From: Parasphingopyxis algicola
Lineage (GTDB): Bacteria; Pseudomonadota; Alphaproteobacteria; Sphingomonadales; Sphingomonadaceae
Assembly: GCF_013378075.1 (NCBI RefSeq)
Contig: NZ_CP051131.1
Span: forward strand, 2,988,501-3,052,500
Reading direction: 5' to 3'
DNA length: 64,000 nt
Both the position numbers and the translations under genes were made by a program. Under the pieces are notes generated by a model. The model had not been told where the DNA came from, ran no database searches, and saw nothing but the letters and a program-made list of their open reading frames with translations. How positions within the stretch are numbered: position 1 is the stretch's first letter; the number at the start of each line of letters is the position of its first letter. Positions 1 to 64,000 of this stretch are shown here, in pieces.

Positions 1-674
1 ACCATCTCGCGCAGCTGGTCGATCGTCTCGACCATGCCGCCCAGATCGTCATAGGTGACGTCGGCGCGGCGCGCCTCGGTCGGTTCGCTATATTCGGACT
101 TGAGTTCGACGACCGTGTTCTCGTCGATATGGACGATGCCCTTGGGCGTCGTCGCGGTGACGACGAGCCGGACCTCCTGCAGCGCATAGGCCGGAGCGTT
201 CATCATCTGGCGGAGCTGGGGCGGCATATCGCCGCGCTCGACCGGGCGCTGGCCCGCGGTGGCGACGACATCGCCCTGGGTCAGCGGCTTCATGCCGAAG
301 CTGCGCTTGAGCGCTTCGGCGTTGCCGTGGAGTTTCAGGTTGCGCTGTGCGGGTGCGAACACGACGCGTTTCGCCGGACTCGATTCAGCCTTTTCGACGG
401 TGACGAAATCGCCCGACCCCGCACCGGCATTGGCCCGCTGGAGCCCGTCGATGCGCAGGATCGCGAGTCCTTCATCCTCCTGATAGGGAAGGACGGCCCG
501 GGCCGGCGTCGTGCGCTTGCCGGTGATCGTAACGACATCGCCTTCGGTGAGGCCGAGCGCGGACATCGTTTCGCGCGACATGCGCGCGAGGCCGCGGCCG
601 GAGTCTTCGGGCCGCGCATTGGCAACCTGGAGCTTCAGACCTTCATCGGCGGGCGGGGCTTCGGCGTCGGCCAT
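1..674 (-). CDS. CDC48/VAT-type AAA+ ATPase, N-terminal part (cut by window edge)
   Basis: The frame read leftwards from an ATG at 672-674 stays open to the edge, giving 224 codons. Residues 10-100 fit the double-psi barrel N domain of CDC48 proteins (GRGLARMS near residue 27, GDVVTITGKR near 45). The following stretch fits the second N subdomain, and the visible part ends at YDDLGGM, the usual entry to the first AAA module. These ATPases are hexameric unfoldases that remodel or extract protein substrates. GGGAG lies 4 nt before the ATG. The two ATPase modules lie outside the window, so Walker motifs cannot be checked. Confidence 0.85.
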   Translation of the reverse strand, partial: MADAEAPPADEGLKLQVANARPEDSGRGLARMSRETMSALGLTEGDVVTITGKRTTPARAVLPYQEDEGLAILRIDGLQRANAGAGSGDFVTVEKAESSPAKRVVFAPAQRNLKLHGNAEALKRSFGMKPLTQGDVVATAGQRPVERGDMPPQLRQMMNAPAYALQEVRLVVTATTPKGIVHIDENTVVELKSEYSEPTEARRADVTYDDLGGMVETIDQLREM

Positions 675-792
675 GGGGACTCCCTTGCAGTGACAGGGTC
701 CTACATAGGGGGTGGAACGCGCATTGCGAACCGTCTCCGGGCGAGCCCCGTGGCCGGCGGGCAGACGCTGATGGGGAGCACGCAAAAAAAAC

Positions 793-822
793 GGGCCGGC
801 CAAAGAGGGGCATGGCCGGCCC
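793..822 (-). terminator. Intrinsic terminator-like hairpin reading leftwards
   Basis: A perfect 9-bp GC stem (793-801 with 814-822) encloses a 12-nt loop. On the minus strand it is followed by eight T residues (784-791). No minus-strand gene ends here: the next gene to the right (979) is on the plus strand. It may therefore end a short untranslated minus-strand transcript, or be a leftover terminator. Confidence 0.6.
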
Positions 823-875
823 GAAGGGTCTTAGGAGAGGATGCCTGATAAGGCCCCGCCTATTTGGGTTTCAAA

Positions 876-925
876 TTGCAATTGTGCAAGTGCGAAAAAT
901 TTGCTAAGGATTGCACGTTATGCAA
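876..925. promoter_or_regulatory. Two TTGCA-N4/5-TGCAA inverted repeats upstream of the LysR gene
   Basis: TTGCA-N4-TGCAA lies at 876-889 and TTGCA-N5-TGCAA at 911-925, with centres about 36 bp apart. The second contains T-N11-A (912-924), the general LysR-type recognition pattern. A paired arrangement just upstream of a LysR gene suggests autoregulation. Binding is inferred. Confidence 0.5.
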
Positions 926-978
926 CTCACCGTCCGGCGCGGCGCGGTACAAAGCACCGGACCAGCAGGAGCGAGTTC

Positions 979-1908
979 ATGCGCAGATTGCCGCCGCTGA
1001 CCGCGATCGAAGCCTTTGTGCAGGTCGCGCGGCTCGGATCGGTGAAGGCGGCCGCCGAAGAATTGTCGCTGTCCTCGCCCGCGCTCAGCCGCCGGGTGCA
1101 GAATCTCGAGCATTTCCTAGGCCGCTTGCTGTTCGAGCGCCGCCACCATGCGATGGTCCTCACCGAGGATGGCGAAGCGTTGCTGGCCCGCGTATCGGCG
1201 CCGCTGGACGAGCTGGCGTCGGCCATCGAACTGTCGACGGGGCAGGCCGATCTCGTCCGGCTGCGCCTCGGCGTGCTGCCGCTCTTCGCTTCGCAGCGCC
1301 TGATCGGCGAATTGCCGGAGTTGCGCGAGATGCATCCCGAGCTTCATATCGATATCGACACGGCCGCCCATGGCACGGCGCGGTTGGGCGACGGACTGGA
1401 TGCGGCGATCACGCTCGCCCAGTCGATAGACCCGGGCCTCTATTCGCGCGAAATCGATCATAACATCATCACGCCGATCGCCGCGCGCGGGCTGACGGTG
1501 CGCGGCGCGCCTGTGACCCATCCCGAACAGATCGCCGGGCTCACCATCCTGCTGCACCGGGACATGCCGGAGACCTTCCAGTTCTGGCGCAACGCGGTCG
1601 GCTATCCCAATCTCGAACCCGCGGCCGAGGATCATTTCGATTCGGGCCAGCTGATGCTCGATGCCGCGGCGCAGGGGCTCGGCGTCGCCTTCATGCTCGA
1701 TTCGCATCTCCACGATGCAGACGACGACCGGCTGGTCCGCCTGTTCGATACCGAGGTGGAGAGCCCGTACAGCTACTGGTTCGCTTGCCGCCGCTCGGCG
1801 CTCCGGCGCAAGCCGGTCAAGCTGTTCCACGACTGGCTGTTCAGCCGCGTCTGCCGCCAGTCCAGCGGCCAGCCGGCCGCCAGCGCGGCTATTGCTGCAG
1901 CAATTTGA
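979..1908 (+). CDS. LysR-family transcriptional regulator, GcvA-like
   Basis: 309 aa. A winged helix-turn-helix occupies residues 1-65 (LPPLTAIEAFVQVARLGS, then SSPALSRRVQNLE), followed by a periplasmic-binding-like effector domain from about 90 to 295. The opening PPLTAIEAF is typical of the GcvA subgroup. The open frame extends upstream to 841, but the ATG at 979 has AGGAG 8 nt before it and begins exactly at the domain, so it was chosen. The 3' end overlaps the convergent SDR gene by 20 nt. Paired TTGCA palindromes upstream suggest autoregulation. The target is unknown; the convergent SDR and cyclophilin genes are not obvious candidates. Confidence 0.88.
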   Translation: MRRLPPLTAIEAFVQVARLGSVKAAAEELSLSSPALSRRVQNLEHFLGRLLFERRHHAMVLTEDGEALLARVSAPLDELASAIELSTGQADLVRLRLGVLPLFASQRLIGELPELREMHPELHIDIDTAAHGTARLGDGLDAAITLAQSIDPGLYSREIDHNIITPIAARGLTVRGAPVTHPEQIAGLTILLHRDMPETFQFWRNAVGYPNLEPAAEDHFDSGQLMLDAAAQGLGVAFMLDSHLHDADDDRLVRLFDTEVESPYSYWFACRRSALRRKPVKLFHDWLFSRVCRQSSGQPAASAAIAAAI

Positions 1909-2650
1909 CGATTTCGCGGGTAACGGCGCGGGGCGCCAGCCGGTTTGACTGGACCATCGCCTTGTTGACCGCGCCCGGAATCACGATCGCCTTGTTCTTC
2001 GCCAGACCCTTCAGCCCGGCTTCGACCACCGATTCGGGTTCGCCGGCGAATTTCTGGAACAGGGTCGTGTCGGTCATGTCGGCGCGATGGGCGAATTCGG
2101 TCTTGGTCGCGCCGGGGCACAGTGCGGTGACCGCGATATTGTGCGACTCCAGTTCCTCGTGCAGCGCTTCGGAGAGCGACAGGACGAACGCCTTGCTCGC
2201 ATAATAGACGGCCATGCCGGGCCCGGCCTGGAAGGACGCGGTCGACGCGACGTTGAGGATCGCGCCGCCGCCATTGGCGAGCATGCTCGGGATCACCCGG
2301 TGGCAGAGCTGGGTAACCGCGAGCACATTCACCTGGATCATGTCGGTCTGGTCGCCGATCGGCAGGTTGCGAAACTCGCCGCGCGCGCCGAAACCGGCAT
2401 TGTTGATCAGCGTGCCGACATGCGCGCCGGCCTGCTCGATCGTTTCGACGATCGCGTCGGGCGCGTCGTAATCGCTCAGATCCTCCGAGATCACGATCGT
2501 GTCGGGGCCGAGCTCTTCGGCCAGTTCCTTGAGCTTGTTCTTGCGCCGCGCGACGATGGCGACCTTGTCGCCGCGCTTCGCGCAGGCCCGGGCGAACAAT
2601 TTGCCGAGCCCGCTCGATGCGCCGGTGACGAGGGTATAGGGGTTGGCCAT
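1889..2650 (-). CDS. Short-chain dehydrogenase/reductase (SDR)
   Basis: 253 aa, the normal size for a classical SDR. It has the cofactor motif TGASSGLG at residues 9-16, NNAG near 88 and the catalytic YYASK near 150, with an upstream Ser in the VASTASF segment. Arginine and lysine after the glycine-rich motif (ARRKNK, about residue 34) favour NADP(H). It starts 4 nt after the stop of the cyclophilin gene, so the two are probably co-transcribed and coupled. The substrate cannot be told from sequence. Its 3' end overlaps the convergent LysR gene. Confidence 0.88.
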   Translation of the reverse strand: MANPYTLVTGASSGLGKLFARACAKRGDKVAIVARRKNKLKELAEELGPDTIVISEDLSDYDAPDAIVETIEQAGAHVGTLINNAGFGARGEFRNLPIGDQTDMIQVNVLAVTQLCHRVIPSMLANGGGAILNVASTASFQAGPGMAVYYASKAFVLSLSEALHEELESHNIAVTALCPGATKTEFAHRADMTDTTLFQKFAGEPESVVEAGLKGLAKNKAIVIPGAVNKAMVQSNRLAPRAVTREIVKLLQQ

Positions 2651-2654
2651 CAGC

Positions 2655-3101
2655 CTAGCCGACGGTCATCGACTTGATGACGCCGGGATTGGCCGGCGGT
2701 TCGCCCTTGGGCAGCGCGTCGACATGTTCCATGCCGGAGATCACCTCGCCCCAGACCGTATACTGGCCGTCGAGGAACTCGGAATCGTCGAAGCAGATGA
2801 AGAACTGACTGTTCGCGCTGTTCGGGTCCTGCGCGCGCGCCATCGAACAGGTGCCGCGGACATGCGGTTCGCTGTTGAACTCCTGTTCGAGATTCGGCTT
2901 GTCCGAACCGTGCATACCGGTGCCCGTCGGATCGCCGCCCTGCGCCATGAAGCCGGGGATCACGCGATGGAAGACGACGCCGTCGTAAAAACCGTCCTTG
3001 GCCAGCTCGGAAATCCGGGCGACATGGTTGGGCGCAAGGTCGGGGCGCAGCTTGATGACGACATCGCCGCTGTCGAGCGAGATGGTAAGCGTATCGGACA
3101 T
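2655..3101 (-). CDS. Cyclophilin-type peptidyl-prolyl cis-trans isomerase
   Basis: 148 aa, matching the short cytoplasmic single-domain cyclophilins (PpiB type). The active-site signature is visible: FHRVIPGFMAQGGDPTGTG, then SMARA and SQFFICF. No signal peptide is present, so it acts in the cytosol on prolyl bonds of folding proteins. Two ATGs lie 6 nt apart; the second (3099-3101) has AGGAG at 9 nt, while the first has only 3 nt, so the second was chosen. It is the first gene of a two-gene operon with the SDR. Confidence 0.92.
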   Translation of the reverse strand: MSDTLTISLDSGDVVIKLRPDLAPNHVARISELAKDGFYDGVVFHRVIPGFMAQGGDPTGTGMHGSDKPNLEQEFNSEPHVRGTCSMARAQDPNSANSQFFICFDDSEFLDGQYTVWGEVISGMEHVDALPKGEPPANPGVIKSMTVG

Positions 3102-3145
3102 GAACATTATCTCCTACTTAAAAATACCGGTCCAGCTACACCGTT

Positions 3146-3215
3146 GGTCCTGAGCTTGTCGAAGGGCGTTTTCCCAACGGAGAAGCGGGCTTCGACAGGC
3201 TCAGAGCCCTAACGG
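3146..3215. repeat. REP-like inverted repeat (GAGC-TGTCGAAG type)
   Basis: The arms CTGAGCTTGTCGAAG (3150-3163) and CTTCGACAGGCTCAG (3190-3204) face each other in the gap between the cyclophilin gene and the LLM oxidoreductase gene. A related, longer element lies at 14629-14760. Palindromes of this wording are widespread between genes in sphingomonads, from general knowledge. No coding sense was found. Confidence 0.75.
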
Positions 3216-3245
3216 GACCGGAGCAACATGGCTTTGCTGGTCTCC

Positions 3246-4280
3246 CTAGGCAGCCTTGGCGCGCGAGGCCAGCCCATATTCTTCGGCGACAAGGCGATAG
3301 CTGTCCCGCCGGGCTTCGTGATCGGCCATGATATTGACGAGCATCATCTCGTCCGCGCCATATTCCCTTGCCACGTCGTCCAGCGCCGTGCGGCATTCGG
3401 CCGGGGTGCCGTGGATTACCCGGCGCTTGCGGGTCGAAAGCGCGGCCGGGTTGTTGTCCAGCCACTCCTCCGCGGTCTCGATCGCCGGGACGGGAATCAG
3501 CACGTTGCGCCGCAGCAGCGCGCCGAGCATCGCCGCGGGCTTGCCGAGCCGCGCCGCCGTTTCGGCATTCTCCGCCGCGATCACCCAGCTCGCGACCATC
3601 GTATGCGGCTGGGCGAGCCGCGCCGATGGCTTGAAGCGCGCGCGATATTCGGCCGTCATCGCCGCGCCTTCGGGATTGATGAAATCGGCGAAGCAATAGG
3701 GGAGACCGGCCTCGGCCGCCCAGAGCGCGCTGTCCATCGACGAGCCGAGCAGCCAGATGTCGGGCGTTCCGCCGCCCGATGGCAGCGTGTCCGCCAGCGG
3801 CGCGAAGGGATGATCCTCGGGCAGCGTGCCGTCGAAATAGGCGAGCAGTTCGGCGAGATTGTTGGGAAAATCGTCATGCGGCATCCGCCGGCTGCGGTCG
3901 CGCTGCAGCGCGAGCATGATCCGGCCGTCCCCGCCCGGCGCGCGGCCGAGCCCGAGATCGATGCGGCCCGGCGCCAGCGCGCTGAGCAGCGCAAAGGTCT
4001 CGGCGACCTTGAACGGCGAATAGTGCGGCAGCATGATCCCGCCCGATCCGACGCGGATCCGTGTCGTCGCCTGCGCGATCGGACCGATCAGCGCTTCGGG
4101 CGTGGCGCCGGCCAGCGCCGGACTCGCATGATGTTCGGCGACCCAGTAGCGATGATAGCCGAGGGCATCGGCATGGCGCGCCAGGTCGATCGTATCGGCG
4201 ATCGCGTCGGCGGCGGTCCGGCCCTCGGCGATCGGCGACTGGTCGAGTACGGAGAGGCGGTATTCGGGCATATCGCGCAT
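3246..4280 (-). CDS. LLM-class flavin-dependent oxidoreductase
   Basis: 344 aa, the family's normal length. It opens with SVLDQSPIAEG and has WVAEHHASPALAGATPE near residue 46 and GSGGIMLPHYSPFKVAE near 77, all hallmarks of the luciferase-like MsnO8 subgroup. These proteins use FMN (or F420) to oxidise unknown substrates in the cytosol. Translation could begin at 4280 or at the second ATG (4271); no strong ribosome site favours either. It is probably monocistronic, flanked by a REP element and the divergent mgtE. The substrate is not predictable. Confidence 0.88.
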   Translation of the reverse strand: MRDMPEYRLSVLDQSPIAEGRTAADAIADTIDLARHADALGYHRYWVAEHHASPALAGATPEALIGPIAQATTRIRVGSGGIMLPHYSPFKVAETFALLSALAPGRIDLGLGRAPGGDGRIMLALQRDRSRRMPHDDFPNNLAELLAYFDGTLPEDHPFAPLADTLPSGGGTPDIWLLGSSMDSALWAAEAGLPYCFADFINPEGAAMTAEYRARFKPSARLAQPHTMVASWVIAAENAETAARLGKPAAMLGALLRRNVLIPVPAIETAEEWLDNNPAALSTRKRRVIHGTPAECRTALDDVAREYGADEMMLVNIMADHEARRDSYRLVAEEYGLASRAKAA

Positions 4281-4377
4281 AGTAGCCCATCGTCCGCGCG
4301 AAGAAAGGCTGACAAGCGGTTCGGTTTCGGTTTAAGGCGCTGACGGGCCATCGGGATCGCACGAGGGAGGGCGCCGC

Positions 4378-5784
4378 ATGAGTGAAACCGCCGCTGACGC
4401 TCCCGAAACGGAAAATCCCGAAACCGATCTCGACAAGGACGACCGGCTGAAACCGGAATTCGTCAATGCCGTCGTCGTTTCGCTGGAATCGGGCGACGAC
4501 GAGGCCGCGCGCGAACTGGCCGGCCGCCTCCATCCCGCCGATATCGCCGACCTGTTCGAACAGGTCGAGCGGGACCGGCGCGCCGATCTCGCCGGGGCGC
4601 TCTCCGAACTGCTCGACGGCGAAGTCCTGGCGGAGATGAACGATTTCGTCCGCGAGGCGCTGGTCGACGAACTCGACAATGAGCAGGTCGCCGACCTCGC
4701 CGCCAACCTCGAGACCGACGATGCCGTCGCGATCATCGAGGACATGGAAGCCGGCGATCAGCGCGAGGTGCTCGATGCGCTCGAACCCGACGACCGGGCG
4801 GCGATCGAGGAAGCGCTCACCTATCCCGAAGAGTCCGCCGGCCGCGTCATGCAGCGCGAGCTCGTCGCGGTGCACGAGAATATGACGGTCGGCGATGTCA
4901 TCGATTTCCTGCGCGACAGTCAGGACGACACGATGGATTTCTGGGAAATCTTCGTCGTCGACACCGCCCATCACCCGGTTGGCACCTGTGCGCTGAGCTG
5001 GATTCTCCGCACGCCCCGCGATTTTTCGATTTCCGACGTGATGAAGCGGGAACAGACGCTGATCCCGGTCGATATGGACCAGGAGGAGGTCGCACTGCGC
5101 TTCCAGAAATACGGGCTGATCTCGGCCGCCGTGGTCGACGATGCGGGGCGGCTCGTCGGTATGATCACGGTCGACGATATCGTCGACATCATCTCCGAAG
5201 AGGCGGGCGAGGATATCCTCAGGCTGTCGGGCGCGGGCGAGGGCGATATCAACCAGCCGATCGGCGAGGCCTATAGCGGCCGCGTCCGCTGGCTGGTCGC
5301 CAATCTCGGCACGGCGCTCGTCGCGAGCTTCATCATTTCGCTGTTCGGCGCGGCGATCGAGGAGATGGTCGCGCTCGCCATCCTGATGCCGATCGTCGCC
5401 TCGATCGGCGGCAATGCGGGGACCCAGACCATGGCGGTCGCGGTGCGCGCGCTGGCGATCAACGAGCTGACGCGCTCCAACACATGGCGGACGATCCGGC
5501 AGGAACTCGCGGTCGCCATATTGAACGGCGCGACGATCGCGGTGCTGATCGGCATCGGGGCCGCGCTCGTGTTTTCGAACTGGGCATTGGGCGGGGTCAT
5601 CGCGGCGGCGATGCTCGTCAACATCATCATCGCCGGGCTCGCCGGCGTGTTCGTACCGGTCATTCTCGACCGGCTGAAGCAGGACCCGGCCGTCGCGTCA
5701 TCGGTGTTCGTCACGATGATCACGGACTCCATCGGTTTCCTCGCCTTTCTCGGCTTCGCGGTCGCGTCGGGCCTGGTCGGGTAG
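4378..5784 (+). CDS. mgtE: Magnesium transporter MgtE
   Basis: 468 aa, full length. An acidic N-terminal MgtE_N superhelix runs from about 30 to 150 (LHPADIADLFEQ). Two CBS domains follow at 150-285 (MQRELVAVHENMTVGDVI; MKREQTLIPVD; GMITVDDIVDII). The C-terminal membrane domain has about five helices from about 305 (NLGTALVASFIISLFG; GGNAGTQTMAVAVRAL lines the pore region). MgtE is a dimeric Mg2+ channel in the inner membrane, gated by Mg2+ binding to the N and CBS domains. A GGAGGG site precedes the ATG. A nested palindromic repeat array begins directly after the stop. Confidence 0.96.
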   Translation: MSETAADAPETENPETDLDKDDRLKPEFVNAVVVSLESGDDEAARELAGRLHPADIADLFEQVERDRRADLAGALSELLDGEVLAEMNDFVREALVDELDNEQVADLAANLETDDAVAIIEDMEAGDQREVLDALEPDDRAAIEEALTYPEESAGRVMQRELVAVHENMTVGDVIDFLRDSQDDTMDFWEIFVVDTAHHPVGTCALSWILRTPRDFSISDVMKREQTLIPVDMDQEEVALRFQKYGLISAAVVDDAGRLVGMITVDDIVDIISEEAGEDILRLSGAGEGDINQPIGEAYSGRVRWLVANLGTALVASFIISLFGAAIEEMVALAILMPIVASIGGNAGTQTMAVAVRALAINELTRSNTWRTIRQELAVAILNGATIAVLIGIGAALVFSNWALGGVIAAAMLVNIIIAGLAGVFVPVILDRLKQDPAVASSVFVTMITDSIGFLAFLGFAVASGLVG

Positions 5785-5786
5785 AG

Positions 5787-6016
5787 TTTTTTGTCAGACT
5801 CGACCTGTCGGTCGAGCGCGGCAGTTTCCTTTTGTCAGAATTTTCCTTGCGGAAAATCGCGGCACCGGCCCGCACCCCCTCCCGACCTCCCATTGAGTGT
5901 ACCCTAGTGGGAGGTCGGGAGGGGGTGCGGGCCGGTGCCGCGCTCGACCGTCGGGTCGAGTCTGACAAAAAGACTCCGGTGCGGCGCCCGAGCGAAGCGA
6001 AGGTCTGACAAAAACT
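5787..6016. repeat. Nested palindromic repeat array: one full 133-bp copy (inverted) plus two half copies
   Basis: The full copy spans 5834-5966. GTCAGA is followed by a hairpin (5840-5846 with 5851-5857), a 35-bp perfect hairpin (5858-5892 with 5908-5942, 15-nt loop) and a third hairpin (5943-5949 with 5954-5960), then closing TCTGAC. The loop is close to the reverse complement of the loop at 6538-6670, so this copy is inverted relative to the others. A left half copy (5793 to about 5825, with its CTCGACC hairpin) precedes it and a right half copy (about 5976-6013, ending TCTGACA) follows. No gene lies in the 298-bp gap. Confidence 0.9.
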
Positions 6017-6082
6017 GTCCCCCGCAACCGATCGCCAATCCGCACGCTTGATCGCGGGCGCTCGGCCGCCCAAATCAACACC

Positions 6083-6487
6083 ATGGCGACGTTGCACATT
6101 ACCAAGCCCGCCGTCGGATGCGATTCGATCGCCCGTATCCGGCAACGGCAAGCCCCGCGTATCGCCGATGGCGAGGTCACGATCACGACCCGCTACCGGC
6201 CGACGCGCCATGAGGAGCTGATCGGCGGTTCGATCTTCTGGATCATCAAGCACCGGCTCGTCGTCCGCCAGCGGATCCTCGGTTTCGTCGAGAGCGACGA
6301 CGGCCGCTGGAACATCCGGCTCGACCCAAGGCTCATCCCGGTCCGCGCCCGCCCGAAGCGGGCGCACCAGGGGTGGCGCTATCTGAAAGGCGAGGATGCG
6401 CCGGCGGATTTCGACGGCGACGAGGACGGGATCGCCGAGATGCCGGCCAAGATGCTCAACGAGCTGGCGCGGCTGGGGTTGGTGTGA
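6083..6487 (+). CDS. DUF1489 family protein
   Basis: 134 aa, close to the usual length of DUF1489 proteins, which are conserved in Alphaproteobacteria and have no established function. The opening LHITKPAVGCDS, the central STYRP-like segment TTRYRPTRHEELIGGSI and the tail segment GWRYLKGEDAP match the family pattern. It is soluble, without a signal peptide or membrane segment. The ATG at 6083 was chosen because the domain begins immediately after it, although no clear Shine-Dalgarno site is present. It stands alone between two copies of the palindromic repeat family. Confidence 0.8.
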   Translation: MATLHITKPAVGCDSIARIRQRQAPRIADGEVTITTRYRPTRHEELIGGSIFWIIKHRLVVRQRILGFVESDDGRWNIRLDPRLIPVRARPKRAHQGWRYLKGEDAPADFDGDEDGIAEMPAKMLNELARLGLV

Positions 6488-6537
6488 AGCGTTGATCCGG
6501 CTGTCGGTTTCGTTTGGGGAGCGGCGATTTCATCTTG

Positions 6538-6670
6538 GTCAGACTCGACCTTTCGGTCGAGCGCCGCACCAGCCCTCTCCCCCTCCCGGCCTCCCAACAG
6601 GGTACACTCAATGGGAGGCCGGGAGGGGGAGAGGGCCGGTGCGGCGACGTTGCGCGAGCAACGTTCTGAC
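6538..6670. repeat. Palindromic repeat family, full copy (133 bp)
   Basis: GTCAGA (6538-6543) and TCTGAC (6665-6670) close a unit of three hairpins: CTCGACC/GGTCGAG with loop TTTC, a long GC-rich hairpin of about 35 bp with a loop containing GGGTACACTCAA, and ACGTTGC/GCAACGT with loop GCGA. Length and order match the copies at 5834-5966, 20461-20592 and 50501-50633. It lies between convergent genes (DUF1489 and the GIN-domain protein). Confidence 0.9.
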
Positions 6671-6677
6671 AAAGTAT

Positions 6678-6716
6678 GCCCGGTGCCGCGACGTTGCGCG
6701 AGCAACGTTCTGATAA
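6678..6716. repeat. Right half copy of the palindromic repeat
   Basis: CCGGTGCCGCG is followed by the same ACGTTGC-GCGA-GCAACGT hairpin as the full copy just before it, then TCTGATAAG. It repeats the right end of the unit. It ends one base before the stop codon of the convergent GIN-domain gene (6718). Confidence 0.8.
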
Positions 6717-6717
6717 G

Positions 6718-7446
6718 TTAACGCCTGTCCAGGAATCCGCCGCAGCTGACCCGGCCCGATCCGACGCTGCGGTCGGTGCAGGCGGCGTTGCCGGAGACGA
6801 TCACGACGCCGTTGCCGACCGCCGTCACATCGGCCTCGCGCTCGGCCGCGATCTCGATACTGCCGGGGCCGTTGAGGTTGACGGTCAGATCGTCGACGGT
6901 GAGCCCCGCGCCCGCAACCGTGCCCGGGCCTTCGACCGTCACGCGGCCCGTCTCGGCATGGCCGCCCACTTCCATGATGCCCGCGCCGGTCACCGCCAGC
7001 GCGATATGATCGGCGTCGATCTCGCCGACCGCGAGCCGGCCGTTGCCGCCGAGGCTGGCGAGCAGCCGTCCGCCTTCCATCCGGTCGATCTCGAGATCGC
7101 CGGTACCGATGACCGTCGCCTGCTCGATTTCGTGGGTGGTCAGGTAGAGGATCGCCGATTGCGTCTCGCGTTCGCCCGGATAGCCGCCCCAATTGCTGGA
7201 AACGTTGCGGCGGACGCGCAGTGTGTTGCCGACGACCTGCACCGCAATCTCGTTGATCGCGCGGTGATGGCCTTCGGCATAGGCCGAGGATCCCCTTCCG
7301 GTGGTGACGCGGACGACAAACGGGCCCTGGACCTGGATCCGGTCGAAGCCGGTTACCGAATAGCCGCGCCGTTCGGCCGCCGCCGGTATCGCCAAAGTCA
7401 GGGTCAGTATCGATGCGATCGCTACGATCACCGCTCTTGCGATCAT
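6718..7446 (-). CDS. GIN-domain (DUF2807) secreted beta-helix protein
   Basis: 242 aa. A signal peptide is evident (hydrophobic stretch to about residue 25, AIPAAAERR). The rest is a repetitive, glycine-rich sequence with many VxGxG, LNGPGSIEI and VTGAGIMEV-like turns, the pattern of the DUF2807 right-handed beta helix (head, GIN domain). It is presumably periplasmic or on the cell surface; function unknown. Its ATG overlaps the stop of the upstream methyltransferase by 4 nt (ATGA), so translation is coupled. The open frame extends far upstream to 8079, but only the part from 7446 has a signal peptide and coherent composition. Confidence 0.82.
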   Translation of the reverse strand: MIARAVIVAIASILTLTLAIPAAAERRGYSVTGFDRIQVQGPFVVRVTTGRGSSAYAEGHHRAINEIAVQVVGNTLRVRRNVSSNWGGYPGERETQSAILYLTTHEIEQATVIGTGDLEIDRMEGGRLLASLGGNGRLAVGEIDADHIALAVTGAGIMEVGGHAETGRVTVEGPGTVAGAGLTVDDLTVNLNGPGSIEIAAEREADVTAVGNGVVIVSGNAACTDRSVGSGRVSCGGFLDRR

Positions 7447-8063
7447 ATCCTGGCTTCTCCCAATTCGACCCAGCCGGCCCAGCGCGGCGATTTTTCCATA
7501 TAGCCCTGCTCCTGCTCGCCGATCTTGAACCCGGCCCGGGCGATCGCCGCGCTGACCGGGCGGGTGAGATGGCAGCCGCCGCCGATCCGCTTCCAGACCG
7601 GTTCGATCCGCCGCTGCCATTTGGCGACCGATGCATCGGGAGCGGCGCCATGTTCGCAGAACAGCAACCGCCCCTCGGGTTTGAGGACGCGGCGCGCCTC
7701 GGCCAGCGCTTGCGCCTGGTCCTGCACCGAACACAGGGTGAAGGTCGTCAGCACCGTATCGAAGCTCGCATCGGGAAAGGGGAGGGCCTCGGCTATCCCG
7801 GGTTCGATATTGAACGGAATGCCTTCGGTCTTGGCGGCCTGATGCGCGCGGGTCAGCAGTTCGGGCGATGGGTCGACGCCCTCGACGCTGGTCACCTGAT
7901 GCGGGTCGTACAGCGCGAAATTGGCGCCGCCTCCGGCACCCAGCTCGAGCACCCGGCCGTGCGCGCGCGGCACGACCTTGGCGCGGCGTTTCATGACCGG
8001 CGGCTGCGTGCAGCAAAAGCCGATCAGGCGCGGTACGACGTATCTTTCCCAAAGCCCTGCCAT
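7443..8063 (-). CDS. Class I SAM-dependent methyltransferase
   Basis: 206 aa. SAM-binding motif I VLELGAGGGAN lies near residue 38, the acidic motif II GVDPSPELL near 64, and a post-motif SFDTVLTTFTLCSV near 99, followed by LKPEGRLLFCEHG. This is the Methyltransf_11 (UbiE-like) fold, and similar short proteins resemble phosphatidylethanolamine or small-molecule methyltransferases. The protein is cytosolic and its substrate is not predictable. It overlaps the downstream GIN gene by 4 nt and is divergent from the ArsR gene at 8153. Confidence 0.85.
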   Translation of the reverse strand: MAGLWERYVVPRLIGFCCTQPPVMKRRAKVVPRAHGRVLELGAGGGANFALYDPHQVTSVEGVDPSPELLTRAHQAAKTEGIPFNIEPGIAEALPFPDASFDTVLTTFTLCSVQDQAQALAEARRVLKPEGRLLFCEHGAAPDASVAKWQRRIEPVWKRIGGGCHLTRPVSAAIARAGFKIGEQEQGYMEKSPRWAGWVELGEARI

Positions 8064-8104
8064 CGCCTGATCGTGCCACGCGTGACTCTCCTCTGCCAGC
8101 GCTA

Positions 8105-8146
8105 AATAATTAAGAATTGACTTAATTAAGTAATCTCTTAATTATT
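8105..8146. promoter_or_regulatory. Symmetric triple-box operator upstream of arsR-like gene
   Basis: CTTAATTAAG (8121-8130) is flanked by the perfect inverted arms AATAATTAAGA (8105-8115) and TCTTAATTATT (8136-8146). All three boxes share one centre of symmetry at 8125.5. The 42-bp AT-rich block sits directly before the ArsR start codon in GC-rich DNA, as expected for an ArsR operator. It could also control the divergent methyltransferase gene. Confidence 0.7.
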
Positions 8147-8152
8147 AGATCC

Positions 8153-8455
8153 ATGGATGGTTTTGCAGCCCTCAGCGATTCGACACGGCGCGACATCGTG
8201 ACCCTGTTGGCGCGGGGCGAGCAGCGCGCCAGTGCGATCGCCACGGGTTTCGAGATGACGGCGCCCGCCATTTCGCAGCATCTGAAAGTTCTGCGCAAGG
8301 CCGGCCTCGTGACCGTGGAAAAGCGCGGACGCGAGCGGGTCTACCGCCTCGATCCGGCCGGTCTTGCCGAGATGGAGCGATGGGTCGCCCGGACGCGGCG
8401 GTTGTGGAACGGGCGTCTCGATGCGCTCCAGCAGGTACTGGACGGGGAGGAATGA
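8153..8455 (+). CDS. ArsR-family winged-helix regulator
   Basis: 100 aa, the usual size. FAALSDSTRRDIVTLLARGE opens the domain, and the recognition helix region is MTAPAISQHLKVLRKAGLV (residues about 40-58), with the wing at EKRGRERVYRL. It has no metal-binding cysteines, so it belongs to the non-metal group often paired with SRPBCC proteins. The ATG lies only 7 nt after the palindromic operator and has no Shine-Dalgarno sequence, so the mRNA may be leaderless. The SRPBCC gene follows after 1 nt. Confidence 0.9.
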   Translation: MDGFAALSDSTRRDIVTLLARGEQRASAIATGFEMTAPAISQHLKVLRKAGLVTVEKRGRERVYRLDPAGLAEMERWVARTRRLWNGRLDALQQVLDGEE

Positions 8456-8456
8456 C

Positions 8457-8996
8457 ATGAAGGAAGAATTCGGTACGCAGCTGGAAAACGGGTCCTTGCG
8501 CTTCGTGCGCGATCTGCCCGGGCCGATCGAAAGGGTCTGGGAGCATTTCGTCGATCCGGCCAAACGCGCGCTCTGGTTCTGCGGCGGTACGATGACCGAA
8601 ACCCCGGGTGAGACCTTTACTATGGTCTTCGACCATGGCCGGCTATCGGACGAGGCATTTCCCGATCGGTTCGCCGAACTGAAGGGCGGCGTGTCCTTCG
8701 AGGTGAAGCTGGTCGAATTCGATCCGCCCCGCCGCCTCGTCTTCCGCGATTTCACCCATGCCGGGGAGGATGGCGAGGTGCAGGTCGAACTCGAACCCGC
8801 CGGCGACCGGGTCCGGCTGACCCTGATCCAGTCGCCGAATCACGAGTTCGCCCAGCTGATCAGCGCGGCCGCCGGCTGGCAGGCGCATCTCGGCCTGCTG
8901 ATCGATGCGCTGACCGGCGATCCGCGGCGCGCCTTCTGGGCCGAACATGCGACGGCCGAGGAACATTATCGCGCGGCGCTCAGCCCGCTGTCCTGA
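8457..8996 (+). CDS. SRPBCC (AHSA1-like) protein
   Basis: 179 aa. It has the START-like fold pattern: FVRDLPGPIERVWEHFVDP near residue 14, KRALWFCGG, then FEVKLVEFDPPRRLVFRD and the C-terminal helix LISAAAGWQAHLGLLIDAL. These AHSA1-like proteins bind hydrophobic ligands; the ligand here is unknown. GGGGAGGA ends just before the ATG, which lies 1 nt after the ArsR stop, so the two genes are co-translated. A similar ArsR-SRPBCC pair occurs at 54141-54912. The start at 8457 was preferred over the longer frame from 8364. Confidence 0.87.
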   Translation: MKEEFGTQLENGSLRFVRDLPGPIERVWEHFVDPAKRALWFCGGTMTETPGETFTMVFDHGRLSDEAFPDRFAELKGGVSFEVKLVEFDPPRRLVFRDFTHAGEDGEVQVELEPAGDRVRLTLIQSPNHEFAQLISAAAGWQAHLGLLIDALTGDPRRAFWAEHATAEEHYRAALSPLS

Positions 8997-9016
8997 TCCG
9001 GGCCGTGTCTGCCAGC

Positions 9017-9688
9017 TTACTGGTAGAAGATATGACCGCCGATCTGGGCGACCCGCTGACGCGTCCGCGAGAAACCGGGGCGCACATAGCGCGCGTGGAA
9101 GAACAGGGCCTCGCCGACCATCGGCTCGCTGATGCCGTTGCGGGCATCGATCGCGATGTCGACCATGCGGTCCCAGAGCGGGCCCGAGCGATTGGGTTGG
9201 TGGCGGCGGATATTCGAAAATTGCCGGCGCTGATAGACGACGCCGCAGATCGTGTCGGGGAAAAGCGGTGAGGCGACGCGGTTCATCACGACCTGCGCGA
9301 CGGCGAGCTTGCCATCGCGGGGTTCGCCTCGCGCTTCATTGCTGATCGTGCGGACCAGGCATTCCAGCTCGTCGTCATGCGCGTCGTTGATCGCGACGGC
9401 CGCCGTCGTTTCGTCTTGGTCGGTCGCTTCTGTCGCCGTCGTTTCCTCGGCGCTGCCGACATCTTCGCTCAATGCGTCGAGGTCGATCACCGGCTCTTCG
9501 ATCGGCTTGGCCAGTATGTCCGGCAGCGACGCATCGAAGCCGGCTTCGGCCAGAAGCTCGTCATCCTCAGCGGCAATCGCCGTTTCGCCCGTTCCGGCGG
9601 CGAAACCGGTTGCCATCGGCACCGCGGCAATCGCGGCGGCGGCCATGGCGGACATTCCAAAAATCACTCGCTTACGTCCGAAGGACAT
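9017..9688 (-). CDS. SleB-type cell wall hydrolase
   Basis: 223 aa. An N-terminal signal/anchor (residues 8-35, alanine-rich) is followed by an acidic low-complexity linker to about 120. A Hydrolase_2 (SleB) domain covers the C-terminal 100 residues: the catalytic segment TISNEARGEPRDGKLAVAQV includes the expected Glu, followed by VMNRVASPLFPDTICGVVYQ and QFS. It probably cleaves peptidoglycan in the periplasm. GGAG lies 5 nt before the ATG at 9688; the frame runs on to 9781 but without a sensible start. The 409 bp upstream hold no gene. Confidence 0.87.
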   Translation of the reverse strand: MSFGRKRVIFGMSAMAAAAIAAVPMATGFAAGTGETAIAAEDDELLAEAGFDASLPDILAKPIEEPVIDLDALSEDVGSAEETTATEATDQDETTAAVAINDAHDDELECLVRTISNEARGEPRDGKLAVAQVVMNRVASPLFPDTICGVVYQRRQFSNIRRHQPNRSGPLWDRMVDIAIDARNGISEPMVGEALFFHARYVRPGFSRTRQRVAQIGGHIFYQ

Positions 9689-10097
9689 AAAAACTCCATC
9701 GCGTGCGCCAAATGGCGCGGGCCGGCGCCAAAACATACTCGAAACTAATTGCTGACCCGCTCTGCATTTCACGGCTTGCAAGATGGACGCGGTCGCGACG
9801 CATCTGTGCCTTGTTGACCCCGTAATTGTATTGTGCAGTGCAGCATTACAAGTTGATTACGATGAGCCGTGGACCCAACACGACGACTTGCGCAACAAAA
9901 TTACACGATTTTCGTGGCGTTGGAATCACTAAGTCTTTGAAAAATATAGACCGTTAACCAGTATCAAAATGAAACTTGCTGAATTTTTGATAAATTCGGG
10001 CCTGTGCGGAAGGGACTCGCCGTTCGGTGCCCGGCTCTGCTAGTTTCGTCACGGAGAATCGCTCGCAATATCGTCTGGAGCGACATTGGGGGACCTG
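9689..10097. other. 409-bp intergenic region between divergent sleB-like and capA-like genes
   Basis: No coding sequence was found. The segment from about 9800 is AT-richer than its surroundings. It contains an inverted repeat TATCAAAA (9962-9969) and TTTTGATA (9985-9992), a GAATC (GANTC) site near 9925 and a CACGA/TCGTG pair near 9905. It presumably holds the two divergent promoters. Confidence 0.5.
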
Positions 10098-11360
10098 ATG
10101 CGGCGATCGCGCCTCACTGTATTCATGGTCACCGGCCTGGTCGCCGGGACGATTCTGGGGTCCTGTACCGAAGCCCGGACGGCGCCGCGCGCGATGGTCA
10201 TCAGCCAGCAATCCGCGAACGCACCGGTGGTCGCCGAATCGGCGGCCGAGGCTCCCGCGGTGGACGAGCCCGTGGCCGGCGTCCCGGCGGAAACACCCGA
10301 AGCGGCCGCCGACGGCGTCACCGCGCCCGAACAGCCCGAAGCGACGGTTCCGGACGACCCGCGCACCTATACGATCCTCGGCGTCGGCGACATCATGATG
10401 GGCAGCGACTGGCCCGAGCCCGGCATGGACCCGCGCGTCATACCGGGCGGCGATCCGGCGATGGTGATGGGGCCCGCACTCGCCGCGATCTTCGGCGAAG
10501 CGGATGCCGTGTTCGGCAATTATGAGGGTACGATCCACACCAGCGACGAAGATGCCAAGACCTGCGGCAATCCGGAATTCTGCTATGTCTTCCGCAGCCC
10601 GCCCTTTCATGCCGATTATCTGAGGCGTGCCGGTTTCACGATCATGTCGCATGCCAACAACCATGCCCGCGATTTCGGCGAGAGCGGCCGCACCGCGACC
10701 TATGAGAATCTCACCCGCACCGGCATGGCGGTGGCCGGCGGCGATCGCGACGGGATGCGGATCGGCATCCAGACGCTCGACGACGGCCGTCGTGTCGCGC
10801 TCGTCGCGTTCGGGCACAATCCGGGTCTGCTCAGCGTCCAGAATTATGCGCGCGTTGGCGAGATGGTGCGCGCGGCCGATGCGCAGGCCGATATCGTCAT
10901 GGTCTCGTGCCATATCGGCGCGGAAGGCGCGCGCTATGATCGGGTCACGCGCGAGACCGAGATGTATCTCGAGGAAGACCGCGGCAACCCCTTCCGTTTC
11001 GCGCGCGCCGCCGTCGATGCCGGGGCCGATATCGTCTTCTGCCACGGGCCGCATATCCCGCGGGCGGTCGAGGTCTATCAGGGGCGGTTCATCGCCTACA
11101 GCCTCAGTAATTTCTGGACCTATGGCCGGTTCAACCTGCGCGGGCATAATGGCCTTGCCCCGGTCGCCCGGCTCGAGGTCGATGGCGAGGGCGCGCTGGT
11201 TTCGGCCGATATCGTGTCCGCGCGGCAGGATCGCCCCGGCGGGCCCTATCTCGATCGCAGCAACGCGGCCGCCCAGCGGACCGCCGTGCTGACGGCGCGC
11301 GATTTCCCCGAAAGCCGAGTGCGGATCGGGTTCGACGGCCGGCTCGACTGGCCGCGCTAG
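10098..11360 (+). CDS. CapA-family lipoprotein (metallophosphatase fold)
   Basis: 420 aa. A lipoprotein signal ends in TILGSC (Cys near residue 22), followed by an Ala/Pro/Glu-rich linker to about 88. The CapA domain has GVGDIMMG, GNYEGTI, MSHANNHARDFG, CHIGAEG and FCHGPHIPRAVEVYQGR, which match the metal-binding motifs of the PGA_cap (calcineurin-like) fold. CapA itself belongs to poly-gamma-glutamate capsule systems, but no capB, capC or capD is present here, so an orphan cell-envelope role is more likely. GGGGGA precedes the ATG at 10098; the in-frame TTG at 10086 is less likely. Confidence 0.85.
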   Translation: MRRSRLTVFMVTGLVAGTILGSCTEARTAPRAMVISQQSANAPVVAESAAEAPAVDEPVAGVPAETPEAAADGVTAPEQPEATVPDDPRTYTILGVGDIMMGSDWPEPGMDPRVIPGGDPAMVMGPALAAIFGEADAVFGNYEGTIHTSDEDAKTCGNPEFCYVFRSPPFHADYLRRAGFTIMSHANNHARDFGESGRTATYENLTRTGMAVAGGDRDGMRIGIQTLDDGRRVALVAFGHNPGLLSVQNYARVGEMVRAADAQADIVMVSCHIGAEGARYDRVTRETEMYLEEDRGNPFRFARAAVDAGADIVFCHGPHIPRAVEVYQGRFIAYSLSNFWTYGRFNLRGHNGLAPVARLEVDGEGALVSADIVSARQDRPGGPYLDRSNAAAQRTAVLTARDFPESRVRIGFDGRLDWPR

Positions 11361-11369
11361 GACATCAAC

Positions 11370-12269
11370 CTAGGCGTTACTGCCGTCCTCCCCGGTATCG
11401 AACTTGTCCCGCCGCCGGTTGCCGAACAGCATCCGCCGTTCGAGCCGCGTGCTGAGCGCCGCGTAGTAAGCGCTCAGGAACGCCCGGTCCTCTTCCTCCT
11501 CACGCCATTCCCAGCCGATCTTGCCGCGAATGGTCGCCGCGACGTTCGCCTCGGTTTCGGCATTGCCCGCGCGCAGCACGTTTTCGAGCGTCTGCAGTTC
11601 ATATTCGCCATAGGCGTCGAGCTGGTCCTCGGTGAAGGCGAAAGCGCCGGCCGCCTCGCCATTGCCGCCGGCGAGATCGATTTCGAGCTTGCGGCGCGGG
11701 GCATGGACGACCCAGGTCCCTGCGACGATGTCGCCGACGCGCAGCCGGTCCCGGTTGAACAGCGGGAAGAAGAGGAAGATTCCGGCCCAGGCCAGGCCGA
11801 TCAGCGCGATCCACCCGTCCACGCCCTCGCCGCCCGCCAGGAAGGAAAGCGGCAGGAAGACCTCGATCTCGCGCATCAGGTTGCGGGCGATGACGGCATC
11901 GGCGGTCAACCGCCCGCCGTCGCGCGCCACGACCCGAAGCCCGACCGCCCGTTTTCCGAGTGTTGCCGACCGCCGGCCGATCTCGAAGGCGATGAAATAG
12001 AAATTCCGCAGCAGGAAGAAGCCGAGCAGCCAGATCACCGCGACGATCTCCAGCCCGGCGAGCGAGCCCGATCCGACGGTTCCCAGCCCCGCCGAGACGA
12101 CGGCGATGGTGAAGGCGGTGAGGATGACGATCAGCAGGATGAAATCGATGAGGAAGGCCCCGGCGCGCTGGCCGGCGGTGGCGAGTTTGAGCCGGAGATC
12201 GACGCCTTCGGGCGTGATCAGCGTGCGCTCGGTCGCGCCATAGGGCAGGGCCGGGTTAATGCTCGCCAT
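11370..12269 (-). CDS. RDD-family membrane protein
   Basis: 299 aa. The RDD domain is at residues about 28-165: AGQRAGAFLIDFILLIVIL (first membrane helix), a second helix near 70-95, and IGRRSATLGKRAVGLRVV, with a further helix near 150-170. The C-terminal 120 residues are soluble and charged. It is the last gene of the MoxR operon; RDD proteins are common partners of SpoIIM-like proteins in such operons, with a suggested transport or envelope role. It overlaps the SpoIIM-like gene by 14 nt, supporting the start at 12269 rather than the open frame to 12389. Confidence 0.85.
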   Translation of the reverse strand: MASINPALPYGATERTLITPEGVDLRLKLATAGQRAGAFLIDFILLIVILTAFTIAVVSAGLGTVGSGSLAGLEIVAVIWLLGFFLLRNFYFIAFEIGRRSATLGKRAVGLRVVARDGGRLTADAVIARNLMREIEVFLPLSFLAGGEGVDGWIALIGLAWAGIFLFFPLFNRDRLRVGDIVAGTWVVHAPRRKLEIDLAGGNGEAAGAFAFTEDQLDAYGEYELQTLENVLRAGNAETEANVAATIRGKIGWEWREEEEDRAFLSAYYAALSTRLERRMLFGNRRRDKFDTGEDGSNA

Positions 12270-13266
12270 CGCCGAGCCTCGGAACGTAGAAATAGGCACA
12301 CCAGGTCGCGAACATCGCGGCGGCGATCGCGTAGCGCGTCCAGTCGTCGGTGATGAGCTGGCGGCCGAACCCCTCGAGCAATCCGGCAAAAAGCAGCATC
12401 ACGATCACGCCGATCATCGCGGTCGCCGCCGTGCGACCCGCGCGCCGCGCCGCGGCCAGCCGGCTCTCCATGCCCGGAAAGATGATCTTCGTGCCGATAT
12501 GCAGTCCCGCTGCCCCGGCAAGCGCGATGGCGAACAGTTCGGTCGAACCGTGGATCAGCAGCCAGCCGCCCAGTTCGAAGCCCAGTCCATTGTCCACGAA
12601 CAGCGCGACGAACGCGCCGAGTATCGCGCCATTATAGACCATCAGCAGCGCGGTCGGGACGCCGAAAGCGAAGCCCAGCGCGAAGGCGAAGATCGAGACC
12701 TGGGCATTGTGGGTGAAGAGATAGGTGGCGAACACGCCGAGCCCGTTGCGCTCGTTATCGTCATAGAGTGTCGCGCGCAGCGCCTCGGCGGTCGCGTCCG
12801 GCCCGCGCTCCGCGGCGAGGCCGCTCGGGATGATCGCGTTGAACCAGCTCGGATCGTTGCTGACCAGGAGATAGGCGGCGATCGTCCCGGCCAGCATCAG
12901 GACGATGGCGATCAGCGTCTCGCGCCAGATGCGGCGGACGGCCGCCGGCCAGTCGTTCGTGAAGAAATGCATGGCCCGCTGCCCGAAGCTCGTGCGGACG
13001 CCGTAGACGAAGAAATAGGCGCGCGTGCACAGCCCTTCGAGATAGGCGATCAGCGCCATGTCGAGCGACGTCGCCCGGGCGACCGACAGCGCCGACAGCG
13101 CGGACCGGTAGAGGACGGGCAGTTCGAGCAGATCCTCGTCCGAGAGCCTCCTCACCGAGCCGCCCTCGGCCCGGCGGAGCAGTTCCTCGAGGCGCGCCCA
13201 GTCGGCCTCGCGTTCTTCCCGGAACGTCGTGCTGCTGAAGATCGCCTGACCGGCCACGCGTTCCAT
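12256..13266 (-). CDS. SpoIIM-like (stage II sporulation protein M) membrane protein
   Basis: 336 aa. A soluble N-terminal helical part (FREEREADWARLEELLRR) precedes about five to six membrane helices from residue 115 (ETLIAIVLMLAGTIAAYLL; VSIFAFALGFAFGVPTALL; ATAMIGVIVMLLFAGLLEG; AIAAAMFATWCAYFYV). GGWLLIHGSTELFAIALAG is a family hallmark. The organism is not a sporulator; this family is widespread in MoxR operons. The start overlaps the DUF58 stop (TGATG), showing coupling. Confidence 0.87.
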   Translation of the reverse strand: MERVAGQAIFSSTTFREEREADWARLEELLRRAEGGSVRRLSDEDLLELPVLYRSALSALSVARATSLDMALIAYLEGLCTRAYFFVYGVRTSFGQRAMHFFTNDWPAAVRRIWRETLIAIVLMLAGTIAAYLLVSNDPSWFNAIIPSGLAAERGPDATAEALRATLYDDNERNGLGVFATYLFTHNAQVSIFAFALGFAFGVPTALLMVYNGAILGAFVALFVDNGLGFELGGWLLIHGSTELFAIALAGAAGLHIGTKIIFPGMESRLAAARRAGRTAATAMIGVIVMLLFAGLLEGFGRQLITDDWTRYAIAAAMFATWCAYFYVPRLGDGEH

Positions 13267-14609
13267 CAGAGAAGGCTCCGCCGTTTGAGTTCGACATAAT
13301 TGGCGACGAGCCGGGTACCGACCTCGTCATGCCCGGCTTCGAGCACATGCGCGCCCATCCGCTGCAGACGCGCGATCACGATCGCCCGCTCGCGGAGCAG
13401 CGCATGGGCGGTGACGGCGCGCGAGACATCGGCCGAATCCTCCGGTTTCCGATGCGCGAGCGCGGTCAGTTCGGCATCGCGCAGCACGACGAACAGCACG
13501 AGATGCCGGTCGAGCAGCCGGCCCGCCGCGCGCAGCATCAGCTCCGCGCTCGTCGGGTCGGCGAAATCGGTGAACGCGATCACGAGCGAGCGGCGGTGGA
13601 GCTGCGCGGCGAGCGTCGTCAGGGCGAGCGTGTAATTGCTCTCCTCCGGCGCGTAATCGATATCCGCGGCGGCCCGTTGCAGCGCCGAGAAAGCGCGCGC
13701 GCCGGCGACGGTCGGGCTGGCGACCTGCGGCCGCCCGGCAAAGGCGAAGAGGCTCGCCCGGTCGCCGGCCTTGAGCGCGACATAGGCGGTCAGCAGCGCG
13801 GCCGAGATCGCGCGGTCGATGCGCGGCAGACCGGCGATCGGCTCGCACATGGTTCGCCCGGTATCGAGTGCGAAGACGATATGGTTGTTGCGCTCCGTCC
13901 GATATTCCTTGGCCAGCAATTCGGTATGCCGGGCCGACTGTTTCCAGTCGATCGTCCGCCGGTCCATACCGGGCTGGAACTCGGTCATCGAATCGAATTC
14001 GGTGCCGTCGCCGCGATCGAGCTGGGCGATCAGGCCATGGGCCGCGTCGCGCAGATAGAGCTGGATGCCCTTGTCCCGGATGAACGCGATGTTGGGCGTC
14101 ACGACGATTTCCGCGCCGAAATAGTCGCGCTTCTGGACCCAGGCGAGGCCGAGCGGACCCGTCCAGCGGGTCCATAGATGGCCGATCGTCGCCGTGCCGC
14201 GCCGGTTCGCGGTGAACGCCGTATCGATCTCCGCCTGTCCGTCGATCATCGGCGCGCCGGCTCGCCGCCCGCCGCCCGCATCAAGTTTTTCGTCGACGCT
14301 GAGCGCGACCTCGATCCGGCGCGGCGCGGTCCCCCGGTCGGTCGCGCCGCCGTCCGGACCCGTCGGGAAGCGCAACCGGCTGGTCACGGTGAAGGGCGTG
14401 CCGACGCCGATCGTCGCCGGTTTTTCGAGTTCGGCGTCGAGCGAGGCCGGGCGCCCGGCGCTCAGCGCGTCGAGCAGGATCAGTGCCGTGATCACCGCGA
14501 TCCAGATCAGCCCGAGAAACCAGTATTGCGGGATCACCACGCCGATGACGAGCGCAGCCGGCGCGCCGAGCGCCATCAGGATGACGGACCGGGCGGTCGG
14601 GTAGATCAT
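13266..14609 (-). CDS. DUF58 domain protein (MoxR partner, VWA-like)
   Basis: 447 aa. Two membrane helices open the protein (residues about 10-50, LGAPAALVIGVVIPQYWFLG). A beta-rich region follows, then the DUF58 motif at about 215-235: DSMTEFQPGMDRRTIDWKQS. After that a VWA-like fold begins with IVFALDTGRTM (a MIDAS-like DxGxT in place of DxSxS). DUF58 proteins work with MoxR ATPases in assembling or activating protein complexes. A 205-bp REP-type element separates it from moxR upstream, breaking the otherwise overlapping operon. Confidence 0.9.
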   Translation of the reverse strand: MIYPTARSVILMALGAPAALVIGVVIPQYWFLGLIWIAVITALILLDALSAGRPASLDAELEKPATIGVGTPFTVTSRLRFPTGPDGGATDRGTAPRRIEVALSVDEKLDAGGGRRAGAPMIDGQAEIDTAFTANRRGTATIGHLWTRWTGPLGLAWVQKRDYFGAEIVVTPNIAFIRDKGIQLYLRDAAHGLIAQLDRGDGTEFDSMTEFQPGMDRRTIDWKQSARHTELLAKEYRTERNNHIVFALDTGRTMCEPIAGLPRIDRAISAALLTAYVALKAGDRASLFAFAGRPQVASPTVAGARAFSALQRAAADIDYAPEESNYTLALTTLAAQLHRRSLVIAFTDFADPTSAELMLRAAGRLLDRHLVLFVVLRDAELTALAHRKPEDSADVSRAVTAHALLRERAIVIARLQRMGAHVLEAGHDEVGTRLVANYVELKRRSLL

Positions 14610-14628
14610 GCGAGTGGCACCAACCGAT

Positions 14629-14760
14629 CCGTTAGTCCTGAGCCCGTCGAAGGGGCGGTCGGGTCGGATCGTCCCCCAGACGATCCTGAAACATTCGGGG
14701 AATGTTTCACCCGATCCGCCTCCGCCGATAGACGTCCTTCGACAGGCTCAGGACTAGCGG
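14629..14760. repeat. Long REP-type palindrome with internal hairpins inside the MoxR operon
   Basis: The 25-nt outer arms (14629-14653 and 14736-14760) match the GTCCTGAG-CC-GTCGAAG wording of the repeat at 3146. Two perfect hairpins lie inside: GGATCGTC/GACGATCC (14666-14673 with 14679-14686) and GAAACATT/AATGTTTC (14688-14695 with 14701-14708). The whole can fold as a closed multi-branch structure. It fills most of the gap between moxR and DUF58. Confidence 0.8.
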
Positions 14761-14814
14761 CTCTGTCGGAGATTGCCGCCCTCCATCGCCCGACTGAAAA
14801 GTTATCGCTGTCGC

Positions 14815-15760
<946 letters not shown>

Positions 15761-15771
<11 letters not shown>

Positions 15772-16960
15772 GGGTGACGGCCTTTCTCCAGTCGTACAGC
15801 GCCCGTGCGGCGTCGCGTATGTCTTGGCGGTTATGAGCGCGTTCGGCCGCGCGGGCGAGCGTGCTGAACGGCGGCATGGTCTCGGGGCCGAGCCCGTCGA
15901 GCCAGCGATCGAGCGCGTCCCCGTCGAGCTGGCGCGGATTGCCGATCGCCGCGACGGCCGCGTCGCGCGTCATCGCGACATAGCGTTCGCTCGACAGATG
16001 TTCGCGCCGCGCGAGGCGCAGCAGTTCGGCGCTGTTGTCGACCAGCGCGCGCTTGCCGAAGGCGATGGCGCGGGCGGGGCGCAGGGTCGGCCCGAACCGG
16101 TAGATCGCCTGGAGACCGGCAAGCAGCGCGGCGGCGAGCAGGCACAGGGTCAGCGCGAGGAAGGGCGGATCGAAGGCGAGGGTCAGCAGGTTGCGCGATC
16201 CGCCGAAACCGTTGGCGACGAGATCGAAGCGGTAGGGGCCGTCGTTCAGGTTCAACTCGCCGAGCAGCATCAGTGCGGCGCGCGTCCGGTCCCTGTCGGC
16301 CAATATCTGATTGTTGATCAGATCGGGGTCCGACAGGATATAGATCTGCGTATTGTGAACATTGGCGAGGACGAATTCGTCCTTCGCGGTTTCCATCAGC
16401 GGCGAAAGGTCGCGTCCCGACATCGTCTGCAGATTCCCCGGCGCGCGAAATTCGACCTGGTTCAGCATCCCGCTCTGCAGGCGCGCGCCGGCCGCTGTTT
16501 CGCCGGTCGAAACGCTGATCGCGGCGAGGTCCGAGAGCATATGGGCGACGCTCGGGCCGATCCCGGCATCGACCCATTGGACGCGGTCCCGCTCGCCTTG
16601 CACCGGAAAGGTCATCCATTTCGGCAGCACGATCAGGAGCGGGCCCCAGCGATCGTCGATCAGCGCGGCGACGCGATCCGGATCGCTGCCCGGTTCCAGG
16701 GTGAGGATGGTGAGCCCTGTGTTGCGTGTGCTGTCGCCGCTGCGCAGATAATCGACATCCGCGCCTGTCGCCTCGAGCAATGTGTATACGCCCCGAAAAC
16801 CGACCGCGGAGGTCGACAGGCCGTGCGCGCGCCCGTCGCGCCCGCTGCGCAGCTCCGGCGCATAGGCGGTCAGCAGCAGGAACGCCGCGAAGCCGACGAT
16901 ACCGGCAATGACGAGCAGCATCACGGTCCGCGCGCTGAAGGGGGAGGCGGCCTCGGTCAC
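15761..16960 (-). CDS. DUF4350 domain membrane protein
   Basis: 399 aa. An N-terminal membrane helix (residues 12-33, VMLLVIAGIVGFAAFLLLT) is followed by a soluble alpha/beta domain with AVGFRGVYTLLEATGADV, which fits DUF4350 (GATase-like fold). A second membrane helix (about 265-290, FLALTLCLLAAALLAGLQA) and a helical cytoplasmic tail follow. It lies between DUF4129 and moxR with overlaps of 4 and 11 nt, so it is part of the same membrane-associated MoxR system. No enzymatic residues can be assigned with confidence. Confidence 0.83.
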
Positions 16961-17595
16961 GTCCAGCTCGTGCCGAAGGCGAATTGCTCATAGGCGGCGC
17001 GCGCCTCGGTCCAGCCCTTCTCGTCGACCGGGCGGACCGCGAAGATGCCGCGTTCGACGACGCCGGCGATGGACGAAAACGCCGTGCGCGCCGGCGCGGG
17101 CAGGGCGGGCGCGTTCGCAATGTCGCGGCTCGTCAGCGCCGGCCGCAGGAAATCTGGCAGCCGCTCCTCGATATCGGCGATGCTGCGAAACAGCAGCAGA
17201 TGCGCCGCCTCGGCATAGCGGCCCTGTTTGGCGAGCGCGTCGGCTTCCCCGAGCAGGCTCTGCGCGGCCCTGGCCTCGGGCCGCCAATATTCATCGTCCG
17301 GCTCGTCTTCGGCCGGCGCCGGCCGGCCGGCGAAGCGATAGTAGAGCGCGCGTCCGATGCCGAACAGGATGAGGGCGGCAAGACCGATCACGACGACCCA
17401 GAACAGGCCCTGCCAGACAGGCCCCGTCGTTTCGAGCCATTCGAGCAGCCGCACCAGCCAGCCGGGCGGATCGGCCTGGGGTATCTCGAAGCGCGCCATT
17501 TCGGTCTGGAACCGCTCGCTTTCGACGAGCTCGCGATAGGCCGTCTCGAAATTCTGCTTGTCTGCATTGGCGATCGGCGGTGCCGCTGCCGTCAT
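16957..17595 (-). CDS. DUF4129 domain membrane protein
   Basis: 212 aa. A single membrane helix lies at about 65-90 (LFWVVVIGLAALILFGIG). The C-terminal helical domain with LAKQGRYAEAAHLLLFRSI and LTSRDIANA is the DUF4129 signature. It is the first gene of the minus-strand MoxR operon running to 11370. Its 3' end overlaps the DUF4350 start by ATGA. The open frame extends to 17739, but the ATG at 17595 begins the conserved part and avoids running into the divergent FAH gene; the ribosome site is weak. Confidence 0.83.
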   Translation of the reverse strand: MTAAAPPIANADKQNFETAYRELVESERFQTEMARFEIPQADPPGWLVRLLEWLETTGPVWQGLFWVVVIGLAALILFGIGRALYYRFAGRPAPAEDEPDDEYWRPEARAAQSLLGEADALAKQGRYAEAAHLLLFRSIADIEERLPDFLRPALTSRDIANAPALPAPARTAFSSIAGVVERGIFAVRPVDEKGWTEARAAYEQFAFGTSWT

Positions 17596-17741
17596 AGGCT
17601 GATCCGTTTCCCCTCGCGACTGCCACCTGCATACCGCGCGGGCCGGGTCATGGCGAGGGCCGATCTCGCCCCCGGGAAACGGCTTTGGCCTTTCACGCGT
17701 TGGCAGGTTATGGACGCAAACGACTTGATCAGGAGACACAG

Positions 17742-18746
17742 ATGAAATTGGGATCGCTCAAGGCTGGCCGGGACGGGAAACTGGTCGTTGTCAGCCATGA
17801 TCTCGCCTGGTGCGCCGATGCCGCGCATATCGCACCGACCCTGCAGGCGGCGCTCGACGATTGGGATACGATCGCGCCGCAGCTCGAGAATCTTGCGACC
17901 GACCTCGCGCACGACGCCATTCCCAAGGAACGGTTTCACGAGCGCGAGGCGGCATCGCCGCTGCCGCGCGCCTATCAATGGGCGGATGGGTCTGCCTATG
18001 TGAATCACGTCGTCCTCGTGCGCAAGGCGCGCGGCGCCGAGATTCCTGACAGTTTCTGGGAAGACCCGCTGATGTATCAGGGCGGCTCGGACGGGTTTAT
18101 CGGTCCGCGCGATCCGATCCCGCTTCCCGACGAGGAATGGGGCTGCGATCTCGAGGCCGAGATCGTCGTCGTCACCGGCGATGTGCCGCAGGGCGCGAGC
18201 CGCGACGAGGCGCTGGGTGCGATCCGGCTCGTCGGGCTAGTGAACGACGTATCCTTGCGCAACCTGATTCCCGCCGAGCTCGGCAAGGGGTTCGGCTTCG
18301 TCCAGTCGAAACCGGCGAGCGCCTTTTCGCCGGTATTCGTGACACCGGACGAACTCCCCAACTGGAAGGAGGGCAAGCTGCACGGGCCGCTGATGGTCGA
18401 TCTCAACGGCAAGCCGTTCGGCCGCGCCGATGCCGGCGAGGACATGACCTTCGATTTCGGCACGCTCGTCGCGCACCTCGCAAAGACGCGGAACCTCGTG
18501 GCGGGTTCCATCATCGGTTCGGGCACCGTGTCCAACCGCGACGAAGATGGCGGTCCGGGCAAGCCGATCGACCAGGGCGGACGCGGCTATAGCTGCCTCG
18601 CCGAGGTCCGGATGGTGGAGAAGATCCTCGACGGCGAGATGAAGACGCCCTTCCTTTCGCACGGCGACACCGTACGCATCTGGATGGAAGACGAACACGG
18701 CCATGCCACGTTCGGCACGATCGAGCAGGAAGTGGTGGAGGTCTGA
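17742..18746 (+). CDS. Fumarylacetoacetate hydrolase (FAH) family protein
   Basis: 334 aa. The N-terminal domain (MKLGSLKAGRDGKLVVV) precedes the FAH catalytic fold, with metal-ligand segments EWGCDLEAEIVVVTGDV, LVNDVSLRNLIP and SIIGSGTVSNRD. The length and opening resemble fumarylacetoacetases of the type found beside homogentisate pathway genes, but none of those lie here, so the substrate is open. A Mg2+ or Ca2+ site is expected. AGGAG lies 6 nt before the ATG at 17742. The gene is divergent from the MoxR operon. Confidence 0.85.
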   Translation: MKLGSLKAGRDGKLVVVSHDLAWCADAAHIAPTLQAALDDWDTIAPQLENLATDLAHDAIPKERFHEREAASPLPRAYQWADGSAYVNHVVLVRKARGAEIPDSFWEDPLMYQGGSDGFIGPRDPIPLPDEEWGCDLEAEIVVVTGDVPQGASRDEALGAIRLVGLVNDVSLRNLIPAELGKGFGFVQSKPASAFSPVFVTPDELPNWKEGKLHGPLMVDLNGKPFGRADAGEDMTFDFGTLVAHLAKTRNLVAGSIIGSGTVSNRDEDGGPGKPIDQGGRGYSCLAEVRMVEKILDGEMKTPFLSHGDTVRIWMEDEHGHATFGTIEQEVVEV

Positions 18747-18761
18747 ATGCTGCTGGTTAGG

Positions 18762-19025
18762 CTATAGAAGAAACAGTGAACCGTTCCCCAACAGGGCAAA
18801 TATGATGAGGGGTGGCATGCAAATTTTGAAATTGATGTTCTTCCAGCCGCCGGCGCTACGCAACTGAACGATCCAAACCATGTGAAACAGGAGGAAGTTG
18901 ACCGCGACCGCGATGAGGAAGAGGTCAAATGTTGCGGCAAGAGCGATTCCCCGTAGCAGTATGGAGTTGACGATGCTCGCCCGGGAAAACCAATTCGATG
19001 GTTGAAAGCGAACGCCGCTCGCCAC
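18762..19025 (-). CDS. Small membrane protein, unrecognised (GTG start)
   Basis: 87 aa. Two hydrophobic stretches are visible: LRGIALAATFDLFLIAVAV with its continuation (about residues 24-50), and MPPLIIFALLGNGSLFLL at the C-terminus. It begins with GTG 10 nt after the stop of the DUF2147 gene, with TAGG about 10 nt upstream, consistent with a downstream operon partner. Base composition is AT-richer than the neighbours. No family is recognised, and it could be a chance open frame. Confidence 0.4.
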   Translation of the reverse strand: MASGVRFQPSNWFSRASIVNSILLRGIALAATFDLFLIAVAVNFLLFHMVWIVQLRSAGGWKNINFKICMPPLIIFALLGNGSLFLL

Positions 19026-19035
19026 TTAGCTTTAC

Positions 19036-19464
19036 CTACCGCCGCGTCCAAGTTTGCGACTGGCAGATGATGCCGCCCAGCACGCAGCCGGTGACGCGCA
19101 GCGTGCCGTTGCGGTTGAGGCGCAGGCGGGCGTTGTAGCTGCGGCCGTTTTCGGGGTCGTATATCTGGCCGTGCCGGTACTGGCCGCCGTCGCGGCTAAA
19201 GCCCGTCAATACGCGCACGCCTTCGATCGGGCGGTCGCGCAGATTGGGGTCGGGATTGTTGACGTCGCGCTGGCCTTCTTCGACGTCGACGAGGATGCGT
19301 GCGATGCGTCCGCAGATATCCGATCCGCAAGGGCCGATGGCGATGATCGCGCGATTGTCCTCGGTCAGCCAGTTGCCGGTGATGCTCGATTGCGCCGAAG
19401 CGGGCGCGGCGGAGACCGCCATCATCGCTACGCATAGTCCGGCAAGACGCGAAAAGAGTTTCAT
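19036..19464 (-). CDS. DUF2147 domain secreted protein
   Basis: 142 aa. A signal peptide ends near residue 25 (SAAPASAQS). The mature part starts SITGNWLTEDNRAIIAIGPCG and continues through DICGRIARIL to GQIYDPENGRSYNARLRL and LRVTGCVLGGIICQSQTW, the typical DUF2147 pattern with paired cysteines. It is a periplasmic protein of unknown role. GGAG lies 6 nt before the ATG at 19464, with another ATG two codons earlier. It is divergent from the phosphorylase gene at 19574. Confidence 0.88.
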   Translation of the reverse strand: MKLFSRLAGLCVAMMAVSAAPASAQSSITGNWLTEDNRAIIAIGPCGSDICGRIARILVDVEEGQRDVNNPDPNLRDRPIEGVRVLTGFSRDGGQYRHGQIYDPENGRSYNARLRLNRNGTLRVTGCVLGGIICQSQTWTRR

Positions 19465-19573
19465 CAGCATCTCCAAGGGCTTGAATCGACAGCCGCTGAA
19501 TCGCGCCTAGCCTGTTTCGCTTTCCTGCACTAGTGCCGGGACTTTGCACGGCGGATGAACGGAAGGGACGAGC

Positions 19574-20458
19574 ATGCGCGAAGACGAGTGGGTAATCGGC
19601 GTGGTCGGCGGATCGGGGCTGTATGCGATGGACGCGCTCGAAAACGCCCAGTCGATCCGGGTCGAGAGCCCCTGGGGGGATGCGTCGGACGAACTCATAC
19701 TCGGCGAGATCGCGGGCAAGCGGTTCGTCTTTCTGCCGCGTCACGGCAAGGGTCACCGGATCGGGCCGAGCCAGCTCAATTCGCGCGCCAATATCGATGT
19801 GCTGAAACGCGCGGGCTGCACCGACCTGCTGTCGCTCTCGGCTTGCGGCTCGCTGCGGGAGGAGCTGGCACCCGGCGATTTCGTCATCGTCGACCAGTTC
19901 ATCGATCGCACTTTCGCCCGCGAGAAGAGCTTTTTCGGCTCCGGTCTCGTCGCCCATGTCTCGATGGCCGATCCGGTCTGCCCGAGCCTGTCGGATCGCG
20001 CCGAGGCGGCGGCGAAGGCGGCGGGCGCGCCTGTCCATCGCGGCGCGACCTATCTCGCCATGGAAGGCCCGCAATTCTCCTCGCGCGCCGAAAGCGAGCT
20101 CTACCGCCAATGGGGGTGCGACGTGATCGGGATGACCGCGATGCCCGAGGCCAAGCTCGCCCGCGAGGCCGAGCTGCCCTACGCGCTCGTAGCGATGGTC
20201 ACCGACTATGACTGCTGGCGCGACGATGTCGCCGAGGTCGAGGTCCACGATATTCTCGCAACGCTCAGGGCCAATGCCGACATGGCGGCGCGGACCGTGG
20301 TCGAGTTCGCCAGGGCGCTGCCCGACACGCGCGCCGCCAACCCGCTCGATACGGTGCTCGATATGGCGATCATTACCGATCTCGCGGTTGCCGATCGGGC
20401 GCTGATGGCGAAGCTGGACGCGGTGGCGGGACGGGTGTTGGCTTCGCGCGGGATCTGA
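19574..20458 (+). CDS. mtnP: S-methyl-5'-thioadenosine phosphorylase
   Basis: 294 aa, full length. Motifs of the MTAP branch are clear: VVGGSGLYAM, RHGKGHRIGPSQLNSRAN (phosphate and dimer contacts), ACGSLREELAPGDFVIVDQ, MEGPQFSSRAES and GMTAMPEAKLAREA. The TDYDCW segment is also diagnostic. It releases adenine from 5'-methylthioadenosine with phosphate in the cytosol. No other methionine salvage gene is adjacent. Its neighbours are a radical SAM gene and arsM, so a role on an arsenic-linked nucleoside is possible but is inference. A palindromic repeat starts 2 bp after its stop. Confidence 0.92.
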   Translation: MREDEWVIGVVGGSGLYAMDALENAQSIRVESPWGDASDELILGEIAGKRFVFLPRHGKGHRIGPSQLNSRANIDVLKRAGCTDLLSLSACGSLREELAPGDFVIVDQFIDRTFAREKSFFGSGLVAHVSMADPVCPSLSDRAEAAAKAAGAPVHRGATYLAMEGPQFSSRAESELYRQWGCDVIGMTAMPEAKLAREAELPYALVAMVTDYDCWRDDVAEVEVHDILATLRANADMAARTVVEFARALPDTRAANPLDTVLDMAIITDLAVADRALMAKLDAVAGRVLASRGI

Positions 20459-20460
20459 TT

Positions 20461-20592
20461 GTCAGACTCGACCTGTCGGTCGAGCGCCGCACCAGCCCTC
20501 TCCCCCTCCCGGCCTCCCACTCGGTATACTCTATGGGAGGCCGGGAGGGGGAGAGGGCTGGTGCGGCGATTTCGCGCTAGCGAAATTCTGAC
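20461..20592. repeat. Palindromic repeat family, full copy (132 bp)
   Basis: GTCAGA (20461-20466) and TCTGAC (20587-20592) close three hairpins: CTCGACC-TGTC-GGTCGAG, the long GC hairpin with a loop containing CGGTATACTCTA, and ATTTCGC-GCTA-GCGAAAT. It fills the whole gap between two convergent genes, beginning 2 bp after the mtnP stop and ending 3 bp before the radical SAM stop codon. Confidence 0.92.
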
Positions 20593-20595
20593 AAA

Positions 20596-21576
20596 CTAGG
20601 CTGAACAGCTCGCCCCGCCCAGCACGCAGAAGCGCGCGCAATGCGGGTGGTTGAGCGCGACGTCGCGGCTCGCTTCGGCGAGCGTCTCGCCCATCTGGAA
20701 ATCCGCGCCATAGGGCAGCAGCGTGCAGGCCGTGACCATCGGCCGCTCGGCGCCCTTGTGCTTGACCACCATCCGGCTCGATGCACACATCACGCTTTTC
20801 GGATCGACGTCGAGAATGCCCCAGCAGGCGGTCGTGATTTCGGGGACGTCGGCGCTCGCGTCCATTTCCGGGAAGAGAACGAGCCGGGCGGGATCGCCGG
20901 CGTCGACCCGGATGCCGGTTTCGGCGAACAGCGCGGCATAGCCCCGCCGCGCCATCGCATCGTCCTCATGCGCCAGGTGCCGGCCGGCGACCGCGATCGA
21001 GAAGCCGTTGTCGGACAGCCATCGCAGCCCGGCCATGCCCTTGTCCCAACTGCCGGCGCCGCGCTCTGCCTCGTGCGCGGCCTGGCTGTGGTGATCGAGG
21101 CTGACCCGGAACGTCATCCGGTCGCCATAACGCGCGTTGAGATCGAGCAGCGCGCCCTCGAACCGCCACATCGGACGCATCGCGTTGGTCAGCACCAGCA
21201 CCTCGAAGCCGCGCGCCAAGGAGCTTTCGAGCATCGGCACCATGTCCGGGTTCATGAAAGGCTCGCCGCCGGTAAAGCCGATCTCGCGCGTGCCGAGCCC
21301 GTCCCGTTCGATCTCGTCGAGATAGGCATCGACTTCCGTAAGGGTCAGATAGACGAGCGCGTCGTTGGTCGGCGAGCTTTCGATGTAACAGCTCTTGCAG
21401 GCGAGGTTGCAGAGCGTCCCGGTGTTGAACCAGAGCGTTTCAAGCCTCGCCAGCGCGACATGGGCGCGCGGCTCGCCCTTGGCCGTTATTGCCGGATCGC
21501 GGAATTTGGCCGGATCGAGCGGCGCGGCATCGGCGATTTCGAACGGCGAGGGGCCGGGAAGGGGCTTGGTGGCGAT
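20596..21576 (-). CDS. Radical SAM protein with auxiliary Cys-rich C-terminus (apparent ATC start)
   Basis: 326 aa from 21576. The radical SAM cluster motif CNLACKSC (Cys 56, 60, 63) and the SAM-binding FTGGEPF are clear. The C-terminal region has further cysteines (TACWGILD, VMCASS, TACTLL, HCARFCVLGGASC), suggesting one or more extra Fe-S clusters. The frame is open back to a stop at 21610-21612, but no ATG, GTG or TTG occurs before the ATG at 21255, which would remove the cluster motif. GGAG sits 7 nt before the ATC at 21574-21576, so ATC initiation is proposed. It is downstream of the disulfide reductase on the same strand, near arsM. Confidence 0.82.
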   Translation of the reverse strand: MATKPLPGPSPFEIADAAPLDPAKFRDPAITAKGEPRAHVALARLETLWFNTGTLCNLACKSCYIESSPTNDALVYLTLTEVDAYLDEIERDGLGTREIGFTGGEPFMNPDMVPMLESSLARGFEVLVLTNAMRPMWRFEGALLDLNARYGDRMTFRVSLDHHSQAAHEAERGAGSWDKGMAGLRWLSDNGFSIAVAGRHLAHEDDAMARRGYAALFAETGIRVDAGDPARLVLFPEMDASADVPEITTACWGILDVDPKSVMCASSRMVVKHKGAERPMVTACTLLPYGADFQMGETLAEASRDVALNHPHCARFCVLGGASCSA

Positions 21577-21635
21577 AGGACTTCTCCGAGCGATTGTACC
21601 TTGCGAATATCAGATAATGTCTGGGTGAGATTCAT

Positions 21636-21664
21636 CGTCATGCTGAAACAAGTTCAGGGTGACG
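21636..21664. repeat. Short palindromic repeat (GTCAT-CTGAA type)
   Basis: CGTCATGCTGAA (21636-21647) and TTCAGGGTGACG (21653-21664) form an imperfect hairpin with loop ACAAG between the reductase and radical SAM genes. Palindromes with this wording are common between genes in sphingomonads, from general knowledge. Confidence 0.65.
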
Positions 21665-21692
21665 GGTTTGTATGTGAGATAGAATCTGCATT

Positions 21693-23108
21693 TCAAAGGA
21701 GATACTTCGCGCGGAACTGCGCCCAGCGTTTGGCGGTATTGCCGAAGATCGTCGGCTCCCAGACCGCAAAGCCGGCCTGTTTGGAAATGTCAGACCGTGT
21801 CGGATAGGGGACGATGGCGCCGCCGATCGCAAAGGCGTTCGCCTTGCCGCCGATCGCGAGGCTCCAGGGGAGCAGCAGCTCTCCGGCATGCGGGCCGACG
21901 ACCGTTGCGCCCAATATCGTCTTGCCTTTGCGGATGATCTTCAGGAACCCGTGCGCGTCATTCTCGGCGCGCGCGCGGTCATTGTCGTCGAAGCCCTGCT
22001 TTGTGATCTCGACCTTGTTTCCATATTTGTCGCGCGCCTGCGTCTCGGTCATCCCGACATGGCCGAGCTCGGGATCGCTATAGGTCACCCAGGGCAGGGC
22101 CTTGTAGTCGGCTTTGCTGGGCAGGCCGAGCGCGACCTGCAGCACGACGAGCGAGCCCTCGTAACCCGAGGCATGGGTGAAGCGCGGCCCGACCCTGCAA
22201 TCGCCGATGGCATAGACCTTCTTGTTCGACGTCCGGCGGCGTGCATCGACCTCGATGCCGCGCGGGCTCCACTCGATTCCCGCATTTTCGAGACCGAAAC
22301 CGGCGAAATCGCAGGTGCGGCCCGTGGCGACGAGGAGGTGGCTGGCCTCCACCGGGTCGCCATTGTCGGTTTCGATGCGAATACCGCCGCCGACCCGGCT
22401 GACCTTGGTGGCATTGGTGTCTTCGCGGATATCGACGCCCTCGGCGCGGAACCGGTCGACGACGATGGCTGCGGCTTCGGGATCGTCCTTGTCCATCACC
22501 TTGCCGCGCTGGATCACCGTCACCTGGCTGCCGAGCCGCCGGAAGCTCTGCGCCATTTCGCACCCGATCGGTCCGCCGCCCATGATGGCGAGATGGCGCG
22601 GGCGTTCGGCCAGTCCGAAGATCGTCTCGTTGGTCAGATAGGGAACGGTTTCGATACCCTCGACCGGCGGGATAAAGGGCTTCGATCCGATGGCGAGGCA
22701 GATGCGCGGCGCCTTCAGGGTCCGGCCGTTTACCTCGATCGTCGAGCCGTCGATCATCTTGGCCGTGCCGCGGATCACCTCGACGCCGAATTCCTCTTCG
22801 AACCGTTCCTGCGAATCGTCGACGGCGATCCTGTCGATCGCGGCCTGGACATGGTCGTGGACGGCCTTGAAATCGATCGCCGGTTCGACATCGGCGATCC
22901 CGTATTTGGCATTCTCGCGCATCTCCTGCGCGCGCCGAGCGGCCGTGATCAGCGCCTTGGACGGGACGCAGCCGGTATTCAGGCAGTCGCCGCCCATCGG
23001 TCCTTTCTCTATGAGCGCGACCTTGAGGCCGAACTGGGCGCAGCCGCCCGCGGCGGTCAGTCCCGCCGAACCGGCGCCGATAACGATCAGATCATGTGTC
23101 CGCTTCAT
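21693..23108 (-). CDS. FAD-dependent pyridine nucleotide-disulfide oxidoreductase (mercuric reductase-like)
   Basis: 471 aa. The FAD motif IVIGAGSAGLTAAGG, the redox-active GGDCLNTGCVPSKAL (CxxxxC) and the NAD motif IMGGGPIGCEMAQSF are present, with dimerisation domain elements VTYSDPELGHVG and GATVVGPHAGELL. It lacks the HPTxxE motif of lipoamide dehydrogenase and the C-terminal CC of MerA (it has IVPYPTRSDISKQ), so it belongs to the MerA-like group of unknown substrate, a type often seen near arsenic or arsenosugar genes. The start is the ATG at 23108 with AGAGG 5 nt upstream. It is divergent from arsM. Confidence 0.88.
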   Translation of the reverse strand: MKRTHDLIVIGAGSAGLTAAGGCAQFGLKVALIEKGPMGGDCLNTGCVPSKALITAARRAQEMRENAKYGIADVEPAIDFKAVHDHVQAAIDRIAVDDSQERFEEEFGVEVIRGTAKMIDGSTIEVNGRTLKAPRICLAIGSKPFIPPVEGIETVPYLTNETIFGLAERPRHLAIMGGGPIGCEMAQSFRRLGSQVTVIQRGKVMDKDDPEAAAIVVDRFRAEGVDIREDTNATKVSRVGGGIRIETDNGDPVEASHLLVATGRTCDFAGFGLENAGIEWSPRGIEVDARRRTSNKKVYAIGDCRVGPRFTHASGYEGSLVVLQVALGLPSKADYKALPWVTYSDPELGHVGMTETQARDKYGNKVEITKQGFDDNDRARAENDAHGFLKIIRKGKTILGATVVGPHAGELLLPWSLAIGGKANAFAIGGAIVPYPTRSDISKQAGFAVWEPTIFGNTAKRWAQFRAKYLL

Positions 23109-23542
23109 GATGCCTCTTCCCTTGCTGTTTGCGCCCCGATGCCGCGCCCGATGCCGCGACGCATCGACCGGGCTTTTCGGGAAGCCGCCGATAAAGGTTA
23201 CAACAGCGGTGCATTTGTGTAACCGCGTGGTGCGGGGGTCCGGATTGGTTACCAATACCGCTGAGGCGTCAAAATGGCGAACATATCGGACAGAAATGCA
23301 TGCCGGGAGCAGTCATTCTGTTTTCAAGTGGATTTCTGTTCGAGATGGAAGCCAGTTTGTCGTCCCTTCGGGATTTGACCGATTTGGCCCATTGTGTCGT
23401 TGGGAAGGCTTGAAATATATCGATATTCCATCGCCTTCCAGCCTTGCACTGAGCCAAATCGCCTCAAACCTCGGCGGCATTGGTAACCAATCCCGACCCC
23501 AATCCGAAGCTCTCCTCAACAGACATCCCGCCGGAGACCAGC
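23109..23542. promoter_or_regulatory. 434-bp divergent control region with paired inverted ATTGGT-N-ACCAAT palindromes
   Basis: ATTGGTTACCAAT (23244-23256) and ATTGGTAACCAAT (23479-23491) are each palindromic and sit within inverted repeats of about 27 bp (GGGGTC-GGATTGG and on to CCGC). The intervening 200 bp are AT-rich and hold a hairpin GGAAGGC/GCCTTCC with an inner ATATCGATAT near 23415. No gene was found. The sites resemble operators of FadR/GntR-type regulators; alternatively the arms are ends of a small mobile element. Confidence 0.6.
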
Positions 23543-24586
23543 GTGAATATCGAGAATAGCCGCGACTATTATGGGCAGGTGCTGCAGGGCTCGGCCGACC
23601 TCAAGACCGACGCCTGCTGCACGGTCGAGGCGCCCGCGCCCGAGATCCGTTCGGCGCTGGCCCATGTCCATCCCGATGTGAGAGCGCGCTATTACGGTTG
23701 CGGGTTGATCGCGCCCGAGGCGGCGCACGGCATGCGCATCCTCGATCTCGGCAGCGGATCGGGGCAGGACGCCTATCTGCTCGCCCAGCTCGCCGGCGCC
23801 GAAGGCAGCGTGGTCGGGGTCGATGCGACGCCGGAGCAGCTCGCCGTCGCGCGCGGCCATCTCGACTGGCATGCCGAGCGGTTCGGCTATCGCAATGTCG
23901 AATTCCTCGAGGGCGATATCGAGCAGCTCGATGCGCTCGATCTGGAACCCGCGAGCTTCGACCTGATCGTCTCCAACTGCGTGATCAACCTCGTCGCCGA
24001 CAAGGCCAAGGTGTTCCGCGACGCGCATGCGCTGCTGAAGCCCGGCGGCGAATTCTATTTCTCCGACGTCTATGCCGAACGGCGCGTGCCCGAGGCGCTG
24101 CTCTCCGATCCCGTGCTGCACGGCGAGTGCCTGTCCGGCGCGCTCTATTGGGGCGATTTCGACCGGCTCGCCAGAGAGGCCGGTTTCCGCGATCCGCGCC
24201 TGGTGACCGACCGGCCGCTGGCGATCGGCGATCCGGCGGTTGCGGAGAAAGTGGACGGCATCCGCTTCTTCTCGGCCACCTATCGCCTGTTCGGGCTCGA
24301 CGGGCTCGAACCGGCCTGCGAGGATTACGGCCAGGCGGTCCGCTACAGGGGCACGATCCCCGGGCATGAGCGCGCGCTGACCCTCGATGCCCATCACGTC
24401 ATCGAAAAGGGGCGGATGTTCGCGGTGTGCGGCAATAGCTGGCGGATGCTCGCCGAGACTCGCTTTGCCGAACATTTCGAATTTTTCGGCGATTTCTCGA
24501 CCCATTACGGCATCTTTCCCGGGTGCGGCGAGCTGATGCCGTTCAGCGCTGCGCCGGCGGGCGAAGCCGTTTCGGGCTGCTGCTGA
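23543..24586 (+). CDS. arsM: Arsenite S-adenosylmethionine methyltransferase
   Basis: 347 aa from a GTG with GGAG 6 nt upstream. It opens with DYYGQVLQGSADLKTDACC. SAM motif ILDLGSGSGQDAYLL lies near residue 66, then GVDATPEQL and SNCVINLVADK. The cysteines expected in ArsM are all present: Cys25/26, Cys53 (YYGCG), Cys146 (SNCVINL) and Cys196 (GECLSGALYW). The C-terminal domain has FSATYRLF, CEDYGQAV and GDFSTHYGIFPGCGE. It methylates As(III) in the cytosol. The start at 23480 (TTG in the inverted repeat) was rejected. The SDR gene follows after 1 nt. Confidence 0.93.
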   Translation: MNIENSRDYYGQVLQGSADLKTDACCTVEAPAPEIRSALAHVHPDVRARYYGCGLIAPEAAHGMRILDLGSGSGQDAYLLAQLAGAEGSVVGVDATPEQLAVARGHLDWHAERFGYRNVEFLEGDIEQLDALDLEPASFDLIVSNCVINLVADKAKVFRDAHALLKPGGEFYFSDVYAERRVPEALLSDPVLHGECLSGALYWGDFDRLAREAGFRDPRLVTDRPLAIGDPAVAEKVDGIRFFSATYRLFGLDGLEPACEDYGQAVRYRGTIPGHERALTLDAHHVIEKGRMFAVCGNSWRMLAETRFAEHFEFFGDFSTHYGIFPGCGELMPFSAAPAGEAVSGCC

Positions 24587-24587
24587 C

Positions 24588-25673
24588 TTGACCTGCTTCC
24601 TGGTGACCGGAGCCGCCGGCCTGCTCGGCGGCGAGATTTGCGCCGCACTGGCCCGGCGGGGCCATGGCGTGATCGGCCTCGTCCGCAAGAACCGCATATT
24701 GATGCACGGCAAGGGACGGCGCTTGCCGACCGCGGACTGGACCGGCGCCGCGCCGGGACCGGGCGAAGTGCTGCTCGTCGAGGGCGATGTCCGCGACCCG
24801 CAACTGGGGCTGGAGCGGGCGGCCCATGCGCGGCTGTCGGCACAGGCGGACTGCATCATCCATTGCGCCGCGATCGTCCAGTTCGACGCCGATCCCGATC
24901 TCTACGAGGCGGTGAATGTGCGCGGAACCGGCCATGTCGTCGATTTCGCCAGGGCGCGCCCCGGCAAACCGGCCGCGCTCGTCCAGGTCAGCACCGCCTA
25001 TGTGTGCGGCGAACGCGACGGGCCGATCGCCGAGGACGACGCCCGCCGGCCGGACCGCTTCGCCAATGCCTATGAGGAGAGCAAGTTCGCCGCCGAGGCT
25101 CTGGTCCGGGCCGCGATGGCCGATGGGGTGAGCGCGGCGATCGCCCGGCCGAGCATCGTCGTCGGGCGGACCGGGGACGGGGTGATCGCCGGTTTCGACA
25201 CGATCTACATGGCGTTCAAACTGCTCGCCGAGGGCCGGATCCGGACGATCCCCTCAACCCCCGGCGCGACGCTCAACTTCGTGCCGCTCGATCATGCCGT
25301 GAACGGTATCGCAACCATCGCTTCCCGGATCGGCGAAGCGCGCGGGAGGACCTTCCATCTCGTCGCCGGTGCGCCGATGCCGGTCGCCGATTTCTTCGCG
25401 CTGGTCCGCGACTATCCGCAATTCTCCGACCCCGAACCGGTATCGCCCGATCGCTTCGACCCGGCGACGCTCTCGCCGGTCGAACAGCGGTTCCACCGGC
25501 GGGTCGCGACGCTCTATACGAGTTATTTTCAGCGCAATCCCCTGTTCTTGCAGGGCAATGTCGAGAATCTGATCGGCGCGGGCGGACCGCCTGCCGACAC
25601 GGCGCTGATGCGGCGGCAGATCGATTTCGCGATCCGCGCCGGCTTCCTTCCCTCCGAGTCGGTTTCCGCCTGA
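24588..25673 (+). CDS. Extended SDR / NAD-dependent epimerase-like protein
   Basis: 361 aa. TGAAGLLGGEI near residue 7 binds the dinucleotide. VSTAYVCGERDG and the catalytic YEESK (Tyr-x-x-x-Lys, about residue 160) follow, then ARPSIVVGRTGDG. This is the extended SDR_e / male-sterility (thioester-reductase-like) branch. It begins with TTG 1 nt after the arsM stop, so it depends on arsM translation. The tight link suggests action on a product related to ArsM or on an activated sugar or acyl group, but the substrate is unknown. Confidence 0.85.
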   Translation: MTCFLVTGAAGLLGGEICAALARRGHGVIGLVRKNRILMHGKGRRLPTADWTGAAPGPGEVLLVEGDVRDPQLGLERAAHARLSAQADCIIHCAAIVQFDADPDLYEAVNVRGTGHVVDFARARPGKPAALVQVSTAYVCGERDGPIAEDDARRPDRFANAYEESKFAAEALVRAAMADGVSAAIARPSIVVGRTGDGVIAGFDTIYMAFKLLAEGRIRTIPSTPGATLNFVPLDHAVNGIATIASRIGEARGRTFHLVAGAPMPVADFFALVRDYPQFSDPEPVSPDRFDPATLSPVEQRFHRRVATLYTSYFQRNPLFLQGNVENLIGAGGPPADTALMRRQIDFAIRAGFLPSESVSA

Positions 25674-25891
25674 ACGGCCCGTTCGGTGTAACGAGACAGA
25701 ATCGAGACCAATTTGGGACGGTCGGACCGGTTATCCACAATCACGGTCAAGCCTCTTGGTTAATCTTCACAAGAAATTGCGACGGGACGCCGCTTTAACC
25801 CTTTTTTTAGGGTAAACGGCCTTTTCAACATCGGGCCGCGCAGTCATAAATATGCCTCACAAGCCATGATTAACGCGAAGGCGGTTTTTCC
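25674..25891. promoter_or_regulatory. Upstream region of bpt
   Basis: 218 bp without a gene. It holds GGTTAATC near 25758 and a short hairpin ACCCT-T6-AGGGT near 25798-25813. TTAA-N7-TTTA at 25795-25809 resembles an imperfect CtrA box. Promoter positions cannot be fixed. Confidence 0.35.
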
Positions 25892-26674
25892 GTGAGTGCA
25901 CCATTCCGGTTCCCCAGATTTTTTGTAACGGCACCGAGCCCCTGTCCCTATCTGCCGGGCAAGACCGAGCGGAAAGTGTTCACCGAGTTGCGCGGGCCGC
26001 ACGCGGCGGAGCTGAACGAGGCGCTGGGCCGGATCGGGTTCCGTCGGAGCCAGTCGGTCGCCTATCGGCCGAGCTGCGCGGGCTGCCAGGCCTGTATCTC
26101 GGTTCGCGTCGTCGCCACCGAATTCCGCCCCAACGCGACGCAGCGCCGGCTCATGCGCCGGCACAGCGATCTCGAGGTCAGCGCCTGCGAAGCCTGGACC
26201 ACCGAAGAACAATTCTCGCTGCTGCGCCGCTATCTGAGCGTCCGCCACCCGGATGGCGGAATGCACGACATGGACGAGATGGATTTCGCCGACATGGTCG
26301 AGCAGACGCCCGTCGACACCTATATGATCGAATATCGCGAGCCGGGCGTCGGCGGAAAGCCGGGGCGGCTCGTCGGCGCCTGCCTCACCGACCGCCAGTC
26401 GGACGGCCTGTCGATGATCTACAGCTTCTTCGATCCCGACCATCCCGAGCGCAACGGGCTCGGCAACTACATCATCCTCGATCATATCGTGCACGCCGCC
26501 AAGGCAAGCCTGCCCTATGTCTATCTCGGCTATTGGGTCGAGGGCGCGCCGCGCATGCGCTACAAGGTGCGGTATCGCCCGCTCGAGAAGCTGACGCCAA
26601 AGGGCTGGGTGCCGTTCGAGCAGGAAACGGTTCCAGGGGCGGCCGTCAGCAAGATACTGGCCGGCGCCAAATAG
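25892..26674 (+). CDS. bpt: Aspartate/glutamate leucyl- or arginyl-transferase (Bpt family)
   Basis: 260 aa. The N-terminal segment [16 protein letters not shown] and the Cys pair [13 protein letters not shown] are hallmarks of bacterial aminoacyl-tRNA protein transferases. The C-terminal GNAT-like fold has [21 protein letters not shown] and [17 protein letters not shown]. Bpt adds leucine to N-terminal Asp or Glu, making substrates for ClpS and ClpAP. The start is GTG. It precedes the Anbu set on the opposite strand and so converges with another proteolysis gene. Confidence 0.93.
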
Positions 26675-26683
26675 CCGAAACGT

Positions 26684-27439
26684 CTAGTCGGCGCTTTCCA
26701 TGAAAGGCGGCATCGGGATCGCGGCGCGGGCCTCGGCGAGCGCGAAAGCCCATTTCGACGACAGCATGTTGAAATAGTCGTCGGTTTCCTCGATCCGGCG
26801 AAAATGCACCGGCTTGCTATCGTCGGCCGGCAGGATGGCGAGATCGAGCGGGCGGCCGACGCTGAGATTGGACCGCATCGTGGAATCGAACGAGACGAGC
26901 CCGGTCTTCACCGCATCGTCGAGCGGCGTTTCATATTCGAGCGCGCGATCGAGGATCGGCTTGCCATATTTGGTCTCGCCGATCTGCATGAACGGCCGGT
27001 CGGGCTGGCAGCTGATGAAATTGCCTTCCTTGTAGACATGGAAGAGCCGCAGCGGCCGTCCCTTGAACCGGCCGCCCAGGATCATCGATCCGGAAAAGCT
27101 GTACTGGCTGTCCTCGCCGGCGGTATCCTTGATCGCGTCGCGCGCGATGTGGAGCGCCTCGCCGACGAGCCCGGCGGCACGATGCATGTTGGGCATGTCG
27201 GACAGGAAGCGCGGACCGTCGCTGTCGTCATCCTCCTCCAGCCCTTCCTTCAGCAATGCGAAGGCGGACTGCGTGACCGACAGGTTGCCGGCCGTGCAGG
27301 CGATGATCGTCCGGTCGTCGCTCTGCTCGAGGATATGGAGCTTCTTGTAGGACGAGATATTGTCGACGCCCGCATTGGTGCGGGTGTCGGCGATCATCAC
27401 CAGCCCGTCTTTCAACAGCATTCCGAGGCAATAGGTCAT
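26684..27439 (-). CDS. Anbu (proteasome-type peptidase, ancestral beta subunit)
   Basis: 251 aa. It begins MTYCLGMLLKDGLVMIADTRTN, an Ntn-hydrolase start with Thr2 as the expected nucleophile and the conserved ADTRTNAG. FHVYKEGNFI and the C-terminal elements match the Anbu/proteasome-related family. Anbu forms self-compartmentalising particles; its substrates are unknown. It lies 107 bp downstream of the transglutaminase, alpha-E and ATP-grasp genes on the same strand, the typical Anbu neighbourhood, suggesting joint synthesis and breakdown of a peptide. Confidence 0.93.
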   Translation of the reverse strand: MTYCLGMLLKDGLVMIADTRTNAGVDNISSYKKLHILEQSDDRTIIACTAGNLSVTQSAFALLKEGLEEDDDSDGPRFLSDMPNMHRAAGLVGEALHIARDAIKDTAGEDSQYSFSGSMILGGRFKGRPLRLFHVYKEGNFISCQPDRPFMQIGETKYGKPILDRALEYETPLDDAVKTGLVSFDSTMRSNLSVGRPLDLAILPADDSKPVHFRRIEETDDYFNMLSSKWAFALAEARAAIPMPPFMESAD

Positions 27440-27546
27440 GCGACTCCGGTCGGTTGTGGCGAACGCTTAGCGCGTAGCCGGGAAGATCGGCGCCGAAAAG
27501 AGCCGAATTTCGCGAAGATGTGGATCGGCGGCCGCGCCCGCCGGCC

Positions 27547-28371
27547 CTAGTTTTGCGTCTGGTCCCGCGCCTGGGTCACCCTTACGTCGACGGCGAGCGC
27601 TTCGTCGCCGCCGCCCATCCGGCGGCCGGCCACCGGCGCCGCGTCGCGATAGTCGAGGCCGCATGCGACGCGGACATAGGCGTCGTCGGGGCTGATCCCG
27701 TTCGCCGGATCGAAGCCGGTCCAGCCGATCGAGGGCAGACACGCCTCCGCCCAGGCATGGCTCGCTTCCTGCTGTTCGGCGCCGTCGCGGCGGAACAGAT
27801 GGCCCGAAATATAGCGGGCCGGGATGCCCATCGCGCGCGCCGCGGCGCAGAAGATATGGGCGTGATCCTGGCACACGCCCTTGTTCGCGGCGAAGGCGGT
27901 CGCGGCATCGCGTTCGACGGCATCCAGGGTCGGTTCGAAGCGGATCTGGTCGAGCAGCCGGCTCATCAGCAGGTGCATCCGTTCGAGCGGATCCTGTTTC
28001 GCGGCCGCGACATCGGTGGCGAACGTGCGGATCGCCTCGTCCGCGCGACTGAGATTCGTTGGCCGGAGAAAGGCCTTTGCGGGTAGGGTCTCCGACGCGT
28101 CCTCGATCATCCCCGAACGGTCGTCGGTCAGCACTTCGCCGGACACGCGCAGCGCGACCTTCTCGATCGGCCCGTCAATATAGAGCATGGTTATCCGGTT
28201 GCCGAAGCCGTCCCGATGGCCGCGGAGCCGGGCGTCGCAATCGACATCGATATGCCAGCTCACGACATGCTGGGCCGCGAAATTGACCGGCGTAACGCGC
28301 AACAGCTGGACGAGCCGACGCTGCGGTTCGCTGAACGTGTAGTCGGTGCGATGGTCGATGCAAAGCCGCAT
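27547..28371 (-). CDS. Transglutaminase-like cysteine peptidase of the Anbu cluster
   Basis: 274 aa. An N-terminal beta domain (RLCIDHRTDYTFSEP, RLVQLLRVTP) precedes the catalytic fold. The triad is visible: Cys in NKGVCQDHAHIF (about residue 167), His in ASHAWAEACL (about 205), Asp in WTGFDPANG (about 219). No signal peptide is present, so it acts in the cytosol. It abuts the stop of the alpha-E gene (TAGATG) with no spacer. Bacterial proteins of this kind are thought to be peptidases or amide-forming enzymes rather than cross-linkers. Confidence 0.92.
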   Translation of the reverse strand: MRLCIDHRTDYTFSEPQRRLVQLLRVTPVNFAAQHVVSWHIDVDCDARLRGHRDGFGNRITMLYIDGPIEKVALRVSGEVLTDDRSGMIEDASETLPAKAFLRPTNLSRADEAIRTFATDVAAAKQDPLERMHLLMSRLLDQIRFEPTLDAVERDAATAFAANKGVCQDHAHIFCAAARAMGIPARYISGHLFRRDGAEQQEASHAWAEACLPSIGWTGFDPANGISPDDAYVRVACGLDYRDAAPVAGRRMGGGDEALAVDVRVTQARDQTQN

Positions 28372-29307
28372 CTAGTCGAACCGGAACTGTCTGGAGATGG
28401 CCTGGCTGAGCAAGCGGTTTTCCTCGATAAAGGCCTGGAGATATTCGTGCAGACCGCCCGTGATGATTTCCCGGATCCCGGTCGCATTGATCCGTTGCTG
28501 GCGCAACCGCGCCATGCGGTCGGCTTCCCCCTGATAGCCGGTGAGCCGCCCGAGTTCGGTCAGCAGCGCGGCGGTCTCGTCGACCGTCGCCGCGATCGAG
28601 CGCGGCAGTTCGCGTCTGAGAATCAGCATCTCGACGACTCGGCGGGATGACAGGCCGTCCCGATAGAGCCAGCGAAAAGCGGTATTGGCCGAAACCGTCT
28701 GGAGGATGGTCCCCCATTGGTCGCGGTCGACAAGTCCGCCCACCTCTTCGCCCTCCGGCAGGATGATATGATATTTGACGTCGATGAGGCGCGCGGTGTT
28801 GTCGGTGCGCTCGATGCTCTCGCCGAGCATCAGAAAATGATAGCTCTCCTGCCGCAACATGCGATGCAGCGCGCCTTCGAAACCGCGATTTTCCGCGATC
28901 AGCGCCTCGAGCAGGTTGATCGTGCCCTGCGCGCTGCCGACCGCGCTGCGCCCGTCGATGCCGAGCCAGGCGCGATTGATCGACTCCCAGCCTTCGCGGG
29001 TCAGCGCGGTGCGGACGGCCCGCGCATTCATCCGCGCCGTATAAAGGCAGTTACGGATCGAATTGGGATTGTCCTTGGAGAAGGTGAGGAAGTTGGCGAC
29101 ATTGCTCGGCGTCGGGGATTCGCCGGTCTGTTCGAAATCATGCTTCGCCGCGGCGACCGAGAGCGCGCTCGACCAGGCGCCTTCGCCGGCGGGCCGGGCG
29201 GAGAGCGCGTCGAGCCGGAGCGTCGCTTCGATCAGCCGCGCGGTGAATTCGGCCCGCTCCATATAGCGGCCGATCCAGTAGAGATAGGAGGCGGTGCGCG
29301 CGAGCAT
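28372..29307 (-). CDS. Alpha-E domain protein
   Basis: 311 aa, almost entirely helical. It opens MLARTASYLYWIGRYMERAEFTARLIEA, the alpha-E signature, with NPNSIRNCLYTARMNARAVR, LGESIERTDNTARLID and GGLHEYLQAFIEENRLL further on. The family always accompanies the circularly permuted ATP-grasp protein. Its start overlaps the ATP-grasp stop (TGATG). The same frame is open to 30519, but that part only shadows the ATP-grasp gene. Confidence 0.92.
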   Translation of the reverse strand: MLARTASYLYWIGRYMERAEFTARLIEATLRLDALSARPAGEGAWSSALSVAAAKHDFEQTGESPTPSNVANFLTFSKDNPNSIRNCLYTARMNARAVRTALTREGWESINRAWLGIDGRSAVGSAQGTINLLEALIAENRGFEGALHRMLRQESYHFLMLGESIERTDNTARLIDVKYHIILPEGEEVGGLVDRDQWGTILQTVSANTAFRWLYRDGLSSRRVVEMLILRRELPRSIAATVDETAALLTELGRLTGYQGEADRMARLRQQRINATGIREIITGGLHEYLQAFIEENRLLSQAISRQFRFD

Positions 29308-30761
29308 CAGGCTTGCGATTCCGGCTGTTCGCTGTCGGGGCGCAGGACGAGGCTGTCCTTGGTGCCGCCGCCCTGGCTCGAATTGACGACCAGCGAACCT
29401 TCGCGCAGCGCGACGCGGGTCAGGCCGCCCGGCACGGTGGTCACCTTGTTGCCGTCGGACAGCACGAAGGGCCGGAAATCGACATGGCGCGATTTGGTGC
29501 CCTTGTCGGTCAGGGTCGGGACGGTCGAGAGGGCGAGGGTCGGCTGGGCGATATAGCCGTCGGGATTGGCCTTCAGCGCGGCGCGGAATTCCTCGATCTC
29601 CTCGCCCGTCGAAGTCGGGCCGACCAGCATGCCGTAGCCGCCCGAGCCGTCTACCTTCTTGACGACCAGTTCGGCGAGATTGTCGAGCGTATATTGGAGC
29701 GCATCGGGCTCGCGGCAGCGCCATGTCTCGACATTGGGCAGCTTGGCCTCCTCGCCTGCATAATATTTCACGATTTCCGGCATGTAGGAATAGATCGCCT
29801 TGTCGTCCGATATGCCGCCGCCGGGCGCGTTGATCAGCGTGACGTTGCCGGCGAAATAGGCGGCCATCAGCCCCGGCACTCCCAGCATGGAATCGGGCCG
29901 GAAGACGAGCGGATCGAGGAACTCGTCGTCGATCCGGCGGTAGATGACATCGACGCGCCGGCGCCCCTCGATCGTCCGCATCCAGACGATATCGTCGTCG
30001 ACGACCAGGTCCGCGGCCTCGACGAGCTCGATACCGACATTGTCCGCGAGGAAGCTGTGTTCGTAAAAGGCGCTGTTGAAATGGCCGGGCGTCAGCAGCA
30101 CGCAGCATGGGTCTCCGGGCGCGGCTTCGGGCGCCACGGCCTGCATCATCTCGCGCAGTGCGTCGGGATAGCGGTCGACCGGCTCGACCTCGAACGTCTC
30201 GAACAGTTCGGGGCAGAGCCGGAGCATCGCTTCGCGGTTCTCGAGCATGTAGGAAACGCCCGAGGGCGTGCGCGCATTGTCTTCGAGCACGAGGAATTCG
30301 TCGGGCCCGGTGCGCACCATGTCGATGCCGCAGATATGCGCGTAGATGCCGTGCGGCGGGCGGTGGCCGTTGACGAGCGGGGTGAAGCCGGGATTGCAGA
30401 GGACGAGATCGTCCGGAACTACGCCGTCGGCGATGATCTTGCGATCGCCATACACGTCTTCGAGAAACATGTTGAGCGCCGTCACGCGCTGTTCGAGGCC
30501 CTCGGACAGGCTGGCCCATTCGTCCGCGGTGAAGATGCGCGGCACGATATCGAAGGGGATGATCCGCTCGGCTTCCTCCTCTTCGCCATAGACATTGAAG
30601 GTGATGCCGAGCTGGCGGAAGGCGGCTTCGGCCGAATCCTGCCGGCGGGCGAGTTCCTTTTTCGGGGTTTCGCGGATCCAGCGCGCGATGGACTCGAAAC
30701 CGGGCCGGGGCTTGCGCCCCCGGCTATGACCCCAGATCTCGTCGAAATACCGTTTTGCCAT
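29307..30761 (-). CDS. Circularly permuted ATP-grasp protein
   Basis: 484 aa. It starts AKRYFDEIWGH and has GVVPDDLVLCNPGF, HICGIDMVRTG, FLVLEDNARTPSGVSYMLE, LTPGHFNSAFYEHSFLA, NAPGGGISDDKAIY and VVKKVDGSGGYGM, the order expected for the permuted ATP-grasp (DUF404/407) family. It probably forms a peptide-like bond using ATP. It is the first gene of the four-gene set. The ATG at 30761 was chosen because the family begins with AKRYF; the TTG at 30773 is in frame, and the ribosome site is poor for both. Confidence 0.92.
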   Translation of the reverse strand: MAKRYFDEIWGHSRGRKPRPGFESIARWIRETPKKELARRQDSAEAAFRQLGITFNVYGEEEEAERIIPFDIVPRIFTADEWASLSEGLEQRVTALNMFLEDVYGDRKIIADGVVPDDLVLCNPGFTPLVNGHRPPHGIYAHICGIDMVRTGPDEFLVLEDNARTPSGVSYMLENREAMLRLCPELFETFEVEPVDRYPDALREMMQAVAPEAAPGDPCCVLLTPGHFNSAFYEHSFLADNVGIELVEAADLVVDDDIVWMRTIEGRRRVDVIYRRIDDEFLDPLVFRPDSMLGVPGLMAAYFAGNVTLINAPGGGISDDKAIYSYMPEIVKYYAGEEAKLPNVETWRCREPDALQYTLDNLAELVVKKVDGSGGYGMLVGPTSTGEEIEEFRAALKANPDGYIAQPTLALSTVPTLTDKGTKSRHVDFRPFVLSDGNKVTTVPGGLTRVALREGSLVVNSSQGGGTKDSLVLRPDSEQPESQA

Positions 30762-30883
30762 CCTGTACTGCAATCAATGCACGAGACCCGGGCTTGGTTC
30801 AACCGAGGCGGGCGCGGATGGAGCGCCGCTGGAACAACGGCGATCGTTTGGGCTAGGGTCGGCGCGACAAGGAGACCGAGCCG

Positions 30884-31786
30884 ATGACCGCAATCACCCA
30901 TGTCGACGCGGCGGTGACGCCGGAAACGATCGCCAGGATACTCAGCGAGCAGGGGGCGCTCATCATCGACGGCCTGATGTCGGGCGAACAGCTCGAACGG
31001 CTGACCGGCGAGATCATGCCCTATGTCGAGGCGACCGAAGCCGGGCGCGACGACTTCACCGGCCGCAGGACGACGCGAACCGGCGCGCTGGTGGCGCGGT
31101 CCGCCGCCTGCCGCGAACTCGTCATGCACCCGGCGATCACCGGCGCCTGCGAGCAGTTCCTGCTCCCCTTTTGCGACCGCTTCCAGCTCCATCTCACCCA
31201 GCTGATCCGCATCCGCGATGGGCAGACGGCGCAGCCCCTGCATCGCGACCGGCTGGCCTGGGGCGGCTATCTGCAGCGCATCATCGAGCCGCAGCTGAAC
31301 ACGATCTGGGCGGTCACCGATTTCACCTTCGAGAATGGCGCGACCCAGGTCGCGCCCGGCAGCAATTTATGGGACGACGATACGCGGCTGCCGACCGAGG
31401 ACGAGCTGATCCGGGCCGAGATGAAGGCGGGTTCGGTGCTCGTCTATTCGGGCAGCGTGATCCATGGCGGCGGGGCCAATGTTTCGGGCGCCGACCGGAT
31501 GGGCCTCAACATCACCTATGCGCTCGGCTGGCTGCGGCAGGAGGAGAACCAGTATCTCTCCTGCCCGCCGGACATTGCGAAGGATTTCGATCCCGAGCTC
31601 CGGGCGCTGCTCGGCTATGCGATGGGCAGCTATGCGCTCGGCTATTACACGCCTCCGCTGCCGCCGGGCGAGGGGCCGGAGGTCGTGCCGCCCGATTTCC
31701 TGTTCGGCGAAAAAGCGGCCGGCTGGGGCGAGGATCTCTACGAACAGGTGACCGAACGGTCGCGCGCGGGAACGCCGGGCGGCTAG
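30884..31786 (+). CDS. Phytanoyl-CoA dioxygenase (PhyH) family protein
   Basis: 300 aa. The double-stranded beta helix of Fe(II)/2-oxoglutarate oxygenases is indicated by PLHRDRLAWGG (HxD ligands) near residue 117, NTIWAVTDFTFENGATQVAPGS, and the distal His in VIHGGGANVS near 197 with a later Arg. It hydroxylates an unknown substrate in the cytosol. A GAGACCGAGCC segment precedes the ATG. It is divergent from the ATP-grasp gene, with 122 bp between. Confidence 0.87.
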   Translation: MTAITHVDAAVTPETIARILSEQGALIIDGLMSGEQLERLTGEIMPYVEATEAGRDDFTGRRTTRTGALVARSAACRELVMHPAITGACEQFLLPFCDRFQLHLTQLIRIRDGQTAQPLHRDRLAWGGYLQRIIEPQLNTIWAVTDFTFENGATQVAPGSNLWDDDTRLPTEDELIRAEMKAGSVLVYSGSVIHGGGANVSGADRMGLNITYALGWLRQEENQYLSCPPDIAKDFDPELRALLGYAMGSYALGYYTPPLPPGEGPEVVPPDFLFGEKAAGWGEDLYEQVTERSRAGTPGG

Positions 31787-31851
31787 GCCGTCAGAAATCG
31801 GAGCCAAAACTCGCGAGGGATGCGTTTCAGCACCGGGGTTCCTAACGGCCG

Positions 31852-32937
31852 TCAGTTGCGGTTGAAATGGTCGTTTGCGGTGGGCCGATCCGAGTCTCGC
31901 CGATGCTGTCGAAGTTGTCGAACGAAAGCGACGAAGTGATCAACTTGCTGTTGATAGGCTGCGACTGCCTGATCGCGAGATATTCCCCTGGCTTCGGCTG
32001 TGGACCGCGCGTATCTATGCCCCAAATCGCTCAGTGCTTCTATCCGAGTTTGAAACGAATCATGCGTTTCCGACGGATCCAATAACCCCGTAAACGCAAT
32101 CGCGGACATCAGGCCGATAACGGGTGAAATACCCACGTCCTGTGCATGTTTAGCAGCGCAGCGGTCGGCTTCACGCTCATGGGCGAGCAACAGCGAACCT
32201 TGGTTCTGCGTGAGGCGCAAGATACGAATCCAATCGCGCGTTTCGTCAGTTTGATGCTGATTCAAATGATGGCAGACTTCGTGCAGTATGACCATCTGAA
32301 GGACGTTTCGTCGATTTTGTGCAGTCATTTCATCTTCTGTCGACGCGCTGTCCGTAGCTGCTGGCCGCGTGCGCAGGGTGTTGTCGTCATACCATCGCTC
32401 GGAATAGGCAACCGCAAAATCCGCTTCGCTGTGCAGGAACTGCTCCAATGTCTCGTCGACAGAGGCATCTGCGTCCGAGGAAATCGATATCAAATGAGCT
32501 AATCGGTCGAGATAGAATGCGGCGCCCGCGCTCATTGTGATTCGTAGGTGCTCGGTCCCGTCTGCGTCTTTCTCCACATCTGCATATAGATGGAAGTTAT
32601 CCGAACAGATCGTTGAACGGGATATGGACTCCAGTATATCGCGCTCCCGAGGCCCCATGCTCAGGAATTGCCGCGAGGCCTCCCGTATCGGATCAAAATA
32701 ATCGATCAAAAAAAGATCGGCGAGCTGCCGATATTCATTCCGATCGATTTTGAACGGGTGGAATTCCTCTCCGTTAGGCGATGTTATCCGAGTTAGCGGA
32801 TCGTCCGTATGCGGTGTCGCCAAAGGACAGTTTTCTCGTGGTGCTTGAGTCGAATCTTGCGCGTGAGATGCCGAAGGCAGAATGAGGCTGCCAGCATGGC
32901 ACAGCAAAAAAAGTGCGAAGGCTACAGATTTCTGCAT
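31852..32937 (-). CDS. Secreted HEXXH metallopeptidase-like protein, unrecognised family
   Basis: 361 aa. A signal peptide covers the first 26 residues (ALFLLCHAGSLILPSASHA). The C-terminal half has VILHEVCHHLNQH (HExxH zinc motif) and, about 40 residues later, AHEREADRCAAKHA, which resembles the third-ligand ExxxD helix of M48-like peptidases. The N-terminal half is not recognised. It overlaps the upstream lipoprotein gene by 16 nt. Base composition is more AT-rich and codons less biased than neighbours, suggesting recent acquisition. No membrane helices beyond the signal. Confidence 0.72.
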   Translation of the reverse strand: MQKSVAFALFLLCHAGSLILPSASHAQDSTQAPRENCPLATPHTDDPLTRITSPNGEEFHPFKIDRNEYRQLADLFLIDYFDPIREASRQFLSMGPRERDILESISRSTICSDNFHLYADVEKDADGTEHLRITMSAGAAFYLDRLAHLISISSDADASVDETLEQFLHSEADFAVAYSERWYDDNTLRTRPAATDSASTEDEMTAQNRRNVLQMVILHEVCHHLNQHQTDETRDWIRILRLTQNQGSLLLAHEREADRCAAKHAQDVGISPVIGLMSAIAFTGLLDPSETHDSFQTRIEALSDLGHRYARSTAEARGISRDQAVAAYQQQVDHFVAFVRQLRQHRRDSDRPTANDHFNRN

Positions 32938-33467
32938 TCCGAATAGTCTGCCCTCACAGTCGCCAAATCCGTATTGCGACTGACAAACCTCACCCCTCTA
33001 AGATTCTCTTCAGCAGAATGCGCTTCGATCACCGCGTTCCAGTCGGCGGCCGGCGAATATAGCTGCATTTTTCTGAGTTCCGACTTGATCTGATCGATTA
33101 TTCGAGCGCCACCCAGGAGATTCACCAGCGTCGATAGTCCTATCAGGTTCGACGCTTCGTTGACATCGCACGTCAAAACCGAGCCTCCCGTATCGTCGAC
33201 GCGCGACGTCCAATATTGAACACGCTCAGGCAGTTCCGTCACCGGCGGTCCAAAGTTGACATGGATATCCTCGTCGCCCTCTCTTGCTAGCCGGTATAAT
33301 TTGAGATCGAACTGGTCATCGTTTGAATACTGGATCGGATCGGCAGTTGACGGCAAAGGTCCGAGTAGAACCTGATCAGTAATACCTTGCGTAAGATAAC
33401 TTATCGTTTCGCAAGACGATAACGACAAGACTGCGGCAACGGGTAATAGGGCACGAGCAACCAACAT
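32922..33467 (-). CDS. Lipoprotein of unknown function
   Basis: 181 aa. A lipoprotein signal ends at LSLSSC (Cys about residue 19). The mature part has no recognised domain; it has VQYWTSRVDDTGGSVLTCD and a tail TVRADYSECRNL with two more cysteines. GGGAG lies 5 nt before the ATG at 33467. It is co-transcribed and overlapping with the HEXXH protein gene, so the two probably act together at the envelope. It shares that gene's AT-richer composition. Confidence 0.68.
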   Translation of the reverse strand: MLVARALLPVAAVLSLSSCETISYLTQGITDQVLLGPLPSTADPIQYSNDDQFDLKLYRLAREGDEDIHVNFGPPVTELPERVQYWTSRVDDTGGSVLTCDVNEASNLIGLSTLVNLLGGARIIDQIKSELRKMQLYSPAADWNAVIEAHSAEENLRGVRFVSRNTDLATVRADYSECRNL

Positions 33468-33572
33468 CACGACTCCCCTCTTTCATAACCGGATGCGACT
33501 CGGTCTTTTCTTTAATTATCAATATAGATTGAGTTGGAGTCAATAAATCTGGCTATTTCGTCCTTTAGAACG

Positions 33573-33611
33573 CAAAAAATGAGGCCGCGGCATTTTTGGT
33601 GCCGCAGCCTC
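33573..33611 (-). terminator. Intrinsic terminator of ctrA
   Basis: GAGGCCGCGGCA (33581-33592) pairs with TGCCGCAGCCTC (33600-33611) with one mismatch across a 7-nt loop. On the minus strand the stem is followed by ATTTTTTG (33573-33580). It lies 48 bp beyond the ctrA stop. Confidence 0.85.
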
Positions 33612-33658
33612 GCCCCTTTTACCAGGATTTGGAAACCCCGCTCGGTTCGGGAATGGTT

Positions 33659-34360
33659 TTAGGCGACTTGGGCCTGTTCTTCCTCTTCCGGATCGCGCAG
33701 CACATAGCCGCGGCCCCAGACGGTTTCGATGTAATTTTCGCCGCCCGATGCGAGGCTGAGCTTCTTGCGCAGCTTGCAGATGAAGACGTCGATGATCTTG
33801 AGTTCCGGCTCGTCCATGCCGCCATAGAGATGGTTGAGGAACATTTCCTTGGTGAGCGTCGTGCCTTTGCGCAGGCTCAGCAGTTCGAGCATCGCATATT
33901 CCTTGCCGGTCAGGTGGACGCGGTTGCTGTCCACTTCGACGGTCTTGGCGTCGAGATTGACCGCAAGCTTGCCGGTCTTGATGACCGACTGGCTATGGCC
34001 CTTCGAGCGGCGCACCACGGCATGGATGCGGGCGACAAGCTCTTCGCGATGGAAGGGCTTGGTGACATAGTCGTCGGCACCGAAACCGAAACTGCGCACC
34101 TTGCTGTCCATTTCCGCGATGCCGGAAAGAATGAGAACCGGAGTCTGCACCTTGGAAAGGCGCAGCTTCTTGAGCACGTCATAGCCGTGCATGTCCGGCA
34201 GGTTCAGGTCGAGCAATATGATGTCGTAATCATAGAGCTTGCCCAGATCGAGGCCTTCTTCGCCCAGATCGGTGGTGTAAACATTGAAGCCTTCGGTCGT
34301 CAACATCATCTCGATGCTCTTCGCCGTGGTAGGCTCGTCTTCGATCAGCAGCACACGCAT
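33659..34360 (-). CDS. ctrA: Cell cycle response regulator CtrA
   Basis: 233 aa. The receiver domain starts [20 protein letters not shown], with phosphoacceptor Asp51 in [16 protein letters not shown] and KPF near residue 100. The C-terminal OmpR-type winged helix has [31 protein letters not shown] and [13 protein letters not shown], diagnostic for CtrA. It is a master regulator of cell cycle or motility genes in Alphaproteobacteria. AAGGGG precedes the ATG at 34360. A TTAA-N7-TTAA box and a GANTC site lie upstream, and a strong terminator follows. Confidence 0.97.
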
Positions 34361-34432
34361 CAGGTCACCCCTTGTTTGTGGCACCGAACGAGACGCCGTC
34401 CCGAACGGCTCGGTGCAATTCATTAACCATCA

Positions 34433-34501
34433 AAGGTATGAAGGCAAAAGGTTAAAGGCCAGTTAACTCCACGAGTCGCGAAGCTGTGACATTTGGGACT
34501 C
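34433..34501. promoter_or_regulatory. ctrA upstream region: CtrA box and GANTC sites
   Basis: TTAA-N7-TTAA lies at 34452-34466, exactly the CtrA recognition pattern, with a further TTAACC at 34433. GANTC sites follow at 34473-34477 and 34497-34501. This suggests ctrA autoregulation and control by CcrM methylation, as known for Caulobacter. Confidence 0.7.
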
Positions 34502-35435
34502 ACCCGGTTTCGCGCGCGGAGCCGGCGGTTTCGGCGCATAAACGGGCGAAGCGTTCGGCCAGAAAATCGACGAGCGCGGTGACCCGCGCCGGCCGTTCCC
34601 GGCCCGGCGGCGTGACCAGGTGGAGCGCGACCGGGGGCGGGGACCAGTCGGGCAGCAAGGTCACGAGCCCCTTGGTGCCGCCATGCTGTGCGAGCATGAA
34701 ATCGGGCACCAGGGCGATGCCAAGTCCCGCCCGGAGCGCGGGCATCATCGCATCGCTGTTGTTGGCGCGCAGCGGCCCGCTCGGCCGGACCTGCGCCTCC
34801 TCGCCATTCTCGTGCGTGAACCGCCAGCTCTCCGGATTGGGGAGATAGGCGTAGCAGAGGCAGTCATGATCCTTGAGATCCGCCGGGTGCCGCGGACGGC
34901 CTTTCCGTTCGACATAGGTCTGCGCGGCGACGAGGTGGCGTTCGACCGGGCCGAGCCGGCGCGCCTTGAGGCTGCTGTCGGGCAGGGCGCCGATCCTGAG
35001 CGCCGCATCGAAGCCGCCCGCGATGATGTCGACGGCTTCGTCGGCGAGATGCAGGTCGATCGCGATATCGGGATAGCGGGCGAGGAAATCGGGCAGCGCC
35101 GGGCCGACATGGGCGATGCCGAAACTCATCGGCGCGGCGAGGCGGACGAGACCGCGCGGATTGGCGGCGTCGTCGCGTGCCGCGTCTTCCGCTTCCTCGC
35201 CGAGGCTCAACAGTTGCTGCGCGCGTCCGGCGAGTTCGCGGCCGCTTTCGGTCAGCGAGAGACGGCGCGAGCTGCGATGCAGGAGCTGCACGCCAAGCGA
35301 CGTTTCGAGCCGCGTGACGGCCTTGGAGACGGTCGCCTTGGAAAGGCCCAGATCCTCGGCCGCGGCGGTGAAGGAGCGCAGTTCGACGACTTTGGCGAAA
35401 ATCGCCCAGGCTTCGAGATCGGGGAGATTGGGCAT
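34500..35435 (-). CDS. LysR-family regulator divergent from pirin
   Basis: 311 aa. The HTH at residues 1-65 reads FAKVVELRSFTAAAEDLGLSKATVSKAV. An effector-binding domain follows from about 92 (GLVRLAAPMSFGIAHVGPAL). It belongs to the CrgA/YafC-like LysR subgroup that often controls adjacent divergent redox genes. The pirin gene starts 96 bp away on the opposite strand and wrbA follows that, so it is the likely regulator of both, responding to an electrophile or quinone. It ends 139 bp from ctrA. Confidence 0.9.
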   Translation of the reverse strand: MPNLPDLEAWAIFAKVVELRSFTAAAEDLGLSKATVSKAVTRLETSLGVQLLHRSSRRLSLTESGRELAGRAQQLLSLGEEAEDAARDDAANPRGLVRLAAPMSFGIAHVGPALPDFLARYPDIAIDLHLADEAVDIIAGGFDAALRIGALPDSSLKARRLGPVERHLVAAQTYVERKGRPRHPADLKDHDCLCYAYLPNPESWRFTHENGEEAQVRPSGPLRANNSDAMMPALRAGLGIALVPDFMLAQHGGTKGLVTLLPDWSPPPVALHLVTPPGRERPARVTALVDFLAERFARLCAETAGSARETG

Positions 35436-35530
35436 AAAAACGAAACGATGCTTTTCCGATGTTTCTATTTATGCGCAATCGCAAATGCCTATCTGGGTGT
35501 CAACGATATACGCGACGATGGAGAAGTTCG

Positions 35531-36229
35531 ATGATAGAGAAACGCCCGTTCGCCGGCCTCGGCCATGCCGATCATGGCTGGCTCAACGCCCGCCACCATT
35601 TTTCCTTCGCCAATTATTACGATCCCGGCCGCATGGGCTGGGGCTCTATCCGCGTCTGGAACGACGACGAGATCGCCGCCCAGTCGGGCTTCCCGCCGCA
35701 TCCGCACCGGGACATGGAAATCGTCACTTACGTTCGGCAGGGCGCGATCACCCATGAGGATTCGATGGGCAATAAGGGCCGCACCGAGGCCGGCGACGTC
35801 CAGGTGATGAGCGCCGGGAAGGGCATCCGCCACTCGGAATATAATCTCGAGGACGAGGAAACGCGCATCTTCCAGATCTGGATCGAGACCGCCGAACGCG
35901 GCGCCGATCCGCGCTGGGGCGCCAAGCCTTTTCCGAAGGCCGATCGTTCGGGCCGGCTCGTGACGCTGGCGAGCGGATTCGACGAGGATCAAGAGGCGCT
36001 CAGGATCCTGACGCCCGCGCGCGTAATGGGCGCGACGCTCAAGGCCGGCGAAACGATCGACTATGAGGTCGGCGAAGATCGCCATGCCTATCTGGTGCCG
36101 GCGACCGGCAAGCTCGCCGCCAATGACGTCGAGCTCGACGCACGCGACGGCGCGGCCATATCCGGCGGAACCAAAGTCACGCTTACCGCGATGGAAGAGA
36201 GCGAAATCGTTTTCGTCGACGCGGCCTAA
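35531..36229 (+). CDS. Pirin family protein (YhhW-like)
   Basis: 232 aa. The bicupin pattern is clear: HHFSFANYYDP, GFPPHPHRDMEIVTYV (metal-binding His pair), GAITHEDSMGN, MSAGKGIRHSEYN and a weaker second cupin from about 140. Pirins of the YhhW type have quercetinase activity or act as redox sensors. GGAG is 7 nt before the ATG at 35531; the open frame starts at 35459. It is followed by a terminator and then wrbA. Confidence 0.92.
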   Translation: MIEKRPFAGLGHADHGWLNARHHFSFANYYDPGRMGWGSIRVWNDDEIAAQSGFPPHPHRDMEIVTYVRQGAITHEDSMGNKGRTEAGDVQVMSAGKGIRHSEYNLEDEETRIFQIWIETAERGADPRWGAKPFPKADRSGRLVTLASGFDEDQEALRILTPARVMGATLKAGETIDYEVGEDRHAYLVPATGKLAANDVELDARDGAAISGGTKVTLTAMEESEIVFVDAA

Positions 36230-36237
36230 CCCCCCAA

Positions 36238-36276
36238 GGCCATCCCGGTTCCCCGCCGAGATGGCCGTTCTTTTTT
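36238..36276 (+). terminator. Intrinsic terminator after the pirin gene
   Basis: GGCCATC (36238-36244) pairs with GATGGCC (36260-36266), followed by GTTCTTTTTT (36267-36276). It lies 9 bp after the pirin stop and 21 bp before wrbA, so wrbA either has its own promoter overlapping this or receives read-through. Confidence 0.8.
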
Positions 36277-36296
36277 AAACGAAGGAGAGTTGTCCG

Positions 36297-36896
36297 ATGA
36301 CCAAAGTTCTTGTGCTCTATTATTCTTCCTACGGCCATATCGAGCAGATGGCCGAAGCCGTTGCCGAAGGCGCGCGCGAAGCCGGCGCCGAGGTTGCGAT
36401 CAGGCGCGTGCCCGAAACCGCCCCCGACGAGATCGTCGAAGGCGCCGGGTTCAAGACCGATCATGGCTACGCGACGGCCGAAGTCGACGAACTGCCCGAC
36501 TATGACGCGATCATCGTCGGCGCGCCGACCCGTTTCGGCCGGATGCCGAGCCAGATGGCGGCCTTCTGGGATCGCACCGGAAAACTCTGGATGGAGGGTG
36601 CGCTCAATGGCAAGATCGGCGGCGCCTTCACGTCGAGCGCGACCCAGCATGGCGGACAGGAAACGACGCTGTTTTCGATCATCACCAATCTCTTCCACCA
36701 GGGTTTCACGATCGTCGGGCTCGATTACGGCTTTCAGGGCCAGATGGGCGTCGAGGAGGTGAAGGGCGGATCGCCCTATGGCGCGACCACAATCGCCGAT
36801 GGCGATGGCAGCCGCATGCCGAGCGAGATCGAACTCGAAGGCGCGCGCTATCAGGGGCGCCGGATCGCGGAAGTCGCAGCGAAGGTCCACGGTTAG
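36297..36896 (+). CDS. wrbA: NAD(P)H:quinone oxidoreductase WrbA
   Basis: 199 aa, the standard size. The flavodoxin-like FMN site [18 protein letters not shown] lies at the start; [36 protein letters not shown] and [16 protein letters not shown] are all WrbA hallmarks. It reduces quinones by two electrons in the cytosol. AAGGAG lies 9-10 nt before the ATG. With the LysR and pirin genes it forms an apparent quinone/electrophile response module. Confidence 0.96.
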
Positions 36897-36946
36897 CCAT
36901 CCGGCCGGGCCGGCGTTTGAACGGCTGTACTTGACGGCCGGCGCAA

Positions 36947-38329
36947 TCAGGTGGCGGGGCCGTGCTCCGCCACCATCGCCTTCAACGCTTCGAAACAGCT
37001 GGCATCGATGGCGATACCGACTTCCGAACCGATGATCGCGAGGGCTTCGTCGACCGGCATCGCGGCGCGATAGGGCCGGTCGGCGGTCAGCGCGTCGAAA
37101 AAGTCGCAGATCGTGATGATCCGCGTGTCCATCTGGATCGCGTCTTCGCAAAGGCGGTTGGGATAGCCCTTGCCGTCGAGGCGTTCGTGATGGGCACCCG
37201 CCGTCGCCGCCATGTCGCTGAACACCGAAATCCGGCCGAGGATGGCCGTCGTAAAATGGGTGTGCCGGCGCATCACCCGCCATTCCTCGTCGGTCAGAAG
37301 GTCGGGCTTGTCGAGGATCAGGTTGCTGATGCCGAGCTTGCCGATGTCGTGCAGCGCGGCGGCCCGGCTCAGCTTGCGGATATGGGCCTTTTCATAACCG
37401 AGACGCTCCGCGACGCCCGCTGCATATACGGCCACGCGTCCGCTATGGCCGCTCGTATAGGGGCTTTTGGCGTCGATCACCTGACCGAATGCCGCCGCGA
37501 TATCGTCGAGAAAATCCTCGTCCACGGCTACCATATGCCGGACGGGCTCCAGTTCGACGACGCGCCGTTCGAGATCGCGCGCTTCCAAGGTGGCCCAGAA
37601 TACCGGATCCTCGGCGATGTCGAGAAACACATCGCACAGCTCCGGATCGAACCAGCCGCCGCTGCGCTTGCGAACCTCTTCGCGCGCCGCGTCCTCGCCG
37701 TTCGCCATGCGGAAGACGTCGATCACCTGGGATAGAAGGGCGATCCGCGAATAGAGCGGAATGGCGTCGCCCTTGAGCCCGTTGGGCTGGCCCGAACCGT
37801 CCCAATGCTCGTCGAGCCCGGCGATCCCTTCGGCCACGGCCTCGGGAAAGTGCAGCTGGCGGGCGATATCGGCGCCGCGGATGCAGCGCGTTTGGATCAT
37901 GTCATGTTCGATCTTCGATCCGTTCACGAGGACGTTCCCGAGCGCGCTGATCCGTTCGCCCAGGGTCGCGTTCGGCCCGGTCCGCGCCAGCACGAATTTC
38001 AGCACATTGCCGAGCTTGCCGTCGACGAGTTTATAGTCGCGTTTGATCGCGTGGTCGTCGGCCAGATACAGTTCGCAGATTCGCGCCGCATTGCTGCTGC
38101 ACCCCAGATCCTTGAGCAGCAGCGTATAATAGAGTTCCCACTGCTGGTCCCTGCCGAGGCCCAGAGCGCGGCCGATATGGCTGCCGATCCAGCAACCGCG
38201 GATGCAATGGCCCTTGGGCTGGCCCTGGGTCAGGTCGAGTGCATAGCTAAACGCGCTGACGATCTCGGCGAAGGAGACCATCGGCTCGATATCCGTCGCG
38301 AATTCCTCGGAAAATCTGTGCTGGAACAT
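36947..38329 (-). CDS. HD-GYP domain phosphodiesterase with degenerate second HD copy
   Basis: 460 aa. The C-terminal HD-GYP domain (about 270-455) is intact: GHSGRVAVYAAGVAERLGY, ALHDIGKLG (His-Asp 327-328) and HHERLDGKGYP (380-390). The N-terminal half (about 20-240) has the same layout in altered form: LLLKDLG at 71-76 in place of HDIG, and LDEHWDGSGQP at 172-182 in place of the GYP motif. It probably hydrolyses cyclic di-GMP or another cyclic dinucleotide through the second domain only. No membrane segment is present. It is convergent with wrbA. Confidence 0.88.
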   Translation of the reverse strand: MFQHRFSEEFATDIEPMVSFAEIVSAFSYALDLTQGQPKGHCIRGCWIGSHIGRALGLGRDQQWELYYTLLLKDLGCSSNAARICELYLADDHAIKRDYKLVDGKLGNVLKFVLARTGPNATLGERISALGNVLVNGSKIEHDMIQTRCIRGADIARQLHFPEAVAEGIAGLDEHWDGSGQPNGLKGDAIPLYSRIALLSQVIDVFRMANGEDAAREEVRKRSGGWFDPELCDVFLDIAEDPVFWATLEARDLERRVVELEPVRHMVAVDEDFLDDIAAAFGQVIDAKSPYTSGHSGRVAVYAAGVAERLGYEKAHIRKLSRAAALHDIGKLGISNLILDKPDLLTDEEWRVMRRHTHFTTAILGRISVFSDMAATAGAHHERLDGKGYPNRLCEDAIQMDTRIITICDFFDALTADRPYRAAMPVDEALAIIGSEVGIAIDASCFEALKAMVAEHGPAT

Positions 38330-38454
38330 GGTTTTACCGCCCCCGGTGCGTCGATATAGTCATTTAGCGTTACCATGAGTTTAATGGCTGCATGTCCTTG
38401 GCAGCGGCTCTATCCGGCTAGGCAGCGGGCCGTGCGTTCGGCTAAGGCCCGGAG

Positions 38455-39099
38455 ATGACAGCCGGCGGCATCCTGTTCATCGATGGCGAGGCCATCGTCA
38501 TCGACAAGCCGGCCGGACTGCCCGTCACCCGGCCGAAGCGCGGCGGCGACTGTGTCGAAGACCGGTTGGGGGCGTTGCGCATGGGATTCGCCCGTCCGCC
38601 GATGATCGTCCACCGGCTGGACCAGGACACCAGCGGCTGTCTGCTGCTTGCCCGCAACCCGAAGGCGCTCAAGCGATTCAACCGGGCCTTTGCCGAGGGC
38701 CGCGTCTCCAAAACCTATTGGGCGGTGCTGGACGGCGAACTGGAGGCGGAGTCGGGAACCGTCGATCTGTCCCTGGCGAAACGTTCGACCCGCGAACGCG
38801 GCTGGTGGATGGCGGTCGATCGGCGGGGGAAACCGGCGCGGACGCATTGGAGTGTGCTGAAGGCCGAGGGCGGCCGGACGCTCGTCGAATTCCGGCCGGA
38901 AACGGGGCGGACGCACCAGCTGCGGGTCCATGCGCGCGACGGGCTTGGCGCGCCGATCTTCGGCGATCCGGTCTATGGAGATGGCGGGGCGCGGATGCTG
39001 CTCCATGCACGGACCCTGTCGGTACCGCGCGACGGCAAGCCGGATATCGTTGCGGAAGCGCCGCTACCCGATCATTTTGCCGAAGCCTGTCCTTCCTAA
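38455..39099 (+). CDS. RluA-family RNA pseudouridine synthase
   Basis: 214 aa. The catalytic motif IVHRLDQDTSGCLLLAR carries the active Asp near residue 56. It is preceded by AIVIDKPAGLPV and followed by KTYWAVLDGE and PETGRTHQLRVHARDGLGAPIFGDPVYGD. It lacks an S4 domain and is short, like RluA or TruC types. The RNA target is not predictable. An unusually short leader follows the HD-GYP promoter region. Confidence 0.92.
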   Translation: MTAGGILFIDGEAIVIDKPAGLPVTRPKRGGDCVEDRLGALRMGFARPPMIVHRLDQDTSGCLLLARNPKALKRFNRAFAEGRVSKTYWAVLDGELEAESGTVDLSLAKRSTRERGWWMAVDRRGKPARTHWSVLKAEGGRTLVEFRPETGRTHQLRVHARDGLGAPIFGDPVYGDGGARMLLHARTLSVPRDGKPDIVAEAPLPDHFAEACPS

Positions 39100-39187
39100 T
39101 GGCAGGGCACGGGGCGCAGGGCCAAGGGAGCCGACAACGTCCGCAGCGGCTTGGACAGTTTGCCGTCCGTTCGGTTAGGAGGATCGC

Positions 39188-39601
39188 ATGGCCAATTCCG
39201 ATATCACCGCCATCCCGGCCACCGCGATCGAGGAACGCCATCTGGCAGGAACGGGGCCCGGCGGCCAGAATGTCAACAAGGTCGCGACGGCCGTCCAGCT
39301 GCGGGTGGATGTGCTCGCGCTCGATCTCGCGCCGCCGGTCTATCGCCGTTTGCGGTCGCTCGCCGGAAGCCGGATGACGGCGGACGGTACGCTCGTCCTG
39401 ACCGCGCGCAACCATCGCAGTCAGGAGGCCAATCGCCGCGCGGCGATGGCGCGGCTCGAAGAGCTGCTCGAAAAAGCCCGTCACCGCCCCGCACGGCGGA
39501 TCAAGACCAAGCCCAGCCGGGCCGCCAAGGCGCGCCGGGTGGACAGCAAGAAGGTTCGCGGGCAGGTGAAGAAAGCGCGCGGCAAACCGCGGCTCGACTA
39601 G
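39188..39601 (+). CDS. arfB: Alternative ribosome-rescue peptidyl-tRNA hydrolase ArfB
   Basis: 137 aa. The GGQ catalytic motif lies in GTGPGGQNVNKVATAVQLR near residue 24. The basic C-terminal tail (KTKPSRAAKARRVDSKKVRG) is the part that enters the empty mRNA channel of stalled ribosomes. It hydrolyses peptidyl-tRNA on non-stop ribosomes. GGTTAGGAGGATCGC provides a strong ribosome site. The free-Met sulfoxide reductase gene follows after 8 nt. Confidence 0.94.
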   Translation: MANSDITAIPATAIEERHLAGTGPGGQNVNKVATAVQLRVDVLALDLAPPVYRRLRSLAGSRMTADGTLVLTARNHRSQEANRRAAMARLEELLEKARHRPARRIKTKPSRAAKARRVDSKKVRGQVKKARGKPRLD

Positions 39602-39609
39602 GAAAGCCC

Positions 39610-40098
39610 ATGCACAGTTTCGACATCGCGCCGGCGACGGACAAACAGGCCCTCTATGCCGATCTTCGGTCCGCGCTGGACGGGCTGACCGCCGGCGAAC
39701 CCGATGCCGTCGCCAATATGGCCAATATGGCGGCGCTGCTCTGGGAATATCTGCCCGACATCAACTGGGCGGGCTTTTATCGCCTCGTCGGCGACGAGCT
39801 CGTGCTCGGCCCCTTTCAGGGCAAGACCGCCTGTATCCGGATTGCGATCGGCGCCGGCGTGTGCGGCACGGCCGCCGCGACGCGCGAAACGCAGATCGTG
39901 GAGGATGTGGAGGCCTTTCCGGGCCATATCCCGTGCGACGCAGCATCCGCGTCCGAACTGGTGATACCGATCGTGGTCGATGGCGCACTGTTGGGCGTTC
40001 TCGATATCGACAGCCCGAGCAAGCGGCGTTTCGATGCCGAGGATGCGGCCGGATGTGAAGCGCTGGTCGCGCTGGTCGGCCCGAGAATCGCCGGATAG
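39610..40098 (+). CDS. msrC: Free methionine-R-sulfoxide reductase (GAF domain, MsrC)
   Basis: 162 aa, one GAF domain. The fRMsr cysteines are present: GKTACIRIAIGAGVCGTAAA and FPGHIPCDAASASELVIP. WEYLPDINWAGFYRL and LGVLDIDSPSKRRF are also typical. It reduces free L-methionine-(R)-sulfoxide with thioredoxin in the cytosol. The ATG at 39610 follows arfB by 8 nt; an overlapping longer frame from 39151 belongs to the arfB shadow. Confidence 0.92.
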   Translation: MHSFDIAPATDKQALYADLRSALDGLTAGEPDAVANMANMAALLWEYLPDINWAGFYRLVGDELVLGPFQGKTACIRIAIGAGVCGTAAATRETQIVEDVEAFPGHIPCDAASASELVIPIVVDGALLGVLDIDSPSKRRFDAEDAAGCEALVALVGPRIAG

Positions 40099-40247
40099 CG
40101 TTCGCGGCCCACCGGCGCACTGCCTCAAAACGGGACAGAAGTCGGCGGCAACCGCCGTGGCCCCGGCCTTTCAAAACTGTTAAGAAAGTATGAACGCCGG
40201 GGGTATGCGACGCTCTTCGGCCTGGAATTTCGCGGGAAGGGCGACAT

Positions 40248-41333
40248 ATGCGCAAATTAGCTTTTCTGGGCCTTTTGATGTCCATGACAATGATGCCGGC
40301 CACCGCGCAGGCGCAAAGCGACTCCGGCGCGAGCAGCGCGGGCATTGCCGTTGCGACACAGGCGATGCGCGGCGGCGGTCGTCATTTCGTGCGCCATGGT
40401 GGCGGACGGCATTTCGTGCATCGTGGTGGAGGAAGGCATTTCGTGCATCGCGGCGGCCGGCACTTCTTCCGCCACGGCCACCGGCGGTTCCATAGCGGTT
40501 CGCGCTTCTTTGTCGGCGGTTTCCTGCCCAGCTATTTTCTCGCGCCGCGCTATTATGTGGTGAATTATCCGACTTACGGGCTGGCCCGCCCGGCTTACGG
40601 CTATCGCTGGGTGCGTTATCATGACGACGCCTATCTGGTCGACGGCCGCGGCCATATCGCCGACGGGCGCTACGGCGTGCCGTATGACCGCTACTATCGC
40701 GATGGTCGCCGCTATGACGACCGCTATTATGACGAACGCCGCTATTATGACGACCGGCGGCGCGGCGATGCAGGCGATGCGGCGGCCGGCGCAATCGTCG
40801 GCGGGATCGTCGGGGGCATCGCCGGCAACCGGATCGCCGGACGCGGCAACCGCACCGAAGGCACGATCATCGGCGGCGCGCTCGGCGCGATCGCGGGCGG
40901 TGCGATCGGCAGCGCGGCGGGCCGTTCCGATCGCTACGACGACCGCTATCGTCGCGACGACCGCCGCGCGGACCGGCGCTATTACGACGACCGCGCGCCG
41001 GTGCCCGAATATGTCGGCCGGGGCGACTATTATCCGCCGGCCGCGCCGGGCTACGGCGTCGATTATGATTACGACTATCAGGATGACGACCGTGTCGTTT
41101 CGCCGCCGGTGCACCATGCGCCGCCGGTTCAGACCCATGTCGCGGTCAGCGGGCCGGGCACCTATGCCGTGAATCACGCCAATGGCGTGTCGCAGAGCGC
41201 GACGACTACCATCGTCCTCAATTCTGCCCCAGCGACCACGACGACCTTTATCGAAGAGGAAGTCGAATATGTCGCGCCGCGGCGCAGTACCCGTCGTTCC
41301 GCGCATCGGTCACGGAGCTGCAACTGCCGCTAA
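40248..41333 (+). CDS. Secreted glycine-zipper / RcnB-like protein with His-rich repeats
   Basis: 361 aa. A signal peptide ends at AQAQS (about residue 24). A His/Arg/Gly-rich segment at about 42-80 repeats GGGRHFV. A Tyr/Arg-rich RcnB-like region follows (YRWVRYHDDAYLVDGRG), then a glycine zipper at about 180-225 (GAIVGGIVGGIAGNRIAG; GGALGAIAGGAIGSAAG), more Tyr/Asp/Arg-rich repeats and a C-terminal tail with Cys-Asn-Cys. It is periplasmic or outer-membrane associated. Metal binding is suggested by the histidines but not shown. A strong terminator follows. Confidence 0.8.
   Translation: MRKLAFLGLLMSMTMMPATAQAQSDSGASSAGIAVATQAMRGGGRHFVRHGGGRHFVHRGGGRHFVHRGGRHFFRHGHRRFHSGSRFFVGGFLPSYFLAPRYYVVNYPTYGLARPAYGYRWVRYHDDAYLVDGRGHIADGRYGVPYDRYYRDGRRYDDRYYDERRYYDDRRRGDAGDAAAGAIVGGIVGGIAGNRIAGRGNRTEGTIIGGALGAIAGGAIGSAAGRSDRYDDRYRRDDRRADRRYYDDRAPVPEYVGRGDYYPPAAPGYGVDYDYDYQDDDRVVSPPVHHAPPVQTHVAVSGPGTYAVNHANGVSQSATTTIVLNSAPATTTTFIEEEVEYVAPRRSTRRSAHRSRSCNCR
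40383..40460 (+). repeat. 27-bp tandem repeat within the His-rich segment
   Basis: CATTTCGTG recurs at 40383, 40410 and 40437, exactly 27 bp apart, and a diverged CACTTCTTC follows 24 bp later at 40461. Each unit encodes HFV, a His/Arg-Gly-Gly-Gly and RH in phase. Copy number could vary by slippage. Confidence 0.75.
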
Positions 41334-41367
41334 GGGCATCGCTTTTGCTTCGGGGGAGCAAGGGGGG

Positions 41368-41404
41368 AAAGGGCGGTCGGGTAGAATCCCACCGCCCTTT
41401 TTTT
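41368..41404 (+). terminator. Intrinsic terminator after the glycine-zipper gene
   Basis: AAAGGGCGGT (41368-41377) pairs perfectly with ACCGCCCTTT (41391-41400), and the T run continues to 41404. It lies between the convergent ends of the glycine-zipper and universal stress genes. Confidence 0.88.
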
Positions 41405-41440
41405 ATGCAGAGCCGGTCGCGGGCCCCGGGCGGCGCCCGG

Positions 41441-41896
41441 CTATCCCAACCGCTCCAATTCCTCGAAACTCAGGCCGCCGGGCACGACGATGACGGGGCA
41501 TGGCAGCTGACCGGCCACGGTGCCTGCGAAATGGGAAACGAGCGGCCCGGGCGGCCCTTCGGCAGCCGCGCCGAGCATGATTCCCGCAATATTCTCGCTC
41601 TCGTCGATCGCCGCGCGGACCATTTTCACCGGGTCGCCGCGCTTGACGACGATCTTGGGCTGAACGCCCGTCGCCTCCACCAATTCTCCGGCGGCCTGGG
41701 CGACCGCGGCCTCGGCGCGCAGCTTCGCCTCTTCCTCGAAGGTCGCCTCGACCGCCGCCCAGTTGACGAATTCCTGCGGCGGGATCAGCGAGACGATCTC
41801 CACCGTCCGGCCGAGGCGGATCGCACGCACGGCAGCGTAGTGCAGCGCCGCCTTCGCCTCCGGCGTTTCGTCGATGACCACCAGATAGGTCCGCAT
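41441..41896 (-). CDS. Universal stress protein (UspA family)
   Basis: 151 aa. The fold starts MRTYLVVIDETPEAKAALHYA. The C-terminal part has IMLGAAAEGPPGPLVSHFAGTVAGQLPCPVIVVPG, where the last stretch resembles the ATP-binding GSVSxxVxxxAxCPVxVV pattern only partly, so nucleotide binding is uncertain. AGGGGAGGA precedes the ATG at 41896; the longer frame to 42058 has no support. Regulators are not visible. Confidence 0.88.
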   Translation of the reverse strand: MRTYLVVIDETPEAKAALHYAAVRAIRLGRTVEIVSLIPPQEFVNWAAVEATFEEEAKLRAEAAVAQAAGELVEATGVQPKIVVKRGDPVKMVRAAIDESENIAGIMLGAAAEGPPGPLVSHFAGTVAGQLPCPVIVVPGGLSFEELERLG

Positions 41897-42027
41897 CCGG
41901 TCCTCCCCTCTTGGCCCGGAGACTGCGGCAATATGACCGGACTGGCAAGCGGGATGCGATCCGGCAGGCTGTTCCCGACCGTGTTTCGCCGCTAGGCTGG
42001 CGCGGTATTTCGAGGGAGGAGGGCGCC

Positions 42028-42447
42028 ATGCGCAATGCGGTTTTCTGGGTCGTCGCACTATTGGCGCTGCTGTGGAACGGCTTCGGGCTGTACGATCTCT
42101 ACATGACGCTGACGATCAACCGGGAGTATCTCGCGCAGTTCCCGCCGGAGATGATGGCGATGATCGAAGCCTTTCCCGAATGGCGGCGCCTGCTCTGGAC
42201 GACGAGCGTGTTTCTCGGGGTGATCGCAGCCGTTTTGCTGCTGCTGCGCCGCGCGATGGCCGAACGGGTTTTCTGGGCGACGGCGGTCACGATGGCGGCG
42301 GGCTTCATCGGCTACGACCTGCCCTTCGGAAACGGGTTGGAGGCCTATGGGGTGTTCGGCGTCATCTTTTCCTTCGTTCTGATCGCTGTTCAGATCGTCT
42401 TGGCTCTTTACGCGCGCTGGGCGGCGCGGCATGCATTGATCAAATAG
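42028..42447 (+). CDS. Small four-helix membrane protein, unrecognised
   Basis: 139 aa. Four hydrophobic helices are evident: [56 protein letters not shown] and [19 protein letters not shown]. Between helices 1 and 2 is [31 protein letters not shown] precedes the ATG at 42028. Similar small inner-membrane proteins of unknown role occur widely in Alphaproteobacteria. The E2 gene follows after 29 nt, so co-transcription is possible. Confidence 0.75.
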
Positions 42448-42476
42448 ACGCCGACATTCGAAGCCGAGGACATGCG

Positions 42477-43889
42477 ATGCCGATCGAATTGAAGATGCCT
42501 GCACTTTCGCCGACCATGGAAGAGGGCACCTTGGCCAAGTGGCTGGTCAAGGAAGGCGACGAAATCGTTTCCGGCGACATCATGGCCGAGATCGAGACCG
42601 ACAAGGCGACGATGGAGTTCGAGGCAGTCGACGAGGGCGTGCTGGCGAAGATCCTCGTGCCGGAGGGCACGGACGAGGTGCAGGTCGGCGCGGTCATCGC
42701 GATCATCGCCGAAGAGGGGGAGGATGCGAGCGCCATCGAGGCGCCGGCACAGGCCAACGGTTCGGCCGAAGCCGCGCCCGCGGAGAAGCCGTCGCCGCCA
42801 CGACCGCCGGCTCCGGCCAAGGCGGATGACGATATCAAGATCAGCCCGTCGGCGCGCCGGCTCGCCGAGGAAAAAGGCGTCGATCTTGCGAGCGTGACGG
42901 GCACGGGGCCGCAGGGCCGGATCGTCAAGGCCGACATAGACAAGGCCGAAGGCGGTTCGCCGGCCGCTGCCCCGGCTCCGACGGCGAAAGCGCCCGCCGC
43001 GCCGGCCGCCGATGGCGAGCGGATCAAGGCGAGCCCGTTGGCGCGGCGCTTAGCCGAACAGAACGGTCTCGATCTCGGGCAGCTTTCGGGCAGCGGTCCA
43101 CACGGACGGATCGTCAAGGCCGATATCGAGGCGGCGCTCGAAAGCGGTGCCGGAAAAGCGCCGGCGAAAGAGGCCCCCGCTGCGCCGGTCGATACCGATA
43201 TCCCGCACGAGGCGATCAAGCTGTCGAACATGCGCAAGACGATCGCCAAGCGGCTCACCGCCTCGAAGCAGGAGGTGCCGCATTACCGGCTTTCGCTCGA
43301 TTGCCGGCTCGATCCACTGCTCGATCTGCGCAAGGAATTGAACGCCGGGCTCGAGGCGCGCGGGATCAAGCTCTCGGTCAACGACCTGCTGATCAAGGCG
43401 CTCGCCGCGGCGCTCGAACAGGTGCCGGACGCCAATGTCTCCTTCCGGGGCGATCAGCTGCTCAGATACAGCCGGGTCGATGTTTCGATGGCGGTGGCGA
43501 TCGAGGGCGGGTTGATCACGCCCGTCATCACCGATGCGGGCGGTAAGATGCTGTCCAAGATCGCGACGGAATCGAAGGAGCTCGCCGAAAAGGCGCGCGA
43601 CGGAAAGCTCCAGCCGCACGAATATCAGGGCGGCACCGCCTCCATCTCCAATCTCGGCATGTTCGGCATCAAGCAGTTCGATGCCGTCATCAACCCGCCC
43701 CAGGCCATGATCATGGCCATCGGCGCGGGCGAAAAACGTGCCGCTGTCATCGATGAGTCCTTGCAGATCGCTACGATCATGAGCGCCACCGGCAGTTTCG
43801 ACCATCGCGCCATCGACGGCGCGGTCGGCGCCCAGCTCATGCAGGCGTTCCAGCAGCTGGTGGAAAACCCGCTGGCGATGCTGGCGTAG
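42477..43889 (+). CDS. pdhC: Pyruvate dehydrogenase E2 (dihydrolipoamide acetyltransferase) with two E3-binding domains
   Basis: 470 aa. The lipoyl domain (1-80) has the modified Lys43 in [11 protein letters not shown]. Two peripheral subunit-binding domains follow: 120-157 ([31 protein letters not shown]) and 182-220 ([31 protein letters not shown]). Linkers are Ala/Pro-rich. The catalytic domain begins near 240 and ends with [14 protein letters not shown], holding the active His and Asp. Most E2 chains have one such binding domain. The start at 42477 has GAGGA 6 nt upstream. It makes acetyl-CoA with E1 (not here) and E3; an lpd gene follows two genes on. Confidence 0.93.
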
Positions 43890-43905
43890 CGCAAGGAGAT
43901 GGGCG

Positions 43906-44535
43906 ATGAAAATTGCGGTGATCGGCAAGGGCCGGGTCGGCAGCGTTTTGGGGCCGGCTTTTGCCAAGGCCGGGCATGAGGTCGTGTACGGCGTTCGCGA
44001 GCCGGCCGACGAAAAATACGACAATGGCGACGAGATCCCGCACGATACGACCGAAGGCGCGGCGCAATGGGGCGAAGTCGTCATCCTGGCCGTCGACTGG
44101 AGCGTCGCCGAAAGCGCGCTCGCCGAGTGCGGCGATCTCGGCGGCAAGATCCTGATCGATTGCACCAATCCGCTGACCATGGGCGAGGAGGGCCTCGAAC
44201 TGGCACTGGGTTTCGATACGTCGGCCGGCGAAATATTGGCGGGGCAGACGGCTGCGAAGGCGGTGAAGACGCTCAATCAGGTCGGATCGCCGGTGATGGG
44301 AATGGCGCATGCTTTCCCGAACCGTCCGATCCAGTTCGTGGCCGGCGAGGATGAAGACGCCAAGGCGCTGGTCAGCAGCCTGTTGCGCGATATCGGCTTC
44401 GAGCCCATCGATTATGGCGGGATCCGGAACGCTCGCCAACTGGAGCCGCTCGCGATGGTCTGGATCGACCAGGCGTTCAAACACGGGATGGACCCGCAAA
44501 CGGCGTGGCATTTTATGAAAGCAGACGGTGACTAA
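43906..44535 (+). CDS. NADPH-dependent F420 reductase-like / NAD(P)-binding protein
   Basis: 209 aa. An N-terminal Rossmann motif KIAVIGKGRVGSVLGPAFAKAGHEVVYGVREP is clear. The rest follows the NADP oxidoreductase, coenzyme F420-dependent family (ILIDCTNPLTMG, KTLNQVGSPVMGMA). In bacteria lacking F420 these proteins may act on other acceptors. It sits between E2 and lipoamide dehydrogenase; its stop overlaps the lpd start (TAATG), so it is in the operon, but its role in pyruvate oxidation is unknown. Confidence 0.85.
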   Translation: MKIAVIGKGRVGSVLGPAFAKAGHEVVYGVREPADEKYDNGDEIPHDTTEGAAQWGEVVILAVDWSVAESALAECGDLGGKILIDCTNPLTMGEEGLELALGFDTSAGEILAGQTAAKAVKTLNQVGSPVMGMAHAFPNRPIQFVAGEDEDAKALVSSLLRDIGFEPIDYGGIRNARQLEPLAMVWIDQAFKHGMDPQTAWHFMKADGD

Positions 44536-45932
44536 TGGCTAACCAATATGATCTCATCATCCTCGGTTCCGGACCCGGCGGCTATGTTGCGGCGATCCGG
44601 GCGTCGCAGCTCGGCATGAAGGTGGCGATCGTCGAGCGGGAGAAGCTCGGCGGCATCTGTCTCAACTGGGGGTGCATCCCGACCAAGGCGCTGCTGCGGA
44701 CGAGCGAGATCTACCATTATATGACCCATGCCGAGGCCTATGGGCTGAAGGCCGAGAAGCCGGGTTTCGATCTCGCCAAGGTCGTCGAGCGCTCGCGCAC
44801 GGTGGCGGGACAGCTCAACCAGGGTGTCACCGGCCTGATGAAGAAGAACAAGGTCGATGTGCATGAAGGCTTCGGCACGATCACGGCCAGGGGCAAGCTG
44901 ACCGTCGAGAAGGACGGCAAGAAAACGGAACTCGCCACCAAGACGATCATAATCGCCACCGGCGCCCGCGCCCGCGATCTGCCGTTCGCTAAGGCGGACG
45001 GCAAGCGTATCTGGACCTACCGCCACGCGATGGTGCCCGAAGACGTGCCGTCCAAATTGCTGGTGATCGGTTCGGGTGCGATCGGCATCGAATTTGCGAG
45101 CTTCTATTCCGATATGGGCGCCGAGGTGACGGTCGTCGAAATGCTGCCGCGCATCCTTCCGGTCGAGGACGAGGACGTCTCCAAGCATATGGAGAAAACG
45201 CTCAAGAAGCAGGGCATGACGATCCTGACCGGCGCGGGCGTCGAAAAGCTCGAAGCCGGCGCGAAATCGGTCAAGGCGGCGATCAAGGACGCCAAGGGCA
45301 AGGTGACCGAGAGCGAGTTCAGCCACGCCATCGTTGCGATCGGCATCATGCCCAACACCGAAGACACGGGCATCGACACGCTCGGCGTGAAGACGGGCGA
45401 GAACGGTCATATCGACGTCGACGGCTTCGGTCGGACCAGTGTCGAGGGCATTCTCGCGATCGGCGATGTGACGGGGCCGCCCTGGCTCGCGCACAAGGCC
45501 AGCCACGAAGGCGTGGTCGCGGTCGAGAAGCTGGCGGGCCAGAACCCGCATGCCTTCGAGACCGGCAATATTCCGGGCTGCACCTATTCGCGGCCGCAGG
45601 TTGCGTCGGTCGGGATGACCGAGGCTCAGGCCAAGGAGGCCGGTCACACGGTCCGCGTCGGCAATTTCCCCTTTATCGGCAACGGCAAGGCGATCGCACT
45701 GGGCGAGGCCGAGGGTTTCGTCAAAACCGTATTCGACGAAAAGACCGGCGAGCTATTGGGCGCCCATATGATCGGCGCCGAGGTCACCGAACTGATCCAG
45801 GGCTATGCCGTCGCGCGGCAGCTGGAAACGACCGAGGCGGAACTGATGGAAACCGTCTTCCCGCATCCGACATTGAGCGAAATGATGCATGAAAGCGTGC
45901 TCGCCGCCTATGACCGGGTGCTGCACATCTGA
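44535..45932 (+). CDS. lpdA: Dihydrolipoyl dehydrogenase (E3)
   Basis: 465 aa, full length. The FAD motif IILGSGPGGYVAAIRAS, the redox disulfide GGICLNWGCIPTKALLR, the NAD motif LVIGSGAIGIEFASFYS, the second FAD motif GILAIGDVTGPPWLAHKAS and the C-terminal catalytic HPTLSEMMHE are all present. It reoxidises the lipoyl groups of E2 and passes electrons to NAD+. Its placement two genes after E2 suggests service for pyruvate dehydrogenase in particular. Confidence 0.97.
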   Translation: MANQYDLIILGSGPGGYVAAIRASQLGMKVAIVEREKLGGICLNWGCIPTKALLRTSEIYHYMTHAEAYGLKAEKPGFDLAKVVERSRTVAGQLNQGVTGLMKKNKVDVHEGFGTITARGKLTVEKDGKKTELATKTIIIATGARARDLPFAKADGKRIWTYRHAMVPEDVPSKLLVIGSGAIGIEFASFYSDMGAEVTVVEMLPRILPVEDEDVSKHMEKTLKKQGMTILTGAGVEKLEAGAKSVKAAIKDAKGKVTESEFSHAIVAIGIMPNTEDTGIDTLGVKTGENGHIDVDGFGRTSVEGILAIGDVTGPPWLAHKASHEGVVAVEKLAGQNPHAFETGNIPGCTYSRPQVASVGMTEAQAKEAGHTVRVGNFPFIGNGKAIALGEAEGFVKTVFDEKTGELLGAHMIGAEVTELIQGYAVARQLETTEAELMETVFPHPTLSEMMHESVLAAYDRVLHI

Positions 45933-46406
45933 TCAGCCCGTACCCGGCCGCGTGCCGTTCTGCGCATAGTCCGCGATCAGCTGCTGATAGTCTTCCATTT
46001 CGGGGAATGCCTCGAAACTGCGCTGGGCCGGCAGCTCGACCCAAGACAGTTGTTCGGCCGTCATGACTTCGATAAAGGGCACGTCCCAGTGCGGCTCTTC
46101 GAGCATCATCGTGCGGACATTGACGATCCAGTCGGCGCCGTGCGGCTTGGAATAGACCCAGCTCTTGCAGCTGTCGCAAAAGAATTGCCCGTGCGGGCCG
46201 CGAAGGCCGCCTTTCACGCCTTCGCCCTCCGTCACGCGGAAGCCTTCGGCCGGCACCATCAGCGAAAGCGAAAAGGCGCTCGCCGTCAATCGTTGGCAGC
46301 CCCGGCAATGGCACGCCATCGAGAGCAGCGGCGTGGCGCTGATCTCGAACTTCAGATCGCCGCACAAACACTGCCCGGTCCATGGCAATCCCCAATCCTC
46401 GTTCAT
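45933..46406 (-). CDS. GFA family (Gfa-like, CENP-V fold) protein
   Basis: 157 aa. Zinc-binding cysteine pairs of the GFA fold are visible: GQCLCGDLKFEI, ACHCRGCQRLTASAF and FFCDSCKSWVYSK. Despite the family name most members do not catalyse formaldehyde-glutathione formation; the function is unknown. Its stop codon directly abuts the lpdA stop codon on the other strand (45932/45933), so the genes are convergent with no spacer. Confidence 0.9.
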   Translation of the reverse strand: MNEDWGLPWTGQCLCGDLKFEISATPLLSMACHCRGCQRLTASAFSLSLMVPAEGFRVTEGEGVKGGLRGPHGQFFCDSCKSWVYSKPHGADWIVNVRTMMLEEPHWDVPFIEVMTAEQLSWVELPAQRSFEAFPEMEDYQQLIADYAQNGTRPGTG

Positions 46407-46485
46407 GTGGCGGTTCCTTTCCTGCCCCTCGACGGGCGACCGACACTATAGCATAGCGGCATCCCATCGAGAGAGGGACATGATC

Positions 46486-47766
46486 ATGATCGCAAGGCTC
46501 GCAATCGTTACCTATCTGCTGCTGTTTTCGGCGGCGCTTCACGCCGAAACGCTCGTCGTCACCGCCGACCGGATGGTCGACGTGCTCGAGGGGCGGGCGA
46601 TCGACAATCCGGTGGTCGTGGTCACCGACGGCCGGATCGTCTCGGTCTCGAGCGGCGAAGTGCCGGCCGATCTGCCCGAGGACGCCGAGCGGCTCGATCT
46701 CGCGGGCATGACGATCCTGCCCGGGCTGATCGACATGCATGTCCATCTGACGACCACGCCGCGGATCGGCGGCTTCCGGCGGCTCAACTATACCGACAGC
46801 TTCTGGACGACGCTCGGCGTACCCAACGCGCGCGCGATGCTCGAATCGGGGTTCACGACCGTGCGCAACGTCGGCGCCGACGATTATGCCGACGTCGCGC
46901 TGCGCCAAGGTATCGAGGCCGGCTTCTATCCCGGACCGCGGATCGTCGCCGCGACCGAGTCCTTCGGGGTGACGGGCGGGCATTGCGACCGCAACGGCCT
47001 GCCGCCGTCGCTCGTCGACCGGGACGGAGAGCAGGGCGTCAACGGCGTGGAGGCCGTCCGCCTGCAGATTCGGCAGAACCGGCGCTATGGCGCCGATGTC
47101 ATCAAGATCTGCGCGACCGGCGGCGTTTTCTCCCGCAACACCGATGTCGGCGCCCAGCAGATGACGGCCGGGGAAATCCGCGCCGCGGTCGAGGAGGCGC
47201 ATATGCTCGGGATGCGCGTCGCGGCCCATGCGCATGGCAATGCCGGTATCCGTGCCGCGATCGAGGCCGGCGTCGATACGATCGAACATGCGAGCTATCT
47301 CGACGACGAGACGATCCGCATGGCGATCGACCGCGGCACCTTTTTCTCGATGGATATCTACAACACCGAATATACGCTGGCCGAGGGCGAGGCGAACGGC
47401 GTGCTGGAGGAAAATCTGGCGAAGGAGCGGCAGGTCGGGACGATCCAGCGCGAGAGCTTCCGCCGGTCCGTCGAGCTCGGCGCGCGGCATGTGTTCGGGT
47501 CGGATGCAGGCGTCTATCCGCATGGTACCGGCGGCCGGCAGTTTGCGCGCATGGTGCGGTTCGGGATGACGCCGCTTCAGGCGATCCAGGCCGCGACCGC
47601 CAATGCCGCCGAAGCGCTCGACAAGATGGGCGATGTCGGCGCGATCGCGCCGGGCCGATATGGCGATATCATCGCCGTGGATGGCGACCCGCTGGCCGAC
47701 ATCGCCGCGTTGGAAGATGTCGACATCGTCGTCAAGGGCGGCGAACTCGTCATGGACCGCCGTTGA
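46486..47766 (+). CDS. Secreted metal-dependent amidohydrolase (imidazolonepropionase-like)
   Basis: 426 aa. A signal peptide ends near residue 20 (FSAALHAET). Metal-site motifs appear in order: LIDMHVHLTT, VIKICATGG (Lys), RVAAHAHGNAG, TIEHASYLD and HVFGSDAGVYPHG, followed by ALDKMGDVGAIAPGRYGDIIAV. This is the periplasmic Xaa-Pro or prolidase-like amidohydrolase group. The ATG at 46480 is 2 nt from GAGGG, whereas 46486 is 8 nt away, so the latter was chosen. A second such enzyme lies at 58844-60106. Confidence 0.88.
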   Translation: MIARLAIVTYLLLFSAALHAETLVVTADRMVDVLEGRAIDNPVVVVTDGRIVSVSSGEVPADLPEDAERLDLAGMTILPGLIDMHVHLTTTPRIGGFRRLNYTDSFWTTLGVPNARAMLESGFTTVRNVGADDYADVALRQGIEAGFYPGPRIVAATESFGVTGGHCDRNGLPPSLVDRDGEQGVNGVEAVRLQIRQNRRYGADVIKICATGGVFSRNTDVGAQQMTAGEIRAAVEEAHMLGMRVAAHAHGNAGIRAAIEAGVDTIEHASYLDDETIRMAIDRGTFFSMDIYNTEYTLAEGEANGVLEENLAKERQVGTIQRESFRRSVELGARHVFGSDAGVYPHGTGGRQFARMVRFGMTPLQAIQAATANAAEALDKMGDVGAIAPGRYGDIIAVDGDPLADIAALEDVDIVVKGGELVMDRR

Positions 47767-47790
47767 CGCGCCCCACTTCCCGGCCTGGTT

Positions 47791-48270
47791 TTAGCCGGCC
47801 GTCGCCTGGGACGGTTTCGGCGCCGTTGCGGCGACCGGCTTCTCGTCGACCAGTTTGAGCGACGCGTCCTTCGGCTCGTCCTTTTTGAGCGTGCCGGCGC
47901 TTTTGTGCCGGAAGCTGCCTTCGACATGGCCGCCGGTGGCGATGCTCAGCTTTTCATAGGTCACATCGCCGACCACTTTGGCCGAGGCCTCGACGATCAG
48001 TTCCTTGGCCGCGATCGAGCCTTCCACGCGGCCGGCGATGCGCGCCTGTTCGGCGCTGATACCGCCCTTGATCGTGCTGTTGCCGGCCTGGACCAGCGTG
48101 GCGCAGCGAATATCGCCTTCGACGCGGCCATCGACATGCAAATCGACGGACGCATCGATATCGCCCGTGACGGTGACGTCCGAGCCGATGACCGAGAAGG
48201 TCGAGCGGTTATCCGCGCTCGACGGCATCGCCATTTCTTCGTCCTGCGACGGATTGGATTTCGAGAACAT
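47791..48270 (-). CDS. Bactofilin
   Basis: 159 aa. The central beta-helix (about 25-130) has the six-residue rhythm of bactofilins: STFSVIGSDVTVTGDIDAS, LHVDGRVEGDIRCATL, GNSTIKGGISAEQARIAGRVEGSI, KVVGDVTYEKL. The tails are charged and probably disordered. Bactofilins polymerise without nucleotide and position envelope enzymes. GGAGG lies 9 nt upstream. The first 62 nt overlap the M23 gene in another frame, as in other alphaproteobacterial peptidase-bactofilin pairs. Confidence 0.93.
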   Translation of the reverse strand: MFSKSNPSQDEEMAMPSSADNRSTFSVIGSDVTVTGDIDASVDLHVDGRVEGDIRCATLVQAGNSTIKGGISAEQARIAGRVEGSIAAKELIVEASAKVVGDVTYEKLSIATGGHVEGSFRHKSAGTLKKDEPKDASLKLVDEKPVAATAPKPSQATAG

Positions 48271-49372
48271 CGCGATCAGCCTCCAAAAGGGGCCGCGGGT
48301 TTACAGCGCGGCCGTTGATACGCACTTCATAGTGCAGGTGGGTGGCAGTCGAGCGGCCGGAGCTGCCCATCCTGCCGATACGATCCCCCCGGTCGACACG
48401 GTCCCCAACGCTCACATTGATGCCCGACAGATGCGCATAGCGGGTGACGACACCCGCACCATGATCGATTTCGATCGTCCGGCCATATCCGCCCTTCCAG
48501 CCGGCAAAGCGCACACGGCCGGGTCCGGTCGCCAGGATGCCCTGGCCATGGCGGCCGCGAAAATCGATGCCGTTATGCATTGCGCGGCCCCGTGTGAACG
48601 GGTCGCGGCGCAGGCCGAAGGGGCTGCTCATCGCACCATAGGCGGTCGGTTTGGCCGACGGTATCGCACGGAGCGACAGTTCCATCACCGCCAGGCGGTT
48701 CAGTGCGATTTCGAGATCGGCGATTTCCTCGTCGATCGCGCCGTCAAGCGTCATCGCCGTCCGGATCGGAATCAGCGGGCCGCCCTGCGCCCGGCGGCTC
48801 ATGACGCGCGGATCGAGCCCGAACTCGCGGATCGCCTCGGCGGTTTGCAGGGTGCGTTGCTCGACCGCGGCGCGCAGCGCGCGGGCGAATGCGACCTGAT
48901 GCTGCTCGAGCGCCTGCAAGGCGGCAGCTTCCGGAATCGCCGCGCTGCTTTCCTCGGCAGCCTCGGCGCCGTCGGCGGTCTCCGCCTCGTCTTCATTGTC
49001 TTCGAGATTGCCGAAATGGCGGCGGACCAGCGCATCGAGCACGGCCTGACGCCGCTCGACGCGGGCGACCTGCTCTTCGACGGTTCCGCGATAGGCGGCG
49101 ACGCGCGCTTCGGTCTGGGTGACCTCCTGTTCGCGCTGGTCAAGTGCGATTCGGTCACTCGCCCCTTTGACTTGCAGCCCGACCATGACCAGCGTGACCG
49201 CCAGCCATGCGACCGCGCCAAGCGCGGCGATCGACACCACTCTTATCTGTAACTTACTGGAAATTCTAAAAAAGCGGAGCTTGCCGCCGGAGCGGATATG
49301 GAGCTCATGGTCAGGAAAAAGGCCCTTGAACCGGGACCAAAGCCCCGGGCCTTCCTTTTTATTTCTAGACAC
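48209..49372 (-). CDS. M23 family peptidase, membrane-anchored (LmdC-like)
   Basis: 387 aa. A membrane helix at about residues 45-70 (VVSIAALGAVAWLAVTLVMVG) is followed by a coiled coil (IALDQREQEVTQTEARVAAY, VARVERRQAVLDALVRR) and the LytM domain at about 255-375: MHNGIDFRGRHGQGILATG and TATHLHYEVRING supply the HxxxD and HxH zinc ligands. It probably cuts peptidoglycan cross-links at sites marked by the bactofilin. The GTG at 49372 has AGGG 8 nt upstream; TTG codons further back to 49417 are alternatives. Four GANTC sites lie just upstream. Confidence 0.9.
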   Translation of the reverse strand: MSRNKKEGPGLWSRFKGLFPDHELHIRSGGKLRFFRISSKLQIRVVSIAALGAVAWLAVTLVMVGLQVKGASDRIALDQREQEVTQTEARVAAYRGTVEEQVARVERRQAVLDALVRRHFGNLEDNEDEAETADGAEAAEESSAAIPEAAALQALEQHQVAFARALRAAVEQRTLQTAEAIREFGLDPRVMSRRAQGGPLIPIRTAMTLDGAIDEEIADLEIALNRLAVMELSLRAIPSAKPTAYGAMSSPFGLRRDPFTRGRAMHNGIDFRGRHGQGILATGPGRVRFAGWKGGYGRTIEIDHGAGVVTRYAHLSGINVSVGDRVDRGDRIGRMGSSGRSTATHLHYEVRINGRAVNPRPLLEADRDVLEIQSVAGRRNGDAVERG

Positions 49373-49431
49373 GTGCAACCCTGTGAATTGAAATTTGTGC
49401 AAACCGGCTAGCAACAATGTGGTTAAATCGC

Positions 49432-49481
49432 GAGTCTAACGAACGATGGCGCGACGAATCGTTGGCGACTCGGGTCGAGTC
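49432..49481. promoter_or_regulatory. Cluster of four GANTC sites in a divergent promoter
   Basis: GAGTC (49432), GAATC (49456), GACTC (49467) and GAGTC (49477) fall within 50 bp, between the M23-bactofilin genes and the aminotransferase gene. GANTC is the target of CcrM methylase, and such clusters mark promoters controlled through cell-cycle methylation (GcrA-CcrM) in Caulobacter. Confidence 0.65.
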
Positions 49482-49558
49482 GACGGAACCCTAGAGAAAA
49501 GGCGGTTTCTTAAGATAGCTTTTACTTTGAATGGCGGGTGAACGCCGCGTATAGCGCC

Positions 49559-50485
49559 ATGATGGGCAAGGGAACGCACGACTATCGCGAGGATCCGCGC
49601 AACGCCGAGATTCTGATTAACGTCAATGGTAAAATCGTCCCCCGTGCCGAGGCCATGGTTTCGGTGTTCGATTCCGGCTTCATGCTGGGCGACGGTGTCT
49701 GGGAGGGGCTGCGGGTCCATCGGGAGCGGATCGCCTTTCTCGACCAGCATCTCGACCGGCTGTTCGAAGGCGCCAAGGCGATCGACATGGATGTCGGTAT
49801 CGATCGGGCAATGCTCGAGCGGCGGCTCTATGAAACGCTCGATGCCAACGGTTCTTCCGAAGGCGTTCATATCCGCCTCATGGTGACGCGGGGGATTCGT
49901 TCCACGCCCTATCAGGACCCGCGCGTCGTCGTGTCGCCGGCGACCATCGTCATCGTTCCCGAATATAAGGAGCCGTTGCCCGAAACCGTCGAGAAGGGCA
50001 TCCGGCTGTTCACCGTCCATGTCCGGCGCGGCGATCCGGCGGTGCAGGACCCCAAGCTCAATTCGCACTCCAAGCTCAATTGTATCACCGCCTGCATCCA
50101 GGCGACCAAGGCCGGCGCGGACGAGGCGCTGATGCTCGATCCGCAGGGCTTCGTCGCGACCTGCAATTCGACGCATTTCTTCATCGTGCGCAAGGGCGAG
50201 GTCTGGACGTCGAGCGGCGACTATTGCCTGGGCGGGATCACGCGCGGGACGGTGATCGATCTGTGCCGCGACGCCGATATTCCGGTGTTCGAGAAGAATT
50301 TCTCGCTGACCGATGTCTATGGCGCCGACGAGGCTTTCGTCACCGGCACCTTCGCCGGTGTCGTGCCGGTCACCGAGGTGGACGGGCGCGGGCTGACCGA
50401 AGCGCGCGGCCCGATGGTCGAGAGGCTGCAGGAACTGTATGCCGCCCGGCTCGCCACCGATGTCGCGGCGCGATCGCGGCCGTGA
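49559..50485 (+). CDS. Class IV aminotransferase (branched-chain or D-amino acid type)
   Basis: 308 aa from the ATG at 49559. SVFDSGFMLGDGVWEGLRV lies near residue 36 and the PLP-binding Lys is in LNSHSKLNCITAC near 163; NSTHFFIV and GGITRGTVIDLC follow. This is the fold-type IV aminotransferase family (IlvE, D-Ala transaminase, 4-amino-4-deoxychorismate lyase); the exact substrate is not clear. A GTG at 49538 is in frame. A P-loop sulfotransferase-like gene follows after a copy of the palindromic repeat. Confidence 0.87.
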   Translation: MMGKGTHDYREDPRNAEILINVNGKIVPRAEAMVSVFDSGFMLGDGVWEGLRVHRERIAFLDQHLDRLFEGAKAIDMDVGIDRAMLERRLYETLDANGSSEGVHIRLMVTRGIRSTPYQDPRVVVSPATIVIVPEYKEPLPETVEKGIRLFTVHVRRGDPAVQDPKLNSHSKLNCITACIQATKAGADEALMLDPQGFVATCNSTHFFIVRKGEVWTSSGDYCLGGITRGTVIDLCRDADIPVFEKNFSLTDVYGADEAFVTGTFAGVVPVTEVDGRGLTEARGPMVERLQELYAARLATDVAARSRP

Positions 50486-50500
50486 CAGGCTGTTTTTTCT

Positions 50501-50633
50501 GTCAGACTCGACCTGTCGGTCGAGCGCCGCACCGGCCCGCACCCCCTCCCGGCCTCCCAACAGGGTATATTCAATGGGAGGCCGGGAGGGGGTGCGGGCC
50601 GGTGCCGCGATTTCCTGCCAAGGAAATTCTGAC
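50501..50633. repeat. Palindromic repeat family, full copy (133 bp), inside an apparent operon
   Basis: GTCAGA (50501-50506) and TCTGAC (50628-50633) close the hairpins CTCGACC-TGTC-GGTCGAG, a long GC hairpin with a loop containing GGGTATATTCAA, and ATTTCCT-GCCA-AGGAAAT. It lies between the class IV aminotransferase and the sulfotransferase-like gene, which are on the same strand. Confidence 0.92.
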
Positions 50634-50648
50634 CAGAGAGCGGCGGCC

Positions 50649-51377
50649 GTGACGATCCGGATCGCGATGTGGTCGGGCCCGCGCAATATCTCGACCGCGA
50701 TGATGCGCAGCTTCGGCAGCCGGGCGGACACGTTCGTCAGCGACGAGCCCTATTATGGCGCCTACCTGGCCGATACCGGATATCCGCACCCGATGGCCGA
50801 TCAGGTGATTGCGGCGATGGATTGCGACTGGCGATCGGTGACGGAAACTCTGAATGGCGACCCGCCCGACGGCAGCGCGGTCTGGTATCAGAAGCATATG
50901 CCGTCGGAGATGGTCGGGCCGGTCGGCGTCGGCGATCTGGATGACCATCGTCACGCTTTCCTGATCCGCGATCCGAAGCGGATGATCGCCAGCTATGCGA
51001 AGAAGATGGAGGCCGTGACGTTCGAGGATATGGGGCTCGAAAGGCTGCACCTCTATTTCCGGATGGAGGCGGACCGGCTCGGCCATGCGCCGCCGGTTGT
51101 CGAAGGCGCCGATATTCTGGACGCGCCCGGCCCGATGCTGGAGATGCTGTGTGGAGCGCTCGATATTCCCTGGGATCCGGCGATGCTCGGTTGGGAACCG
51201 GGTTCGCGCGATACCGATGGGGTCTGGGCGCCGCATTGGTATGGCCGGGTCGAGGAGAGCACGGGGTTTGAGGGCGATGATCGCGGGCCGGTCGAGCTGC
51301 CCGATAGCTATCGCGCGCTCTACGAACGCTGCCGGCCGCATTATGAAGCGCTGAGGGCCTACAAGCTGACACTGTAG
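50649..51377 (+). CDS. Sulfotransferase-like P-loop protein
   Basis: 242 aa from a GTG at 50649. It begins VTIRIAMWSGPRNISTAMMRSF, where SGPRNISTAMM corresponds to the 5' PAPS-binding loop of sulfotransferases, and HRHAFLIRDPKRMIASYAKK corresponds to the 3'-phosphate-binding RxxxxxxxS. GTG was chosen because the motif begins immediately; AGAGAG lies about 9 nt upstream. In plants and fungi a similar domain is fused ahead of a class IV aminotransferase; here the two are separate neighbouring genes. The substrate is unknown. Confidence 0.82.
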   Translation: MTIRIAMWSGPRNISTAMMRSFGSRADTFVSDEPYYGAYLADTGYPHPMADQVIAAMDCDWRSVTETLNGDPPDGSAVWYQKHMPSEMVGPVGVGDLDDHRHAFLIRDPKRMIASYAKKMEAVTFEDMGLERLHLYFRMEADRLGHAPPVVEGADILDAPGPMLEMLCGALDIPWDPAMLGWEPGSRDTDGVWAPHWYGRVEESTGFEGDDRGPVELPDSYRALYERCRPHYEALRAYKLTL

Positions 51378-51430
51378 GCAGCCGTCTCATTTATGCGTAC
51401 ATGACCTAGAGATACGAATGCGGCCCCGTT

Positions 51431-52294
51431 TCAAGCCGCATCGCAGGCGGGTTTGCTTTCCCAGCTTGCCGCACCCTCGATCGAGATTTCTTCGACCTGA
51501 CCATTTTCGAGGGCGTCCACCCAGCCGGTGATCAACGGCGCGATCAGCCGGAAATTGGGGCGGTGTCGCACCCCGTCGATGATCGCCAGGGCCGCCAGCG
51601 AACAGGTTGTGCGGAAAAGGCGGCGCGAATGGCCGGGTTCGACATAATCATCGTCCGAGCCATGGATGAAGAGCAGCGGCTCTTCGACACTGTTCAACGC
51701 GACGATGCTCTCCCAGCTGTCCGGGATGAAAATCTCGCTGAAATAGGGCGCCGCCTCGCCGAGATCGCTAAAGGTCGCGAGGGTCATCACGCCGGAGAGC
51801 GTTTCGCGCGCGGCCAACTGGATCGCCACGGCGCCGCCGAGCGAATGGCCGAACACATAGACATCGCCCTGCGCCCCGGCCGCTTCGCGGGCGAACCGGT
51901 AAAAGGCCTGGGCGTCGGTTATAAGTCCGTCTTCGCTCGGCGAACCCCGATTGTCGTTGAAACCGCGATACGAGGCGACGAGAACGCCGCGCCCGTCCTC
52001 GGCGAGCCGTTGAATATAGCCGGCCATCCGACCCGCATTGTCGCGGCGGCCATGGAGGACGAGGATGATGTCGGGATTGCCGTTCATCGGTGCCCAATAG
52101 AAGCCGGCAAGATCAAGCCCGTCTTCGGTAGTGACCGAAATGCGGTCCGGTTCCGGGCCGCTCCAATCGGGCGTTATGACCGGACCGACCGGCGGTGCGT
52201 AAAGCTGTTCGCGTGCGAAATGCGCGCACCCCGATTGCGCGGCGAGCATTGCGATTCCCAGCAGGAACAGCACGGCGAAGTGGACACGGTTCAT
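51431..52294 (-). CDS. Alpha/beta hydrolase lipoprotein
   Basis: 287 aa. A lipoprotein signal ends in AAQSGC (Cys about residue 23). The fold has VLHGRRDNAGRMAGY (oxyanion region), the nucleophile VFGHSLGGAVAIQLA near residue 150, Asp in FIHGSDDDYVEP and His in GVRHRPNF. It is a membrane-anchored serine esterase or peptidase of the BAAT/dienelactone-like type (Hydrolase_4). It starts 10 nt after the serine hydrolase stop on the same strand. Confidence 0.87.
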   Translation of the reverse strand: MNRVHFAVLFLLGIAMLAAQSGCAHFAREQLYAPPVGPVITPDWSGPEPDRISVTTEDGLDLAGFYWAPMNGNPDIILVLHGRRDNAGRMAGYIQRLAEDGRGVLVASYRGFNDNRGSPSEDGLITDAQAFYRFAREAAGAQGDVYVFGHSLGGAVAIQLAARETLSGVMTLATFSDLGEAAPYFSEIFIPDSWESIVALNSVEEPLLFIHGSDDDYVEPGHSRRLFRTTCSLAALAIIDGVRHRPNFRLIAPLITGWVDALENGQVEEISIEGAASWESKPACDAA

Positions 52295-52304
52295 GCGCGG
52301 CCGT

Positions 52305-53621
52305 TTACCGCGCCGGTTCTGAACGGCGACTGTCTGCCGGCGCGTCCGCCGGTTGCGCATTTGCCGCTTCGGGATCGATCCAGTTTGTGTCGGGCAATCC
52401 ATATATCTGGTCGAATATATCCATCGGGATGCCGAACGGACGGCCATTGCCCGAATTCCAGAGCACCGCGACGCCGCTGCGCAAGGCGGGATCGATCATG
52501 ATCATCGCACGATAGCCGCGGATGGCGCCGCGATGGGCGATGACGGTGTGCCCGGCATAGTCGTAGACGCGCCAGCCCAGCGCATAATGCGTGTTCGAAA
52601 CCCGTTCCGCATAGCGCCGGTTGCGCCGGTCCTCGCGCTCCGTGCGGACGACCGGGCGATGGACCGTCGCCAGTATCGAGGGCGGAACGATATCGGGCGC
52701 GCCGTTGACCTGCACCTGCATCCAGCGGGCGAGATCGCGGATCGAACCGTTCATGCCGCCGGCCGCCGGAATCCGGTAATAGGGCTCGACAACCTCCACT
52801 TCCTCGCCGGCGCCGCGATGGCTGCGCGCCCAGCTCCGGCTCTCGAACAGCGCGCGCCGGGACAGGCTGGCGGTGCGCATGTCCAGCGGCTGGAGCAGAC
52901 GGCGCTGGACGGCGGCCTCATAGCTTTGCCGAGTGACACCCTCGACGATCTCGCTCGCCGCGTCGAAACCGATATTCTGGTAGCGGTGGCAGGTGCCGGG
53001 CGGACAGGCGATGCGATGGCTGGCGAGCGCGGTCCGCAGGATCAACGGATCCTCGCCCGCTTCGAGCCGGTTGTCGAGCGCGTTGCGCTCGATGCCGAGC
53101 CGGTGCGAGAGGAGGTCGGTCACCGAGATGCGCATATGGCCCGACGCCGGTAGCCGGAGCGACGGGGCAAAGCGCGACACCGGGGCGTCGAGATCGACCG
53201 CGCCATCCTGCGCCAACAACGCGACCATCGTCGCCGCGACGCTCTTGGATAGCGACGCCCAGCGAAACACCGTGTCGGCCGTCACGGGCTCGCCGGTCCC
53301 ATGCAGTGTTTCGCCGTAACCGCGGGCGGATGTGATCTCGCCATTTTCCATGATCGCCACGGCCAGCCCGACCATGGTATCTTCTTCCATCAGCGCGCCG
53401 ATGCGGCGGTCTATCTCGTTATAGTCGATCAGTCCGGACCGGGCGTCGAGATCGATGACCGCGCCGGCCGGTGCGGCCGCCTGTGGCTGCGGCGGATCGA
53501 GCGTGATGGAAAGCCCTTCGGCCGCCGCCCGCGACGGAAACGGCCCGGTCAGGAACGGCGCCATGGCAAGCGTGCCGAGCGCGACAATGACAAGGGTGAT
53601 GGGGAGGGCAAGCCGGTTCAT
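52305..53621 (-). CDS. Serine hydrolase, class C beta-lactamase family
   Basis: 438 aa. A signal/anchor lies at residues 5-28. The catalytic SxxK is in FRWASLSKSVAATM (near 123); the second motif YQN lies in CHRYQNIGFDAAS, and HRGAIRGYRAM occupies the place of the third KTG-type motif. Such proteins are D-alanyl-peptidases or esterases of the periplasm. Its start at 53621 was chosen because the signal peptide begins there; the frame runs on to 54083 over the YciI gene. It is co-oriented with the hydrolase lipoprotein gene downstream. Confidence 0.87.
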   Translation of the reverse strand: MNRLALPITLVIVALGTLAMAPFLTGPFPSRAAAEGLSITLDPPQPQAAAPAGAVIDLDARSGLIDYNEIDRRIGALMEEDTMVGLAVAIMENGEITSARGYGETLHGTGEPVTADTVFRWASLSKSVAATMVALLAQDGAVDLDAPVSRFAPSLRLPASGHMRISVTDLLSHRLGIERNALDNRLEAGEDPLILRTALASHRIACPPGTCHRYQNIGFDAASEIVEGVTRQSYEAAVQRRLLQPLDMRTASLSRRALFESRSWARSHRGAGEEVEVVEPYYRIPAAGGMNGSIRDLARWMQVQVNGAPDIVPPSILATVHRPVVRTEREDRRNRRYAERVSNTHYALGWRVYDYAGHTVIAHRGAIRGYRAMIMIDPALRSGVAVLWNSGNGRPFGIPMDIFDQIYGLPDTNWIDPEAANAQPADAPADSRRSEPAR

Positions 53622-53732
53622 AACGTGACGGGGCCCCTTTGCCGGGCGATGCCCCGTCGGTCCAGACCAAAGATGGCGATGCCGATCCGCTGATCGGCCA
53701 TTTGCGGCATGCCGCCGCTGTCGGGACGGCGC

Positions 53733-53757
53733 GGCGCTCGCCTCTTCGGCGAGCGCC
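53733..53757. repeat. Perfect 10-bp GC hairpin downstream of the YciI gene
   Basis: GGCGCTCGCC (53733-53742) pairs with GGCGAGCGCC (53748-53757) around TCTTC. It lies 27 bp beyond the YciI stop on the minus strand but has no T run, so it may act as a weak terminator or mRNA end. Confidence 0.5.
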
Positions 53758-53784
53758 CCGCGCCAGGTTACGATTTGCCCGGCT

Positions 53785-54093
53785 CTACATTTCCATCGCT
53801 TCGGCGACTTCGACCGTGCCGTGATCCATGATCGGACAGCCTTTCGCCATTTCGACGGCCGCATCGATGCTGTCGGCCTGGACGATCGAGTAGCCGGAAA
53901 GCGGATTGGCGCCGCCGTCATCGGCAACGCCGCCCGTGGAAACGGTTTTCGACGGCCCGACCGGGTTGCCGCCATCGACCACCGCATCGCCGAGGTTGCC
54001 GAACCAGGCCTGCCATCTGGCCATGACTTCCGCGCCTTCTTCGGGGCTCTCCGGTGCTTTGCCGCCATGATAGGCGAATACATATTTCGGCAT
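53785..54093 (-). CDS. YciI family protein
   Basis: 102 aa. MPKYVFAYHGGKAPESPEE opens the YCII (DGPF) fold, with GYSIVQADSIDAAVEMAKGCP at the C-terminal helix. The family has a ferredoxin-like fold and unknown or chlorinase-like functions. GAGGAG lies 7 nt before the ATG at 54093. It is downstream of the ArsR and SRPBCC genes on the same strand with a 47-bp gap, forming a three-gene unit. Confidence 0.88.
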   Translation of the reverse strand: MPKYVFAYHGGKAPESPEEGAEVMARWQAWFGNLGDAVVDGGNPVGPSKTVSTGGVADDGGANPLSGYSIVQADSIDAAVEMAKGCPIMDHGTVEVAEAMEM

Positions 54094-54140
54094 TTTCAAT
54101 CTCCTCGCTCGGGGTTGGGACGGGTATCGGCAGGCGGTGC

Positions 54141-54572
54141 TCAGCCGAGCAGCCGCTCCAGCTTGCCGAAGGACGACGTCCAGCCGCTGTCGTGGCTCGT
54201 CGCACTCTCCTCGTCGGCAAGGCCGGAATGGATCATCGTGAATTTCGTGCCGCCATTGCCGTCGGGCGCGACTTCGAAGCGTACGCGGCTTTCATGGCCG
54301 CGCTCGTCATTCTCGTCATGCCAGGCCCAGGTGAATTCGACCGCGTGCGGCGCATCGTGCGTCACGACTTCGCCGGACACCTTGTAATGGGCGCCCTCGG
54401 CGTTCGTCATCGTCGAGTTCCACGGGCCGGGCCGGGAAAAATCGAGAGTGTGCTCCGACACTGAAATGCCCTCCGGGCCCCACCATTGCAGCAGATATTC
54501 GGTGTTGGTGAGATGGTCGAAGACCGTCTCGGGCGCGGCGGGGAAGGTCCGTTCTATCCTGAGTTCGCTCAT
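54141..54572 (-). CDS. SRPBCC (AHSA1-like) protein, second copy type
   Basis: 143 aa. It has the START-like pattern: IERTFPAAPETVFDHLTNTEYLLQWWGPEG, then YKVSGEVVTHDAPHAVEFTWAWHD and RFEVAPDGNGGTKFTMIHSG. It begins 16 nt after the ArsR gene. Such ArsR-SRPBCC pairs recur; see 8153-8996. The ligand is unknown. Confidence 0.9.
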   Translation of the reverse strand: MSELRIERTFPAAPETVFDHLTNTEYLLQWWGPEGISVSEHTLDFSRPGPWNSTMTNAEGAHYKVSGEVVTHDAPHAVEFTWAWHDENDERGHESRVRFEVAPDGNGGTKFTMIHSGLADEESATSHDSGWTSSFGKLERLLG

Positions 54573-54588
54573 TGTCTGTCTGACTCCC

Positions 54589-54912
54589 TTATTTTTTGGA
54601 TTCTGCTTCGAGCATGGCGGCGAGGCGGTCGAAGCTCGCCTGCCAGAATTCCTTGTGACTCATTGTCCAGGCGCTGATCGCCTGCACGGCTTCGGGGCGC
54701 ACCGCGTAGATGCGCTGCTGTCTGTCGATGCGCTGGACGACGATGCCGGCCTTGCGCAGCACCTTGAGGTGGCGCGAAATGGCGGGCGCCGAGATCGATG
54801 CGCCCTGCTGCAGCGCGCCGGCGTTAAGCTCGCCCTCGCGCAGCAGCCGTTCGACGATCGCGAACCGTGTCGGTTCGCCGAGCGCGGCAAAAGTGGTGGT
54901 GAGATCGGACAA
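54589..54912 (-). CDS. ArsR-family regulator, second
   Basis: 107 aa. FAALGEPTRFAIVERLLREGE and the recognition region ISAPAISRHLKVLRKAGIV lie at residues 8-58, with the wing RIDRQQRIYAV. It has no cysteine pair for metal. It heads the ArsR-SRPBCC-YciI unit. A palindrome TGTTAATTAACA lies 24 bp upstream and shares the TTAATTAA core with the operator of the first ArsR gene. Confidence 0.92.
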   Translation of the reverse strand: MSDLTTTFAALGEPTRFAIVERLLREGELNAGALQQGASISAPAISRHLKVLRKAGIVVQRIDRQQRIYAVRPEAVQAISAWTMSHKEFWQASFDRLAAMLEAESKK

Positions 54913-54936
54913 TGGGGCCTCGTTGATTCTCTATCT

Positions 54937-54948
54937 TGTTAATTAACA
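54937..54948. promoter_or_regulatory. Palindrome upstream of the second arsR-like gene
   Basis: TGTTAATTAACA (54937-54948) is a perfect 12-bp palindrome, flanked by imperfect arms CTCTATCT and GATAAGAG. It lies in the gap between the ArsR gene and the uracil-DNA glycosylase gene. It is a probable ArsR operator. Confidence 0.6.
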
Positions 54949-54979
54949 TAATAGTTAAATGATAAGAGTCAAACGAGCC

Positions 54980-55558
54980 CTATGCCTCCAGTGCGCAGGC
55001 GACCCGACTACGCAGATGGGGAAGCAGGTCCTCGCCGAACCAGGGGTTTTTCGCGAGCCAGATATTGTTGCGCGGGCTGGGATGGGGCAGCGGCAGGGTC
55101 GCTGCATCGAAATCGCGCCAGTTCCGAACGGTTTCGGTCAGCGTGCGGCGCGGCGTATCCAGGTGCCAGCCCATCGCATATTGGCCGATGACGAGCGTGA
55201 GACGGAGGTTCGGCAGCTTCGCGAGAAGCGTCTCGCGCCAGGTTTCGGCGCAAACGGGCGGCGGCGGGAGGTCTCCCGACTTGCCCTTGCCGGGATAGCA
55301 AAAGGCCATCGGCAGGATGGCGATCCGTGCGGGGTCGTAGAAGGTTTCGCGATCGACGCCCATCCAGTCGCGCAGCCGCTCGCCGCTCGCATCGTCGAAC
55401 GGCACGCCGCTGGCCTGCACCTTCCGTCCCGGCGCCTGGCCGGCGATCAATATGCGCGCCGAGCGATGCGCTTGCAGCACGGGCCGGATCGGCTCGGGGA
55501 TCGTGCCCGCGCACAGGCGGCAGTCGCGGATCGAGGGAAGCAGGGTATCGAGCGTCAT
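54980..55558 (-). CDS. Uracil-DNA glycosylase family protein
   Basis: 192 aa. ILIAGQAPGRKVQASGVPFDDASGERLRDWMG holds the motif 1-like GQAPG; PHPSPRNNIWLAKNPWF holds the HPSPRN motif. Similar sequences are labelled uracil-DNA glycosylase family, with DNA repair activity uncertain. It contains a Cys pair at DCRLC near residue 12. The ATG at 55558 was chosen because the fold begins there. It is on the same strand as the ArsR unit but separated by its promoter. Confidence 0.82.
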   Translation of the reverse strand: MTLDTLLPSIRDCRLCAGTIPEPIRPVLQAHRSARILIAGQAPGRKVQASGVPFDDASGERLRDWMGVDRETFYDPARIAILPMAFCYPGKGKSGDLPPPPVCAETWRETLLAKLPNLRLTLVIGQYAMGWHLDTPRRTLTETVRNWRDFDAATLPLPHPSPRNNIWLAKNPWFGEDLLPHLRSRVACALEA

Positions 55559-55604
55559 TCTTGACTGCCTATCCGATCGGTGGCGCAGCATCAAAATTGT
55601 GCGC

Positions 55605-55641
55605 AAAAAGCGGCCTTCCCGCTGATGATCGGGAAGACCGC
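55605..55641 (-). terminator. Intrinsic terminator of the small secreted-protein gene
   Basis: GCGGCCTTCCCG (55610-55621) pairs with CGGGAAGACCGC (55630-55641) with one mismatch. On the minus strand TTTTTG follows (55605-55609). It lies 28 bp after the stop of the gene at 55670. Confidence 0.85.
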
Positions 55642-55669
55642 AATGGGACCGCGCAAGGGGCGGGCGCGG

Positions 55670-56158
55670 TCAGAAGCGGAACCGGATGCCGATCTGCGAA
55701 GACGACGGATCGGTGTGGAACGCGTCGACCTCGGAAAAGCCGGTATTGCCGAAGTCATGATCGTCGCTGGCCAGATCGACCATCCGGTACGGCCGCACGA
55801 TATCGATGCCCGCGCCGATCATGATATCGCCGAGGCGCTGTTCGTCGATGCTGAACCCGTCGAGCATGGCGAGGCGCGGGGTTTCCGGTGTCGGCGCGGC
55901 ACCTAGGCTCTCGGTCGTGACGGCGGCCGCGCCCGCGTTCGATTCCACACCATGCACCGGCCGACCGGCCAGCCCGAATTCGGTGCGGCTTTGGGCATCG
56001 GCCATCGCCTCGCCAAGCGAGACACTGCGCATTGCGGCAGAAAGCTGGAACGTCGTGGCGGCATCGCCGGTCTGCGCGAGGGCCGGGCCGGTTGCCGTCA
56101 GGGTTGCGCCGATCGCGACCGAAAAGGCCGCCGTTGCGAAAAGGATCTGCTTGATCAT
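55670..56158 (-). CDS. Small secreted protein, unrecognised
   Basis: 162 aa. A signal peptide ends at PALAQ (about residue 29). The mature part holds LSAAMRSVSLGEAMADAQSRTEF and a C-terminal IGIRFRF, whose terminal Phe suggests an outer-membrane or surface protein. No family is recognised. The ATG at 56158 is preceded by GGGAGACC. It has its own terminator and lies downstream of the TonB receptor with a 140-bp gap. Confidence 0.7.
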   Translation of the reverse strand: MIKQILFATAAFSVAIGATLTATGPALAQTGDAATTFQLSAAMRSVSLGEAMADAQSRTEFGLAGRPVHGVESNAGAAAVTTESLGAAPTPETPRLAMLDGFSIDEQRLGDIMIGAGIDIVRPYRMVDLASDDHDFGNTGFSEVDAFHTDPSSSQIGIRFRF

Positions 56159-56298
56159 CTTTGGTCTCCCGTTTCTGGTCTGCCGAAACATCGGCGCGGT
56201 CATCGGGGAGTTCGCGGCGTCCGGCCCCGACGTTACCGCCGAAGCCGGAAAGCTTTTCGCTTACAGTGATCGAGTTTTTCTATCGATGTCGCGGATCC

Positions 56299-58692
56299 CT
56301 AGAAACGCATGCCGATCTCGATACCGTACAGCGCGGGTTCGCCGGCGATAAAGGTCGGCGTGCCGAAGGCGCCGCCGGTATTGCCCGCGTCGATCAGATA
56401 GTCCCCGTCGAACAGGTTACGGGCAAAACCGACAATCTCGTAGCGGCCGTCGCCGAAGCTGACGCCGCCGCGCAGATTGACGAGCACATAGCCGTCCTCG
56501 CTGGTCAGCTGCGTATTGGGTACCTCGAAAAAGACCCGGCTCTGATAGGTGACGGTCGGGGTCAGGAAGAATTCCGCACCCTCGGCGATGCCGATGGCGA
56601 ACTGCGCACCGCCCGATGCCGAATGCTCGGGCTGGAGGCGGAACCGGCTGCCGACAAACTGCGTCGCGCCGCCCGAGGCCGGGGCATCGATCTCGGCGTC
56701 GATATAGGCATAGTTGGCGAACAGCCGGAGTTCGGGGACCACCTGATAGGCCGCTTCGATCTCGACGCCGAAATTGCTCGCTTCGCCGGCGTTGACCGGG
56801 ACGATCTGGCCCGTGCCTTCCTCGAAGAAACTCGTCTGGAAGTTCGAATAATCCTGGTAGAAGACGCCGATCGACCCGAAAAAGCCGTCGATATCGGCCT
56901 TGATCCCACCTTCATAGTTCCAGACGCGCTCGCTCGCGACCAGGGTGACGTCCGGCACCGTGCCAGTGGCCGTCGCCAGGGCGCTGAGATCGATGACCGG
57001 CGCGCGGCGGCCCTTGGATATCGTGGCGTAGACATTGATATCGTCCGTGATCCGGTAGAGCGCGTTGAAACGCGGCAGCCAGGCGTGGAAATCGTCCTCG
57101 GCGCTGAACGTCGCGCCGCCGGTGTCGGCCGCGCCGAGCAGGGAGACGCCCGGCGCGCCCAGACCGGCGAAGATCGCGCTGCCCGGCTGGGTGGCGCTGT
57201 AGCTCGACCGGCGTTCCTCGTAGACGTACCGCAGGCCGGCGGTCAGCTCGAACCGGCCGAGATCGAGCGTCGCGTCGGCAAAGGCCGAATAGCTGCTGTT
57301 CTTGCCGCCATTCTGGAACACGCTCTGATAGGGGAGGACCGTGGCACCGCCGCCGGTGAGGATCGCAGTGGCGAGCGCGGCGTTCAACGTCCCGTCGGCC
57401 GCGACGCACGGGTCCGCGTCGCCGAGTGCCGCCGAGAGATTTGCCTGGATCGGGGCGAAGGCACCGAACGGCGCGCAGGCGATATAGGTGCCTTCGTCAG
57501 TCGAGAAGGGGACGCGCTGCGTGCCTTCCTCATGGAAGATGTTGAAGCCGGCGAAACCGCGGAACATGTCGCCTTCATAGGTGATGCGGGTTTCGTGGCT
57601 CATCTGCTCGCCTTCGGCATCCTCGGCGAATTCCAGATAGAAGAGCGCCGAACCGTCGGCGTCGAAGGTCTCGAGACTGTCGAAGCGGCGATATCCGGTG
57701 ATCGAGGTCAGCGAGAGAGTGTCGGTGATCGGCGCATTGAAGGTCAGGCTGGCATCGAACACCTCGCGTTCCAGCCCGAGATCGCGGATGCCGAGTACCG
57801 TTTCGCTGAACGGCGAGCCGCCGAGCTCGGCAAAGCTGAACGGGCTGGTATCGCCGCCGGTCGGCGGGATCGATCCCGACTTGAACGCGGTGCCGCTGTT
57901 GCGCTGCTGCTCATAGGTGAGAATGAGGTCAATCGTGCTGTCGTCGGTCGGGAAGATCCGGAGCGATCCGCGGATGCCGAACTGTTCGATGCCGTTGAGA
58001 TCGTCCTGGTCGATGCCGACGATGGCCTCGCTGGCCGTCCCCGGTTCGCCCGCGATGTTGCGGATATAGCCGTCGCGCTCCTTGTAGACGAAGGCGAGGC
58101 GGGCGGCGATATCGTCCGTCCCGCCATTGATCATCCCGTTGAGTTCGATCGCGTCGTAATTGCCATAGGAGGCCGAGAAGGCCGCACTCTCGTCGGGCGT
58201 GGGGCGGGCGGTCACGACCGAGAGCGCGCCGATCGTCGCGGCGGTTCCGAACAAGGTCGCCTGGGGACCCTTCACCACTTCGATCCGCTCGATATCGAAC
58301 AGGTCGAAATAGGAGCCGCGCGACCGCGAGACGTCGATGCCGTTATAGTAGATGGTCACGCGCGGCGCGATCTGCGCGCTGCCCGAGTCCGAGGTGATGC
58401 CGCGGATGACGAAGCCCGGATTGTTGGCGCTCTGCTCTTGGATGTTGAGGCCGGGCACGAAGGCGGAGAGTTCGTCGAACTCGTCGATGCCGATATTCTC
58501 GAGAGTCTCGCCCGAATAGGCGGTGACGGTCAGCGGCACGTCGGTGATCGCTTCCTCGCGTTTCTGCGCGGTGACGACGATCGGTGCATTGGCGACCATC
58601 GTGTCGGCGGCGGCATTGCCTTGCGCCAGCGCGTTCGTGCTGCACGTCCCGGCAAGCAGGGCGGCAACGGCGAAACAGGAGATTCGGGTCAT
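56299..58692 (-). CDS. TonB-dependent receptor
   Basis: 797 aa. A signal peptide ends at ALAQG (about residue 24). A TonB-box-like APIVVTAQKREE is followed by the plug (LTVTAYSGETLENIG; PGLNIQEQSANN; RGSYFDLFDIERIEVVKGPQATLFGTAATIGAL) and a beta-barrel to the C-terminal Phe (GIEIGMRF). The substrate is unknown; receptors of this group in sphingomonads often take up siderophores or plant polymers. A gene for an amidohydrolase lies 152 bp upstream on the same strand. An 865-codon frame on the other strand is a shadow. Confidence 0.94.
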   Translation of the reverse strand: MTRISCFAVAALLAGTCSTNALAQGNAAADTMVANAPIVVTAQKREEAITDVPLTVTAYSGETLENIGIDEFDELSAFVPGLNIQEQSANNPGFVIRGITSDSGSAQIAPRVTIYYNGIDVSRSRGSYFDLFDIERIEVVKGPQATLFGTAATIGALSVVTARPTPDESAAFSASYGNYDAIELNGMINGGTDDIAARLAFVYKERDGYIRNIAGEPGTASEAIVGIDQDDLNGIEQFGIRGSLRIFPTDDSTIDLILTYEQQRNSGTAFKSGSIPPTGGDTSPFSFAELGGSPFSETVLGIRDLGLEREVFDASLTFNAPITDTLSLTSITGYRRFDSLETFDADGSALFYLEFAEDAEGEQMSHETRITYEGDMFRGFAGFNIFHEEGTQRVPFSTDEGTYIACAPFGAFAPIQANLSAALGDADPCVAADGTLNAALATAILTGGGATVLPYQSVFQNGGKNSSYSAFADATLDLGRFELTAGLRYVYEERRSSYSATQPGSAIFAGLGAPGVSLLGAADTGGATFSAEDDFHAWLPRFNALYRITDDINVYATISKGRRAPVIDLSALATATGTVPDVTLVASERVWNYEGGIKADIDGFFGSIGVFYQDYSNFQTSFFEEGTGQIVPVNAGEASNFGVEIEAAYQVVPELRLFANYAYIDAEIDAPASGGATQFVGSRFRLQPEHSASGGAQFAIGIAEGAEFFLTPTVTYQSRVFFEVPNTQLTSEDGYVLVNLRGGVSFGDGRYEIVGFARNLFDGDYLIDAGNTGGAFGTPTFIAGEPALYGIEIGMRF

Positions 58693-58843
58693 GGATATGG
58701 CTTTCTCTTCTCGGGGATCGAGCGGGGGGACAACCGCCGGGAACGAGAAGATGCCTAGCCGTGAATTGATGCCGTTATGTTGCAGTGCAATGTCGGTTTC
58801 GGGACAATGCGGGTCATGCGGCGAACCGGCGCCCCCATGGACG

Positions 58844-60106
58844 CTATTCGCCCATACTCCGGCTCTCTTGCAGTTCAAGTATGTGGCCGTCCTTAACGCG
58901 CAGATTGATCTCGCCGATCGCCGACCAATTTTCGAGCGGGTTGCCGTCGAGCACGAGGACGCTGGTTTCATGACCCTCGCTCAACGCGCCAATCCGGCGA
59001 TTGGGGAAAACCGTCCTCGCGCAATTCGCCGTCCACATCTCGAGCAGCTCTAGCGGCGAGAATATGTTCAGTTCGCGTAGATACTCGACCTCCGCGCGGC
59101 TGTCGGAGCCATAGAGATCGCTGCCGATGGCAAGCATGACCCCCGCCTCTCGCAAGAGACGAAGATTTGCAATCTGGGCGTTGCGGACCGCTGCATAGCC
59201 TTCCGGGTCTCGCTCGCGGAGGCGATCAGCCAGCACCGCCGTTGTGTGCACCGCCACGCCGCGTTCGGCTGCTCGATGGGCGGCTTCGGGCGCAATCATT
59301 TCCGGCGACCGCCGCCCCGGAAGATGGGCGACGACATCTACGCCGAGATCGACCGCGAGCGCGAAATCGGCGGCCGTTTCGACATGCGCGAATATTCTCA
59401 GGCCATGGTCATGGGCGCGCTCGACCAGTGCCCCTGCCAGCTCCGGATGCAGACCGCGCGCGCCTTCATATTCGGTATCCTCGGGCGGCGCGTCATGCGC
59501 TTCCGATTGCATGATGAAAATCTTGATGAAATCTGGGCGGTAGCTGAGCGCGATCGGCCAGATGCGGTCGAGGTCCTCCGCCGTGCCGACGGCGAAATAG
59601 GCGTGATCCGCGAGGCTCTCGCGCGTGAAGTCCGGATAGGCGCCAAAGCCCAGCAATCGCTCGCGAAGCGGAATCGGATGGGCACCGGGAGCGGTGATGC
59701 CGCCATTGGCGAATTGCACGTCGACGCTGTCGGGCCGGTTGAAATTCCGCAGCGCCATTCCCGTGTATCTCGGAAAGTTGCTGAGGATCCCGACATAATA
59801 AATGCCGGCTTCGAGATAGCGGTCGATGATTTCCCGTTCGTCTTCGTCGCCGCCGAGATTATGGTTGTGCGCCTCGCATAGCGGCGGGATCACATAGCCG
59901 CCGCCAAGATCGATCCGGTCGTCAATGCGTGGCGGCCGAACCGATGTCAGCCTTCCGGCGGTGGAATAGACCGTGCCCGTTTCGAACCCTTCGCCGCCAA
60001 GCCATTGGCCATTGTCGAACTGGAGGGTTGGCGGCGGTTCGATAGCCGGCGCCGATGTGCTGGTGACGACACTCAGCGAAACAAGAAAGCTGGAAAGGGC
60101 CTTCAC
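58844..60106 (-). CDS. Secreted amidohydrolase, second
   Basis: 420 aa from a GTG at 60106, with GGAG 8 nt upstream. A signal peptide ends near residue 21 (STSAPAIEP). Motifs are CEAHNHNLGGDE (metal His), FIKIFIMQS, RIFAHVETAADF, DVVAHLPGRRSPE and LAIGSDLYGSDS. It resembles metal-dependent hydrolases of the periplasmic imidazolonepropionase-like group. The frame runs on to 60733, but nothing beyond 60106 is coherent. It sits upstream of the TonB receptor on the same strand. Confidence 0.83.
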   Translation of the reverse strand: MKALSSFLVSLSVVTSTSAPAIEPPPTLQFDNGQWLGGEGFETGTVYSTAGRLTSVRPPRIDDRIDLGGGYVIPPLCEAHNHNLGGDEDEREIIDRYLEAGIYYVGILSNFPRYTGMALRNFNRPDSVDVQFANGGITAPGAHPIPLRERLLGFGAYPDFTRESLADHAYFAVGTAEDLDRIWPIALSYRPDFIKIFIMQSEAHDAPPEDTEYEGARGLHPELAGALVERAHDHGLRIFAHVETAADFALAVDLGVDVVAHLPGRRSPEMIAPEAAHRAAERGVAVHTTAVLADRLRERDPEGYAAVRNAQIANLRLLREAGVMLAIGSDLYGSDSRAEVEYLRELNIFSPLELLEMWTANCARTVFPNRRIGALSEGHETSVLVLDGNPLENWSAIGEINLRVKDGHILELQESRSMGE

Positions 60107-60445
60107 GCGCTTTGCTCCAATGCTCTGCACGAGGACCGGTTTAAGAATCCCCCAAATGGGCGTCAAACAATTTGCACGGAGATTCAGCGGACCAGAACCA
60201 TTGACCGCCTGCCGGACCGTCGCTATATCGCCGCCCGTACCGAGGATCGGTGGTGGGAATTCAACCCAGACGCGATTCGACATGGTACGAGAGCTTGAAC
60301 ATTGCCATTGGCGTGTATGGGGCCTTGCGGAGCCGCTAGCGGTTACCGGAAGGCCTTTGTGCGTTTCCGGCTTCCGGGAAAAACCGGGCTCGGAAGATGC
60401 GCGGCGTGCTTGTGACAAAGTAACTGAATAAAGGTGAAGGGCTTC
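60107..60445. promoter_or_regulatory. 339-bp region before the str operon
   Basis: No gene is apparent. It separates the divergent amidohydrolase and rpsL genes and must hold the str operon promoter; TTGTGACAAAG followed by GAATAAA near 60410-60432 lies close to the rpsL start. No distinct operator was recognised. Confidence 0.4.
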
Positions 60446-60817
<372 letters not shown>

Positions 60818-60839
60818 ATTGATCTAGAGGTTTAACGAT

Positions 60840-61310
60840 ATGTCTCGTCGTCGCCGTCCCGAAAAGCGGGAAATTCTGCCAGACCCCAAATTCGGGGATG
60901 TGGTGCTGTCCAAATTCATGAACAACCTGATGTATGACGGCAAGAAGTCCGTCGCCGAAGGTATCGTCTATGGCGCGCTCGACCAGGTCGAAGCCAAGTC
61001 CAAGGCCGATCCGATGCAGGTGTTCCACGACGCGCTCAACAACATCAAGCCGGGCGTCGAGGTCCGCAGCCGCCGGGTCGGCGGCGCGACCTATCAGGTG
61101 CCGGTCGAAGTGCGTCCCGAGCGCGCCCAGGCGCTGGCCATTCGCTGGTTGATCGGCGCTGCACGCGGCCGCGGCGAGAACACGATGGCCGCGCGTCTGT
61201 CGGGCGAACTGCTCGACGCGTCGAACAACCGCGGCAATGCCGTTAAGAAGCGCGAAGACACGCACAAGATGGCGGAAGCCAACCGCGCCTTCTCGCACTA
61301 TCGCTGGTAG
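60840..61310 (+). CDS. rpsG: Ribosomal protein S7
   Basis: 156 aa. [19 protein letters not shown] opens the protein; [25 protein letters not shown] and [24 protein letters not shown] are diagnostic. It nucleates assembly of the 30S head by binding 16S rRNA. It is in operon order between rpsL and fusA. Confidence 0.98.
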
Positions 61311-61372
61311 GGCGCTGGTCGCACTGACACTGACAATAAGCGGCCCGACGGCCGTTACTGGAGCAATTTGAA

Positions 61373-63463
<2,091 letters not shown>

Positions 63464-63511
63464 GCGTGAAGTGTTGAATTTTTAAGAGACGTAAAAGACG
63501 AGGAATATACA

Positions 63512-64000
63512 ATGTCGAAGGAAAAATTTGAGCGGACCAAACCGCACTGCAACATCGGCACGATCGGCCATGTCGACCATGGTAAGACGACGCTGACGGC
63601 TGCGATTACCAAGGTTCTGTCCGAATCCGGTGGCGGTGAAGCCGTCGATTTTGCCAATATCGACAAGGCTCCGGAAGAGCGCGAGCGTGGCATCACCATT
63701 TCGACCGCGCACGTCGAATATGAAACCGAAGCGCGCCACTATGCGCATGTCGATTGCCCGGGCCACGCCGACTATGTGAAGAACATGATCACCGGTGCCG
63801 CCCAGATGGACGGCGCGATCCTCGTCGTGAACGCCGCGGACGGCCCCATGCCGCAGACCCGCGAGCACATCCTGCTCGCCCGTCAGGTCGGTGTGCCGGC
63901 GCTCGTCGTGTACATGAACAAGGTCGATCAGGTCGACGACGAAGAGCTGATCGAACTGGTCGAGCTGGAAATCCGCGAACTGCTGTCGAGCTACGAATTC
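63512..64000 (+). CDS. tuf: Elongation factor Tu, N-terminal part (cut by window edge)
   Basis: 163 codons are visible. [20 protein letters not shown], then [28 protein letters not shown] and [20 protein letters not shown] are canonical. It delivers aminoacyl-tRNA to the ribosome. GAGGAA precedes the ATG. The C-terminus lies beyond the window. Confidence 0.98.

Follow-up and report, generated by a model that had tools for sequence, protein, structure and literature searches.

A REPIN-like repeat family of Parasphingopyxis in which partner hairpins are almost never alike

REPINs and BIMEs, the repeats associated with the transposase RAYT (TnpA_REP), combine two inverted REP units with a paired spacer and compensatory changes, lie clustered between genes and carry strand-specific loop and stem features, as laid out in the cited parts of earlier work (PMC3116915, PMC6006769, PMC8266576). 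Both a clover and a long-hairpin fold have been discussed by the REPIN authors, and the legend of their Figure S11 proposes that recognition concerns the clover rather than the long hairpin (PMC3116915). For the CGTC REPs, the relevant section of their description states that most families prefer heterodimers and that this preference 'has no obvious explanation' (PMC3733652). Here, we describe a repeat family of Parasphingopyxis algicola that shares all the listed REPIN features and in which unlike partners are close to a rule. No published description of its core or of the family was found in our literature searches.

The element consists of a palindromic core flanked by two inverted units, each formed by a T-rich flank, the tag GTCAGA, a 7-bp hairpin and the tail CGCSGCACC. 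It measures 126-141 bp, is intergenic and has inverted ends. In the window, i.e. the 64,000-nucleotide stretch of the genome that was analysed, all four full copies listed in an initial annotation were recovered at the same coordinates (Table 1). The pattern GTCAGA-N18-CGCSGCAC matches the window eight times and none of 100 dinucleotide shuffles. The annotation had also described a closed junction of fixed architecture resembling REP/BIME elements, and each of these points is supported: two inverted units are present, and the four copies fold alike in the minimum-energy structure of single-stranded DNA (ssDNA), in which a 6-bp stem closes a fully paired branch point that bears a central stem and two side hairpins of 7 bp each (z-scores of -14 to -18). 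Additional units of the same direction lie next to copies 1 and 2 (Table 1).

Table 1 Copies of the element and additional units in the window.
Feature	Position	Strand	Remarks
Dimer copy 1	5834..5966	- (from central loop sequence)	Core between hairpins ATTTTCC (left) and CTCGACC (right)
Extra same-direction unit, CTCGACC	5793..5822	+	Precedes copy 1 by 41 bp
Extra same-direction unit, CCTTCGC/GCTCGGG, 3-nt loop	5981..6009	-	After copy 1
Dimer copy 2	6538..6670	+	Hairpins CTCGACC, ACGTTGC
Extra unit, ACGTTGC, tag ending TCTGAT	6685..6714	-	After copy 2; counterpart at matching G002 site
Dimer copy 3	20461..20592	+	Hairpins CTCGACC, ATTTCGC; 3' ends of flanking called genes 2-3 bp away
Dimer copy 4	50501..50633	+	Hairpins CTCGACC, ATTTCCT
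Palindromic core of copy 4, 85 nt	50525..50609	+	Part common to other Sphingomonadales

Genome-wide, 141 exact units (GTCAGA-hairpin-CGCSGC) were found, compared to two for the same pattern read backwards, and the one covariance model that we built, made from the core alone, gave 149 strand matches at about 75 places. In a relaxed scan that tolerated one mismatch to GTCAGA, 177 of 203 units carried the exact tag; a T precedes it in 79% of the 118 outermost units, from where the tag continues with AGA. Of 55 dimers measuring 131-134 bp, 45 were aligned and 10 left out; in this alignment, 97.0% of cells are paired, against 85.2% after shuffling and 37.9-49.2% after sliding. Double-change cells numbered 279 (94.8 in shuffles), while further pair types reached 48 (44.3 in shuffles, 36 of 500 of which attained this number). 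The family is large and rich in paired substitutions, in line with the annotation. Its claim that one side hairpin is nearly constant did not hold up: CTCGACC occurs in 32 of the 59 standard dimers and on either side, and the apparent constancy came from the small sample of four copies. The side hairpins sort into roughly five stem families that are interchangeable; these families were drawn up by eye, and a script then made the assignments. Polar left and right ends were considered and rejected, as the stem families occur on either side. The highest whole-element identity among the 59 dimers is 96.2%, so recent copies are absent. An Rfam search returned no match at the repeats at gathering score, and only RF00519 elsewhere in the window.

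The two side hairpins of a dimer are strikingly unlike. Not one of the 59 standard dimers carries an alike pair, against a mean of 11.4 and a minimum of 2 in 20,000 shuffles, which ignore shared descent, and partners differ in at least 6 of 14 bases. The same applies to further dimers of this genome (0/4 alike; shuffle mean 1.3) and to the relatives G002 (0/11), G008 (0/12) and G005 (0/6; shuffle means 2.4, 5.3 and 1.8, respectively), the loci of the latter two having been picked by likeness to one CTCGACC/ATTTCCT copy. The rule is not absolute, since 2 of 42 pairs in relatives are alike, as is one of eight head-to-head pairs of non-standard length in the own genome (2690457/2690633, spacing 177, ACATTGC kin). 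In the DNA minimum-energy fold, 52 of 59 dimers form both side hairpins with at least 5 bp each and seven fall below this mark on a side hairpin; the alike pair L076 folds as a single linear hairpin at -90 kcal/mol. Six of ten extra cores yielded no unit pair. Alike inner hairpins would collapse the element into one 59-bp hairpin, and unlike partners would therefore lock it into the clover, which we infer to be the reason for the rule.

The loops distinguish the two strands. Of 172 tetraloops, 154 read GNNA on the tag-complementary strand, 144 of these with a c..g closing pair, compared to none on the tag strand. Loops following the d(cGNNAg) rule are of a DNA type. Of 176 hairpins, 153 are more stable on the complementary strand and 14 on the tag strand. 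Beside unrelated stems in other genera, the tetraloop asymmetry runs the same way in 17 of 23 cases and the reverse way in none, whereas 3-base loops follow the rule in 6 of 26 cases, with one reversed. This strand specificity fits folded ssDNA better than RNA and suggests ssDNA as the acting form. Most likely, ssDNA arising e.g. at replication forks folds as a four-armed clover, in which the tag-complementary strand bears the stable hairpin with a GNNA or GNA loop and, in one stem family, a tandem G.A. This strand is probably what a trans-acting protein would recognise.

Palindrome instability alone might account for these features, although we regard this as rather unlikely. Like pairs, being 59-bp perfect palindromes, would be lost by deletion or repair, and paired changes would reflect one arm copied onto the other at replication, with need for neither recognition of a folded form nor current mobility. 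Templated correction of quasi-palindromes is established, and the depletion of like pairs extends from the inverted partners to direct neighbours (4/62 alike; shuffle mean 12.3), while 9 of 47 comparisons of an outer unit with the inner unit on the opposite side gave an alike pair. However, the CCTTCGs stem family keeps its tandem mismatch, which correction would erase, in 29 of 29 copies of the main form, and correction leaves the strand-asymmetric loops unexplained. Moreover, sbcD, encoding half of the main palindrome nuclease, passed the cut-off in none of 60 genomes, own included, and the usual agent of instability was therefore not found; weak matches occurred in 8 of the 60 genomes, the own genome having none, and 13 of 14 controls matched, of which 8 passed.

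Comparison of matched sites in other species shows that hairpins turn over or get swapped. Of 33 aligned hairpins, 26 belong to another family, three of them as near variants (CTCGACC versus CTCGAAC kin twice, ATTTCGC versus ACCTCGC once); this count leaves out locus 51679 (7 of 40 rows; six different, one same), where the unmasked core matched other cores. Cores that are 98.8% identical adjoin a different-family hairpin on one side, and hairpins with arms from two families exist but are rare. We consider exchange the probable cause, with hairpins acting as interchangeable modules traded between copies. Some matched sites with different hairpins keep the same junction, and some may represent independent insertions into one gap. 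The annotation had looked to empty sites in close strains as a sign of mobility: places without the element do occur in congeneric species, but no precise empty site was found in this comparison.

The position of the repeats relative to genes is biased, with 22 co-directional, 16 convergent and 4 divergent contexts (42 clusters called of 74) and many clusters no more than 15 bp from a stop codon, all judged from crude gene calls. This placement would suit an RNA-level element copied at gene ends and serving as mRNA 3' stabiliser, processing site or attenuator. We deem this improbable: stable RNA loop types are scarce (GNRA in 39 of 154 GNNA loops, UNCG in 0 of 172), such a role requires neither inverted symmetry nor stem turnover, and a similar position bias is reported in the consulted part of a REP survey to be general among REPs (PMC3733652).

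Matches to the repeat occur in 9 of 9 congeners, and the core is present in 39 of the 119 family genomes searched; in other genera it adjoins different tags and stems. A phage search gave no match and a plasmid search three records, mainly of the core. Mobilisation by a REP-type transposase, as the annotation had suggested, found no support. A PF01797 (Y1, RAYT-type) search across the relatives set, which counts the own genome among its 60, gave no match in the own genome and matches in only two of the nine congeners, G006 and G008. Y1 matches in relatives numbered 17; none of the 12 loci fetched around them contains an exact unit, and a RAYT association was rejected. An ordinary RAYT-moved REPIN whose transposase has since been lost here is quite improbable. 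Its overall architecture would be the same and Y1 genes do exist in the two congeners, yet no exact unit lies within about 1.5 kb on either side of these genes, the tag is not GTAG/GTGG, and the repeat is far more widespread among congeners than Y1. A DDE-transposase MITE bounded by terminal inverted repeats would likewise be short, intergenic and inverted at its ends, but is very improbable given the variable hairpins inside these ends and the same-direction arrays of single units. The flanks that were inspected showed no target duplication.

Taken together, we favour, with some reserve, a non-autonomous REPIN/BIME-like repeat with clover ssDNA as its acting form, modular hairpins and an unlike-partner rule. 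The lack of a Y1 match, of recent copies and of a precise empty site weighs against it. More tentatively, the family might belong to a RAYT-free REPIN-like lineage across Sphingomonadales, whose shared core would capture lineage-specific tags and hairpin cassettes; the cassettes would be swapped on folded ssDNA, and the unlike rule would keep the clover for a putative host or trans-acting enzyme.

Judging from the cited parts of the literature, the family differs from REPINs in its GTCAGA tag, in the lack of a RAYT match in this genome, in its several stem families almost never paired alike and in a long core common to an order. CGTC REPs are likewise mostly alphaproteobacterial, lack an associated transposase (here judged from the Y1 search) and are dominated by head-to-head dimers, and TGTC is a variant tag among them, while most tags here read TGTC-AGA (PMC3733652). 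In the same source, however, their stems have 8-9 bp and start with AT, their tail is CCA and head-to-tail neighbours are negligible, compared to 7-bp stems of several families, the tail CGCSGC and 62 head-to-tail pairs here. The ends of IS200/IS605 elements also rely on strand-specific hairpin recognition via loop and mismatch cues (PMC8266576); unlike these elements, the repeats enclose no transposase gene. With a widespread repeat that has no evident transposase, the means by which repeats of this kind spread come into question again. With a near-absolute unlike rule, a few alike exceptions to compare and a loop asymmetry that names the strand to test, the family is a natural system in which to test both the clover proposed for REPINs and the unexplained heterodimer preference of CGTC REPs.

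The initial annotation had described four copies of a dispersed repeat in the window, and all four were confirmed together with their fold. Each copy is a dimer of two inverted units around a palindromic core, each unit comprising the tag GTCAGA, a 7-bp hairpin and the tail CGCSGC. The four copies fold as a four-armed clover, in which a branch point without unpaired bases joins the 6-bp closing stem GTCAGA/TCTGAC, two side hairpins of 7 bp and the central stem. Both side hairpins were present in the DNA minimum-energy fold of 52 of 59 dimers.

Coordinates of repeat copies and individual features in P. algicola and its congener G002
Feature	Coordinates	Details
Copy 1	5834-5966	window
Copy 2	6538-6670	window
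Copy 3	20461-20592	window
Copy 4	50501-50633	window
Alike head-to-head pair	2690457/2690633	non-standard length, spacing 177
Mixed-arm hairpin	G000:C1:51836-51865	CTCGACC with GGGAAAT
Mixed-arm hairpin, locus L263 (G002)		CCTTCG with CGCGAAAT
Core in a seemingly empty stretch	3,536,032	example among later cores
Rfam RF00519 (suhB/mmgR sRNA) match	778-861	window, - strand; 43.1 bits, gathering 41

In the source genome (3,669,801 bases, one contig), GTCAGA-N18-CGCSGC matched 141 times (72 and 69 by strand), as compared to 2 matches for the pattern read backward. A relaxed scan of 165,374 bases, i.e., the window and stretches fetched around repeat copies among the matches listed, yielded 203 units in 74 clusters. 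These contained 67 inner head-to-head pairs, 59 of which measured 126-141 bp (mode 133) and count as standard, and further units lay outside in the same direction, with 60 of 62 head-to-tail neighbours stepped by 39-46 bp. A covariance model of the core gave at least 149 strand matches at ~75 places (150 candidates scored), 10 of which were absent from the first set and were fetched afterwards. The fetched clusters were unevenly placed, 26 of the 74 falling in a single tenth of the chromosome, at 2.57-2.94 Mb, in a set that is incomplete as later cores also lay in seemingly empty stretches. No unit pair was detected at six core loci (L251-L256) of the source genome; L252 resembles a bare core, and L256 retains the left hairpin with an altered tag. 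By crude gene calls, the 42 clusters with neighbours called on both sides lay between co-directional (22), convergent (16) or divergent (4) genes, the remaining clusters being unclear (12) or having too little flank (20). In the 118 outermost units, T occupied the three positions preceding the tag at frequencies of 79-91%.

The stems belong to few families: CTCGACC, ATTTyCC and its kin, AACTTyC, ACrTTGC, and CCTTCGs with a tandem mismatch. Within a standard dimer, two hairpins of one family were never paired (0 of 59; shuffle mean 11.4, minimum 2 in 20,000), and the least difference between partners was 6 of 14 bases. Among head-to-head pairs of non-standard length, 1 of 8 was alike. Further dimers, 33 pairs from 43 loci (10 loci without a pair), included no alike pair, neither among 4 from the source genome nor among 29 from the congeners G002, G008 and G005. 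Shuffle means were 1.3, 2.4, 5.3 and 1.8, respectively, with only G008 significant alone; the dimer loci of G008 and G005 had been picked for their resemblance to copy 4. Among relatives, a previous set of 42 dimers, whose genomes partly overlap the later set and whose loci were partly picked by the CTCGACC pattern, contained 2 alike dimers. One of these, L076, folds as a single linear 59-bp hairpin; the distance from its start to a contig end is 36 bases, and the pair may be an artefact of assembly. Alike pairs were likewise rare among direct neighbours (4 of 62, against a shuffle mean of 12.3), and an outer unit matched the family of the opposite inner unit in 9 of 47 cases.

Matched sites in congeners revealed turnover of the hairpins. 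At the copy 1 site, upstream of the adjoining gene, a unit was detected in none of nine congeners, and G002, G007 and G009 showed a short gap; in G005, locus L158 has a tRNA-like stretch (TGTAGCTCAGCTGAGTAGAGCG...) at this place. The copy 2 site holds nothing in G005 and G009, a lone unit in G002 and a different dimer in G007. At the copy 3 site, G008 keeps a deleted remnant with a different right hairpin, and no unit was detected in six other congeners (the G006 locus ends early; G003 was unmatched). Of 33 aligned units at matched sites, a count omitting locus 51679, 26 belonged to another stem family (3 being near variants) and 7 to the same one. A one-side junction was common to both genomes at some sites (L076, L116, L161 and L170); at others, there may have been independent insertions into one gap. 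Cores as much as 98.8% identical carried a hairpin of a different family on one side, and the two mixed-arm hairpins are possibly snapshots of recombination. Taken together, hairpin turnover, near-identical cores with differing hairpins and mixed arms point to an exchange of hairpins between copies.

The initial annotation had also taken constant length and paired variation to suggest selection on the folded shape. The pairing itself held: in 45 dimers, 97.0% of cells were standard pairs (85.2% shuffled, 37.9-49.2% slid), with 279 double-change cells versus 94.8 when shuffled. Further pair types were barely higher (48 versus 44.3; 36 of 500 shuffles reach 48). For the 103 distinct unit hairpins having a 4-nt loop, the paired fraction of cells was 94% (57% shuffled). 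Such pairing, taken alone, could arise by templated correction of palindromes and is therefore no proof that the folded shape is selected.

The loops differ between strands. Four-base loops were T-N-N-C on the tag strand in 154 of 172 cases, i.e., GNNA on the complementary strand, where 144 of the 154 had a c..g closing pair and 39 were GNRA; GNNA on the tag strand and UNCG were each absent from the 172. Likewise, 7 of 8 three-base loops were GNA on the complementary strand. In each of the 29 copies of the main CCTTCGs form, the tag strand bore T.C and C.T and the complementary strand tandem G.A, by an assignment that would also have taken in a copy with restored pairing. Loops of the GNNA and GNA types and tandem G.A pairs are features that favour folded DNA. 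In elements of other genera, tetraloops on unrelated stems had the same asymmetry in 17 of 23 cases and the reverse in none; for three-base loops it was not clear (6 of 26 the same way, 1 reverse). This comparison drew on 98 sides outside the source genome, which yielded 58 hairpins.

A search for the RAYT-type transposase Y1 (PF01797) gave no match in the source genome. Of the 60 genomes in the relatives set, 12 contained the domain, among congeners only G006 and G008, and none of the 12 fetched Y1 loci contained an exact GTCAGA unit. The loci of G006 (L066) and G008 (L070) hold Y1-type open frames of 230-235 aa, with fetched flanks lacking exact repeat units. SbcD, half of the main palindrome nuclease, was above cut-off in 0 of 60 genomes and weakly matched in 8, the source genome not among them; of 14 controls 13 matched, 8 above cut-off.

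A DNA search matched 15 of 40 genomes, including the source genome and all nine congeners, and the exact REP pattern matched chiefly Parasphingopyxis records. With scoring limited to 38 candidates per genome, so that misses are possible, the core model reached at least 39 of 119 family genomes and at least 23 of 118 order genomes in three families, the source genome included in both. The core also occurs on plasmids from the genera Novosphingobium, Sphingomonas and Sphingopyxis, where it lay, as judged by eye, beside different tags and stems, e.g. GTTTG and CGTTTT; core and tag thus appear to evolve separately.

In kind, the GTCAGA repeat is a REPIN/BIME. Searches of openly licensed papers revealed no published description of this family. 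Unlike RAYT-associated REPINs, it has no GTAG tag and showed no RAYT link, and it differs from CGTC REPs in stem and tail. The legend of Figure S11 in PMC3116915 considers a long hairpin unlikely to be recognised and the clover to be the recognised form, and a passage of the CGTC REP survey (PMC3733652) states that the preference for unlike dimers lacks an obvious explanation. The GTCAGA repeat ties these two together, and we infer that unlike partners enforce the clover.
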